Positions 1-64,000 of a stretch of DNA of 64,000 nt are shown here, one piece after another. The notes below the pieces were generated by a model. It ran no database searches, was not told the DNA's origin, and saw nothing but the letters and a program-made list of their open reading frames with translations. Both the position numbers and the translations under genes were made by a program. The stretch lies in the NCBI GenBank assembly GCA_944989445.1, contig CALYLW010001085.1:356694-420693 (forward strand), given 5' to 3'. Within the stretch, counting starts at the first letter, position 1; each line of letters starts with the position of its first letter. This DNA is from Ampullaceana balthica (Eukaryota > Mollusca > Gastropoda > Lymnaeidae).

Positions 1-1147
1 AGTCAAAAACTTGGTTTTTTACGGGTTGTTTTTATTAACTGCTTACATAAATATGGCATGCAATGGTAAACATGATTCCCACATTTACTTCGTTTCAATT
101 ACAATTATTTATTCATGATTATTAATTTATAAAAACCATCATATAATTGACTAATTTGCCGTTCATAAATGGCGTCACACGATTTTGGCTGATTTCTCCC
201 CCACCCCCACCCCCCGTAACACGTTATCTATCTCAAAAACTTAGACTACTTCTTCAATATGACGTCACAAAGCTTTGACACATCCCACCCGTCATTTATG
301 GAAGCCCCTAAAAAGGGTGGCAAATTGGAGACCGCCCCGGGCGGCAAAAGTTCTAGCTACGCCACTGGTTGTTGTTGTGATTTATATTGACGGGGGCCCT
401 TTTTAGCTGAACGTCATATTAACAGAGGACGTTTTCGTTTGAATTTATATTGACGGGAAACTTTTTAAATCCCTTATATTAACTTCACCCCCGTCTCTGT
501 CTTGGTCGGGCAAGCGGAAAAACAAAAGTCATAAATGACCCACTTTCCCTGCTGCTATCGATCTGAAATTTGGCACATAGACTTGTGTCACCTAACAATG
601 CATCGCATCAAAATTTCAGATCGATCGAATGTACCGTAATTAAATTAATGCACTTTTAGTTCATCTTTATATAACTATAGGTAATTCAATTTCACAGCTT
701 GTTTTTGTTCGACGTCCCGTGCCACTTGAGTCGTTCACGCCTGCCATCGGTGACCACACCTCCCCGTCCCCCCTCCCACCCTGTGTTTTACAGCAGAGGG
801 GACTTGACTCAGTTTCAGTCTGTTAATGTTTGTCGCGTTGAGCTATGTCTCCTATATAAGGAATTTATAGTCAAAAACTTTTTTTCACGGGGATGTTTAA
901 TTCACTAGTCTTATATTAGCTTGCTTTGTAAGTTTAATCGGAACCGTCCCACTATTTGTTTATAATTTTTTCACGTGCTCAGTTCACGCGTTGACGCCGA
1001 CCGTCACTGTTCACACCCCTACCGTCCATGCGCCCAGTTTTAAAACCAGGGGAGATAATTGTGTTTCAGTCTGTAAATGTCGCGTTTAAACATAATCACT
1101 AATATTAGTTATGTCTCATATATAAGGGATTTATAGTCAAAAGGTAA
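1..1147 (+). repeat. Copies of a dispersed element family with AAATCCCTTATAT / ATATAAGGGATTT ends
   Basis: Three partial or whole copies: 1-36 (right end only), 466-898 and 908-1143. Each right end reads TATAAGGGATTTATAGTC, often followed by AAAAACTTGG and a T-rich run. The middle carries a GATCGATCGAA.GTACCGTAA block. The ends are inverted relative to each other, suggesting a DNA element. No protein is encoded. Confidence 0.65.
157..308. mobile_element. MITE-like element with GCCGTTCATAAATGGCGTCA ends
   Basis: The left end GCCGTTCATAAATGGCGTCA and right end GTCATTTATGGAAGCCCC are imperfect inverted repeats. They resemble the ends of the element at 63338-63599, so this is probably a diverged copy of that family. 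Confidence 0.45.
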
Positions 1148-2176
1148 GCTGGCTTTGCACTTACTGTAAAATGCGTAGACTAAAAAGTAGAAAATTAGTG
1201 CATTTTTAATATAAGACTAGTTTTTAAAAGGTGTTTTTTAATGTTGATTATTTTAGGGGTGACTTTTGTCAAGGTTTATGGGTCGAACTGATTTGAGGTG
1301 CCATTGGTAGTTTATTGCCACACACTCCACCCAGAAGCGGTCCTCTATCCCAGGCTGCTCCACTACCAACTATTGGCTTAGGGGGGAGGGAATGGGAAAG
1401 GTTGGTCCACGCAGAGCTGGCAGATCTATTTATAACACCGTACTACCATCCACAAGCAGGGAGGGGCCGAGGAAGGCGGTTAGTCTTAAATTTCATTTTT
1501 TAGGTGGACGCAATGCAATAATAATACTGTATATACTGGTTCTAAAGCCGACCTTTTTCTTGGACAAAATCTAAGGGAAAAGGTTAAGGGGGGGGGGTGG
1601 TGGCTTATGAGCCGGTTATAGTTGATTTCTGCGTGTACCTTGCATATTGGTGTAGTTATTGTAGAACATCAAGGTCCTTTTCTATATTCTACAAGATTCG
1701 ACTGCTCTACCAGAAGCTATAAAATAATTAGTAAACATCTGAACTTACCTTAATTAATCACTTTATTTATTTTTGTGAATGTTTTAATAAATTGTTTTAC
1801 AAATTTTGTTTTCAACAACGAATTTTTAATGTACGCACTTTCGCCACTGTTTAAAAAAAAATAAAAATAATAAATAATAATAATAAATTTTTTTAAATAT
1901 ATTTTTAATTAAAAAAATAATTAATAATTCCGGTAACTCTTGCCTAACAAAGAGCACAAAGATAGATAGGTAGTACAACGTAAACAATCATAATGACCGA
2001 TGTAGCTTGTAGTTTAAAAAAAATGTGTACCATTTTATTTACGATGTCCTATTATTTTTTGGGGTCAGCTTATGAGCGACTAGCACACATTTAATACTAT
2101 TCTCTTCCAAAAGAGGGGGGGGGTCGGCTTATGAACGAACGGGGTATAGGACGAGTATATACGGTTATTGTTGTTT
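1148..2176. other. AT-rich intergenic DNA, no gene seen
   Basis: A-rich and T-rich runs around 1850-1930. Two short stretches (about 1590 and 2125) share the motif GGCTTATGA with G-runs. No convincing reading frame or splice-flanked exon was found. Confidence 0.5.
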
Positions 2177-2707
2177 TTAAATCCCTATATTAACTTCACC
2201 GCCGTCTCTGTCATCATCTCTGTCGTCATCTCATGGGCGGGCGGAAAAACAAAAGTAAAAAATGACCCACTTCCCGTGATCCTATCGAGCTGAAATTTGG
2301 CACACGGACACCTCTCACCTAACAATGCATCGTATCAAAATCAGATCGATCGAACGTATCGTAATTAAATGAATGCATTTTTTAGTTTATCCTTATATAA
2401 CGTATGTAATTTCAAACTCACTGTTTGTTATTGTTTTTTTCCACGTGAAAGTTAGAGTTGAGGCGTTGAGGCGACCCATCGAAATACCGGCGTGCTTTTG
2501 TTTACATTTTACGTGTCACGCTGAGCTCGGTCAAGCGATTGGTGACCAGACTCTCCCCCAACCCCCAGGGTTATGAAGCAATGTTGAGTTAAGACAGATT
2601 CAGTCAGTAAATGTTTGTAGCGTTTGAAAATAATCAATACTGTTAGTTATGTCTCATATATAAGGGATTTATAGTCAAAAACTTTTTTTTACGGGGTTGT
2701 TTTATTT
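2177..2707 (+). repeat. Full copy of the AAATCCCTTATAT dispersed element
   Basis: Starts AAATCCCTATATTAAC and ends CATATATAAGGGATTTATAG before TCAAAAACTT. It contains the TGACCCACTTCCCGTGAT and CAGATCGATCGAACG blocks seen in other copies. Confidence 0.7.
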
Positions 2708-2753
2708 AAAATAATTTTTATAACTGCACATGTTGCTATTTTCAAATTTTAAT

Positions 2754-5036
2754 ATTTCCAACTGGCCCTACCTCCAACTGGTCCTGTCTCTAACTGGCCC
2801 TACCTCCAACTGGTCCTGTCTCTAACTGGTCCTACCACCAACTGGTCCTGTCTGTAACTGGTCCTACCACCAACTGGTCCTGTCTGTAACTGGTCCTACC
2901 TCCAACTGGTCCTACCTCCAACTGGTCCTGTCTGTAACTGGTCCTACCTCCAACTGGCCCTACCTCCAACTGGTCCTGTCTCTAACTGGCCCTACCTCCA
3001 ACTGGTCCTGTCTCTAACTGGTCCTACCTCCAACTGGTCCTGTCTCTAACTGGTCCTACCACCAACTGGTCCTGTCTGTAACTGGTCCTACCACCAACTG
3101 GTCCTGTCTGTAACTGGTCCTACCTCCAACTGGTCCTACCTCCAACTGGTCCTGTCTGTAACTGGTCCTACCTCCAACTGGTCCTGTCTCTAACTGGCCC
3201 TACCTCCAACTGGTCCTGTCTCTAACTGGTCCTACCACCAACTGGTCCTGTCTGTAACTGGTCCTACCACCAACTGGTCCTGTCTGTAACTGGTCCTACC
3301 TCCAACTGGTCCTACCTCCAACTGGTCCTGTCTGTAACTGGTCCTACCTCCAACTGGCCCTACCTCCAACTGGTCCTGTCTCTAACTGGCCCTACCTCCA
3401 ACTGGTCCTGTCTCTAACTGGTCCTACCTCCAACTGGTCCTGTCTCTAACTGGTCCTACCACCAACTGGTCCTGTCTGTAACTGGTCCTACCACCAACTG
3501 GTCCTGTCTGTAACTGGTCCTACCTCCAACTGGTCCTACCTCCAACTGGTCCTGTCTGTAACTGGTCCTACCTCCAACTGGCCCTACCTCCAACTGGTCC
3601 TGTCTCTAACTGGCCCTACCTCCAACTGGTCCTGTCTCTAACTGGTCCTACCTCCAACTGGTCCTGTCTCTAACTGGTCCTACCACCAACTGGTCCTGTC
3701 TGTAACTGGTCCTACCACCAACTGGTCCTGTCTGTAACTGGTCCTACCTCCAACTGGTCCTACCTCCAACTGGTCCTGTCTGTAACTGGTCCTACCTCCA
3801 ACTGGTCCTACCTCCAACTGGTCCTGTCTGTAACTGGTCCTACCTCCAACTGGTCCTGTCTGTAACTGGTCCTACCACCAACTGGTCCTGTCTGTAACTG
3901 GTCCTACCTCCAACTGGTCCTGTCTGTAACTGGTCCTACCTCCAACTGGTCCTACCTCCAACTGGTCCTGTCTGTAACTGGTCCTACCACCAACTGGTCC
4001 TGTCTGTAACTGGTCCTACCACCAACTGGTCCTGTCTGTAACTGGTCCTACCACCAACTGGTCCTACCTCAAACTGGTCCTACCTCCAACTGGTCCTGTC
4101 TGTAACTGGTCCTACCACCAACTGGTCCTACCTCCAACTGGTCCTATCTGCAACTGGTCCTAGCACCAACTCGTCCTACCTCCAACTGGTCCTACCTCCA
4201 ACTGGTCCTACCACCAACTGGTCCTACCTCCAACTGGTCCTACCACCAACTGGTCCTACCACCAACTGGTCCAACCACCAACTGGTCATACCACCAACTG
4301 GTCCTACCACCAACTGGTACTACCTCCAACTAGTCCTACCACCAACTGGTCCTAACACCAACTCTTCCTATCTGCAACTGGTCCTAGCACCAACTGGTCC
4401 TACCACCAACTGGTCCTACCTCCAACTGGTCCTAGCACCAACTGGTCCTAGCACCAACTGGTCCTAGCACCAACTAGTCCTACCACCAACTGGTCCTAGC
4501 ACCAACTGGCCCTACCTCCAACTGGTCCTGTCTCTAACTGGTCCTACCTCCAACTGGTCCTGTCTGTAACTGGTCCTACCACCAACTGGTCCTACCTCCA
4601 ACTGATCCTATCTGCAACTGGTCCTAGCACCAACTGGTCCTACCACCAACTGGTCCTACCTCCAACTGGTCCTGTCTCTAACTGGTCCTACCTCCAACTG
4701 GTCCTGTCTGTAACTGGTCCTACCTCCAACTGGTCCTAGCACCAACTCGTCCTACCTTCAACTGGTCCTACCTCCAACTGGTCCTACCACCAACTGGTCC
4801 TACCTCCAACTGGTCCTACCACCAACTGGTCCTACCACCAACTGGTCCAACCACCAACTGGTCATACCACCAACTGGTCCTACCACCAACTGGTACTACC
4901 TCCAACTAGTCCTACCACCAACTGGTCCTACCACCAACTGGTCCTACCTCCAACTGGTCCTAGCACCAACTGGTCCTAGCACCAACTGGTCCTACCACCA
5001 ACTGGTCCTACCTCCAACTGGTCCTATCTCTAACTA
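2754..5036. repeat. 2.3-kb minisatellite of a 16-bp unit
   Basis: About 140 copies of AACTGGTCCTACCTCC and variants (TGTCTGTA, TGTCTCTA, TACCACCA, TAGCACCA). The variants recur in a fixed order over stretches of 250-300 bp in the first half, indicating higher-order duplication. Copies after about 4050 are more diverged. Confidence 0.97.
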
Positions 5037-5270
5037 TTCCCAGTTCCAACGTGTGATATTTGTATCCCCATTTGTTCATTTCTCCAACTGTATTTCGCAC
5101 TGGACCTATCACTGAATAAATACACATAGTCCTGTATAGATCATACAATTACCAACAAATTAGTTCTTTGTCTTGTTGTTAGTCTTTTCCGTGCTCAAAC
5201 TCACGGACCATTCGCTAACCCGGGCACCAATTAATGCGATTCAAGAGTACATCCTACCCCTACCATCACC

Positions 5271-5477
5271 CAGAGGCGTCACTGGGTTGAGGTGGGGGGT
5301 GGGGGTGCCGACCGCACTGGGTGACACCATCACAAGAGGTGACACCAAAACGTAAAATTCTGTATGATCCAGCAATTTAGAAATGACAGATTTGGAGGAG
5401 GTCTATTGGGGAAGTCTTGAGGGGGTTACACCATGAGCTACCGCACTGGGTGACACCAACCCTAGTGACGCCCCCTG
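5271..5477. mobile_element. hAT-type MITE
   Basis: Ends CAGAGGCGTCACTGGG and CCCTAGTGACGCCCCCTG form imperfect terminal inverted repeats. Flanking 8-mers CCATCACC and CCTTCACC match at 7 of 8 positions, as expected for a target-site duplication. Confidence 0.65.
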
Positions 5478-5548
5478 CCTTCACCACTTGATGCGCAAGG
5501 CTTTAATCTTTTTACTGAAAGCAAATTTCAAGAAGATCAACTTTAAAT

Positions 5549-5711
5549 CAATGTCCCCTCTAAGGTTCGTTGATCCGTGTGCAATGTAAAAAAAAATTCG
5601 TGTGAAAAGTTGCACAGTATCCATTTTTGTGCAAAAGTTTACAAAATTTGCTGCGCGGTAATTCAAAACTACTGCGCCGCGTCACAGCCGCACAGCCTGA
5701 AGGGAACATTG
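5549..5711. mobile_element. MITE with CAATGTYCCCTCTAAG ends
   Basis: The left end CAATGTCCCCTCTAAGG and right end CTGAAGGGAACATTG are inverted. Flanks CTTTAAAT / CTTTATAT are a near-perfect 8-bp duplication. Related copies lie at about 8370-8501 (opposite orientation) and 18118-18315. Confidence 0.65.
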
Positions 5712-6204
5712 CTTTATATGTGTTAGTGGTTGTTCTGACAGCTAGGCATATGTAAAAACTCTACCATGTCAGTTCTGAGAGCCACATAGATGTACAAAAT
5801 GTACAATGCCAAGGGAAAACCCGGAAGATTTGAAAACTGTGCGGTGTGGGGCGACTAGGGCATTCACGCGTTAAATGAAACTTCTATCTATAAATCTATA
5901 AATTTATTTATGTGATTCCCTCGATCGAACCCAACCTCATAGATCCACACAATTACTTCAAGGGACACGTTGTGTTGTATATGTCTCCCTAGAAATGTAA
6001 ATAACATACTGGTCAATACATTTTAATTAGCCTTAATGATGTGAAGATCTCGTGATCATCCCGTGAGTCCACGAGAGTTGTATGAGAGTTGATTAAGACG
6101 TCATGGCGTTATTTGTGGAGAAGAGAATGTCTTTTTATCCAGCGCAGAAGAAATGTTAGGCAGGGGGAATACACAGAGCTCGGAGTGAATGATGGAGAGA
6201 CAGA

Positions 6205-6270
6205 GAGGGAGGGTGAGAGAGAGAGAGAGAGAGAGAGGAGGGGGGATGAGAGGGACAGGGGGGGGGAGAA
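6205..6270. repeat. Purine-rich simple repeat
   Basis: (GA)n followed by a G-rich tract. A short open frame across it is a by-product of the simple sequence. Confidence 0.85.
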
Positions 6271-6395
6271 TTTGCTACTGTAGCCTCGTCTGAGATGTAA
6301 TTTTATTATTTACTAATTGGTCGGGAAAATGTTCGATAGCATAACAAATGAAGACAACAGCATTGGTCTTGAAATAATTGAATAATTGCAATAAT

Positions 6396-6440
6396 CTTCT
6401 GTATAGAAGGAGCGTCTGTAAACAGATAAGATAATTGAAA
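6396..6440 (+). mobile_element. SINE 3'-end fragment
   Basis: Shares AATCTTCTGTATAGAAGGAG and GATAAGATAA with the tail of the tRNA-derived SINE at 14369-14658. Confidence 0.55.
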
Positions 6441-6465
6441 GCTAAAACAAACGAGGCTAACACAT

Positions 6466-6755
6466 AACCAACACAACACTAACTACATTACATCGTTAAC
6501 ACACTGCCAACACATCACTAACTACATTACATCGCTTACACATCACTAACTACATTACATCGCTAACACACTGCCAGCACAACACTAACTACATTACATC
6601 GCTTACACATCACTAACTACATTACATCGTTAACACACTGCCAACAAAACACTACATGACATCGCTTACACATCACTAACTACATTACATCGTTAACACA
6701 CTGCCAGCACAACACTAACTACATTACACCGTTAACACACTGCCAACACAATGTA
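6466..6755. repeat. Tandem array of ACTAACTACATTACATCG units
   Basis: Two alternating modules, one containing CACATCACTAACTACATT and the other TTAACACACTGCCAACAC, repeat about eight times with variation. Confidence 0.9.
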
Positions 6756-6837
6756 ATCCAGCGGCATGAACTGTCATTACCATCTCAGAAATAATCCATG
6801 TTAACTTGTTACTATTGATAACAAGTTATAGGGGGAA

Positions 6838-6962
6838 ATTAAAGTGACAATTAAGTTATATTAAAGTGACAATTAAGTTATATTAAAGTGACAATTAAGT
6901 TATATTAAAGTGACAATTAAGTTATATTAAAGTGACAATTAAGTTATATTAAAGTGACATCA
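6838..6962. repeat. 22-bp tandem array, five copies
   Basis: The unit contains AAGTGACAATTAAGTTATAT repeated almost perfectly. Confidence 0.93.
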
Positions 6963-9900
6963 AGTAAATTTACACAATGTGTTTTTAAATAGCACCGTTA
7001 AAAACAATTGTTAAGGTAAGAAATCTGGAAATGTTTCGAGAAGCCAAAAATAGTTGGATTTTTTCGTTTTCTCCCCATTTCTTTCTACATTTTGTACAAG
7101 TCCGGATGTGGAATGTCAAAACCTGACTTTGTTAATGACTTTACAACTTTGCATTATACTTCTTTTATACTACGCCATAGAGACTTTAATTCTTGTTTGA
7201 ATAGTAACTGACTTTTTTGTTTTGGTCCTCTAATTATGAATATAAGGGGTGAGGGGGTGGTAGAATCTTCACTTGTAGGGGAGTCGGGTTATAGGTCACT
7301 TACTGCCTGACGCCCTCGGTCAAATGCTACTGACCGAACCCAGAAAATGATTGCAAAAGACAGGAATGGACACGGGTGATTTCGCCGACCAGGTCGGACC
7401 AGTAAGACTTAACAATTAAGGGACTTCACCTGGAGGTTAAAGATAGGTCAGTTAAAGATTGGACAGCGGAGCGTGGGTGTTGGTGTTGATAGATAACACG
7501 TAAAAATGATGACACGTCTTGAAGATTCTGATGTGTTATTGATCTTTTTGGCAACCACGTGACTGATGAATGGTTTTGTCAGTGCAGATCTGTTTAGAGT
7601 TCTTCCTTGGTTAATGAGCCACCAAACAACCGAGACATAGTGCTCTGTAAATAGGGTTCTAATCCTGGCTGGTGTATGCAGGCTCACTTGCAGCAGGCAG
7701 ACGTGTGGTCCAATCATCGCTCAGATGAGGAGAAATTCCATATATTTTTGTTACCGATTCTGTGTCATTTCTTGGTTTGACCGACAGACGGGGCGGGGCG
7801 CGCTGTTGTTTTTCTTGTTATGTGGGGAAATGAAAATGTGTGATAATGTTATACCATTGAAAGGATTTAATTCATTGTTACAGACATCGTCTAGAACCAT
7901 TTCAACATCTTATTTTTCGCGTGTCTGGCTTCTAATGGTTTACAAGATGTTTGTTGACCGGACAAATCTGTTTCGCTGCTAGTTGTTCTTAGTTTCACTT
8001 TCGGAACAAATATCTTTGTAGTTTGGATAATTTGGGGTGAAGACAATGTAAATCATAAAAAAACGGTACTTAAAAAATTGCTGTTCACAATATTCGTAGT
8101 TCCGCGAAGCTTTGGTAACAGAAATGCATGAAATATTGCATTAAGAAGCTACCGATTTAAATTTTAATTCCAAAAAGATCAATATTTATTTTTTCATTAA
8201 GAATTACATTATCTATAAAATTTACGGATTTATAAACGTTTTGTACGTGTTATTTTTTAATTTTATTTTACTTTGGTAGATCGCATAAACTTAAAAAATA
8301 AATAAATCACTGAAGTTAAAATTAAACGTAAAATAAAATCTTAAAGAAGTCTTAACTAGTGACCGAAGCCGCGCAGCAGTTTAAAATTACAACGCAGCAA
8401 ATTTTGTAAAATGTTGGAAAAAAATGTATGCTGTTAAACTTTGCTCACGAGTTGTTTTTTTTACTTTGCACACGGACCAACGAACCTTAGAGGGAACATT
8501 GTCCAGAACCCAATGTCTTATTAACTATTAAAGCTATAATAGTGATAGCGTAAAGTAATAGTAATGACAATGTAGGCCTATAGTGTATGTCAAGTTAGAA
8601 AAAAAAATCACCTGAATTCAATAATTAAACGTAAAATGTAACGTTATTCGCATACGATAAAAATTCACATCTTTACCACACATGAAATTAATAAAAATCA
8701 CAATTCCGAAATTCCCAAGCGACCACTCACGGCATACAATATGAGAACCGCTGCTGTAATCTGTAGGACTGTATAAGAAGGGTATTTGAGGCTGGTATAT
8801 TGCCGAAACAGTTCTGCCTCGGGAGGCGGGGTTGAGGAATTATGTTTATTAAAGTCAGTTACATATTGATAAGTAAATGTTGAATATACGTGGACATTAC
8901 GACTGTATAGTTTTATTCCAGAGATTGCAAACAACACCCTTGTTTATTTAACATGCCCGTGTACAGTCTACTTGTTGTCGATATGTTATTTTCGTTAAGT
9001 ACGTTAAGCTTTGAAATTGATATACAGTTCAAGGTCAGTGAGTGTGTGGTGAGCAACTTGTTTACTGACCGGCTTAAATACCGTGTACAAGTTGCACTTC
9101 AGCCTTACCGTTTATCCAAGTGTGCAAATAAAGCAAACATGAACAAACTATCAAACAATACTTTAAGTTAATAACTAACTCACTGAGTCAGTTCCTCACT
9201 ACCAGACGCTCTATAAATAGCCCAAGCGCGTTTGGTGCGCAATAGAGTGCAGATAAAACGAACACCCGTTACTAAATCCAAAGAAAATTCCAGATATCTT
9301 ACGGAAAAAAAGGTTATAAAAAATTAACACACCCGCGCTTGGTGCGTGTTTTTTTTCGTTTTTTTAAATTTTACGGAAATGTAATTTAGTGCTTATTTAT
9401 AAACATGCGGTCTTGGGGCTGCGTGTGGGCGTGTGCACTCTTGGGGTTGGAGGCACGCGTTGGCATTCTCATTAAATGCTTAAACCAGATTGAATATTAG
9501 GTTAAAAGAAACTTAAGCGGGTTGGTTATTTTCTCAAATATTAGCCGTGTAATGGATATTGGTACGCGCCGATAGAAATAAATAGAGAAAAATTACAAAT
9601 GTTGCGTTGAAATGTGGCAAAAATAGAAAATAAACAATTTGAATACAAATAGCCATCAACGTAAATTGTAGAATCTTGAATGAGGCGTAATCTAACACAG
9701 ATTACGTATTTCTACTATGATTTTTAATGGAAAAAAAAATGACCCTAAGAATTAAAGGAATTTTTAAAACGTTGTAGATCTATATAGCCAATAAATACTA
9801 TGCATTGAATTTCAGCAAATGAATTTAAAAAAATGTAAACTAATGTTAACAGTTTACAACTAGACCCGATTGACCCCAGGACGTCTCAAGTATTTCTCTG

Positions 9901-10442
9901 TATCTCCCGCACCGACAATAACGACTTCATTAGATTTGTAACCACTGGGCGAGGACAGTGGTAAATTAAACGGATCCGGATACAACATAATAATATATCT
10001 TTTGTGTATTCATCCTAGGTTTAAGGGAGAGAGAATTGCTCTTATTAAGCTGGTGTCAGGTAAAATGTTAGGGTGTATAAAGGGTTGCCCTAAAGCTGTC
10101 TAAAAATACTGGACACTAGTGTCGAAATTTGTCGATGATTCAAAAAGATACTACATTCTTATATTAAATATAAAATGTCCGGTATTGCTTCAATATTTTC
10201 ACTGGATAAATAACGAACCCGGGAAAGTCGGGTACACAACCAGACATCTGGTTACTGGTGACCTTAGGTGTATCATTTTAAAACCTTTGCAACAGCAATG
10301 TCTTCAAAAAAGTTCTTTGAGTGAAGGATATTTATTTTGTGGGTAGAATGAAAGCTCGAGTCTAGCGCCCTGTGTTTGTGCGTTGAGTGTTATATGTGAT
10401 CACAGTGCACCCATACGTGTTACCGTTGGGTCAGTTAAGACA
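6963..10442. other. Intergenic DNA upstream of SELENBP1; only a MITE copy recognised
   Basis: A reversed copy of the CAATGTTCCC MITE ends at 8501. Near 9325 there is a T-rich stretch after CGCTTGGTGCGTG. Short open frames here show no family similarity or splice support. The promoter presumably lies near 10300-10440 but no diagnostic element is evident. Confidence 0.5.
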
Positions 10443-10542
10443 ATGGGACAAGCCATCCATCTGCCGTCGTGTGGCGGGCACTGCGGAGCTAAAATACACC
10501 ACTACAATTCTACTTTACCAGCCAGCGGATTTATAAAGCCAT
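10443..10542 (+). CDS. SELENBP1: SELENBP1 exon 1 (candidate start exon)
   Basis: The ATG has A at -3 and G at +4. The frame is open for 33 codons plus one base and ends at a strong donor, CAT|GTAAGC. That phase is exactly what exon 2 requires. The peptide begins [17 protein letters not shown] and is not typical of the family, which starts close to a KCxxCGPGY motif. The intron that follows is 4.2 kb and holds a hAT element. Support is phase and signal quality only; no homology is recognised, so another first exon is possible. Confidence 0.5.
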
Positions 10543-13500
10543 GTAAGCGTAAGCAGACGTAAACGAAATTTCGACTAAAATCTGGTCTAAGAGTTGTTGG
10601 TTTTTGTTATTTTGTTGTATTCTAAATTTTGATGTACTGAACATTCTGCCCGTCTTGGTATCTTGTATGCCCTGGTAACCCCTCTGCCCTGATTTTATCT
10701 TCACCCTGATAAACTTTGTGTCCTGGTTACCTCACTGCTTTGAATAGCACCTGTGATAAGTACGCGTGGGAACTAATAAACTGCCTCAGTTCTAATTAAA
10801 GCCCAAGTCATTTCTTGGGAGGTAAATCCTCATTTACGATAATGTTAAACATTGTATTAGGTAAATCAGTGCTTCTCAAAGTGGTGGTCCGTGGACTGGT
10901 GTCGGTCCGTAAAATTAAGAAGTCCACTTGCAACACCTGCTAACTCACTTTTTAGAGTCTATGAGAAAAAGTTATTCATGTTTGAGTGACTGAGCAGATT
11001 TTGTAAATTTTTATTTTTTTTAAACAACGTTTTAAATAACCAAACCAAAAGAAAACTGTAGACTGTAGAGCAGTGGTTCCCAAAGTGGTCCGTACGGACC
11101 CCCAGGGGTCCGCGGAACCCTTCAGGGGGTCCGCGGAAAATTAAAATTGATTTGGGGGTCCCTGAACAACGTCAGGGGGTCCGCGCAAGGTTTAATATAA
11201 AATAATAAAACTGATAAATTTTTATTATTATTGAAATTAAAATAAATAATAATAAATTAAATAGTATTTGAATGCCTGTTCTACTAATTAAATACCATCT
11301 TAGATACTATCCTTCATGGATACAATGTTGTTTTACGTAGAACAATTAGTATAACTACTGTAATTCCACATCTATAACCAATCAAAATACTTGGTTTGTT
11401 GAAAGGTCAAGCTTGATGCAGAAGAAATGCCGAATTCCTAAAACTATAAGTATACAAATATAAGTTTTTAACTTGAATCTACGAGTGTTGCGAGGTTGTG
11501 TATTTTTCGATGTGTCGGGAAGTTATATTTATCTAAATTGTATCCTATCATCAAATAATGTTTTCAATAGGGCTTTACTGTAGCATTCCCTTGAAAACGT
11601 TAATAATTCTTAACAGTGGTATGTTTCAACAGATAACAGAATGAGTGAGCCCAAGGCTGGATTTAGACTTGATGGGGCCCTAAGCTATTTAAGGCCCTTT
11701 TGAAATCTAGATATTCTATATCAGTGACAAAGATGAAAACAAAATTTCAGGGCTCCAAAGAAGGCAGGGGCCCTAAGTTATAGCTTGTTTAGCTAATAGG
11801 TAAATCCAGCACTGAGTGAGCCGAAGAAACAATTCCGTCAATATGGTGTTAATGAATATTTGAAGTATGGCTAAATGTTTGGAAACAGATAAGAAAGATG
11901 AAACAATATTAACTGAATTTTTAAAAAAATGTTTGAAGTTAAAGCAATACTCTTGACTTTCTGGCATACAAGCTATACCAAATGTATTTTCAGTAAATTG
12001 ATTCATTCATCAACTCAAATATTCAAAAAAATCGTAGTGAAAGTTTGCATGGACCACTACATTATGTCATTAGAGCAGTTAATAAAATAAAAGAAATGCC
12101 TTGATGAGAAATTATTTGTTCACTATGGTTTGGAAATTGAAGAAGCCTATAATTGATCATTTATTCACACAGAAGTACGCTGGTTATCATCACGTACATA
12201 TTTAAATCGATTTAATGCTCTCTTTGATTCAGTGTCCAAATTCCTGGAAAACAAAGGCAATGATCAGCAACACAATTAACTCTAAATAAAAACAACCCGT
12301 AAAAAACCAAGTTTTTGACTATAAATCCTTTACGTATGAGACGTAACTAAAAGAATGTTCATTATAACACGCAGCGCAAGACCATCCAAAAATACAAAAT
12401 TGCAGTTGTGTCGTAAAACGTGTTTAATATAATGCGCACCGATCAGGAATATGTTTATAAAAAGTGCTGTCAATAAAATACGCACCTTATTGCGCGACAG
12501 AAAGGTTGTTCAATATAATACGCACCGCGACGCTCTATCTCAAAAAATAGCATGATACATAGGAATAAATAAAATAATCTAAAAAATCAATAATTTAATT
12601 ACGGTATATGCGATCGATCTGAAATTTTAATACATTGTTTTTATCATCGGTACGAAACTGCCTGCAAAATTTCAGCTTGCTAGCTTACGAGCAAGTGGGT
12701 TAAAAATCGAACAAAAGTTTTGGCGACAACGGCGGGCGGTCGGTCGGGCGGTCGGTCGGGCGGCCGCAGACACCACGAGTTAATATAAAGGATTTAAAAA
12801 TAACATATCCTTTATGAATGAATTATTTACCCAACTTTAACGAAACTAATTTGAAACTACAACTACTACAAGGTAACCAATTACATTTAATCAAAACTAA
12901 AAGCGTTTTGTCTGAGTTTGTTGCAAACTTTTTTCTGTGCAAACAAAACTTAGGAACAGGAGAATGTTCTCAGTTTTCAAATCTTTTGAAATTGCAAAAT
13001 AGAGATAAAGATTTGCTTGCCTACTCTCAAAACTTAACGGCTCTTCATGCAGACCTCAGACCTGAACCAAAGATTTGTAGGCATTCGTCACTAATGGATA
13101 TTTCCGAATGGCAGTTGAACTCTTTAGCGCATGGACAATCTCAGGTCCAAAACACAGATGAATACATACTAATAAAGCAGCGCCTTGTTGAAATATCGAC
13201 AAATGAGGAACTTAAACCAATATTTGGACTAGGATAGCACAAATTATGGTTACAAAGTCAGATCCAAATTTTGTATCATGCATTATAGGTTATTGTGCAG
13301 AATTTTTGACTGTTTTTCCTGCCTTCCTATTTGGTAGAACAAATATTCAGTGGCGTTATGAACCTCATTATAAAAAACAAGAACAACAACAAAAAAATAA
13401 AATAAATAAACGACTAGAAATTGGTGCTCGTGAGGATTTGCGGTTCCTACACACAAACATTGAGTCGGTCATAAATCCTATATATTAAAAGGCTATGTTC

Positions 13501-16500
13501 CGTGCAGTCATCGATAGCGATTGGTCACTCAAACACATATGACTCATACAGCCAATCATATTGAACACGTTATGCGGACGTTCAAAACGAGTTATTTTTG
13601 GTGCAGTATTTCTTCCAAGACTTTATTTTGAGTTATGCGCGTTGGGATTTATAGTCAAAATCTCTGTTTTTACGATTTATTTATTTTAACTACAATGAAT
13701 AGTATTTTTGACATGATGCACATCTATGCCGGTCGAGACGGCTATTGGAGGGGAGTTACAACATGCCACCGAACGGTGACGGGACGTCCTTGGACGGGCT
13801 TTGTTGCTCGTACACTCATAAAATCTCATCACGTTAATCCAAGTTATTAATTGTTTTCAATTTAATCTTAAACAAAAGTGATAATTTCAATAAATACCGT
13901 ACTTTTCATCAAAATGTCGCTTTTGTAATTTTTGTACTATGAAGTTTGTTTCACTTGGGGGTCCGTGGGGAAGTTTTGAATATAAAAGGGGTCCGTGGGT
14001 CAAAAAAGTTTGGGAACCACTGCTGTAGAGTGTAGAGGGTTACCATTTAAAGCAAGAAAGGGCAGTAACTCATTTTCCCGCCAAAATCGACATAGTAGGT
14101 TTTGCAAGGGGTCTTCTCAAATATGACAACAAAATAACATCTCTTACTCTTAACTTATCTTACATTGGCACTCCTTTTGTACAGAAGATTATTGCGACCT
14201 GCGCGTATCCATGCTTTATATCTAGTCTTGAATTTTTATTACAGCCTTAAATGTTGATAGAGTGTTGGTTTTCCTGGTTTGGTTTGGCCATTCCATGTCC
14301 AAATTCCAAACAACTTCGATTTCCCAAAACTGACATCAGCGTTGACTAAACCCTTGAGTCTGGAAATTGTGGTCGAGTGGCATGCGCGCTTGGCTGGTAT
14401 ACCGATGGTCAAGAGTTTGAATCTCCGTGAAGGCAGGGACTTGTTCCTCGGGGCCTAGGGTGTCTCTGAGTGCACCCAGCTCCGAATGGGTATCAGACAC
14501 TTGTTAGGGAAACAAAGGCAGCTGGGAGTAGCGTGGAACCCTCATAGCCCTGGCCTGTGAACACCGCGCGTGCGTCACTTGCCAATACGTTCTTATCAGA
14601 GCGTAGGACTCAATAATCTTCTGTATAGAAGGAGCGTCTCTAGTAGATAAGATAAGATAAACAACTTCGATTTCCCAAAATTGACATCATCTTTGACAAA
14701 ACTCTTGAGTCTGGAATCTGAAATGTCACATAATCAAATAATTTAAAATATCCTTTTTTTTTCAAGCATCACCTGATCGCCTGAAGGCCTTGACCCCGGC
14801 CTTGAAGAAGTGCCACACCGGACCCGGATATAAAACCCCGCTTGATGCCATGAAGTATGGCCCCAGAGAAGCCATTGTTTACCTCCCATGCATACAGCCT
14901 CCACATATGAAGAAAGTTAAACCTGATTATCTGGCAACCGTAGATGTGGACCCGCTATCACCAACATTCTGCAAGGTGAAGGTCATGTCTTAGTTCAGGT
15001 GGATGTGGGGGGTGGAGGGTGGGGGGGGGGTAAAGCCCCATAATCAGGAATTTTGATAAGGGAGGCAGCTAGAATTTTAGCTATGATTTTTTAAAAACAG
15101 CATCAGGCATTTCCCCATGACACAAATATGTTGTAGTTGTATGCACCGATGCAAACATTACTTCAGTTTCTCTATGATGTAGGCTGGACTAATTTTAAGC
15201 ACTCTCATTAAATCTCTGCTTTTGGTGGAAGTCACTCATCTTTGGCTCAGTCATTTAAATCAGGGGCAGATTAAGACTGCACGGGGCCCCTGGCTGCAAT
15301 TCAAACTGGGGCACTATCCAGCCAGTGTACCTTTAGATAAAATGATTGCTAGCAGCTAATATAAGACTGTAACTTGTAAATATTCATCCAAATTGATTAT
15401 TCATGAAAAAACCGAATTCGAAGAAATAACTTTTTGATGGTATCCTAAAATTGAGTGTAAAAGAAAATTTATAAAATTATAAAACACATGAAAAAAAAAT
15501 TTCATACCGCACCCGGGGATCGATCCCGCCACCGCTTGCACCACAAGCCTTAGTACTTCTCATTCGGCCGCGAGACCTCAACTTTGTTTGGCAAGTTAAA
15601 AAATATATATAATATTCTTTAATAATTTCTGTTACTGAGCCTATCAAATAAGGTTTTTTGACTGCTAAGACTATCGTGTCGGAAAAGAGATCATTTTAAT
15701 AGATGAGATTTTATTAATTTATCATATTTTCAGCAATTCATGTATACATTTGTCCACATTTATTATAAAATATGATAAGTTTGGGGGCCCTAAATCATTG
15801 GGGGCCCCTGGCTTTAGCCCGTTCAGCCCCCCCCCCATTAATCCGCCATAGATTTAAATTTATATTTATGTAAAATCCATTCTTATATTGCTTTTAGTGT
15901 GTGCCCTACATAAGTTATATAGGTCATTCCCTAAAAGTCCAACCTTGATTAGGCCATTCACTAAAATTCCAGCCTTGTTTAGGTCATTAACTGAAACCCC
16001 ATTCTTATGTAGTTCAGGTATTTAAAGCCCTATTCTTATGTAGGTAATTCACCGCCTTATGATGCCTTACCTTGAAGACGAGCTCCATCACTCTGGGTGG
16101 AACGCTTGTTCCAGTTGCCATGACGACTCCTCAAAGTTCAGAAACCGTCTCGTCCTGCCTGCACTCAACAGTGACAGGATTTACATCATTGATGTGGGCA
16201 GTAACCCCAGAGAGCCCAGATTTCACAAGGTATTTGTTGTGTATTTCTTCAAAACAGGTTTAAGATTTGATGGCATTCATAAATGTGGGGGCGGGGTCGG
16301 GGGGCCAATCTTTAGGATCAAAGTAAGTGCACGAAATGTTATGATATCCCATAAAATGCTCACCCATAAGATCACAACTATTAAAAATGACTTCCGTTTG
16401 CTTCCATCATAAGTTGGAGATTTTAAAAAATTACCATGTAAGTTAACGTATCACATTTTTATGAAGCAGAAGCAGTACTTAGAACTCCCACATATTAAAA

Positions 16501-19500
16501 AAAAGAAATAAGAATACGCACACCAAATCAGAGGCTTCCATTAAATTTGGCATGTGTGGTTTTAGTCTGTGAACATATTTGTCAACAAGTATGCTCAGAA
16601 CTTTGACTGCTTGTCTCTAAAAGCTGAACTTTGATATTAAGCTTAAAGCATTCTTTTAAATTATGGGCTTACCTTTACCCAAACATTGATGTAAAATTTA
16701 GATTTAGGGATTAAACTTTAAAAATATTCATATTTTTTTAAAGAAAACAAACAGGAAATAATATCATAGACTAGGTTGTTTTTTTTCAAAAGCCCAAGTA
16801 ACTTACATGAAGTTATTGCATGCGTTTGAATCAGCGTGTCCGACAGCCGACAACCAAAAATTGGTATGTGAATGAGTTCAATAAAAAGAATGAATAATTA
16901 AATTTTAGTTCATTAGAAATATTTATTTTTCCCAAAATTTCTCTATATATCCCTTTTCCAAAATTAAAATATAAGCTCAAACAATGACGTCATATAATAT
17001 TTTACGGCGAGAAACACCACACGCTCTGTTAATCTTGAAACCAAAATGATTATGATTTTTTATTTTCAATTAAAAAAAAAGCTGATTATGTCACTTAGCG
17101 TTACAGAATGAGCGACCTGGGCTTTTAAATAGTAGATTCTTTTTTAACCATGCAATAATCACCAACCCCCTTCCCGCCTTGATACTTGAAGGAAGTTTTC
17201 AGTTGATTTCTTATCTAGATCAGAGATTTCAAATTCTAGTGAATTGAAGAGTGTGACAAATGTTAAGAGCAAGAGAAAATCTTTGCAGATCATTGAGCCG
17301 GTTGATGTCCACAAGAAATCTGGCCTCGGGGCGCCACATACCGCTCACTGTTTGGCCAGCGGAGAGGTCATGATCAGCTGCATTGGTGACTCAGAGGGAA
17401 ACAATTCAAAAAGTAAGCAGGCCAATCACATCATGGGCTCCTGGCCTCATGGCTCGCTCAAGGGAGAGCGGATTTAGTGTTTAAAAAGGTTTATTGATCA
17501 CAACTAGCATTGATTTCTTCCCTTTCAATAAACTTGTCTCTCACCCATACTGAAATGCATCTACCTTGCCCACACCCTTTCCTAAACTGTTCTGCTCCCT
17601 TAACTTCCAGGTGGGGTTCCCTTGACCTCTAGGATGGCCTTGACCTCTAGGTGGGGTTCCCTTGACCTTCAGGTGGGGTTCCCTTGACCTCCAGGTGGGG
17701 TTCCCTTGACCTCCAGGTGGGGTTACCTTGACCTCTAGGTGGGGTTCCCTTGACCTCCAGCTGGGATTCCCGTGACCTCCAGGTGGGATCCTCCTAAACT
17801 GTTCTGTTCCCTCGTCCTCCAGATGGTCTCATCCTAAACTGTTCTGTTCCCTCGACCTCCAGGTGGGCTCATCCTAAACTATTCTGTTTTCCCCTTTGAC
17901 CCCCAGGTGGGTTTATTCTCCTCGATGGTCAAGACTTCAGTCTCAAGGACAACTGGGAAAAGAGTCACATCACCATCGGCTACGACTACTGGTACCAGCC
18001 ACGCCACAACGTCATGATCAGCACTGAGTGGGGAGCTCCACGAGCCTGGAGGAATGGGTTCAAACCTGAGGAGTACGCTGCAGGTATGGGAGGAGAAGTC
18101 ATCTTGCATGTCACGTGCAATATTCTCTCTAAAGTTTGTTAGTCCAGTGTGCAAAGTTGCACAGCAAACCATTTTTTGTGCAATATTTTACACCGTACAA
18201 ACACATATATTACAATGTCCTTATTAAAATTTCCTACGCAGTAATTCTCCATGCTGTGCGGCAATGGACAGGTATCTGCGCGGCTGCACAACCGCACAGC
18301 TTAAAGGGAACATTGGTCATATAGTATAGCAGCAAGAAATCATAGAGCCTTTGTGAGACAATTTGAGGCCTATTGCCAATTTTTGGGTTTGAGGACCCTC
18401 CCCCCACCTCCCCCAGCGTAAACGTTGCAAGTTCAATTTTTCACACATCTCAATGTTTGCCCAATTATATATTGAGCCCAGCTGCTCGCTGGGGTACTGA
18501 ACTATATACATTATCAAATAATTATTATTATTATTGTTATTATTATTATTAATATATCAGATGGCTTCTCCAGCTGTTAGGATATCAGGTCCTATGGGAT
18601 TTACAATGTGATTTATGAACTGTTTGTCAGACTCATCCCATGTACTTAAGAAGACTAAATAAATCATAAACTTGGGTTTCGTTAATTCTGCTTGTTATTC
18701 GATAATTGCATAATTTTTAAATTAAAACTTGCGTGTATAAAATTGCGTTCAATAACCACTTCCAAACATTGTCTCTGGATCCAATGCAGGTGTTAAAAAT
18801 AAATAAATGTGATTTTTGATCAAATTTGAATAATGCTAATTTATGTAAATATTTAGGTTTGTACGGTCACAGCCTGAACGTGTGGGACTGGACCACTCAC
18901 AAGAAAATACAAACGATAGACTTGGGGGACGAGGGCGCCATTCCCCTGGAGGTTCGCTTCTTGCATAATCCAGACGCCACAGAAGGCTACGTTGGGTGTG
19001 CTCTCAGTTCTGCTGTCTTCAGGTTCTACAAAACTCAGGTAGAGCTGTATTTCAAGGAGTCATTATATATTCGATACTTTGCTATAGGCTGCAATTGACC
19101 ATAAATTATGCTTGGCTGTGTTAATGATTATACATTATTCAATGAATTTGTGTAATTTTCTCATATTTGTAAAATTAATATTTTTTTTTCTAAATTAGAA
19201 AGGTGATTGGTCGGCCGAGAAGGTGATCCAAGTGCCTCCAAAAAAGGTTGAAGGCTGGGCCCTGCCTGAGATGCCTGGTAGGTTCAATAAAAAAAACAAA
19301 TATTGCATAAAAAAACATTTCAACACATGAAATATTGTTTCCAAAAATATTATTGAAAATTGAATGTATAATCAATCAATGTACTTATTTAATAAATATT
19401 TGCATTACATAACTTTTAAAATATAATATCACCATGGGAATGAACATTACTCATCTCATCCATAAAGTCCGCCACCATTGCAAACTTACTTACTAAGTTA

Positions 19501-22256
19501 AAAATCTAAAAAGTTGAATTGATCCCATCTCATCTGGAAATAGTTTATGATTATTGGATTATAATTTTTGATTACATTGATGGATTACTCTACAATATTT
19601 TAGTTTGACCACTTAATATTGGCCTCAATGTTCATATGATTATTTGAATTTTTTTCTCCATCCGCCATTTCTCTTCCCAGGTCTCATCACAGACATATTA
19701 ATATCACTTGACGACAGGTTCTTGTACTTCAGTAACTGGCTCCATGGCGACATGAGACAATATGACATCAGTGACAGACGCAAGCCCAAACTGGTTGGCC
19801 AGGTGCAGATTTTTAAATCACTTATATTAACTTGCTTTGTAAGTTTAAGCGATCGGACCAGGGGCGGATTTAGACTGCACTGGGCCCCTGGCTGCAATTC
19901 AAACTGGGGCACTATCCAGCCAGCGTCCCTTTATATAAAATGATTGCTGACAGCTAATAATATAAGACTATAACTGTAACTTGTAACTAAATAGTCCATT
20001 GGTTCCTTTCTCGTAATGTTTCTGTACTACGGGATCGGATTCATAAAACAACCAAACACGAAGAAATAACTGTTTGCTGGTATTGTAAAATTGAATGTAA
20101 AAAGATAATTAAAAAAAATAGACAAATCAAAAAAAAAGTATAGCCCCCCACTGGGAATCGAACCCGACACAGCTTGCACTACACGCCTGTACGCTGCCAC
20201 AAGACCTTAATGGGACGATAAATTTAAAAGTTATAAGAAGTATTCAATATCGGGTCCGAATAGCGATCAGATTAATACATAAGATTTTATTAATTTATTA
20301 CATTTTAAGGGATTCGTGCAAAAATTTGTCCACCTTTATTATAAAATATACTAAATTTGGGGGTCCCTATATCATCGGGGGCCCCTGGCCTTAGCCCGTT
20401 CAGCCCCCCTCTTAATCCGCCATAGGATCGGACTATCCGAACATTTGTTTATAATTCTTTCACGTGACAGTTCGGTTCACGCTTTGGCCGACTGTCGATG
20501 TTCACACCCCCTACCGTCCATGCGCCCGGTTTTAAAACGAGAGGAGATAATTCTGCTTCAGTCTGTAAATGTCGCATTTAAACATAATCACTACTTTTAG
20601 TTATGTCTCATATATAAGGGATTTATAGTCAAAAACTTTGTTTTTACCTCTATTTATTTATGTTTAGATAAATGAAAATGGACACCCCCCCCCCAACAAA
20701 GCATCCAAACTTAACTGTTACCTTAACCCTAGCCTTTACCATAATCTTAACCCTGATAAACAGATTTGGGAAAACTTACTCTTCGAAATTCCCTTCTCTC
20801 TTTTCTTCTCACATTTTGTAAATTCTTATTTATATTCTTGGAAATTTTTGTTATACAATTTTTTTAAAAAGGAATAAATTTTTGTCATAAATAAATGTGT
20901 TTTAGTATAGTGTCACATTTATATTGTGGCTAGAAGGTTAAAACAGTTTATAAATATACATTAAGTGATGACCATCAAGGATTCAAGTGACAATTATAAT
21001 GCATTTCTTTGGTCCTTAGTAGTTTCATCTTTCATGTTGATGACCACAGTCTTTGTCTTTAAATCTTTAGGGATTTTGTTTTTGCAGGTGTTTATAGGAG
21101 GCAGCATTCAGTCAGATGGTCCAGTCAAAGTCACTCATGATGTAGAACGAAAGGTAAACTTATCCTGGACTTAATTGTTAATTTTGGGGGGGGGGAATTA
21201 TAAAGAGCCAGATTCTACCTTCAGAATATTCTTTTACCTAAACGGTTGCAAAATCAAGAGAAGTAAAACTATGTTAACCATTATAGTTTTAAAAGAATAC
21301 ATTTAACTTGACATGAGGAATTGTTGTGTGGACCCATTTGCACATAATTGTACATAACTTCCCTGTATTCTAGAAAGGGGATATTGTGCTACACATATTC
21401 CCCATGTCATAGAAATTCATAAATACAAATAAAGTTTATTCCCTTTGGATATTCATATTATGTTCAATCAAATCTGTACTATAGATTCAATCATTTTCAA
21501 TCATATAATTTTTGGTTTAGCGGTGAGAGTGAGAACGAATGGTTAGAATGCTAATGCACTATTGCTGGAATCAGAAATTACCTTTTGTCTTCTATATACA
21601 GCATTTTTGTACTTTGTAGCAAAAAACTAACAACAATTTAAAAACTCCTCTTCAAAACACTAAATTCTTTACAACCAACATGTCAGACACAGCCCGAGCC
21701 TGTGTTTATCAACGGGAAACGTCTCGAGGGTGCACCGCAGATGTTACAGATGAGCTTGGACGGGAAACGTATCTATGTGACCAATTCCTTGTTTACTGCA
21801 TGGGACCAACAGTTTTATCCAGAGATGTGCAAGTAAGAGAATAGTTTAAAGATTTTTTAGAAGTTCATGTATAAAAATATATTTAGCCAATTATTATCTA
21901 AATAAAAGGGTACATAATATTTGTTACTACTTACTTTCTAAAGAAATCACTTAAGTACCAAATGTCATTTAATAATTATTATCATTACCATGCCACAGAA
22001 TATTTTTAAAATCTCAGAATGAATTCATGTTTCATTGATTATTTTGAGGAAACTACATTAGAGAAATTGTGAAATGTGTTTTTTTTCCATCAGGAAAGGT
22101 GGCTGGATGCTTCAAATTGACGTCGACACTGAGAAAGGGGGACTAACTCTCAACGACAAATTCTTGGTTGATTTCGGAGATGAACCGTTTGGACCAGTGT
22201 TGGGTCATGAAATTCGGTACCCAGGAGGAGATTGTACATCAGATATCTGGTTGTGA
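10443..22256 (+). CDS. SELENBP1: Selenium-binding protein 1 / methanethiol oxidase, 11 exons
   Basis: Exons: 10443-10542, 14767-14975, 16044-16229, 17289-17412, 17907-18083, 18857-19038, 19199-19277, 19681-19802, 21088-21153, 21687-21832, 22094-22256. All introns are GT-AG and the phases join without a stop, giving 517 residues; the human protein has about 472. Family motifs seen in order: [28 protein letters not shown] (cysteine equivalent to the selenium-binding Cys57 of the human protein), [76 protein letters not shown] and the terminal [10 protein letters not shown]. The family is a cytosolic beta-propeller oxidase that converts methanethiol to formaldehyde, H2S and H2O2. The extra length is at the N-terminus and depends on exon 1, which is the least certain part. 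Exons 2-11 are very secure. Confidence 0.95.
11652..11814. mobile_element. MITE nested in the hAT element
   Basis: 163 bp with ends CAAGGCTGGATTTAGAC and TAAATCCAGCACTG, and a perfect 8-bp flank AGTGAGCC on both sides. Confidence 0.7.
12285..12800 (-). repeat. Dispersed AAATCC element inserted in the hAT transposase
   Basis: Minus orientation: AACAACCCGTAAAAAACC at one end and ATATAAAGGATTTAAAAA at the other. It separates the two halves of the transposase remnant. Confidence 0.7.
12818..13250 (+). pseudogene. hAT transposase C-terminal remnant
   Basis: An open frame of 139 codons containing [37 protein letters not shown] and [17 protein letters not shown]. This is the region before the hAT dimerisation domain. 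It ends prematurely; continuation ([18 protein letters not shown]) is in another frame. It belongs to the element at 11071-14022 and is not a host gene. Confidence 0.8.
13472..13690 (+). repeat. Short copy of the AAATCC dispersed element
   Basis: Begins ATAAATCCTATATATTAAAA and ends GGGATTTATAGTCAAAAT. It is internal to the hAT element. Confidence 0.5.
14308..14722. repeat. ~60-bp direct duplication flanking a SINE
   Basis: AAACAACTTCGATTTCCC begins both 14308-14368 and 14659-14720. Both copies continue to CTTGAGTCTGGAA with about seven differences. The SINE lies exactly between them. Confidence 0.85.
14369..14658 (+). mobile_element. tRNA-derived SINE
   Basis: Starts GTGGTCGAGTGGCATGCG (A-box-like), followed about 30 bp later by GTCAAGAGTTTGAATCTC (B-box-like). 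The tail is GATAAGATAAGATAA. Related copies are at 59220-59428 (minus) and a tail fragment at 6396. Confidence 0.8.
14767..14975 (+). CDS. SELENBP1: SELENBP1 exon 2
   Basis: The acceptor follows a T-rich tract (TTTTTTTTCAAG). The exon starts in phase 1 and ends in phase 0 at TGCAAG|GTGAAG. It encodes the conserved family N-terminus, [16 protein letters not shown] through [16 protein letters not shown]. The cysteine at the end aligns with human Cys57. About 20 residues before KCH are lineage-specific. Confidence 0.93.
15261..15851. mobile_element. hAT-type non-autonomous element, 591 bp
   Basis: Ends CAGGGGCAGATTAAGACTGC and TTAATCCGCCATAG are imperfect inverted repeats. The 8-bp flank ATTTAAAT is perfectly duplicated. 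Internally 15510-15590 contains a tRNA-like block with GGGGATCGATCCCGCC. A second copy is at 19859-20425. Confidence 0.85.
15917..16043 (+). repeat. 30-bp tandem repeat ending at the SELENBP1 exon 3 acceptor
   Basis: Four degenerate units, each ending in a pyrimidine tract plus TAG and most starting GTCATT: for example GTCATTAACTGAAACC...CTTATGTAG. Exon 3 itself starts TAG|GTAATTCACC. The repeat therefore spans the intron-exon junction. Confidence 0.75.
16044..16229 (+). CDS. SELENBP1: SELENBP1 exon 3
   Basis: 62 codons, phase 0 at both ends, starting [18 protein letters not shown] and containing the WNACSSC motif, then [22 protein letters not shown]. The start is fixed by alignment to VIHRLPMPNLKDELHHSG of the human protein. 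The acceptor TTCTTATGTAG|GT is the last unit of a 30-bp tandem repeat. Confidence 0.95.
17289..17412 (+). CDS. SELENBP1: SELENBP1 exon 4
   Basis: Starts [14 protein letters not shown] after CTTTGCAG and includes [20 protein letters not shown], a highly conserved propeller segment. It ends in phase 1 before GTAAGC. Confidence 0.95.
17581..17906 (+). repeat. Minisatellite of splice-acceptor copies before SELENBP1 exon 5
   Basis: A run of 22-bp units (CCTTGACCTCCAGGTGGGG) followed by longer units with CCTAAACTGTTCTGTTCCCT. Around eleven CCAG|GTGG-like motifs precede the real acceptor CCCCCAG|GTGGG at 17906/17907. Confidence 0.9.
17907..18083 (+). CDS. SELENBP1: SELENBP1 exon 5
   Basis: Phase 1 at both ends. 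Encodes [18 protein letters not shown] followed by [19 protein letters not shown] and FKPEEYAA. The acceptor GACCCCCAG|GTGGG is the final copy in a minisatellite of near-identical CCAG|GTGGG units. Confidence 0.96.
18118..18315. mobile_element. MITE of the CAATGTTCCC family
   Basis: Begins CAATATTCTCTCTAAAG and ends CTTAAAGGGAACATTG, sharing the GTGCAAAGTTGCACAG core with the copy at 5549. It is intronic. Confidence 0.6.
18857..19038 (+). CDS. SELENBP1: SELENBP1 exon 6
   Basis: Encodes [17 protein letters not shown] through [19 protein letters not shown] and [13 protein letters not shown]. Phase 1 to phase 0. The acceptor is AAATATTTAG and the donor is CAG|GTAGAG. Confidence 0.96.
19199..19277 (+). 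CDS. SELENBP1: SELENBP1 exon 7
   Basis: A 79-base exon encoding [20 protein letters not shown] and ALPEMP. It starts after TAAATTAG and ends in phase 1 before GTAGGT. The sequence aligns with the human [15 protein letters not shown] block. Confidence 0.95.
19681..19802 (+). CDS. SELENBP1: SELENBP1 exon 8
   Basis: Encodes [20 protein letters not shown] then [20 protein letters not shown], nearly identical to vertebrate sequence. The acceptor is CTCTTCCCAG and the donor CAG|GTGCAG. A nested pair of transposable elements lies immediately downstream in the intron. Confidence 0.96.
19812..20655 (+). repeat. AAATCC dispersed element, interrupted
   Basis: Left part TTAAATCACTTATATTAACT to 19858; right part 20426-20655 ending AAGGGATTTATAGTCAAAAA. 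The uninterrupted homologue at 908-1143 confirms that these were once adjacent. It lies in SELENBP1 intron 8. Confidence 0.75.
19859..20425. mobile_element. hAT-type element nested in the AAATCC repeat
   Basis: 567 bp, CAGGGGCGGATTTAGACTGC to TTAATCCGCCATAG, with a perfect 8-bp duplication GATCGGAC. Same family as 15261-15851, including the internal tRNA-like block. Confidence 0.88.
21088..21153 (+). CDS. SELENBP1: SELENBP1 exon 9
   Basis: A 22-codon exon, [18 protein letters not shown] and ERK. It starts after TTTTTGCAG and ends at AAG|GTAAAC. It aligns with the LFLGGSI block of the family. Confidence 0.94.
21687..21832 (+). CDS. SELENBP1: SELENBP1 exon 10
   Basis: Encodes [20 protein letters not shown] and the segment [20 protein letters not shown], ending FYPEMC in phase 2 before GTAAGA. 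Confidence 0.95.
22094..22256 (+). CDS. SELENBP1: SELENBP1 exon 11 with stop codon
   Basis: Encodes [31 protein letters not shown] and the family C-terminus [16 protein letters not shown] followed by TGA. The 3' untranslated region follows; its end is not resolved. Confidence 0.96.
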
Positions 22257-23404
22257 AGGGACCGTCGAAAAGTCGACCTCCTGATTGCCTGAAAATGATA
22301 CACAAAATTTTCTCAACTTCTTAGACCTTTCTTACTAAAAATTTAATGATAGAACTAATATTACTTGTGCCATGAGGGACACAAATTCCTCAGTGCAGTT
22401 TATTTAAGACTCTGCCGTTGTAAATTGCCAGGCTCGGCAGATTTTGTTTTATTAAAACCTTATAAAAAGAAACTTAGCTGGGATTTCTGAACTTGTCTGA
22501 TGATATTAATTAAGATTGAACAAATTATGATTAGAAGAAAACAATTTAGATATTCTCGTCCCCATAAGGGAGAATCATGAAACTGTTTTGACTTTCTGTA
22601 AATATTTATTTCGTCAAGTGCTCATCAGAAATGATGGATCTGTAAACAGATCTCAGGTTTCCAGCTGGATCTAAAAGAAATTTTATTGAGCCATTCATTT
22701 TTCACCATAGCTAAAAAAAGGCCTCCACCTGTTTATACATGCAGAGTTGCCGATACTTATGTGATTTTAGTTTTTTGGGCCATCTGGCCAATGGGACAGA
22801 GTGTGCCGACCCCTAGGCCATTGCTTCTCAAAGTGGGGTCAAAATCAATTTTTCAACAGGTAGCAGTCTAGCTCACTTCTATGAAAATTCTATTTTGTCC
22901 AAATATAGAACCATCTTATCTAGCCTGCCAACAAATAGAGAAACATTCAATAAATTAAGCAGAAGTGTGGTTTAATACCTTCCCATACAGTAATATTAAA
23001 AAATTTGAGAGGCACTGATCTTTTTTATAGACTTATCCATTGAAAGCAATAAGGAGACTTTATTATGCCTCATCAAGTCTAAGTTACCTGTCAAAGTAAT
23101 GCAACTATAAATAATATTCACAGATATCCAGATTTTAGAACTGAATATTTTTTGTTGTTGCAGAAATTTAAAATATCTTTGAGGAATCTACGTCCTAAAA
23201 AGTGTGGAATATAACAAAAAATAAAATAATTAGAAGCTAAAAAATTATTGCCGCAGTAGTTTGGCAATTATTTAGTGAACTACTTCTGTTACTTGAATTG
23301 TAAGTTTGCATTAATTAGAACTTGTTGTTCTGATCTATGACATCTGGTTCATTGTTGTCGAGATGTATGTTTTTTTGTTCTTTCGTCCGTCGATACGACG
23401 AGGA
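22257..23404. other. 3' flank of SELENBP1
   Basis: No gene seen. It probably holds the 3' untranslated region and poly(A) site. A short hAT-end-like pair (CATTGCTTCTCAAAGTGG at 22819 and TTTGAGAGGCACTG ending 23017) may be a degenerate MITE without a clear target duplication. Confidence 0.5.
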
Positions 23405-23930
23405 CCACTCTAGTCATCCGAGGGTTGTCTGTGCGTGCGCAGATGGCTGATTAGGCAGATCCTTGCACGGAAGGTTCGGGAACAGAAGGGACAAGGGACG
23501 AGTGCGACATCTCCTGGAGGGTTGACAGCATGGGCCTTTCGGGCTTGCCTCTTCTTTTCTGCGGCGGTGATCCGGTTTGCCTCGCATGACCCGGCACCTC
23601 GTGGATGGAAGAGCGCCAGGTGGATCGGTCCATTGCAGCTCGTTCCGTGTCTGGATTGATGGCAAACGCTTTCATTGAGGCTTTTAGTGTGTCTTTGAAG
23701 CGTTTCTTTTGCCCACCGTGGGACCCCTGGCCATACTGGAGCTCACCATAGAAGATTCTCTTTGGCAGTCTCTCGTCTGGCATTCGGACAACGTGCCGTG
23801 CATCAGGAGGGTGAAGATGCTGGGGAGACCTGCCCTGGTCAGTACCACTGTGTCTGGAATTTTGTTCTGCCACTTTATGCCGAGAATCTTCCTGAGGCTT
23901 GTTATATGAAAGTCTAGTATATATTTCAAC
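23405..23930 (-). mobile_element. LINE 3'-end fragment, broken
   Basis: Minus-strand reading gives HVVRMPDERLPKRIFYGELQ then KKRFKDTLKASMKAFAINPD and AMDRSTWRSS, the well-known C-terminal part of non-LTR retrotransposon polymerases. An adjoining frame has FHITSLRKILGIKWQNKIPD. Frame changes show it is dead. Confidence 0.85.
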
Positions 23931-24104
23931 ATGTATAAGTTAACTGTTGTTGAAATTATCTAATATGTTATAGTTGTTAAAAATATGATGTTCACCTTAT
24001 CTTTTTTATTGAGATTTTTGATGTCATATATAATATCAGATTTCATTCATCAGTTATAATTTTTTTGGGCATTTATTCATTCTGTGTATCGTGAGCAAAG
24101 ATAA

Positions 24105-24508
24105 CTGACTTGTTTGTTATAAGCTGTTATTTCACACCAGAATAACTGACTTGTTATAAGCTGTTATTTCACACCAGAATAACTGACTTGTTATAAGCTG
24201 TTATTTCACACCAGAATAACTGACTTGTTATAAGCTGTTATTTCACACCAGAATAACTGACTTGTTATAAGCTGTTATTTCACACCAGAATAACTGACTT
24301 GTTATAAGCTGTTATTTCACACTAGAATAACTGACTTGTTATAAGCTGTTATTTCACACCAGAATAACTGACTTGTTATAAGCTGTTATTTCACACCAGA
24401 ATAACTGACTTGTTATAAGCTGTTATTTCACACCAGAATAACTGACTTGTTATAAGCTGTTATTTCACACCAGAATAACTGACTTGTTTATAAGCTGTTA
24501 TTTCACTT
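24105..24508. repeat. 37-bp tandem array, about 11 copies
   Basis: The unit contains TTGTTATAAGCTGTTATTTC followed by ACACCAGAATAACTGAC. Copies are nearly identical. Confidence 0.97.
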
Positions 24509-24690
24509 GAAACTGACAGGCAGCACTAACACTGTCATGAGTCATTTCTGTGTCCTTATATTTTTACTAGTATCCTACTTTAATGGAACAATAAAATCCA
24601 AAAGATGATATTTTAAAGCTTTCTTAAATCTTCTCTTTTCTAAAATAAAGATCAGTCGTAGGCTGTAAAGTTGTTCAACAATGGAAGCAT

Positions 24691-25165
24691 GAATTACAAA
24701 AACAGTAGTACATGTAATAACAAGATACAAAAACAGTAGTACATGTACTAACAAGATACAAAAACAGTAGTACATGTACTAACAAGATACAAAAACAGTA
24801 GTACATGTACTAACAAGATACAAAAACAGTAGTACATGTACAGTTATGTACTAACAAGATACAAAAACAGTAAGTACATGTACAGTTATGTACTAACAAG
24901 ATACAAAAACAGTAGTACATGTAATAACAAGATACAAAAACAGTAGTACATGTACTAACAAGATACAAAAACAGTAGTACATGTACAGTTATGTACTAAC
25001 AAGATACAAAAACAGTAGTACATGTAATAACAAGATACAAAAACAGTAGTACATGTACTAACAAGATACAAAAACAGTAGTACATGTACTAACAAGATAC
25101 AAAAACAGTAGTACATGTACTAACAAGATACAAAAACAGTAGTACATGTACTAACAAGATACAAA
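24691..25165. repeat. 31-bp tandem array with longer variants
   Basis: The unit contains ACAAGATACAAAAACAGTAG and TACATGTACTA. Some units carry an extra CAGTTATGTA. There are about 14 copies. Confidence 0.97.
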
Positions 25166-25384
25166 TCAACAAATGTGAGTCGTGAGACACTGAACAAGAT
25201 AATTATAGGATAGCAATCAACAAGATAATGATAGGATAGCAATCAACAATATGGATTAAAAAAAAGGATATACAACAACAGAAAATCCGTGTGTTTAAAT
25301 CATTGGATGTTTATTTCCAATTGAGCTGCTTATAACAGTCAAAATAAAGCACACATCAAATTTATATATCACAATTGGTTCTGA

Positions 25385-25600
25385 ACTTGAGTTTGATAAA
25401 AGAACTCAATGGCACACGGTACATACATACATTCATACACAGAGATAGTCCTAGACAATAGAAATAGATGGCATCACATGACCAAGGGGATATTCAGTTT
25501 GATAAAAGAACTCAATGGCACACGGTACATACATACATTCATACACAGAGATAATCCTGGACAATAGAAATAGATGGCATCACCTGACCAAGGGGAATAA
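25385..25600. repeat. Tandem duplication of about 108 bp
   Basis: TTTGATAAAAGAACTCAATG through CACAGAGAT and GATGGCATCAC occurs twice, with three or four differences. Confidence 0.9.
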
Positions 25601-25888
25601 CAAGCACACTGAAATTACAGGGAGTTATAATATAAAGTCACTTAAATAACAGATAGAGGGAAAAAAAAAGAAATAATATAGATTTTTTAATGTTGCTTTG
25701 GTGTGAGGTGGGGGAAGGGGTGGTAGTGTGCCAATGAATCCTCACAAAAAAAAACAATAGTACATTATTTAAAAAATGGGAGGTAAAAAGATAAAATAAG
25801 GGAGTTATATAGTTTTAAGATTGTCCTATTTGACAGAAATGTAATATTTAAACCATTAAAAAAACTGACCTTGTTTGAACTCGTGGTT

Positions 25889-26207
25889 TTATCAAACAGT
25901 TTACTAGTCATTAGATCAATAATCTATCAAACAGTTTACTAGTCATTAGATCAATAATCTATCAAACAGTTAACTAGTCATTAGATCAATAATCTATCAA
26001 ACAGTTTACTAGTCATTAGCTCAATAATCTATCAAACAGTTTACTAGTCATTAGATCAATAATCTATCAAACAGTTAACTAGTCATTAGATCAATAATCT
26101 ATCAAACAGTTTAATAGTCATTAGATCAATAATCTATCAAACAGTTTACTAGTCATTAGATCAATAATCTATCAAACAGTTTACTAGTCATTAGATCAAT
26201 AATCTTT
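25889..26207. repeat. 35-bp tandem array, nine copies
   Basis: The unit contains ATCAAACAGTTTACTAGTCA followed by TTAGATCAATAATCT. Confidence 0.97.
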
Positions 26208-26692
26208 ACTATGTTGAAATACTTAAATAACAGATCATGAAATGTCAAAATTAACAAAATGACAACTGAAAAGCCCACCACTTAAGCCTTTGCATTTATG
26301 TAAAATGTATGAATCCGATCACAAAGCTGCATCTCACATGATATTGTATATTTAAAATCAAATTGAATTTAATTGAATAACTTTAATGAACAAGTAACCA
26401 TTTTGCAAGTCACATTGTGTTAACTAGGGAAATTACTTAAACTAATTCCATCTCATCCTTTTATCCTGGTGGAACAATGCAATATCCCTTACAATTCATC
26501 AACATTTTTTTTTACATTATGGCATTGCTAGTCAAACTGTGTGTCCCACTACATTGAATATTTTTAAAAACTATTTTCATGCTTTTCAAACTAGGCTAAA
26601 ATTAACTGATCCAAACACAAAATGTAAACAAAGACTTGAGCCACCTTAGAATGACAAGGTTCTATGTCAACGTTTGGTCGAAATTTGATGTC

Positions 26693-26840
26693 AGCAGGCC
26701 TATATATAGTTAGTAGGCCTATGTATAGTTAGTAGGCCTATATATAGTCAGTAGGCCTATATATAGTTAGTAGGCCTATATATAGTTAGTAGGCCTATAT
26801 ATAGTTAGTAGGCCTATATATAGTTAGTAGGCCTATATAG
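26693..26840. repeat. 19-bp tandem array, about eight copies
   Basis: The unit AGGCCTATATATAGTTAGT is nearly perfect. Confidence 0.95.
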
Positions 26841-26954
26841 AGTTAAAACCTTGTTATTCTGTGATTCCCACAAAATTGTCTTCAAGATACAGCTTTCATG
26901 TTTTGACCATGATAGATTAATACAAGGACCATAACCCGGTGACTGTAACTCATT

Positions 26955-27494
26955 TTTAAATCCCTTATATTAATTTCGCGGCCGTCTCATCATCTCTCTC
27001 ATGGGCTCGGCGGGCGGAAAAACAAAAGTCGAAAATGACCCACTTCCCATGATCCGATCGAACTGAAATTTGGCACACGGACCCGTCTGACCTAACAATG
27101 CATCGTATCAAAATTTCAGATCGATCGAACGCACCGTAATTAAATTAATGCATTTTTAGTTTATCCTTATATGAGGTATGTAATTTAAATTCACGGTTTG
27201 TTATTGTTTTTTTGCCACGTGAAATTTTGAGCTGACGCATTGAGGCGACCCAACGAAGCGACGGGCGCTTTTGTTTACATTTTACGTGTCACTCTGAGCT
27301 CGGTCAAGCGAATCGGTGACCAGACTTTTCCCCTCTCCCCCCCCCACCCCTCCCCCCCCCCACTAGGGTTATGATGCAAAGTTGAGTTAAGACAGATTCA
27401 GTCTGTAAATGTTTGAAAATAATCAATACTGTTAGTTATGTCTCATATATAAGGGATTTATAGTCAAAAACTTTGTTTTTACGGGTTTGTTTTA
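26955..27494 (+). repeat. Full copy of the AAATCCCTTATAT dispersed element
   Basis: Starts AAATCCCTTATATTAATTTC and ends ATATAAGGGATTTATAGTCA. It is close to the copy at 2177-2707. Confidence 0.75.
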
Positions 27495-27794
27495 TTGTCA
27501 CAACTTCGACTTAAAACCTTGTTATCCTAAGGGGGGCGTTATGTGGGAGACATGTTTGAAGAAATCATACATTAAGATTATACTTGTTATAAACAAAACA
27601 AAGAGTTATTTGATTGGTAAAGCAAAGCCTTTTAACAAATTCAAATAAAAAATAGATGAAAAATTGTCACTGAATTTTGATTTGACTTATAATTTTGGAA
27701 ACCCACATGCAATATAACAATTTAAAAACATATTGAGAGAATAATTTTTTTTTAAAAATTGGATAAATTAGAGAAAAGAAAAAAAGATCAACCA

Positions 27795-28159
27795 CAGTGT
27801 GACCCCGTTAAGTCGTGCTTTGTTATTTTGTGAAATCGGTCAAGTCGCGGTAATTCCATGGCTCCCAAATTTTGTGACATAACATAGCAATAAATCATGA
27901 TTTTCCAGCGATTTAAGGTTTCTGGATATAGTGGATTAAAACAAGTGTACCAGGATAAGTACTGATACGCGAGTATAATCTTAATTTTGATTTTAAATAA
28001 ATGTTATAGGGAAGAAAACAATGCTTTTATTTGCATCCCTTATTACCGCTCAACAAGTTACACTGAAATCTGTACTAAGTGACGATAAATCGCGATTCAC
28101 CAAAGTCGCAATTACATAAATATGGACCCGAACTACCGCGACTTAACGGGGTCACACTG
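27795..28159. mobile_element. MITE with perfect 21-bp terminal inverted repeats
   Basis: CAGTGTGACCCCGTTAAGTC(G) at the left and its exact complement at the right, 365 bp, no coding capacity. Superfamily not assigned. Confidence 0.85.
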
Positions 28160-28419
28160 TATTATATTTTTAAAAAAAGATAAATTTTTTAACAAATAAA
28201 TACATTTATACATCAAAATAAAAATGACAAAAGTGTTACAAGAAGCCAAAGTGGCAGGTAATTAACTGAAGATATCCAGTTTTTGTTTCAAACATTAACC
28301 AAAATATAATGAGATGCAGCCTCCAAAATTTAAAAAATTTTAAAAAAAAATAAATAATAAACCGAATTGGCAGTGTCTATCTGTGATAAAATGATTAGTG
28401 TTTTGTTTTGTTTGAAAAC

Positions 28420-28797
28420 CCAATCACCAATGTCACATTCCAACAAACAAATGACATGTTTCATTCTAACAAACCAATCACCAATGTCACATTTCAACAA
28501 ATGACATGTTTCATTCTAACAAACCAATCACCAATGTCACATTCCAACAAACAAATGACATGTTTCATTCTGAACCACCAATCACCAATGTCACATTCCA
28601 ACAAACAAATGACATGTTTCATTCTAACTAACCAATCACCAATGTCACATTCCAACAAACAAATGACATGTTTCATTCTAACAAACCAATCACCAAGGTC
28701 ACATTCCAAAAAACAAATGACATGTTTCATTCTGAACCACCAATCACCAATGTCACATTCCAACAAACAAATGACATGTTTCATTCTAACCAACCAT
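28420..28797. repeat. 54-bp tandem array, about seven copies
   Basis: The unit contains CAACAAACAAATGACATG and CCAATCACCAATGTCACATT. It keeps frames open on both strands because 54 is divisible by three; it is not a gene. Confidence 0.95.
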
Positions 28798-28799
28798 CA

Positions 28800-30488
28800 C
28801 CTCTGTTTAATTGCAATGACAATTTTTATTCCATTGCTGAATTTTAAACTTATTGAAAACCTGACTTTTCAATGCATCAACAAGAAATAATTACAAATAC
28901 AATAGTCAAAAATTTGTGTACATAGTCATTTCATCTTGTGATGTACACTGCACAATCTTTGATCTGTGACAACTGGTGATATGATGGTGATCAGTTACAC
29001 TACACTTTCATCCAACAGACATGCACACGATCTTGGGACGATATATTTAATATTTTGTCAATCATGTGACAGGATATGACCTCATAACAGCAGCTTGACC
29101 CGATTTTTACACAAGGGAGGTCATCAAACCAAAATAATTAAGTCAGCAAATAAAATTAATATATTTTAAAATTTTTACATTTTATTTCCAAACACTTAAC
29201 ATTCAAAAATACGGAAACTATAATATATAATGTTTACGGTACACATTAAGATACAATCATGTTGAAACTGCCATAGTAATTAGGAAGTGAGCAGAAAGGG
29301 AGACTGTGTGTGTGTGTGTGTGGGGGGGGGGAGAGGGGCCGGAGACCTCTGGTCAAGAAAACATTTAATGATTTTAAATAACAAAATAAACTTTGGCACA
29401 TACTTGAATTACATTTTATTTCATTCTAAAAAAAAATCAGGACTCAACAAAGGAGTTGCGCGTGTAAATAAAGACTCTACTGACATTGATGCGATTAAGC
29501 GTTCATTTATTTGTTTGAAAAATAGAAGCAGTATTTAATTTTACTCTATAAAAGATTTTAAAAATTGGAGCACAACGTTATCCAGTTATTCCACCCTAAG
29601 TATAAGATGTGATTTGTTGATCTTGGCATCGTTGTTAGTTTCCCATATTTCAATTAGCAGCTTATCTTCATGCAATTGAAAATCTTCCGTATTGTAACTT
29701 TTGAACATTTTTATATCAGCAATTCATTTTTTTATCAGCACTAAAAAATATTATGAGAAAAGAGGCGCAGTGCTGCTTAAGGTCATCTAAAGTAGTTTGA
29801 TTTTAATTTCAGGAATAATACTGGGTGGAAAAAATGTCCCTCTTAATTAATAAAAAATATTTTGTTGATTTTTTGTCCAACAAATTGTTAAAAAAAAATT
29901 AGCTGAAAAGATCCCACATTTTGGGTAATGTTCTGGGGGAGCTATTAAATTGTTGGAAAATAATAATAACAAAGGAAAAAAAATTAAAAAATGTGCCAGT
30001 TACATTACAAACATTAATTTTCACAACAAAATAAAAAAGAAAGATATTTTTAAAGAGAACAATGACAACAAAGATGACAGATTAGAGATCTCAGCTTTAG
30101 AAGACCACTTATCCTTACAATGAATTTGATTGATAACTATTAAAATACAGTGTAACACCATAATCTTGCACACCATTCACAATGTTCTTCAATTAGCACT
30201 GCACAGAGCATGTGTACTGTCTGCTTATACACAACATTCATTAGATGCTAGAACACACTATGTGTGCCGGCTGCGATAGTATGCAGCTTTAACATCGTCT
30301 GTGACATCCGCTGACAAAACAGTAATGATAACTTGACCAGAATGACTTGAGAGGTGACTTGATGTGGTTAGCACAGACTCAAGTTACATTGAAGTAATAT
30401 CATGTTTAGTAACAATAACTATAACACATTCATCATGTGTTGCCATGACATCAGATGAAACTTTGGATTGTTTATTAAATCTATTGCC
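28800..30488. other. AT-rich intergenic DNA, nothing recognised
   Basis: A (GT)n/(G)n stretch at about 29304-29332 is the only simple repeat. No exon-like segment was found. Confidence 0.5.
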
Positions 30489-30698
30489 TGGCAATAATAA
30501 TAATAATAACCCCCTTTACAGACCATGACGGCCTATGGGGCAAGGGAAGTAGCGTTCACAAGTTTCATTGAGCCACCACTAACGAGCAGGGGATTGTGTG
30601 GCTAGCACAATGCTCCGGGGGCCTTGCCAGTAGCGAGGCTCGAACCCGCGACTCGAGTTTTTGTCTCGGGTCGATAGTCCAGCGGGCTACCACTTTTG
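30489..30698 (-). mobile_element. tRNA-derived SINE, minus strand
   Basis: On the minus strand TAGCCCGCTGGACTATCGAC is followed by GTCGCGGGTTCGAGCCTCG, matching A-box and B-box promoter motifs. The element ends in a (TTA)n tail (ATAATAATAATAATAA on + at 30495). Confidence 0.75.
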
Positions 30699-31172
30699 CA
30701 TAAATTAAATTAATGTTACAGTGACGAAAAGGTGATTTGCATACAGCTTAGAGGGTGACAAGTGGAGAGAAAACAAAGTGGTGTGGGGGTGGGCTGGATG
30801 ACAGATGAGGTGCTGGATGACAGATGAGGGCTGGATGACAGATGAGGGCTGATATGTGTAACGAATATGAAGTGTTATTGCGCGCAATACTTATAGTGGA
30901 GCAAAATCTCAAGGACACACAGGTAAATTTCTAGTTTCATTCTGTCACATCCATGCAAGCCATTCTCTTGACACAGCTATGTTGTCCAGCCATCTGTCAC
31001 AGCCATGCTGTTTAACTATTCCTGTCACAGCCATGCTGTTTAACTATTCCTGTCACATCCATGCTGTTAACCCATCCCTGTCACATCCATGTTGTTAACC
31101 CATCTGTCACATGCATGTTGTAAAACCCTCCTTGTCAATCAAACATTTGGTTACGGCTGCCTACAGTTTTGG

Positions 31173-31439
31173 TCACCTCTTGGCATCCCGCTGAGAAAAC
31201 TTCTCCGAAAGAAAATCAAAAAGAGGCTGGGGAAGCGGTGAGTTTCGTTGATCTTGCCACAGCGAATGAGATCCGAATGTTGAGCGAGATCCCAGCGTAG
31301 AATGAGATCCAGATGGTTTTGATGGGGGCTTGTGGGATGGCAGCGAAGATGGCGTTGAGTGAAAGCAAACCCAGTTACAGTACTCCCTGAGGGTGGACGC
31401 CAGCTGACCGACCGTTAGGCCTGACATCATGTTGGTCAC
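31173..31439 (-). CDS. PARG-AKAP exon 17 with stop codon
   Basis: Encodes VTNMMSGLTVGQLASTLREY, matching the PARG LTVGDVYKLLLRYY helix. A Ser/His/Pro-rich stretch follows, then LPQPLFDFLSEKF and TGA. PLFDFL near the end recalls the SLFDWLL tail of AKAP11/SPHKAP. The acceptor is ACAAGAG|GT. Confidence 0.9.
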   Translation of the reverse strand: MTNMMSGLTVGQLASTLREYCNWVCFHSTPSSLPSHKPPSKPSGSHSTLGSRSTFGSHSLWQDQRNSPLPQPLFDFLSEKFSQRDAKR

Positions 31440-34400
31440 CTCTTGTATCTAGTGGCCATGCGGAGAACAACAAAATTGACTTTTAAATCACAAATTGATA
31501 AAGATGTTTATACTAGAGTTTTAATCATTGCTGACCATCCATAACTTACTGCTGAGCTGTTTCATTGACCAACATAACCATAAGAAAGCAAAATGATGAA
31601 ATTTACTTAACTGCTAAACTTCTGTCTCGGATCAATACCGTAAGAAACCTGTGTCGGCAACTGATAACTAATGGAAACTATTGATATTATTATGTACCTG
31701 TGTCAAAGACTGATGAATATTGATATTATTATGTACCTGTGTCAAAGACGGATGAATATTGATATTATTATGTACCTGTGTCAAAGACTGATGAATATTG
31801 ATATTATTATGTACCTGTGACAAAGACTGATGAATATTGATATTATTATGTACCTGTGCCAAAGACTGATCTCCAAACGTGTAGTAGATCAAGAGGGGGC
31901 TCCTGGCAACACTTGCAGCGATCCATTGCATGAGAAACTTGAGCTGTGGATCTCCCTGATAAGCGCCGCACCCCCAGTTCCCGGTGGCTATCGGGCGTCT
32001 GTATGACAGGAACTGAAACAACAGCAGAATCTCCAGATCAATCCAACAGATGAACCAGGTCAGATTAGCATGGCATCATTATGGATCATGAACATAAATT
32101 TTTGATGGGGTTAACATTGGGTGCGACGGAAGACAATTATGTCAACATTATTCCAGGTGTCATTGTGTCCATACAACCAAAAGATACCCAACACCTGCCG
32201 AAGACAAATACCCCAGATTGTCACCAGTATGTGTAATCCAACAGCTGCTGTGATAAATAAAGCTAAACCAAGTTTTTATTATACTCCCTTTATTCTCGTG
32301 CGTCTTGCTGCGATGCAAAATAGTGCAGATGGGCACTACTAGAGTTTGCAGTTGATTGACGTTACTTTGAAAGTCAAAGCTACGTAAAATAAAAAATTAT
32401 ACAAATTTTTTGTATATTTTTAAAAAAATGAAAATTTGATAGATAATTTTTTATCGTTGCCACAAGTCTGCCTGCAAAATTTCAGCACGATTTGATAACA
32501 GGAAAAGGTTAAAAAATCTATCCAAAGTTTTTCCGAGTTTAAATAAAGGGAGTAGAAAACCCAGATTTTTGGACAATAATGCTACAGAGACCACTCACCC
32601 GAAGCCACTTGTTCTTCTTGCACTGCTGCAGTGCCTCCGTTACAACATGGCTGCACAGATCATCAGCAAACTGTTCAACGCTCTGCTCAGTGTCCGCGCC
32701 CTCCTCTTCCTCGTCACCAGACTCATCCTCCCGCTCTCTCTTGACCTGACCTTGTGTTCTGGGAACGTGGTCAGCACGTGTGACAGCTTGACTGACCGGG
32801 GCTACAGTATCGTGGCTGGCTGGGCCTATACTCTCCAGGGATGACGTTGAGAGGGAGGTGGATGAGGATGACAGATGAGAGGAGCATGTTTCGTCTGACC
32901 CGAGTTCAGCTGAGCTGACACTTGACTGGGACTCGGATTTCTTTTTTCTAAAATTCTTTTTCTGGGAAGAAAATAATTGAAAACATCAAATCCCATTTAG
33001 AACAGTATAATCGAATTTTAAAGTTATCTATTATAAAGCTGATATAATTTATGAAGTATTAATCATTATTTACTTTTATGTATTCTTAAAATCATAAATC
33101 ACATTTTTTTTCTTTCTCAGCAGTAAGTAAGGTGTCTCTTCCCAACAGAATACAAGGAACCAGACATAAGCTTTCATATAGCAGCAATAGATTGCTGGCA
33201 AAGTGAAGGTCACTAGACATTAGGTGAGAGCAACAATAATTTTTGTTTGTACCCCCCTACCCATGTAAGGGACACTATCCAACCACACTACACTGGTGGT
33301 ATACTGGTGCCCATCACACTACACTGGTGGCATACTGGTGCCCATCACACTACACTGGTGGCATACTGGTGTCCATCACACTACACTGGTGGCATACTGG
33401 TGCCCATCACACTACACTGGTGGCATACTGGTGTCCATCACACTACACTGGTGGTATACTGGTGCCCATCACACTACACTGGTGGTATACTGGTGCCCAT
33501 CACACTACACTGGTGGTATACTGGTGCCCATCACACTACACTGGTGGTATACTGGTGCCCATCACACTACACTGGTGGCATACTGGTGCCCATCACACTA
33601 CACTGGTGGTATACTGGTGCCCATCACACTACACTGGTGGCATACTGGTGCCCATCACACTACACTGGTGGTATACTGGTGCCCATCACACTACACTGGT
33701 GGTATACTGGTGCCCATCACACTACACTGGTGGTATACTGGTGCCCATCACACTACACTGGTGGTATACTGGTGCCCATCACACTACACTGGTGGTATAC
33801 TGGTGCCCATCACACTACACTGGTGGTATACTGGTGCCCATCACACTACACTGGTGGTATACTGGTGCCCATCCCACTACACTGGTGGCATACTGGTGCC
33901 CATCACACTACACTGGTGGTATACTGGTGGCCATCACACTACACTGGTGGTATACTGGTGCCCATCACACTACACTGGTGGTATACTGGTGCCCATCCCA
34001 CTACACTGGTGGTATACTGGTGCTAGGCCACCAACAATACACTACCAGAAACAAGTAACTATTATTTAGTTTGTTCTGCCACTTTGGCACCTCCCCATGT
34101 TTCTATGTATTGAGTCCAGTACCCTAATGAAAATCTTAACCACTTACCCAATGCTGACTTTCACTGAGTTCTCGGGCTGGGCACCTGGATCCTGACTCCG
34201 ACTTGCTCCTCATCTCAAAGCTCAGGTACTGGCGAGGGGAGATTTTTGACGGCACTTGTAAGGTGGATGACGAGGCGTGGGGTGGAGATGAACGAAACTG
34301 AAAAGGCGATGGCGAGGAATGTCTCTTAGCGTGACCGGGCGTCGCGCATGACTCAGCAGTTGGACGGGTTTGTGGCTGTTTCGGTCTGGCGCCCCCCCAG

Positions 34401-37400
34401 GCTTCAGAGGTGGGCTTGAATGTAGGATGGAGGTACTGCTGTGATGATGGGGCGACACTGAAAGACGAAGCCCTCCTCTCACCGGAGGGGCCGAATCTTA
34501 TCCTGTGGCTGTATGATGAATGGGGTTTCCCCGAAATGTCTGGAGCTGAATCTTTTCTCCGTGGAATGTTTCTGGGCTTCGAATGTGCACAGGATGTTGG
34601 TGCTCCTTGCATGCCTCCCTGTCCCAGCTTGTTGGCTGCCGACACCGACCACAGGGCAGGCGTCAGTTTTTCCTCGCTGCCGCTGTTCCCGCTGGTGTCG
34701 GTGGGGACGCTGAGGCTGTCCGCGTTGACGGTGGCCAGAAGTGCGTCCCGCATGATCTGGTCGGTGAGGTTCTCGGCAAACAGGTTGACATCCTGCTCCT
34801 CCCTGCTCATGTAATCTGGGTCACACCTCAGCACACACACTGCCTCTTGAACTACACGGCCAGCAAAGTAGCTGGCATAGTCCTGATTGGAAAAAAATCT
34901 TGAGAATAATTTATGTTTTTTTGTTTGTTTTTTAAATCCTTAATATTAACTTGCGGTGTCTGTTTGATTGTTTGCTTGCTTGTCACCAAAACTTTGGATC
35001 GATTTTTAACCCACTTCCTCATAAGCTAGCGAGCTGAAATTTTGCAGGCAGACTCGTGCCGACGATAAAAATGATGTATCTAAATTTCAGATAAATCGAA
35101 TGTACCGTAATTAAATTAATGAATTTTTAGATTATCTTTATTTATCTCTATGTAACATGCTAACTTATTTTTGCTATAGTGTCGTGGTGCGTATTATATT
35201 GAACAACCTTTCCTGTCGCGCAATAAGGTGCGTATTTTATTGAGAAAACTTTTTATAAACATATTCCTGATCGGTGCGCATTATGTTAAACATGTTTTAC
35301 GACACAACTACAATTTTGTATTTTTGGATGGTCTTGAGCTGCGTATTATAATGAACATTCTTTTATTTATGTCTCGTACATAAAGGATTTATAGTCAAAA
35401 TCTTGGTTTTTTACATTTAAAAAAAATTTAACTCTAAATCATACAAAGGCTGTGCACTCAAAATTGCTTTGTGCATGCTTGAATCTCATTGTTATATTTG
35501 AACATCTAATCTGATGCAAGTGGAAAGCTAGAAATGAGCCCCAAATGTACACTTAACATAGCACAGTAAATATTCTCTTCAGACACATCAAAGCTATGTG
35601 AAAGCTATCTGTGGACAACAAAGATTAGATAATGTGGAATGCTATCAATGAACAGCAAAGAATAGATTTTGTGTAAACTATCAATGGACAGCAAAGAATA
35701 GATTATGCGAAAGCTATCAATGGACAGCAAAGTATAGATTATGTGAAAGCTATCAAATTAAGGCGAAGCATAACTTTTGTGAAAGCTACCTCTGTACAAC
35801 AGACAATAGATTGCGTCAAAGTTCTCTACCTGCAACTCCTCCTGACTGTGCTGTCTGTTGTACTCCAGCTGAAACTCATCTCCTACAAACTTGGGCGGCG
35901 GGAACCAGTATTCTGTCTCGGAGCTGTCTGACTTTCCCTGTCTGGAGTCCCTGCTGCGAGATCTGTCCAGCTGGGGGTGTCTCCGGTGTGACCTCGATGA
36001 CTGAGACATGCTGCAAGCACTGCTCAGGGGATATTGTTTGAATCATCAAAAGCAGGAATAATACATTCAATTACCAATAAAAAAAGTTTAAAACATGCAA
36101 TGACCAAAAACAAAATAGTGCAAACACATTAACTCATTCGCCCCTGATGCGACAAAACACATCTTTGACGGTTTAGTACAGATGTGACCAAATGCGTCTG
36201 TCGCTGTCGCATAGTGACGCAGTCTCGCAATTTTAGTTAAAAATAGCATTAACATCTTACTTTCTTCGAGACTTCCAGCTATTGTGTGATTCTATGAGAT
36301 TTCAATATTAAAAAATTGAAGTTTTTATCTTGTTTCACTTCACTTTCAATCCATGTGTGATTTAGTTTGATGCATCTCTATCTGGCATGTATTTAACCAA
36401 GGTGCCAAAAATCGCATTATCAGTCTTCAATCTTCATTTTTCCTCAGTGAATGTTGTGTTATTTTTATACATAGTTCATTTCTTAATGTATTAATATTTT
36501 ATTTCTTGAGATAAATCAATGTCTTAACTCATTAGCTCCTGATGCGACTAAATGCGCCCTTATAGGGGTCCGCACGGATGCGCCCAAATGCGTCTGTTCG
36601 CCTAGCGACGCACTATCGTATTTTTAGTTAAAAATAGCACGAAATCTCGCTTTCCTCGAGACTTCCGGCTAATGCGTGATTCTACGAGATTTCAATAAAC
36701 ATCACCGGATGTTTTTATCTTCTTTCACTTTCGATCCATGTTGTGAATTAGTTTGACGCGTCTATATGGCGTATGTATTCACCCGAGGTGCCGAAAATCG
36801 CGTTATCAGACTTCAATCCTCATTATTTCGCAGTGCATGTTATATTATTATTAAACTTAATTCATTTCTTGATGCATTAAACATTTTATTTTTTAAGATA
36901 AATGAATATCTTTAGAAAATAAAAGCATTTCTCTAATGGAATCAAAAGCTTAACGAAGTTGCTTCCCTTTTGTCCGGAATATGAAATAGATTCGGAAGTA
37001 GCCCTTCAGGAGCTAATGAGTTAAGAAAAGAAACACATTTTCCTAATGGAATCAAAAGCTTAACGAAGTTACTTCCCATGTGTCAGGAAAATTAGTAGAT
37101 AAGGAAGTAGATAGTGTCACTAAAGTAATCTGCCCAGCCAGACCTTGTGAAACTTGTGTTGAGCAACTCATTCTCCAGGTTGGCCAGGGTGGAGTCTCGG
37201 AATATACTGACACTACTTCGTCTGGATCCTTGAATAATGATGATAATAATGGAGGGATAACCAGAAAGTTTGACACAACAAACAAAAAATGGATGCATAA
37301 GAAGAATATTAATATAGTATATCACAAAGAAGAAGTTTTTCTATTGTTCAAGTTCAAAAACTTAAATATTAAATACATAAGAAGAATATTAAATAGAAAA

Positions 37401-40400
37401 TCACAGAGATGGACTTCTATTGCTTGAGTTCCAAAACTTAAATATTTATAGGTTCCTATTGATATGTTTGTTTAATTGTATTTGCTTCCAATCAAATGTA
37501 CTCATTTATAAAAAATATTGAGGAATAACACTTTGAGTGAATCTAGTGTGTGATAGCTGAATTGTGTAAACACATTGTGCGACATCCAAAATGTGTGAAC
37601 TAGTGCCTGACAGCTGAAATGTGTGAAATTAGTGTGTGACAGCTGAAAGGTGTGAACTTAGTGTGTGACAGCTGAAAAGTATGAATTTGGTGTGTGACAG
37701 ATGAAATGTGTGAGCTTAGAGTGCGACAGCTGAAATGAGTGAACTTGGTGTTTGACAGCCAAAATGTATGAACTTAGCATGTGAGACAGCTGAAATGAGT
37801 GAACTTAGTGTGTGACAGCCGAAATGTATGAACTTGGCATGTGAGACAGCTGAAATGGGTGAAATTAGTGTGTGACATCTGAAATAAGTGAACTTGGTGT
37901 TTGACAGCCGAAATGTATGAACTTGGCATGTGAGACAGCTGAAACGTGTGAAATTAGTGTGTGACAGCTGAAATGTGTGAAATTAGTGTGTGACAGCTGA
38001 AACGTGTGAACTTAGTGTGTGACAGTTGAAATGTGTGACAGTTGAAATGTGTGACAGTTGAAATGTGTGACAAAGCACCATATGAAAGTTGAGTTGTGCT
38101 AACCTGTTGAGGAGGAGCTGGCATGTGAACCAACTATCACCAACTCTGGCACTGACGTGTCCGCCTTCATCAGCTCCTCTGCGAACCTGGACAAGACCGG
38201 GTCCTTGAACCCACACGAGTTTCTCCTCTGGTCAAACGAGTAGCCGTCCAAGGAGCCCCTGCGCCAGGTTTTCCCGCACCCGATATCATCGTCCGTCCTG
38301 GACAGTTTCTTCATCTTCTCCTCAACCGTCCCGCCACTGAACTTGTTGTTATTGAAGGCCTGGAGGGAGAGCGTAACGCTCGTCTGGCACGGTTCACTGC
38401 TGCGCCGCTCGTAGGTCTTGATCTGGGGGCTGTGATCCACTTTCAAGTAAGCGTTCGTCAGAGTTTCACGGCTCATGGGCTTCCTGAAGAAAAGTCCGAT
38501 GCTGGGTGAAACAGATCGCCGGGCCCGCCGCGGGCTCTCTGAAGCTTTGGTTGATGAACTCGAGAAAATGTTGGAGGCAAAGCTGTCGTAGTGACTGTGA
38601 ATTCTACTTCCTGGGGAAAAATGTCCGGTTGTATTATTAGAACTCTACAAAACAAGGAACACTGATTTATAAAGTGCGTTAATGGAATTTTCACTGTAAG
38701 CTCTATTTAAATAAATCACAAATGTAATAATAAAAGAAATTTTGAAAGACACATCAACCCATTTAATGAGACCTAAAAGATTAGTTTAATTCATTCCCTA
38801 AAGGTGAAAAACAAAAAATAGGAAAAATTTCTTTGTTCCCAATCTGTTTGAATTTACTGTCATGCTCTCTTGATGACGACTAAATTTAAACGCCCAGTTA
38901 CAGAGATGAAAAACTATTATTAAAACTCCCAGCCTCACCTGTAGAGTGAGCCCCTGTATCAGATGAGGAAATGGTTCCATGATAGCAGGAGGACCCCGGA
39001 CTGAGAGCCTGGACATCCATGCTGTCTGATATGGTCTGGAAAACTTGGCTAACGATGGACGCGGCAGCCTGGTAGGCGTCAAGGGACAGGTCAGCGTTGG
39101 TCAAACTCCTACGCCTCTGGCCTGGACCACCGACAGGCTGAAAGCTGCCCTGAAGAGCTGTCGTGTGAAAGGCTGAGAGATCCCCGGGGGTTCTGGAGGC
39201 AGGGGGTGATGACAAGGGGAGGTCCAAACTACCTCTCCTCCTGACGGGCACAGGGATACCGCTGCTGGCCACCCTCTGGAATGTCGTGCCCTTGGCGTGG
39301 CTTGTGTACAATGCCTGGGGATGTGCCAGTTTGGAGGATGAGGAGCTCCCCGGATTTTCTTCAACACCCTCTTTGAACTTGACCATCTTCAGAGAACCTG
39401 ATGACCGCTGCAGGCCGGTCACAGACTTCAAACTGACGCCAGAGGCAGCTGTGTCTGATTTTGACGGCAAAATACTTTTAGATTTGGGCCGGGCAGACCC
39501 CGCCTCGTCAGCAATTATGTCCCTGGAACTAGCCCCGGGAACCTGGAAGTCTGCCTGGCCATCAGAGGTGGAGGCCACACCCCCAGAAGCTCCGATCTCC
39601 TCAAGGTGCAAGGAGGAATGCCTGTCCTGGTCATACTCTTGGCTTTCAATCTCTGCGATCACATGGAAGAAGACTTCATTGATGATCTTGTTTGCGAACC
39701 AGTTGTACACCTCGTCTGAAATTTCCTCTTGAAAAATTGGAGTCTGGGAGACAATCTCAGCCCCTTCTAGAACACCCTGACTCAAGGACAACTCTGCCAG
39801 GGTGTTAACAAAGCGAATAAGCTTGGGCCGACTTAGTGATGTCTGTGGATTGTTGTTTTCCAGATTCTTCTATTTGTTTGGCCCACCTTTTCTCCTCATT
39901 TTTCTTGGAACCTCCCCTGCCCTGCCTCTTGTGGGCAGATTCATGTGCGGATTCCTTGAGGTGCCGTGACCTCCTCTCACGCGGAGGTGCCGCCACGTCG
40001 GAGAAGACATACCGACTTCTGTGTGCCCTGAACAGTTTCTCATCTCGTTCCCGTGCCGTCTGCTTTTTACTCTTCCCGGGCTTGACCTTTTCTTTCTCCG
40101 CAGAACCCGGCGTTACATCAAAATGATCTGGTTGCCTTGTCCTGCAGTGAGAAGATCCAGGCATCGAGCCCTTGGCAGGATCATGCCATTTCTTTGATGA
40201 GCTTCCGAATTTAGGAATGCCGGAAGTCTTGGTGGGTCCACTGGCCCCGCTGGACAGGTGAGGGATTGACTCCGTCGAGCTGGCAGACACGGCCTCGGCC
40301 TCTCTCTCCGCGGGTCTGGACGCCTTGGTTTGCTTTGAACGTGTGGCTGGGCATTCAGGTGTCTTTGATGTACCAGGCTTGATGAATTTTTGGGGGATCT

Positions 40401-43400
40401 CTTTCGTACCCTTTGTGATATGAGAAGTATATTGGATCTTCTGATTAGGGGTTTGTTGCCTCTCTACCTTAACAGCCTCCGGGTGCATGTTGACATAGCG
40501 AACAGAAATACCAGGCTTTGAGATGGTAGGTATGGAACAAGATGCAGCGCCATCTTTTTTAATTTCATGCATCTTCTCCTTGTGACATGCAGACGCTTCA
40601 TGTTTGGAAACTGGAAATTTAAGAGTTTTAGAATGAGAATCATCAGGGATATGGCTGGTGGCTTCATCTGGCTTTCTAGACATGTCACCCCGGACAGTGA
40701 CTTCTGGCTGGTTGCTAGCTGTGACATCTAATACATCACTGGCTGTGGCACCCGGTTGGTCACTGGCTGTGGCACCCGGTTGGTCAGTGGTACAGGCACG
40801 TGGTAGGTCGGTGGCAGTGATGTCTGACGACGTAGTGTGGAAATCTCTTGAACTCGACACAGACGCGGCAGATGACTGGATGGACACAAAACCTGAATCT
40901 GCGCTAAGGTGGCAGGATCCCTTCCCAGCATGCTTGGAGTACAGCACAGAAAAGCTCGACGCCGAATACATTGGCTTGTGTGAACTTTGCGTGGGAGAAG
41001 AACCAAAAACAGCGGGGGGAGCTGCAACAACAGTGATTTCTACTGTTGGGCTCAAGTTGTCATTGGGTGGTAACATTGACTTCACGCTCGGTTCAGAAAC
41101 ACTTTCTGCAGAGTCCTTTGGCTGAGTGTATTCATCATCCCTTTGGGACTCTTCAGTGGTCTTACAAGCCAAATCATCTCCTTCAAGGTTAACCTTTTCC
41201 TGTCTTACTAAAGTCCCAGCCCTGGAGACCGTCTTCTTGTGTCTTGGTACAGAGCTGGCAACCTTTGGGAGATGGACTGGCATTTCAGGGGTTGGAATAG
41301 AGCTGGCAACCTTTGGGACATGGACTGGCATTTCAGGGGTTGGTATAGAGCTGGCAACCTTTGGGACATGGACTGGCATTTCAGGGGTTGGTATAGAGCT
41401 GGCAACCTTTGGGACATGGACTGGCATTTCAGGGGTTGGTATAGAGCTGGCAACCTTTGGGACATGGACTGGCATTTGAGGGGTTGGTATAGAACTGGCA
41501 ACCTTTGGGACATGGACTGGCATTTCAGGGGTTGGAATAGAGCTGGCAACCTTTGGGACATGGACTGGCATTTGAGGGGTTGGTATAGAACTGGCAACCT
41601 TTGGGACATGGACTGGCATTTCAGGGGTTGGTATAGAGCTGGCAACCTTTGGGACATGGACAGGGTCGTTGAAAAAGTCCATTTCAGGGGCTCCCCAACT
41701 ATCAACTAGAAGACACTGGTGGCCGGGTTGAGCAAGGGCGTTGACTCCAGTGGCGACTCCATTCCTGACAGCTGACGTCACCATCTGAGAGGCGTAGTCA
41801 GTTAGCATGGTCAGGATGCCGCCTTCTTCCTCAATGACACCGTGGCTGTGCTTCTGGAGACTCTCTGAGATTTCCTGGATGAACAATGGGGAATACACAG
41901 AAATTAACCACCAGTGAGGGAGATATCTTACACACTTGTATACCTTTAGATCAGTGAGTCTCAAATAGATCTGGTCAACTCATGGGGAGCATTGAAAAGC
42001 TTGGAGAATTTTAAGTGACACCATGCACTATGCTCAGAAGAAAAATCAAACTATAATAATATTTAAAAGAAATTTTATTTGCTGCAGGTAAGGGTGGGGT
42101 AACAAATAAGACTAAAAATTAGTTAAAGAGGCAGGGGGAAATATTGTTCCTTTTGAGCTGTGCGGCTGCACTGTAACTTTTGATAAGTCTAAATTTGAAT
42201 ATGTCACAGTGAGACATTACTACTGTTTTATAATGTATGCATCTGTGTCTAGTTTACTTTTACACAACCTTTATTTTTTACTCTATTTATTTTTTTACTT
42301 TTGTTTATTTTCCGGATAATCATGATTACACTATGCCATATACTGTAATGTCAAGCTTTAGACCAGCGGTTCGCATCTTGAGGGTCGCGACCCCCAAGGG
42401 GTCACGACGTGTTTTCTGGGGGTCGCCAACTGTCGACTAAAAATATTCACTATGCAAATTTGATGAATTTTGTAAAAACTTTATTGAAAATGACTTATTT
42501 TAATTTCATGGGGGTAGCGGGTCACATGGCTTTTATAAAAAGGAGTTGCCACCCAAAAAAGGTTGGGAACCACTGCTTTAGACTGTACATCACGTAAATG
42601 AACTGTTTTGTTGATGAAAAGTAAAATGAATAAATAATAATAGCAATTTCTAAATAAAATTCTTTAACCAATGGGTCTAATGTCGGTTAATTAACAGTCA
42701 CATTCTTTTAACAAAACTCTTGATCAAATTTTAAGATGAAGTTGGGTAAAGAAAAATTTGGGTACAATATAGTGAAATGGGTGATGATGGAGTTTGGGGA
42801 ATATGCTTGGAAGCTAATGCAAGAGGCGATTTCTTCATTTTAACTTAATCTAAATCATTGCTTTTCAAAGTGGTGATCCACGGACTTTTCCCAGTCCGTG
42901 GGCCATCCAACGCCGGTCCGCAGAAGTAATGTAATCAAAAAAGGAAAGAAAAATATAATTCTAACCCTCCATTTGCAACCATTAATACAAACGCTATAGA
43001 ATATGTCCATTTTTCGGCAATAAGCACATAAAATGAAACAAATAAATTAAAATAGATTACATTTTGCTTCCACGTCAGTACAGGGAAAATAGTGCACTGT
43101 TACCTGGTGCAATGGAAAAATTCCTGCCGGTCCGCCATACTAAAAATTTTGAGAAGCACTGATCTAAATTACTTAGACCTACTGAGGTGTGTGCGTTTGT
43201 GAGATCGCAGTCTTTGCTCTTATGGATGGTGTACAAATTAGCTCACAAGTTTGGTATTCTGCACACAAATAAACAATCTTAAGGGTAACATAGGAGACCA
43301 GGTGACAGATGCATTTGTTTTCAAGGTGACAGATGTGAATAAAGATTTAAAAAGTTCAATTTTAATTCTGACCAAGATAAAATATGACCAGAGATTCCCA

Positions 43401-45646
43401 TTCCATAGCACATTGACCACTCTATGATTTCAAAAACTCTAGGGCATAGAAGGCAAAATTCACGTGTAACAGGGTTTGAAAATAGGAACTCTCCAACAGA
43501 AAAGACATCCGTTTTATCCTCAAAGCCAATGAATTTAAATAATATGATGCTTCTTGGCAGGAAGTTTTATATATTTTTTTTATGTATCTAAAAAAATGTA
43601 ATGAGTCCTTGCAGATTTTCAGATTATTTCCAACCAATCTACACTCCCCGTATTTAGTTAAATATTTAACAACTAGTCGTATAAATACAATGCTCTGATA
43701 AACATATCATACAAAATCCACACATTTACTTATAAAATTGGATACTGCTGTAAAAAGATTTTAAAATTAAACTAAGAAATTATTGGTGTGGAAAAAATCA
43801 TATTGGTAGTTTAACGTAATTTCTTACTTCAAGGTCAGTGCTGAAGTCCGAGCTGTGCTTACTGGAGCTTGACCTCCTTGACGTGCTGTCACTGAACTGA
43901 GAGCTCCGACGTCGGAAGTGGTTCCAAAACTCCAGGAAGTCATTGCTGGATCCATTGGTGCCATGAGAAGAGATAGACCCTGACCTTGAGCCCCACGTGG
44001 AATTGGAGCTTGAGTTTGGTCCACCGCACGACCCTGAACTTCTAGCCCCCGAGCTTGAAGAGCTGAGGAACTCTCTGAGCTCTCCGTAAAAGTCTCTTGA
44101 GCCCTGCTGCTGTGGCTCGGCAGGATTGTCGAGATCAGGTATAAAAAAGTCTGCCGTAACGTGGATGTCGCCGGAACCGTTTCTCGGCTTGTGGTAGATG
44201 GGGAGGGTGAACGATGTGTTTGGGGAGACATTGGATGACGACAAGGAAGACTCCGGGGACAACGATGATGGTGGACCAAGCAGGCCAGAGTCAAAGCTGA
44301 CCGTCCCCGACTCTTCCGTCAGGCTGAACTTGCCGGGGTGAAGGTTATCTACATTGACATACAGCATATCTGAAGATACAGGGCTGTTGTGCTGCTGGGA
44401 GTAGGTGACTATCGGAAAATACGACCTTGACACATCAAGATGGCTCTGGGCCTCTTGTAACGAAGGTGAAGATTTCGATTCCTCTGAGATCGCGTTGGTG
44501 GAATTTGAAGCACTTGTAGTGCTCTGGCCTTGTGCGGTATTGCTTTTTCCACTGTAGTCCTCAAAACGGCTGATATTGCTTGGTTCACTGTCGTCTTTTA
44601 AACAGCAGGTATTGCTTTGTTCAATGTAGTCCACATTCGGCAGCATATAAAATTCAAGAGACAGGCTATGATCTGTGCTGTCAGCGGACAGCTGTGGCAA
44701 CGCCACGGTAAAATTTGTAACTGCAGGACATGAATCTAAAACTAATGATCTTGAGTTTTCAGTAAGACAAAATTCAGCACCCAGGGTGGAATGTGCCACG
44801 GTTGACTCCCCCCCGGCCCTATCAGCAGTCAAAGTTGTTTTCGTTAGGTTTCCAAGAATATCACTAGCTAACGTCATTCCGAGAAAATCGTATCTAACAG
44901 AGTGGCCAGCTGCCAAGGCACTTGAGAGTGAGTGTGAGGGTCCATGTGGGCTGTCCACTTGATGAGATTCCAATCTAGGTATTGCATTTATATCACAGGG
45001 CCTGCTGGGTGGCTCTTGAGAAAGATGGGTTGGTGCTGGACAGTTGCCGGGTTCTGATGGATCAAGAGAAACTAACTGTGATGATGAGTCTGGATGAGAG
45101 CTGAAATGATCAGAGGCGCCACGTTCAGGAATAGAGGCGCCATGTTCAGGAATAGATGCGCTGCTGGAATGAACAGAGGGGGGCGTCGGAAACACAGCGA
45201 CGGGGTCTGAGGAAACGGTCTGCGGCGCATGTGACGCTTCGGGGGCACGTGGCGATCGGGCCGCATCAGCTGTTACTGGGGATGATACCAAAGGAGAGTG
45301 GAAAGGAGCCTCCGTGACTGTTTGCATGTGGAGTCCTGACATGCCGGCTGGCTGTTTACGAGAGTCGAATACGGCGGCGCTGGTTAAGTTGGTAAGGGCT
45401 GATGCTTCCCCCTGTGGGCATGATGGCGTCAGGCCAGGAGGCGGCGGGGGTTGGTGATGCTCAAGGTCACCGAGCTTTGTTGGCGGCCGTTGGTGTAAAA
45501 CTACAGACTGCTGCTGACCCTCGGATGCCCTTTGAAAGGCATCACAGATGACACTTGTCACCATCCCAGCTGCAACGTCCACAGCTTCTCCTTTGGTATC
45601 CACTGACATATTTACTGCTCCTTCATTGCCGTCTGCACAAATATAT

Positions 45647-45677
<31 letters not shown>

Positions 45678-48600
45678 AAATAAAAACATGTTTACACTAG
45701 AGCAGGTCGTGTTGTTGGTACAGATCCAACAGCCCTTAAATTCAAGGGGTTACACTGCTACATAAAAAATAGCTACAAGTTTAAAAATACAAAAAGTTTT
45801 AACAAAAACTTTACTTTCAAAATTAATTAAACATTAAAAAATTTCTTTAAAGGATCAAAGCAGCTTATATGCACCGTAATGTCATTAAATGTTGTATTTG
45901 GGTTATGAATGTTTCTCATTGAATGAGTTTATAATTATGTGTGTTACTATTTTTATGTAAAGCGCTGTGAGCCCAGCTGCTTGCTGGAGTACTGCGATAT
46001 ATAAATTATCAAACCATTATTATTATTTAAGATATGCCAACGAGTTAGAAAATAAAGATATGTTTTTAAAAAGAAAACAAAACAGTGGAATGATTTTCCA
46101 ACCTTGATCAACTAGGGCAAGGCCATCGTCAGTGGCAGGTAACCTACAGAAGCCAATCAAAGCCTTGTTGAGGTCCCTCATAACAAACGTCTCTTCATAC
46201 TGCCTCAGTGTGGGGACGTCCCTGTAGGACAGGGCATCTATGGCTACCATCCGCAGGGTCTGATCATATACAAGACAGCAACGACAGTTTAGATGTATCG
46301 ACAATAAAAGGTCAGCTTTTTAAAAATTAAATTTGAAAATTTCCCAGAATTAGAAAATATAGAGTGAATTATGAATAGATAGGAAACATGGTGTTATGTC
46401 TTATGAGCAAGGGAACTGAGGACTACTGGCATTGTCATTAAAATCTCCTACCACCCTTTAAGAAAAAACCAATTGTCCAGTGCAGCTTACTTTGTTGGCA
46501 TTGTTTTTAAAGATGACCATCCAATCGTTGAGCCTAGTACAGCTTACCTTGTTGGCAGTGTTCCTGTTGTAGTGACCAGCAAACTCCAGGGAGTCAGCGT
46601 AGCCAGTGCAGCAGGAGAACTGCTCAAAGCCTGACACTGAAATGGCTTCATTGTGTTCCATGCTCTCCATGAATAACATGGCCGTCATCAACTCTGGGCA
46701 CACGCAGAACTTTATTTCCTCCTGAATATAAAAACATCCAATTTAAAGGGTCTTTGATCGAACAACAAAATTAATTAAGGATTCCTAGACTTTATGTGGA
46801 CAAAATATTCATGAATATTTGAAAATTACAGATGATATAAGCAAGTTGTTCAAAAGCTGATACTGATATCACCATTCCAGAAAATAAACAAATGAACAAC
46901 CCCGTAAAAACAAAGTTTTTGACTATAAATCCCCAGGCCTGCCAACCTGCCAAGAAAAAAAATCTGTAGAGGGGTCTACGCGCGGCGTTGCAGCACCCCA
47001 CGGCGCTGGTTTAAGAACTACATACTAAATAAATATAAAGTAATAAGTTAAATCCATTATCTTTTAATTTAAGTGTCTACAGAACACCACAGAATACTGG
47101 AAATGTTTACATTGCATTCAGATACACGAGAGAATAACCATGTTTTTCACATATGAACAGAGGCTGCATAAGAGTTCAGCTTTCCAGCATTTCCCTTGTG
47201 GCCTTTTGAACTTTAACAGTTCTTTCGTCAATTGAAGTTAGCTTTGCTTTTAGATAAATATTAGTCTTTAGTTAGAAACTTTAGAAAGAGTATCATTCAT
47301 CTGAATTAATGATTGCTCTTGTTTCATTGTAATTTTTCTGAAAACATTTCTTTGAATCTGGCATTAAAAAGATAGGTATTAGAAAAATTGTTATTTCTTC
47401 CAAAAAGTAGGATGGTAAATAAAACTTTCCATCTCATATCTGAATTTCCTATTCCTTCAACAATAATAACAAAGTAATTGTTAACAGATGAGTCAGATGT
47501 AGATTCACTAACTTTTACTTTACTAATCAGCAGTTGTAATTTTTGCATTAAACTATTTTTATTGTTATTGAACCCACCACTTTCAAAAGATAATTAGGTC
47601 TGGCACAGATTGCAAATGTTTCGCCACGGCCACAGGCGAGTGTTTTTCCAAATACTGATTCGAAAACGAATGTCCCAATGCCGTCTTTTCTTTATTTGTT
47701 TAGTTAGACTAGTCTTAGTACTAGTACAAACCGTTTTTAGCAGCGTTCCTTACAAATGTATCCATTTTTTTTTAAAGTCACAGAACAGCTGAATTGTAAA
47801 ATATTTTTTATTAGGCTGGTAAAAGGAATAATGTACGATCGGATGGCCAACGAAGAAATAGTTAGATATCGCGGTTCGCTTGGATAACGGAAGTACAGGA
47901 AAAAACCCAGGAAGTGGCATTTTCATTTTCGAAATACATCACCGCCATTATTAGTATTAGCTTTTTATTTTTATAATTTTTTCGCATTCGGATTTTTCAT
48001 GGTGAATTTTTTTTTCGGAAAATCGGGAGATTAAGGGTCTTATCGGGATTTCGTAAGCATGGGTAAAAAATCCGTATAATCCCGAAAAAATCGGGAGGGT
48101 TGGCAGGCCTGATAATCCCTTATACATGAGACACAACTAAAAGTATTGACTATGTTCAAACGCGACAAACATTTACAGACTTAAGTCGTCTTATCTCCTC
48201 TGGCTTTAAAACCGGTGGAAGGGGGTATGGACATCGACGGGTGGCGTAAGCGTGTTAACTCAACTGGCACTTGGAAGAAAAACAATAACAAACTGTGAAA
48301 TTGAATTACAAATGTTATATAGAGATAAACTAAAAATGCATTAATTTAATTACGGTATGTTCGATCAATCTGAAATTTTGATACGATGCATTGTTAGGTG
48401 ACACGAGTCTATGTGCAAAATGTCAGCTCGATAGCATCACGGGGAAGTGTGTCATTTTTTTACTTTTGTTTTTCCACCCGCCCGACGACTAATGACAGAC
48501 AAGATTTCAAAGTTAATATGAGGGATTTAAAAAATGACCGACCACGAGTTTTGTTGACCCCCCTACAGTAAGTAAATAAAACATCAATATGGAACATTTA

Positions 48601-51600
48601 AGGAAAAATTATTTTTAATTTAAGGAGTTTTCTAGGAACTTAAATGATTTTTTCTTCAAATTCTTGGAAATTTCCAAAAATTCTCAATTTTCAGGAGACT
48701 TAATACATTAAGTGATTGAGTAATTGGAAATAAGTGAATTATTTTTCTATCTTATACTTTTGTACATGATATTATCTCGTTAAATTATTTTATTTTGAAG
48801 CTCAAAATTATTTCTATCTTTAATTTTTTAGAAAAGAACATTCAATTACCTTTACGTATACAATACTTGGGGTCTACCTTTTTATGAAAATCTCAGGATT
48901 CAGATTTGACTGTTTTAAAGTGTATTTGTTTTTGTTCCTTGTGTGATAGTCAGTAGAATAGAAACTATAAACCCCAGAAGTTAAAGAGTTAATTTCTCAA
49001 TGTTGTATCAGCAGTTTTTTTGAGGGGGTGACTTGTTGACTAATGTTGCAGTGTCCTAGGTCTGGTACCCGGGTTCCCGTTGACAGGTCTAGCGACTCGC
49101 TATCATTGACTAATGTTGCAGTCTCCTAGGTCTGGTACCCAGGTTCCCGTTGACAGGCCTAGCGACTCGCTATCATTGACTAATGTTGCAGTGTCCTAGG
49201 TCGGGTACCCAGGTTCCCGTTGACAGGCCTAGCGACTCGCTATCATCGACTAAGGCTGCAGTCGCCTAGGTCGGGTACCCGGGTCCCCGTTGACAGGCCT
49301 AGCGACTCGCTATAATTGACTAATGTTGCAGTGTCCTAGGTCGGGTACCCAGGTTCCAGTTGACAGGCCTAGCGACTCGCTATCATTGACTAAGGCTGCA
49401 GTGTCCTAGGTCGGGTACCCGGGTTCCCGTTGACAGGCCTAGCGACTCGCTATCATTGACTAATGCTGAAGTGTTCTAGGCCTTACCTGCACCCTTGCCC
49501 TTCCCAGCACGCCACCTCCAATGGACTGGTTAGCGAAGTCTACCTGATGGGGGAAACAATCCAAATTGAAAACATTTCATTCAACCTTAAGGAATATAAC
49601 AAAACCTATCTGAACAACATTATATTTAAGCCCCCTGGATCATTTTACTATATCCTTAATATTATTCTGGAAGCCCTAACATGTAAACAAGAGGCCAGTA
49701 TATCTGAACAACATTATATTTAAAAAAAAACAGCTGTTAATATGTGTAGCATAATTGTATACCTGTATGACCTCTGGACCACTGTCTTCTATGACACCCT
49801 GAGGAAAGACCTTGACAGAACAAAGGTTCATCTCACACTGGGCCAACTCATCAAACTTGAGGATCCAGGTGGGTGTTACGACCTGAGACAGGGAATATAA
49901 AGGTGGGTGTTATGACCTGAGACAGGGAATATAAAGGTGGGTGTTACGACCTGAGACAGGGAAATATAAAGGTGGGTGTTATGACCTGAGACAGGGAATA
50001 TAAAGGTGGGTGTTATGACCTGAGACAGGGAAATATAAAGGTGGGTGTTATGACCTGAGACAGGGAAATATAAAGGTGGGTGTTATGACCTGAGACAGGG
50101 AAATATAAAGGTGGGTGTTATGACCTGAGACAGGGAATATAAAGGTGGGTGTTATGACCTGAGACAGGGAATATAAAGGTGGGTGTTATGACCTGAGACA
50201 GGGAATATAAAGGTGGGTGTTATGACCTGAGACAGGGAATATAAAGGTGGGTGTTACAACCTGAGACAGGGAAATATAAAGGTGGGTGTTATGACCTGAG
50301 ACAGGGAATATAAAGGTGGGTGTTATGACCTGAGACAGGGAATATAAAGGTGGGTGTTATGACCTGAGACAGGGAAATATAAAGGTGGGTGTTATGACCC
50401 GAGACAGGGAAATATAAAGGTGGGTGTTACGACCTGAGACAGGGAAATATAAAGGTGGGTGTTACGACCTGAGACAGGGAAATATAAAGGTGGGTGTTAC
50501 GACCTGAGACAGGGAATATAAAGGTGGGTGTTACGACCTGAGACAGGGAATATAAAGGTGGGTGTTACGACCTGAGACAGGGAAATATAAAGGTGGGTGT
50601 TACGACCTGTGACAGGGAAATATAAAGGTGGGTGTTACGACCTGAGACAGGGAATATAAAGGTGGGTGTTACGACCTGAGACAGGGAAATATAAAGGTGG
50701 GTGTTACGACCTGAGACAGGGAAATATAAAGGTGGGTGTTACGACCTGAGACAGGGAAATATAAAGGTGGGTGTTACGACCTGAGACAGGGAAATATAAA
50801 GGTGGGTGTTACGAACCGAGACAGGAAAATGAAAAGTTGGGTGTTACGACCTGAGACAGGGAAATATAAATATTTTAAACCAGCGTAGATTAAAAAAGTT
50901 CAAGAAAAATAAATGTCACTCAGTGGACAGAAAGGTGAAAAAGAACCAGTGGACAGACAGGTGGAGACCACTGTCCCATCAGTTCATGTACAATGTACTT
51001 AAAGAAAAAAATGCCAAACAAATATTGTTATTTCAGTTTTATGCGGAACTATCGCCTCGGTAAATAGTGCCCACTCAAATAACCAAATATCTAAAAATAT
51101 CTTTAAAAATACAATTATGGAATTCGAAAAATATCAAGATTTGTTTACTTATAAATTGTTAAAAATATTACAATTGTAACATAATTATATAAATTAATAA
51201 TTTGAAATTATAAAGATATAAAGTTAATAAAATAATTTTCTAAGACAATTTCGTGTTTACTTCTAGCGACTAGCACCACAGCCCCATATGTACTAAAAAA
51301 TTTAAACTGTTTAAATATCGAATAAAATAATAAAATAAATTCAAATTTAAGTAAATATAATAACTAAAATTAGCAGCTACTAACAGTTACAAATTAATAA
51401 GTTACATATTAACAGGAGAAACCAAATTTACAAGTAATATATAATGAATTTATTGATTTAAATTTTAATAAATTAATAATCCATTCTTTAAAGATGATCT
51501 GTTATGGAATTAATTCAATAATATTAGGGGTGCGGAAATTATCGATTAAGCTCTCGATTAATCGTTAAATTTTTTTAATAGATTAAAAATATTTTAATCG

Positions 51601-54600
51601 ATAAAAATTCGATTAAAATTAAAGAAAATATTTATAATATTTTGTAAAAATTTTATTAATAAATAATTAATTATTTATAATAATTTACATATTTTTTTAC
51701 GTACAAACATCTCCCGCGTAATATTAACATTAATTTTATTAATTTATGTGTACCGGCAGACTTAAACTAAACATGGCTGACGGCATTAGCGCAGGGAAAC
51801 AGGGGAAATAACTCAATAAAATAAATAAAAATGTCAATTACCTGTTTTTTGTTACTTCCCTTGAAATGTTCAGTTTAATGACGTCATAAATTTCTATTTT
51901 TGGCTTTAATCGAAATTATCGATTAATTAATTGATATTTTTTCAAAAGTTAACGATTAAATTTAAATTAATCCATAACAGCCCTAAATAATATACTTAAT
52001 TTAGACGGCTAAACCCTGCACAGTTGATTATATTAAATAGCGTAATGTACCGTGTGCAGTATTGTTGTCCCTGGCAACCTTTACTATTCATTCTACCTCA
52101 TTGTGACTCCTACTACTACTATGTCTTCAATAGTTTCATTCATCAGTTGTAGCCGTGTGCAAAAACTATTTAGCCATTGGTCAGTGTTGTTAAATTAATT
52201 AGTCCTGAGCCAAAGTTGAAGGTTCAAAAGGAGTTCCTAATATTATTGTACATAATTTACAGAGAACAGTTCACATTGTCATATGTAGGTCATGATAGTT
52301 GTGTGAACTGAACTTGTAAACACAACATAAACTTAGTTTAAAGATAAATTTTAATGTTAATACAAACTGAAACGATTTATTGATATAGAATATTTTTAAA
52401 AGAAAATAAAGAAATAATAATTTTATTTACAGCATTGATCCTGAAAATAAAATCATTATTAAAACGAGAGATAAAGTGCGTGACGCGAACAGCAGAATTT
52501 AGGTCAGAAAATGTGGAGGAAAAATGCATAGGGCAGGGGATTGGGACATATTGAACCTCAATTTAAAAATTCATAACTTTAAAACTGCAAATCCTAAAAA
52601 TATAATTTTGGTGTTAAAATTTACTTAAAAATCAGCTCTATTCAAATACACCTAGTAATCAATTTAAAAAAAAACTTCTTTACCAAAGTGCCTACATAAT
52701 ATCTTTGCATGAAGAGTGTAGACGGTGGTTAAGTAAACAATAAAAAATACAGTCAATAATAATTTAATAAACGAAACTGAATACCTGAAATTAAATATTA
52801 TTTGTAGAAAATGTGAAAGCTAAATACAAGGTGATTATGGTTTTGCGAAATAAAGCAACAGCTAATCGTATTCAAAACCGAATTTAATTCGGATTTCCCA
52901 TTTTCGTTTAACAACCCAAGTACTCTGATTCGCACCCAGATCCGGCAAATGGTACATCTAACTATTCGGATTTGGTACCCGGTAGAAAATGCCTACCCGT
53001 TGGTCCCACCTTAGACCCGACTCCCCAAATTCTCAACAGCTCAGTCAAAAGGATTCTCTTCTAAATCTCTTAACTGGATACATGCGATATGATACAATTG
53101 ACTTTGACAACCCAGGTCAGAATCTAAAGGTACTTTCAAAAACTTTATTCCAGCTGGTCTGCTCGGTGTATTAATCAGCTGGTGTCATATTACTTCTTCA
53201 TCACATTTGGGATCTAAAGCTTTGTTAGTTCCTTTGCTATCACACCCGTTCAGCCACCAACTAACCAAACCAGTCTTTATACACCGGCCAAAAAAAATAA
53301 AGAACCAAATAAAAAAAATAAAAAATTGAATTCAGTATAGTAGTTACCTTTCTGGTAAAAACAATATTGCCAGTTATTGTCATTCCTCTTTCAACGACAC
53401 ATTCAAAATAATGCAGTATGCAGCGCAGCTTGGACACTTGAGACGGTCTGAAATATGTCACAAGGAATGTAAGTTTACATGGGAAATTTGAAATGAACAC
53501 TACAACATATCGTCATCACATATATATGACCTAAGTAAGTTGATTCTCAATTAATAAAATGCATTTGAACATAAATCTACTTTTTTAACATTTAGTATTA
53601 ACAAAATAATGACAAGATAAATATAAATTATCTTAATCTTTGATTTATGCTTTAATGCAAGACTCCTTATAAAAGATATGTATAAATCTTGTATATACAT
53701 ATATTTTCATAAGAAGAGGAACGCCTTCACTTTTTCATTCGGAAATAAATATTTAAAAAAAAAGTATAGTGAAGGTAAATCTTGTTTAAAAGGTTGCATA
53801 ATACAGGTTACCACTTGTAAATAGATTTTTTTAAAAACATGTGTAACTTACAACTGGAGGTGCTTGAAAAATGTGGTGAAGTTGACAATATTCATATTAG
53901 ATGTGATCTCCCTATTTCTCTCCGGGAACAAACACAGGAAAAAACATGCGACAACCGAGCCGACAAACTGCCTGGACAATGATGTGCTGCCTCCTGCACA
54001 AATTTAAAAAGAAGGGATCAGAGAAATGGACAAAAAAGATAAATGTATAACGCTGCACTTAAATGACCATATTAAGTAAATATAAAATTTTGTAGTATTT
54101 TTTTTCAAACTGAAAATATAATGGCTTCCCAGTAAGCAGTACATGCGCCCCCCCCCAGTGGGTGGAAAGTTTTCAATATTTTTTTTGTTTGGTTGGGAAT
54201 AAAGGTGGGAGGGTTGTGAAAACAAATTAATGACAAGAACAGAGAATATTGGACTTTTAATTTATGATATTTGTTTGAGAGACTTATTAAACAGCTTGTA
54301 CTGGGTGAGACTTGGGCAACCAGTTTGTATAATGTGAGACTTAGTCAAATAGCTTGCATTGGCTGTGAGAGTTAGTGCAGATTACAGAAGATGTCGGGAA
54401 ACAATTGATAGTAAAATACTTTTTCTGCGAAAATGACCAAGTAAAAATTAAATGTTTGTGAAACCCCACAATGGGGCAAATCTCTTCATTTATAATTATA
54501 AATGCTACATTATTAACTTTTTTTATTCAAACACTATTGAATAATTTTGTACTGCTTGCCTTTATGATCCTAAAAATTGAATGCATGAAAACTAACAGCT

Positions 54601-57572
54601 ACAATTATGCACATTAGGAAAAAAATTAATTATCTTTTTTAAGCATTGAGCTATAAAAATTAAGGGGACTCACCATTCTGTTTTCTACTAAACAAAAGCT
54701 TATCTTTGGGTCTAGAGTCTTCTATGCTCAGAGCCATCTGGATGATATTTGGTAGAAGAAAATAAAGAAAATTTTCCCTATCAGACTTGGAAATCCTCTT
54801 TAAGTACTTCAACATCCCGTACCACACGCAGCTCGGCTCCAGCTTTTTTTTTACATTGGACTGAATCTGAGACTTGAGACGATTCAAGGGGCTTGACGAG
54901 GAAGCGCTGCCTGACCTCAGGGTGGGGATGGAGCTGTACACGGTGTGCATCAGTCGGCTGAGTGGATTGCTGCACGTGGTGCTGACAGGCCGATCGGCTT
55001 GAATCGTTGTGTAGATTGTCTGCATGAACCATCCAGTTTCCTGCAAGTGCAAGTAAAAGCACCTTTATTACTTTTATTGATTTATCTCACAATGCGAAGT
55101 TTACTAAATTTAAAGAAGTAAAAGTAAAATCCACATAAAATTGTTCTCAAAGACAGAAAAAAAATAATACCAGGAGATCAATTTGGAAAAAAATATTTTT
55201 CAAATGTTTCCAGACGTGTGAGCCTTTTAAAAAATAAAATGATACTAAAAATGTGTAAAGCAAAGGTCCAACCTGATGTTGATTTCATTAAATCTGATTT
55301 TATTTCAAAACATTGCTTCCAAGCAAACCTTATTTACAGTAAAAAAAAATTTATTTTGAAATACTTTTTAGACTAACAAACAAAAATTATAGAAACAATA
55401 AAATGATCAGATTTCTCTGTCAAAGTTTATGAGTAGCTTGTTCATCTAGGCAGGCCTGTGGTTTCTACACTTGATTCTTATAAGTTGAGTGGCATTGATG
55501 TGGACTAACTCAATAATGTAGTTTATACTTCAACTCTCAATAATTGTTTTCCTCTCCATTGATGGTGTCATCAAACCACAACATCAAAAATGAAATGAAA
55601 TAATTGGCAAAAACCTGTTTCACTCTTTGATTTATGACATTAATTTGAGTTGTTCTTACATGAATGTATTCCATAACCAATATGTACTTTAAAAAATGAT
55701 AATGAGTTTTTGGTAACCTAATTATTGGTTGTAATATTACCATTTCAAAGTGCTGATTTTTTAAAATATTTATTATTTATTAAATCCCAAATTTCACATT
55801 CCCCTTAGCAAGGGTCAAGATGACGAGATGTTTGACTTGAGTGAAATAGAAAGTTTATCTAAGATAAAAAATGACAGATACTGTCTTCTCTCTTCCAGTG
55901 ATCTTCGAGACTTCCGGCTATTGTGTGATTCTACGAGATTTCAATAAAAATTACTGGATGTTATTATCTTCTTTCACTTTCGATCCATGTGTGAATTAGA
56001 TGTATTCACCCGAGGTGCCCGTAAATCGGCATTTTTTCACAGTGCATGTTAAATTATTATTAAACTTAATTCATTTTCTGATGCATTGATCATTTTATTT
56101 TTTAAGATAAACGAATATCTTTAGAAATGAAAATAAAGGTTTGTATCGAGAATCGACAGTGGTTTTTATATAATTAAATAAAAAATTATTATACTTTTAA
56201 AAGTTTGTTGTTGCTTTGTTCATTGTTACCAGTAAGATACGTGACTGTGACACTAACACGCGCGTGACGATGAAATCAAATCACTTTCTTAATATTCCAG
56301 TACATGTATATAATATTATTAATATCACTTTTGTCGTTCGAATTCTGATAAGGAATGATTTTTAAAAAAATTCGCCTAGACTTGTTGCCGGCCGAGGTCT
56401 AACACACAGCCCACAGCGTGCTGTGATCAACGGTCAAGGCCGCAATAGTTTTATTTATATTATTACAAGACTGAGGAAATTTGAGAGCGTTCTGATGGTA
56501 ACAGATATCCTGCACGTCAAAAGCATTAAACTTAAAATTACCATATTGATATGTTTATCTATTATTTTTTTTATTCGCTGATTCGATGGGCATTGCAAAC
56601 GCTAGTGTCTGCTAATGGGACTAGGCGAGGCGAAAACTTTGACCTTTTAACGCATGCGCAGACAATTGTAAACTGGTAACTTATTTTTAATTTAAATGGA
56701 ATCGAAACATGACAGAGACGTAATCAAAGTCCTTTACTTCAGCATAAATATATATATATATAAATTCCCGATTAGTCATAACTTTTCCAGACTTTCAAGG
56801 CAGATAATTTTTTTTAAAAGAATTCCCGACTTTTTCCCGTTTTCCTGAGTGGGAACCATGGTTATATTTAATTTTAAACGGTCCTTAAAAACGAACGGTC
56901 ATTACAACCTTAGGAAAGAGCGAAGAAATATTAGGGTTCCGATACGATTCCGATTAATCGTCCCATCACTAATTAACGCTAACTAATTAATCACGTACAT
57001 AAAGAAATTTCAAGCACATGTTAATATTTTGCCGCCATATTGGTTTTCGTTTTAACTCGATCATCGGTTATGTCGACGCCATTTTTCATACCCCAACGCC
57101 GTCGACTTAACCGGTTTCGACTGTACTTAATAACATTACATTACATGCAAGGTGGACAGAGAGATCAGAATAAAAATGTAGTTAGAAACCACATGGTGTG
57201 ATTTCAGATAATGTTAACAATATTCCTGATCATAAAGAACCTTTGAAAATTATCAACAAATCTGCTTACCAAATCTAAGATCACCCAACATACTTTTATT
57301 TATGAAGGGTGCACGATCATTATGACTACTGATATAATAAATTAACATTACTAATTCCTAATGGACATCATAAATAATAATATATAAAATAAAAATACAA
57401 ATAAAGACTGTATGAAATTTGAAAATTCTTATCCTCAAACCAATATCTCTTTTTACCCCACCTGATCAGTTATCCTTTCTTTCATTAGCCGACCTTGTAG
57501 GTCTAGCAGCAGTTCCTTTATCAAGTACCAGTTTGGAAGATCAGGAGGCAGCTTCACTTCGGCTGGGCCCAT
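31173..57572 (-). CDS. PARG-AKAP composite: poly(ADP-ribose) glycohydrolase split by an A-kinase-anchor region, 17 exons
   Basis: Exons in transcript order: 57462-57572, 54674-55040, 53852-53993, 53348-53447, 49763-49882, 49487-49543, 46548-46721, 46103-46259, 43828-45632, 38939-41874 (one-base frame break near 39.8 kb), 38104-38610, 37144-37228, 35830-36010, 34148-34882, 32599-32961, 31854-32012, 31173-31439. All introns are GT-AG and phases agree throughout except at that break. About 2,750 residues. Residues 1-409 carry the PARG accessory and first macrodomain half, including VDFANQSIGGGVLGRARVQ-EE. Residues about 410-2,610 are Ser/Pro/Gln-rich with at least five helices matching A-x-x-h-h-x-x-h-h-x-x-h. 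The last 141 residues are the second PARG half (TGNWGCG, IYYTFGDQ, LTVGQL) plus a tail ending PLFDFL. PARG removes poly(ADP-ribose); AKAPs tether PKA. A dual role is inference. The start codon is uncertain. Confidence 0.88.
31680..31853 (-). repeat. 39-bp tandem array of 5' splice-site copies after PARG-AKAP exon 16
   Basis: On the minus strand each unit reads CATCAGTCTTTGACACAG|GT followed by ACATAATAATATCAATATT. The exon itself ends GATCAGTCTTTGGCACAG|GT. Four further donor copies follow the real one. 39 is divisible by three and the frame stays open through all of them. Confidence 0.92.
31854..32012 (-). CDS. PARG-AKAP exon 16: second half of the PARG core
   Basis: 53 codons encoding [20 protein letters not shown] then QWIAASVARSPLLIYYTFGD and QSLAQ. 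It aligns with human PARG [27 protein letters not shown]. Substitutions are Phe-to-Tyr and Gly-to-Gln in GAFGGD. The QWIAAS stretch is also what the AKAP11/SPHKAP tail has at this position. The donor ACAG|GTACAT starts a 39-bp tandem array. Confidence 0.95.
32262..32572 (-). repeat. Diverged copy of the AAATCC dispersed element
   Basis: TACTCCCTTTATTCTCG at one side and TAAATAAAGGGAGTA at the other, with CTGCCTGCAAAATTTCAG inside, as in the copy at 34931. It is intronic. Confidence 0.55.
32599..32961 (-). CDS. PARG-AKAP exon 15: acidic stretch and anchoring-type helix
   Basis: 121 codons without an ATG, so easily missed. A basic opening (KKNFRKKKSES) leads to a Ser-rich run, an acidic tract (ESGDEEEEGADTEQ) and VEQFADDLCSHVVTEALQQC, then KKNKWLR. 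The acceptor is TTCTTCCCAG and the donor CGG|GTGAGT, with phase 0 at both ends. Confidence 0.9.
33290..34023. repeat. 31-bp minisatellite, about 24 copies
   Basis: The unit contains ACTGGTGGTATACTGGTGCC and CATCACACTAC. Because 31 is not divisible by three and the unit has no stop in any + frame, three long overlapping open frames appear. They are artefacts. It lies in the intron between exons 14 and 15. Confidence 0.97.
34148..34882 (-). CDS. PARG-AKAP exon 14: two anchoring-type helices
   Basis: 245 codons, phase 0 at both ends. It opens DYASYFAGRVVQEAVCVLRC, in which A-GR-VV-QE-AV-CV-L is a full consensus match. It then has VNLFAENLTDQIMRDALLAT, a near match with the F-A-x-x-L lead-in typical of AKAP11/SPHKAP. 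The remainder is Ser/Pro-rich with short basic clusters. The acceptor is TTTCCAATCAG and the donor TTGG|GTAAGT. Confidence 0.9.
34931..35416 (+). repeat. Copy of the AAATCC dispersed element
   Basis: Starts AAATCCTTAATATTAACTTG and ends ATAAAGGATTTATAGTCA. It shares the GTGCGTATTATATTGAACAA core with the copy at 12285-12800. It is intronic. Confidence 0.7.
35830..36010 (-). CDS. PARG-AKAP exon 13
   Basis: Encodes SMSQSSRSHRRHPQLDRSRS (Arg/Ser-rich), then ETEYWFPPPKFVGDEFQLEY and NRQHSQEELQ. The acceptor is TGCTTGCAG and the donor CAG|GTAGAG. Confidence 0.85.
36133..37110. mobile_element. TTAA-flanked MITE, host copy split by a second copy
   Basis: The left end CTCATTCGCCCCTGATGCGA at 36133 follows TTAA. 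The body continues to 36527 and resumes at 37025 with AAAAGAAACACATTTTCCTA, homologous to the matching point of the inner copy. Its right end is worn. Another fragment lies at about 55885-56120. Confidence 0.75.
36528..37020. mobile_element. TTAA-flanked MITE inserted into another copy of itself
   Basis: 493 bp with perfect 15-bp inverted ends, CTCATTAGCTCCTGA and TCAGGAGCTAATGAG, and TTAA on both sides. A TTAA duplication points to piggyBac-type transposition. It is intronic between exons 12 and 13. Confidence 0.85.
37144..37228 (-). CDS. PARG-AKAP exon 12 (small)
   Basis: 85 bases encoding GSRRSSVSIFRDSTLANLEN then ELLNTSFT. It starts in phase 1 after TTATTCAAG and ends in phase 2 at AG|GTCTGG. 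It is required to reconcile the phases of exons 11 and 13, which otherwise do not join. Confidence 0.82.
37540..38090. repeat. ~30-bp tandem array
   Basis: The unit contains GTGTGACAGCTGAAATGTGT and GAACTTAGT, about 18 diverged copies. The array ends 14 bp from the exon 11 donor. Confidence 0.93.
38104..38610 (-). CDS. PARG-AKAP exon 11
   Basis: Encodes GSRIHSHYDSFASNIFSSSS, basic Ser-rich sequence, then FKDPVLSRFAEELMKADTSV and PELVIVGSHASSSSTG. The FAEEL helix resembles the F-A-x-x-L helices of AKAP11/SPHKAP. The acceptor is TTTCCCCAG and the donor AACAG|GTTAGC, with phase 1 at both ends. Confidence 0.85.
38939..41874 (-). CDS. PARG-AKAP exon 10: largest insert exon, with VNTR and a frame break
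   Basis: Starts EISESLQKHSHGVIEEEGG after TTCATCCAG, followed by YASQMVTSAVRNGVATGV (near-match anchoring helix). A nine-copy 16-residue repeat follows, then a basic Ser-rich region. The first frame stops at 39805. Coding character continues one base over, from about 39840, as RPKLIRFVNTLAELSLSQG. The second part has two full-match helices, NWFANKIINEVFFHVIAEI and AYQAAASIVSQVFQTISDSM, plus KMVKF, a possible PP1-docking motif. It ends in phase 1 at ACAG|GTGAGG. The break may be an assembly error, a true lesion or an undetected intron. Confidence 0.8.
41240..41665 (-). repeat. Coding VNTR, 48-bp unit, nine copies
   Basis: Each unit encodes MPVHVPKVASSIPTPE (Q at the last position in some). 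The array is wholly inside PARG-AKAP exon 10 and in frame. Nucleotide identity between copies is very high, implying recent expansion or homogenisation. Confidence 0.97.
42364..42575. mobile_element. Short hAT-type MITE
   Basis: Ends CAGCGGTTCGCATCTTGAGG and GGTTGGGAACCACTG, with an exact 8-bp duplication CTTTAGAC. Intronic. Confidence 0.88.
42856..43161. mobile_element. Short hAT-type MITE
   Basis: Ends CATTGCTTTTCAAAGTGG and ATTTTGAGAAGCACTG, with an exact 8-bp duplication ATCTAAAT. Intronic. A similar end at about 10868 (CAGTGCTTCTCAAAGTGG) may be a broken relative. Confidence 0.88.
43828..45632 (-). CDS. PARG-AKAP exon 9: first large insert exon
   Basis: 602 codons. Near the start it has AAGMVTSVICDAFQRA, a full match to the A-x-x-hh-x-x-hh-x-x-h anchoring-helix pattern. 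The rest is Ser/Pro/Thr-rich and probably disordered, with degenerate ASIPEHG/ERG copies and a long Ser/Gly tract near the end (GARSSGSCGGPNSSSNSTWG). It starts in phase 1 after a (TA)n tract and TTTGTGCAG, and ends in phase 0 before GTAAGA. Confidence 0.85.
45650..45680. repeat. (TA)n microsatellite next to the exon 9 acceptor
   Basis: About 14 TA dinucleotides, 15-45 bases upstream of the acceptor in transcript orientation. Confidence 0.95.
46103..46259 (-). CDS. PARG-AKAP exon 8: PARG core up to the insertion point
   Basis: Encodes TLRMVAIDALSYRDVPTLRQ, then VMRDLNKALIGFCRLPATDD. It aligns with the human PARG IVAIDALHFRR...RELNKAYCGF block. It ends DQ plus one base before GTTGGA. In ordinary PARG, TGNWGCG follows within about 15-20 residues; here the AKAP-like insert follows. 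Confidence 0.95.
46478..46562 (-). repeat. Duplicated 5' splice site of PARG-AKAP exon 7
   Basis: The exon ends ACTGCCAACAAG|GTAAGCTG. Fifty-seven bases on in the transcript AATGCCAACAAAGTAAGCTG appears. The intervening frame is open (VSCTRLNDWMVIFKNNANK), so use of the second donor would add 19 residues. Confidence 0.8.
46548..46721 (-). CDS. PARG-AKAP exon 7: catalytic glutamates and adenine-stacking tyrosine
   Basis: 58 codons starting EEIKFCVCPELMTAMLFMES, then HNEAISVSGFEQFSCCTGYA. The opening EE aligns with human catalytic Glu755/Glu756, and the Tyr of TGYA aligns with Tyr795. Another nearby tyrosine (EQY in human) is Phe here. It ends AACAAG|GTAAGC; this donor is duplicated 57 bases further on in the transcript. 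Confidence 0.95.
46893..48533 (-). repeat. AAATCC dispersed element interrupted by a hAT-like insertion
   Basis: AACAACCCCGTAAAAACA to GACTATAAATCCC at 46895-46933, then, after the insertion, ATAATCCCTTATACATGAG to ATGAGGGATTTAAAAAA. Minus orientation, intronic. Confidence 0.75.
46934..48111. mobile_element. hAT-like element, 1.18 kb, with CAGGCCTGCCAACC ends
   Basis: CAGGCCTGCCAACCTGCC at the left and GGGAGGGTTGGCAGGCCTG at the right. Flanks ATAAATCCC / ATAATCCC are consistent with an 8-bp duplication that lost a base. No intact transposase is seen. Confidence 0.75.
49046..49481. repeat. 70-bp tandem array, six copies, beside the exon 6 donor
   Basis: The unit contains GTGTCCTAGGTCTGGTACCC and TAGCGACTCGCTATCATTGA. 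The last partial unit runs to within about six bases of the PARG-AKAP exon 6 donor. Confidence 0.95.
49487..49543 (-). CDS. PARG-AKAP exon 6: PARG signature micro-exon
   Basis: 57 bases encoding VDFANQSIGGGVLGRARVQ, flanked by CCCCATCAG and GTAAGG. Together with the EE that opens exon 7 it forms the GGG-(6-8)-QEE hallmark of PARG. It is too short to show in a simple reading-frame scan and was found by looking for the signature. Confidence 0.95.
49763..49882 (-). CDS. PARG-AKAP exon 5: start of the macrodomain
   Basis: 40 codons, phase 0 at both ends. Encodes VVTPTWILKFDELAQCEMNL, CSVKVFPQGVIEDSGPEVIQ. The GVIED..G...Q segment precedes the PARG signature. The acceptor CTGTCTCAG|GTCG is the last copy of a roughly 28-unit tandem array. 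Confidence 0.92.
49883..50868 (-). repeat. 34/35-bp array of 3' splice-site copies before PARG-AKAP exon 5
   Basis: On the minus strand each unit reads TTATATTTCCCTGTCTCAG|G TCATAACACCCACC. The exon itself begins CTGTCTCAG|GTCGTAACACCCACCTGG. About 28 copies of acceptor plus first 15 exon bases precede the real exon. Confidence 0.96.
50869..53347. other. Long AT-rich intron 4 of PARG-AKAP
   Basis: No exon recognised. About 51529-51986 has hAT-like character: the left part AGGGGTGCGGAAATTATCG and the right part ATTAATCCATAACAGCCCT are roughly inverted, with internal ATCGATTAA runs. Target duplication is unclear. Confidence 0.45.
53348..53447 (-). CDS. PARG-AKAP exon 4: PARG accessory domain
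   Basis: Encodes LPSQVSKLRCILHYFECVVE then RGMTITGNIVFTRK, equivalent to the PARG KLK.LLHYF....P.G.V.F.R block. The acceptor is TATTTCAG and the donor AAG|GTAACT. Confidence 0.92.
53852..53993 (-). CDS. PARG-AKAP exon 3: PARG accessory domain
   Basis: Encodes GGSTSLSRQFVGSVVACFFL then CLFPERNREITSNMNIVNFT and TFFKHLQ. This is the counterpart of the PARG segment with LSQ.QIASLLANAFFCTFPRRN. It starts in phase 1 after TTTGTGCAG and ends in phase 2 before GTAAGT. Confidence 0.92.
54674..55040 (-). CDS. PARG-AKAP exon 2: PARG helical accessory domain
   Basis: Starts ETGWFMQTIYTTIQ, matching the WELIQ region of PARG. After a Ser-rich stretch it reads YLKRISKSDRENFLYFLLPN and IIQMALSIEDSRPK, corresponding to the human block ending LLPKIVKLAL. 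The acceptor is CTTGCAG; it ends in phase 1 before GTGAGT. Confidence 0.9.
55041..57461. other. Intron 1 of PARG-AKAP
   Basis: Contains a partial copy of the TTAA MITE family near 55885-56120 (TCTTCGAGACTTCCGGCTAT) and a short (TA)n tract at 56750. No exon recognised. Confidence 0.5.
57462..57572 (-). CDS. PARG-AKAP exon 1 (first confident coding exon)
   Basis: 37 codons from the first in-frame ATG, encoding MGPAEVKLPPDLPNWYLIKE and LLLDLQGRLMKERITDQ. It ends in phase 0 at CAG|GTGGGG. VKLPPDLPN resembles the VKMP..N segment before the PARG accessory domain. Upstream bases in another frame are also open and end in TAA overlapping this ATG (TAATG). The true N-terminus may therefore be longer if a base is miscalled, or the upstream frame may be a uORF. 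Confidence 0.65.
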
Positions 57573-58635
57573 TATGTCAACCGATGAATACAAACTGTAA
57601 CAAACCAGTAAAGCCAGTCTTCAACCAACTGATCCAGATTCCATTTTTTTTGGTTACATCTTCCTGAAAACAAAAAGTGGCACTTCAACAATTGAGCTCA
57701 GATCCCATCAGTCAGGTGGCCATAAAAAAATCAGTAAAATGTGCTAGTATTTAATTATTTGTTTTATTCCCGGTATTAATGACACACAATCATTTATTAT
57801 GCAATGTAGATTGGATTTTTTAAAAATTAAGCTGAGCAAAAAACAATTCCGGGGTTTCAAAAAGAAAATTAACACAAACACCATGCCATAATCATAACAG
57901 ACACTCATTAACTTCATAACTGAACTGAGAACTGTAACACTCGTTGCATGAGTGCAAGTGCAGTAACTCTTAAATTTGAGTTTGAGCAAGTCATAAATTC
58001 ATATGCCGTAAGTTAATTATCTTTACGGGAAAACACATTTTCAGAGAATAATACTAGACCTTATAAAGAATCCTGATCGTGGTGCCTAATTTAGATAACA
58101 CCTTTTAAAAATCTATTTATAGTTTTAATACTTTATTATGTACATTAAGGATCCTCCGCATTTTATGAAGACTTCCATGTTTGTTGTCATGTGCGCGCGC
58201 AGTTCAAGGGAAACTACTGTAATTAATTTTGATTAATACATGTTCTTAATCCATTTTACTTATTTTATCTTATGCATTTTGTTGTTGTAGGTCGAGTTAA
58301 TTAAAATTCCAATGACCCGGCAAATAATTGTACTGGCAAGCTTCATCAAGCATGGGCCTGCTCACCTTAAATTTTTTTTTGCACCTTCAAGCCCAGTGCA
58401 AGTAAATTTGAAAGTGGGAACCCTAACACTAACACGGCACGGCGCAACTTTTTTTTTACCCCACTCCACGCAATAAAACAACCTATGCCATGCAAATGTA
58501 TATACTATGAACAATTTTTTTTGTATGTTTACCCTTATAATCTCACAATATTGTTTTAAGTAGTTGATTATTTATTCTTCATTAATTTTATATCTCCAAG
58601 TTTTGGTTACGCAGCTCTCTAAAGCATAGGCCTAC

Positions 58636-58760
58636 CTGGGATTTCACCCACTGACATCGTTGGCTGAAAACTTGCTGCCTCATCTAAACTGAAAGCTGAA
58701 CGCAGATTCCTTATGCACGACGAAATGACAACCGACGCGGCCTATATGGCATTAACTTTC
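58636..58760 (-). other. Possible 5' untranslated exon of the PARG-AKAP gene
   Basis: On the minus strand an ATG (ATGTCAGTGGGTGAAATC) runs seven codons to a good donor, CCCAG|GTAGGC at 58636. Joined to the stretch before exon 1, it would read a 34-codon frame ending in TAA that overlaps the exon 1 ATG. There is no homology support and the upper boundary is a guess. Confidence 0.3.
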
Positions 58761-58879
58761 ATCAAGTTACTTTGGAGAAAATAAATTAACCATGCGCCCC
58801 TTATGGCGGGCAAGAAGGCGCGTCAAACGCCCCCCTCCCTCACACTTTGCCTTTTTTAAAGAAACGGCATCCTTCGTCT

Positions 58880-59215
58880 CGCAAGACGATGGTGCATCAC
58901 CGGTTGCATTTCGTCGTGTGGCTGAGCAGTCCTATCTTTGAGTGACAGTCATTTCCACAGCTTTTGCACACGAGTTCTGTGCTTATCAATATTTTGGCCT
59001 CCTCCATCCTTCGCTCCTCGGCTACTATGACACCCTCTTTGACAACTGTGCACCACGTAGATCGGTCTTCTGATTTACATTCCCAGTCAAGTGTTCTTAT
59101 TCTGGCTGCTTTCATGTCTCTCTGGCAGACATCTTTAAATCGCAGACGTGGGCGACCTGTCTTCCTCTTTCCCGATGCCAGTTTTCCATATAGGAGGTCC
59201 TTGGGGATGCGACAG
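58880..59215 (-). mobile_element. LINE 3'-end fragment
   Basis: Minus-strand frames give GRPRLRFKDVCQRDMKAARI continuing to CKSEDRSTWCTVVKEGV, and end CKSCGNDCHSKIGLLSHTTK, a zinc-knuckle-like tail typical of non-LTR elements. It is shifted and truncated. Confidence 0.85.
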
Positions 59216-59219
59216 GCCT

Positions 59220-59428
59220 CTCCCGGGACTCAGGCCACGCCCCACGACTATGTGGTGATTGTGTGGCACAATGCCCACCCACCACTGTTTCCCTTTCTAG
59301 TGTCAGGAGCTGAGAGGACTCAAGGACACCCTTATCCACGGGAACAAATCCCTGCTTTCACAGAGATTTGAGCCCGCGACTCTCGGTACACCATCCAGCG
59401 CGCATCCCGCTCGACCACTGTGATATGT
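59220..59428 (-). mobile_element. tRNA-derived SINE abutting the LINE fragment
   Basis: Minus strand starts GTGGTCGAGCGGGATGCGCG, with B-box-like GTCGCGGGCTCAAATCTC. It matches the SINE at 14369 through GCAGGGAYTTGTTCC. It joins the LINE tail directly. Confidence 0.72.
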
Positions 59429-60430
59429 CTACATCGATTGTACATATCTTTGCTTTTTTCCTATCACATAACATACAGAGCGTACGCATTGTATAAATGT
59501 CATGCGTTATAAATATAATAGTACGATAATATACTCTATTATAGCGTTCGTACTGTTATTCTGATATAGTATAGTAATTAGGATTTGGCTTTTCACTATG
59601 TTACGTCTTAATACACCTACCGATCAACACAGGGTATGGGCCTTTGTGTATTTATTATGTCAGCTTTACAATGATGTCGACTTTTGTCGTCAGAAAATTG
59701 TTAGAAATTAAAACTGTCACTGAACTAATATGACTATTCAAATATGTGGATTGCATCCCCTGTGTCTAAAATAGGGAAAGATTCTCTGGTCATAAAATGT
59801 GAACGCAAGGGAAAGTATTATCACGAAGAAAGAGACCTTATTTTTAAAATAACATTATCTCCCTTTAAAACACCAAATTTCTGCAAAATACACAATCTGC
59901 ACCTTGATTCCGGTGTCGGTACTAAAGACTAATAAATAAAGAGTGGGAATTACAACTAACTGTAGAATTCAGCTAAAACAACTTGAAAACCTACCCTGAG
60001 TTCTAATGTTAGTCTATTTCTTTAACGTTAAAAAAAGCAGGAGCATTTTTCTGGATTGGAAAACTTGATTCTGTAAACACAATATAGTCTACTTGATTTG
60101 ATGCTTTGACAGATTTATGGGGGCTTTTCATTACCCCACGTATGTAAAGTGTCCACGTAATGAGTTTTCAGTTACTCTTTGTGTGAAGTCTATTAAAGTG
60201 TGCCAGATGGTGTGCCAGATGGTGAGAGTACATACAACTTGTCTGGACCCGTTTGTCCGTAGAAAGGGGCCAATTTTATTGGGGTCCGAGTGAACCGAGA
60301 GCATTTAGTTAATTTAGTAGGTATGTAAAGGTATTTAGCCATCTTATGCTCAGCTGTCAATTAATTTCTTCTTTTATTTCTATTTATTTCGTCTAGATCT
60401 TTTTAACTCTAACTACAGCTTATCCCATCT
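59429..60430. other. Intergenic DNA, nothing recognised
   Basis: AT-rich. A 62-codon open frame at 59744 has no family similarity and no splice support. Confidence 0.4.
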
Positions 60431-60435
60431 GCAAT

Positions 60436-60690
60436 TTCTTTCCACCAGATTCATAGCCATACCATCTGCAATTTATTTCCACCAGATTCATAGCTATACC
60501 ATCTGCAATTTCTTTCCACCAGATTCATAGCCATACCATCTGCAATTTATTTCCACCAGATTCATAGCTATACCATCTGCAATTTATTTCCACCAGATTC
60601 ATAGCCATACCATCTGCAATTTATTTCCACCAGATTCATAGCTATACCATCTGCAATTCCTTTCCATCAGATTCATAGCTATACCACCAT
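60436..60690. repeat. 37-bp tandem array, about seven copies
   Basis: The unit contains CCATCTGCAATTTATTTCCA and CCAGATTCATAGCTA. Confidence 0.95.
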
Positions 60691-62407
60691 GATATAAACT
60701 CATTCCAGCCCTCTGCTACTTTATCAACCTTTTTTTCATTTTTTGTATTCTTAATTATTTGTAAATAGAATACTAAATACATGTATATATTTTTTATACA
60801 GCATCATTTTTATCACGTTAATAAGTCTCACAAATACAAATAGGGTAAAAGACAAGACAAAATACAAAATGTTATGCAACAGTTATTGAAACATAATTAT
60901 CTTAGTGATAACGAATACAGTACATATTTATTCTAGTGTTTAGTGAGGTAGTCAAAGTCATCCCCACAGTGAATTTCTTTGGTAAAAAATGATTAATAGG
61001 ACATACTTAAAAAAAAACGCAGCTATATAAAGCTTTAGTAACACAACAAACTTGTCGTGGCACATAAAATATCAAAGTCAACATGGAACATCAATTTACA
61101 ATTGAAAATACATTGTTCCAATAATATGTTTAGAAACATCTTCATCTATGAATGGGACTCGACTCTTGTGTTTCCCCTGATGTCCATGTCTATATGTAGC
61201 TATAACCATCGGCCGTCAAGTCATTATATTTAAGTTATTTGATATATACTAATTAGTCTTTTAATTTTAGCTTTTACTGTTACACCATCTGTGAAATTAG
61301 TACTATAAACAGAACTTGCATTTTTCCGAGGCTCTGCATTTGTTTTTCTTTTTCTCTGTCTGGGGCATTGACTAATATATCAGATAAATTATTTTTTTAA
61401 TGGACTATAAAATGGGTTAGAGTAAGAGGTAGACATTAAATAATTTATCATCTTTATCATTTGAAGATTCATGACGCTTTAAAAAAAATTCAGGATTGTT
61501 TTTCTAAAACTGGTTTATAGTTTTTCTGCTGAGTTTTCAAGGTGCTTCAAAAGTGCTGGGACTTTGTCTCAAAGAATGGTTTTGCCTTTATTATTGGCAA
61601 ATATACTTTTGTAAGTGGTTAGTAGTTGGCAACTCTTTTTTAAACTGCGTGACTCAATAAAGAGCAACATCGAGAGGCTTACAGAGCTGTTACACATTGG
61701 TGAAGAAAACTAAACTCAATATCATCATAAGTGTCAGCTGAAATATTTAAGTTAAAGAATTAAAATATATAGTTATTTCTCGTTTTTTTTTCTGTGAGGG
61801 GGAGGGGAGGCATAGGGGGTAAAATATGATATAGGTGAAATTGCGTGGCCTGGGTGCGGACATTACAGGCAACACTATCTTCTTAGGGGAATGTGCCATA
61901 ATGAAAAATAAATTTAAATTAAATTACATTTTTATTTATAATTTGCGACTGTTAAGTGTGCCCTGCTAATAAAGAATAAAAAATTGAAGTTGCGTTGCTT
62001 GTTATTTGTGTTTGAGTAAAGGCAACGTTTAGTATAATTCTCTGACCTGTGTTAAGACATTCCGTAAGAGATGCTCCTTTCTGAAATTGAAATACACCAG
62101 TTCCACTTTTTGAAAAGGAAGTCTTTTGTTTCAGAAAAAAATGGGGGAATTCAGCAAAGTCACACGACAAGATGAAAAATTCAAAAGTCATTTCCCATAG
62201 CTATCAAAAGAAATATTCTTCAATATCATGTCTGTCTAATGTGAGAAAATATTTCAGCCGTAGATCTCTCATCAGATAGAAATTGTACTGCTTTTGCTGT
62301 TGATTTTGCCAAACAAAATCAATTTATTCATGGTGGAAACTGCTTCATAAGTTATTCAAGCATCAGAAGAGCACATATGCAAAACACAGGCAGCATGGCC
62401 TAGGGCC
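60691..62407. other. AT-rich intergenic DNA, nothing recognised
   Basis: No exon with a family match was seen on either strand. Confidence 0.4.
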
Positions 62408-62848
62408 CAGGGGTAGGTAAACCATGGCTCGCGTGCAAGATGGCTATTGATGGCTGAATCTGGCTCGCTGACAAATGTTTGATTACAAAAAAAAATGTTT
62501 CTTCAGACTCCTTTGATTTACATATTAATTTCATATAAAAACAACAACAACAACAAACATCTCCACGTCTGCATGAAGCTTAACCTCACCACGTATCAAC
62601 CAGACTACAAAGCCATCAGCAAAGCCATGCATCACCATAAGTGGACTTAATGGTAAGAAATTCTCATTATTGATTAGTAACAGCATAACAATGTTATTGA
62701 AAAGAATTCAGAGACACAATTAGTGTACTTTTAGTGTTGAAATTACACAAAATTCTCACATTTACTTGAATTTTTAGTTTGAACAGAGTTACTTTTTTAA
62801 AATATGTGGTCTTTATGGCTCTCTGAGACAAAACATTCCCGACCCCTG
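62408..62848. mobile_element. hAT-like MITE
   Basis: Ends CAGGGGTAGGTAAACCATGG and ATTCCCGACCCCTG are imperfect inverted repeats of hAT type. Flanking bases are GGCCTAGG-rich, so the exact target duplication is ambiguous. Confidence 0.6.
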
Positions 62849-63337
62849 GCCTAATGGCCTAGGCTACTTAAAACAATTGATGTCGCAAATATTGATGTGA
62901 TGGACGGGGAAAAGAAAAAGTAGAGGAATATCTTTCACAGGTCTTTCCTCTTGCTGATAAGGATATAGCACTTCAACAAAGAAACAATCTTTAATAAATC
63001 GAGGAAACATTGGTTGAGCCGAGCTGTTTTCTAATATGCCCCAAGACTGAACGATCCACAAGAGTAAAGAGAAGTACAGTTATTAGCACTACGGGTGTAT
63101 AGTATACACAAATCAATAATTCAATTTCAATGTAAAATTAACAATCAATCACCAAGGTTACAGTTCCTGAATACTCTAAATTTCTGAAAATGAATTAATT
63201 TTTACATTTCTTGTCATTGTTACACTGAACAAATCATGGAAGTCGGAAAGGATTTGTGAAGGGGGAGGGGTGTTGGAGGAATAAAATCATGACTTTATTG
63301 TACCCGGTGACACCAACCATTCTTAACTTACTTAAGC

Positions 63338-63599
63338 GGCCGTCCATAAAGTACGTCACGCTATTTTTGTACATTTTTAACTCTCCCCTCCCCCTGTCAC
63401 AAACTGTCACAAATCTTGGAACCCCCCCCCCACTAAAGCACTTCACACTTTCGAATTAAAATTTTGTTTTTTATCAACAAAATAATTAAAATTTAATCTA
63501 AAACACCGTGACGTCACACAGGACCCCCCTTCCCCCTGTCACAAACGGTCACACTTTCTTACACCCTCCTCTGGAGCGTGACGTACATTATGGACGGCC
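63338..63599. mobile_element. MITE with GGCCGTCCATAAAGTACGTC ends
   Basis: Left GGCCGTCCATAAAGTACGTC; right GAGCGTGACGTACATTATGG ending ACGGCC. Inverted over about 25 bp with one or two differences. Internally it is C-rich (CCCCCTGTCACAAA twice). Confidence 0.8.
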
Positions 63600-63946
63600 C
63601 CTAATGCAGGAGTGCAGTCCAGGCTATAAAATTTGACTTACATTAACAATAAAGTATATGAATGGTGTCTCTTGGGTTCCTGTAAGTTATGTCTCTTGCA
63701 AAAAGTTCATAAAGCCAAACTATCATATCTTCAAGAAGAAATAGATGGACAAAAATGAAATCTTAAGTATACAAATAACACCTTTTTGAAAAGATAATTA
63801 TTGACTAATATTTCTAGGAAAGATACAAGTGATCTTTGAGAATTGCAGAAAGACAATTTTTTAAACATGTTTTTTGTTCCTCCTGTGTATTTAATTTTTT
63901 AGCTCAAGACATTTTAAAGATGAGCAAATGCAGAAGAACATATCAC

Positions 63947-63950
<4 letters not shown>

Positions 63951-64000
<50 letters not shown>
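63951..64000. repeat. (CA)n microsatellite at the window edge
   Basis: Uninterrupted CA repeat running off the end. Confidence 0.98.

Follow-up and report, generated by a model that had tools for sequence, protein, structure and literature searches.

The window, by which we mean the whole 64,000-nucleotide stretch of the Ampullaceana balthica contig analysed here, carries on its minus strand, from 57572 to 31173, a gene of the poly(ADP-ribose) glycohydrolase (PARG) type with a predicted spliced product of about 2,760 residues. A sequence-only reading of this DNA had described a PARG catalytic domain divided by an A-kinase-anchor region of some 2,200 residues, and had named the PARG blocks on either side. 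All of these blocks were found on the minus strand and in the order it gave. The predicted exons are listed in Table 1. Elsewhere in the window, a gene for selenium-binding protein (SBP56) has exons on the plus strand at 16044-19943, convergent with the PARG gene, and a 32-bp tandem repeat of about 71 copies with a strong GC skew occupies 2757-5035.

Table 1. Predicted exons of the PARG-type gene in the window, in the direction of transcription
Feature	Positions	Strand	Basis
Exon 1, putative start ATG at 57572	57462..57572	-	start like the Bulinus and Physella N-termini
Exon 2, PARG helical domain begins (LLPNIIQMAL)	54674..55040	-	PF20811 match
Exon 3, PARG helical domain	53852..53993	-	splice model and Pfam
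Exon 4, PARG	53348..53447	-	splice model and Pfam
Exon 5, PARG; acceptor formed by the final unit of a 35-bp minisatellite	49763..49882	-	splice model
Exon 6, PARG signature VDFANQSIGGGVLGRARVQ	49487..49543	-	splice model
Exon 7, EE of the signature and TGYA block	46548..46721	-	splice model
Exon 8, VAIDAL...DLNKALIGF; first PARG half ends; phase 1 out	46103..46259	-	splice model
Exon 9, insert begins, phase 1 in; Ser/Pro-rich	43828..45632	-	splice model
Exon 10 (exons 10 and 11 of the sequence-only reading); one-base-class frame change near 39831	38939..41874	-	orthologues continuous
Insert exon CGFKDPVLSRFAEELMKADTSVP	38104..38610	-	splice model
Insert exon GSRRSSVSIFRDSTLANLENELLNTSFT, overlooked in the sequence-only reading	37144..37228	-	counterpart in Bulinus and Physella
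Insert exon 13 DSSETEYWFPPPKFVGDEF	35830..36019	-	start at 36019 needed for phase
Insert exon, two PKA-type helix patterns DYASYFAGRVVQEAV, FAENLTDQIMRDAL	34148..34882	-	splice model
Insert exon, last PKA-type helix pattern QFADDLCSHVVTEAL	32599..32961	-	splice model
Exon 16, second PARG half begins (...YYTFGD)	31854..32012	-	splice model and Pfam
Exon 17, last; LTVGQL block and stop	31173..31448	-	splice model

With the exon at 37228-37144 included and exon 13 begun at 36019, all splice phases close except at the frame change near 39831. The earlier count of seven insert exons in consistent phase therefore kept its number and lost part of its identity, as two of those exons merge, the exon at 37228-37144 is added and one frame change is left. 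The merged pair is better read as one predicted exon, 41874-38939, containing the frame change, given that the Bulinus and Physella orthologues read without interruption through the site matching 39831. A 55-base intron between the two parts would be in phase, but it deletes residues that the orthologues retain and is less likely. The frame change itself is more simply explained as a sequencing error or an allele. It could also be taken as a sign that the gene is a decaying pseudogene in Ampullaceana balthica; this is highly improbable, because the remaining exons are open, the splice sites are usable, the catalytic motifs are intact and the gene's branch, next to Bulinus and Biomphalaria in the tree, is short (0.17).

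Tandem repeats lie in and beside some of these exons. A 35-bp minisatellite of about 29 copies (49867-50870) lies directly upstream of exon 5 and includes 26 copies of CTGTCTCAGGT, the last of which is the exon 5 acceptor, so that many decoy 3' splice sites stand ahead of exon 5. A 39-bp repeat at 31679-31870 runs in five copies from the end of exon 16 and duplicates its 5' splice site; as it is in frame (13 codons per unit), length variants are possible inside the second PARG half. Within the insert there is a coding 48-bp minisatellite with PVHVPKVASSIPTPEM units (41244-41661), and Bulinus has different 13-residue repeats near the same place. A 386-bp repeat in 1.8 copies (36207-36912) is found inside an intron of the insert region.

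When the insert was removed from the product, Pfam PARG_cat_C (PF05028) was matched at 3.6e-70 (236.2 bits, cut-off 26.3) over profile positions 2-206 of 207, and PARG_cat_N (PF20811) at 3.9e-22 (79.1 bits, cut-off 25.6). Against the PDB, the joined halves matched 15 distinct PARG chain sequences, the best at 8e-58. The sequence GGG-X6-8-QEE is the catalytic signature that defines PARG, and it is intact in the window product as GGGVLGRARVQEE; TGYA and TGNWGCG are intact as well, and we take all three to be catalytic or ligand-binding motifs. The product thus has the helical domain, the macrodomain and the signature of PARG, and differs from PARG in that its macrodomain is not contiguous: 2,231 residues of the spliced product separate NKALIGF from TGNWGCG, close to the separation first proposed. 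In the 1.1-Gb genome we identified two PARG loci (five exon matches among ten scored candidates), namely the window locus and one on contig C8. The C8 copy has AYCAF, 20 residues and TGNWGCG in one open stretch and is therefore an unsplit PARG, and its spacing agrees with the 15-20 residues that had been given for ordinary PARG.

A homologue search with the assembled product, in which 8,000 candidates sharing the most words with it and of at least 1,489 residues (a length rule) were scored, gave 20 proteins. NKAxxGF and NWGCG occur together in 17 of these, 1,062 to 2,655 residues apart, so that the same order, with both halves around an insert, is found in molluscs and also in amphioxus. Named sources include Bulinus, Physella, Plakobranchus, Batillaria, Babylonia, Littorina, Argopecten, Pecten, Mizuhopecten, Mya, Sinanodonta, Ruditapes and Branchiostoma, which we take to be gastropods, bivalves and amphioxus (three lineages were checked and the others are presumed). 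The remaining three are a partial Biomphalaria protein, another Branchiostoma floridae model with neither motif, and a protein of 3,113 residues that matches PF00443 and PF05028. GG..QEE is present in all 20, with GGC for GGG in Bulinus, and NWGCG in 17. Outside Euthyneura the BLAST alignments covered 7-16% of the query, which suggests that little beyond the PARG halves is conserved. For three of the homologues, P0007, P0012 and P0013, which are 1,622, 1,525 and 1,521 residues long (source code lgn), the contigs that encode both halves measure at most 5,280, 5,985 and 4,649 bases. To be intron-free on such short animal contigs suggests that these are assembled transcripts.

These results bear on whether the locus holds one gene or two. 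An AKAP-type gene nested in a PARG intron, with exon 8 spliced directly to exon 16, would account for the Ser/Pro-rich insert exons, which are unlike PARG; Met codons in exon 9 could provide a separate start, and a weak alternative exon 8 donor (CTA|GTTGAT) is by eye in phase with exon 16. However, the fitting exon 8 donor ends in phase 1, in which exon 9 carries on; when this donor is joined to exon 16 instead, the frame shifts and TGNWGCG is lost with either of the acceptors that were tried. In addition, 17 of the 20 homologues run through, including three whose contigs span 4.6-6.0 kb, and a separate unsplit PARG is present elsewhere in the genome. A nested gene is thus very improbable, and the favoured prediction from the splice phase, the order in the homologues and the short contigs is a single protein in which PARG halves flank a long insert, as the sequence-only reading had supposed.

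In a PARG tree of 22 rows, the 19 split rows, from molluscs and amphioxus, are set apart from the three canonical PARGs (two PDB chains and the C8 copy) by a branch with support of 100/100, and the amphioxus rows fall outside the molluscs (91/86). A duplication of PARG before the protostome-deuterostome split would fit this topology; as the tree has a midpoint root and only three canonical PARGs, it shows the separation without proving or dating such a duplication.

The sequence-only reading had noted anchoring-type helices in the insert. A PKA-type helix pattern, written after such helices had been noticed, occurs five times in the window insert, compared with a mean of 0.06 and a maximum of 2 in 1,000 shuffles. 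Exon 10 contains two of these patterns together with 16-residue coding repeats, and exon 9 has a possible amphipathic helix, DVAAGMVTSVICDAFQRA, recognised by eye and outside the pattern. The pattern was found two to six times in all 14 homologues tested, Plakobranchus being the lowest with two, equal to its own shuffle maximum, and three times in each of three SPHKAPs (residues 201-1400). In the Pfam searches both PARG domains exceed their cut-offs with the halves joined, and no AKAP family does so in the window insert; PF05716 (AKAP_110) gave no match in the window product, P0018 or P0006. A second feature, seen in some inserts, is a phospho-FFAT-like motif: 6 of 17 split rows have it 19-43 residues past the first PARG half, Babylonia as EDEFVTASESLDEE. 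In three of three SPHKAPs a motif of this type, EEDFLTASEHLEEE, lies 31-32 residues past the corresponding point. The other 11 of 17 split rows, including those of the window, Bulinus, Physella, Plakobranchus and amphioxus (two rows), have no match to the phospho-FFAT pattern; the amphioxus sequence DDDFHTAFGSFEEE comes near to one.

SPHKAP has been shown by experiment to anchor type I PKA, its motif just described (F212, T214) is required for co-localisation with VAP, and AKAP11 is called its paralogue (PMC10460453). FFAT-like motifs in two AKAPs are reported to target VAP (PMC3261905). We compared the split PARGs with the best 120 of 1,201 matches of one protein search, all of which have PF05716 and nearly all of which are named SPHKAP (the exceptions are P0044, P0049, P0101 and the sturgeon protein P0140); these are close orthologues and not independent tests. 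AKAP11 was sought in this search, and no protein of that name is among the best 120 of the 1,201.

A profile built from 17 rows of the second PARG half matched all of these 120 at iE < 1e-3, the best at 48.1 bits; the best of 2,400 shuffles reached 6.0 bits (one below 1e-3) and the reversed control -1.4. In hhalign, the C-halves of split PARG (10 of 17 split rows, the window excluded) and SPHKAP aligned with P 98.6 and E 6.6e-16. The C-terminal region of SPHKAP scored 60.7-124.8 with 18 of 18 split PARGs, the window C-half having 60.7, versus 44.3-56.2 with the three canonical PARGs. Searching with Pfam profiles, the sturgeon protein reached PARG_cat_C at 9.9e-7, but this score adds up a segment that is present three times in its unverified gene model, and PARG_cat_C was not reached at E 10 in the mouse and bilby SPHKAPs. 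A protein search for vertebrate AKAPs with the P0005 C-terminal region returned only four proteins, all split PARGs, and a 77-column tree of the C-halves with SPHKAP gave no resolution, the SPHKAP branch being long. On the profile evidence the C-terminal domain of SPHKAP is homologous to the second PARG half.

The similarity at the N-terminus is weaker. A first-half profile without the FFAT region (18 rows) matched 47 of the same best 120 of 1,201 at iE < 1e-3 (top score 12.8 bits, compared with 2.8 for the highest of 2,400 shuffles and -4.0 reversed), and with the FFAT region included it matched all 120 (best 10.9; shuffles 3.7; reversed 0.4). With the reciprocal N-half profile, 8 of 20 proteins scored below iE 0.01, seven of the eight in register, compared with 23 of 2,000 shuffles and none of three canonical PARGs; its best real score of 5.0 bits is below the best of the 2,000 shuffles, 7.4. 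In hhalign the N-halves gave a non-significant result (P 1.6%, E 0.03, with 10 of 17 split rows). The N-half scores of SPHKAP with split (50.2-77.3) and canonical PARGs (35.2-51.2) touch, the C8 PARG at 51.2 being inside the split range. As single queries, the Argopecten, Mya and Babylonia proteins matched both SPHKAP ends collinearly in 46, 12 and 22 of the best 120 of 1,201 targets, the N-end stretches being weak (best shown iE 0.0039), and the Sinanodonta query found five targets in that set; neither amphioxus protein, used as a phmmer query, matched any of them. Along the SPHKAP alignment the positions of CPEL, NEA, IDA and NKAxxGF follow the PARG order, and GGG..QEE, TGYA and the C-terminal TGNWGCG are lost. 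Homology of the SPHKAP N-terminus to the first PARG half is accordingly supported, though less strongly than that of the C-terminus.

The two families share the second PARG half, PKA-type helix patterns, a similarly placed phospho-FFAT-like motif in 6 of the 17 split rows, the window excepted, and a weak, largely in-register N-terminal match; they differ in that SPHKAP is without the catalytic residues and the window product, P0018 and P0006 are without AKAP_110. From these comparisons SPHKAP is very likely a decayed split PARG. The helix patterns, which lie far above the shuffles, together with this relation to SPHKAP, support the prediction that the insert tethers PKA.

Part of this relationship is already in print. 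PARG-like C-termini were described in human SPHKAP, AKAP3, AKAP4 and AKAP11, with the N-terminal part judged lost (PMC11377751), and a cyclostome gene, CGG08, with PARG_cat and AKAP_110 is listed as a case of domain shuffling (Table 3, PMC11788884). CGG08, which we compared by its description, has both domains in one gene, and the split goes unmentioned in that description (PMC11788884). Both reports could be read to mean that vertebrate AKAPs gained the C-terminal PARG piece alone by domain shuffling, the invertebrate split PARG being an independent fusion, and the weak N-half similarity would agree with this. Yet the collinear N-half, PKA-type helix patterns and C-half are found in both families, the phospho-FFAT-like motif is at a similar distance in some split rows and in SPHKAP, and the SPHKAP C-terminus is closer to all 18 split PARGs than to the three canonical ones, so we consider such an origin quite unlikely. 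The earlier statement that no published description was known is thus only half right, as the relation of AKAP C-termini to PARG and the cyclostome domain pair have been published. The literature searched, with subscription journals mostly outside it, contained no paper on split PARG in invertebrates, and what is apparently new is a conserved split enzyme of which SPHKAP would be a relic.

We suggest that the locus is most probably one gene for a split PARG whose halves reclose around the insert, which would act as a PKA scaffold. The two macrodomain halves would fold back together into one active glycohydrolase, and the loop just before TGNWGCG would have grown into a probably disordered scaffold of 2,231 residues. 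Its several amphipathic helices may bind PKA, such that the flexible loop could hold several PKA holoenzymes, and in some relatives, not in the window gene, a phospho-FFAT-type site may attach the scaffold to VAP on the endoplasmic reticulum. One scaffold would thereby hold both PKA and an active PAR/ADP-ribose hydrolase. The split PARG might instead be catalytically dead and serve only as a PAR-binding scaffold, as proposed for vertebrate AKAP C-termini. Catalysis could suffer from a loop of 1,000-2,700 residues next to the active site, Bulinus has its GGC, and vertebrate SPHKAP is without these motifs; but all 20 homologues keep GG..QEE and 17 of them NWGCG in proteins of which little outside the PARG halves is conserved, which makes a dead enzyme unlikely. 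Returning to the active split enzyme, vertebrate SPHKAP, and by paralogy AKAP11, would descend from it via loss of the catalytic residues. It is likely, if less so than the reclosing of the halves, that the second PARG copy of an ancestral bilaterian was opened and received a PKA/VAP scaffold in its loop, that molluscs and amphioxus keep the working enzyme, and that SPHKAP and AKAP11 are pseudoenzyme descendants with the dead halves at both ends.

If this is true, PAR turnover and cAMP/PKA signalling would be linked in one polypeptide, and an enzyme domain would have tolerated one to three thousand inserted residues next to its active site from a time before the mollusc and chordate lineages separated. 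The invertebrate orthologues would be predicted to be active PAR glycohydrolases. It would also give an evolutionary origin for SPHKAP and, by paralogy, for AKAP11, a bipolar/schizophrenia risk gene (PMC11952666), and the N- and C-termini of both would be predicted to form a single macrodomain-like fold. In early bilaterians, PKA anchoring and ADP-ribose signalling would on this view have been a single machine.
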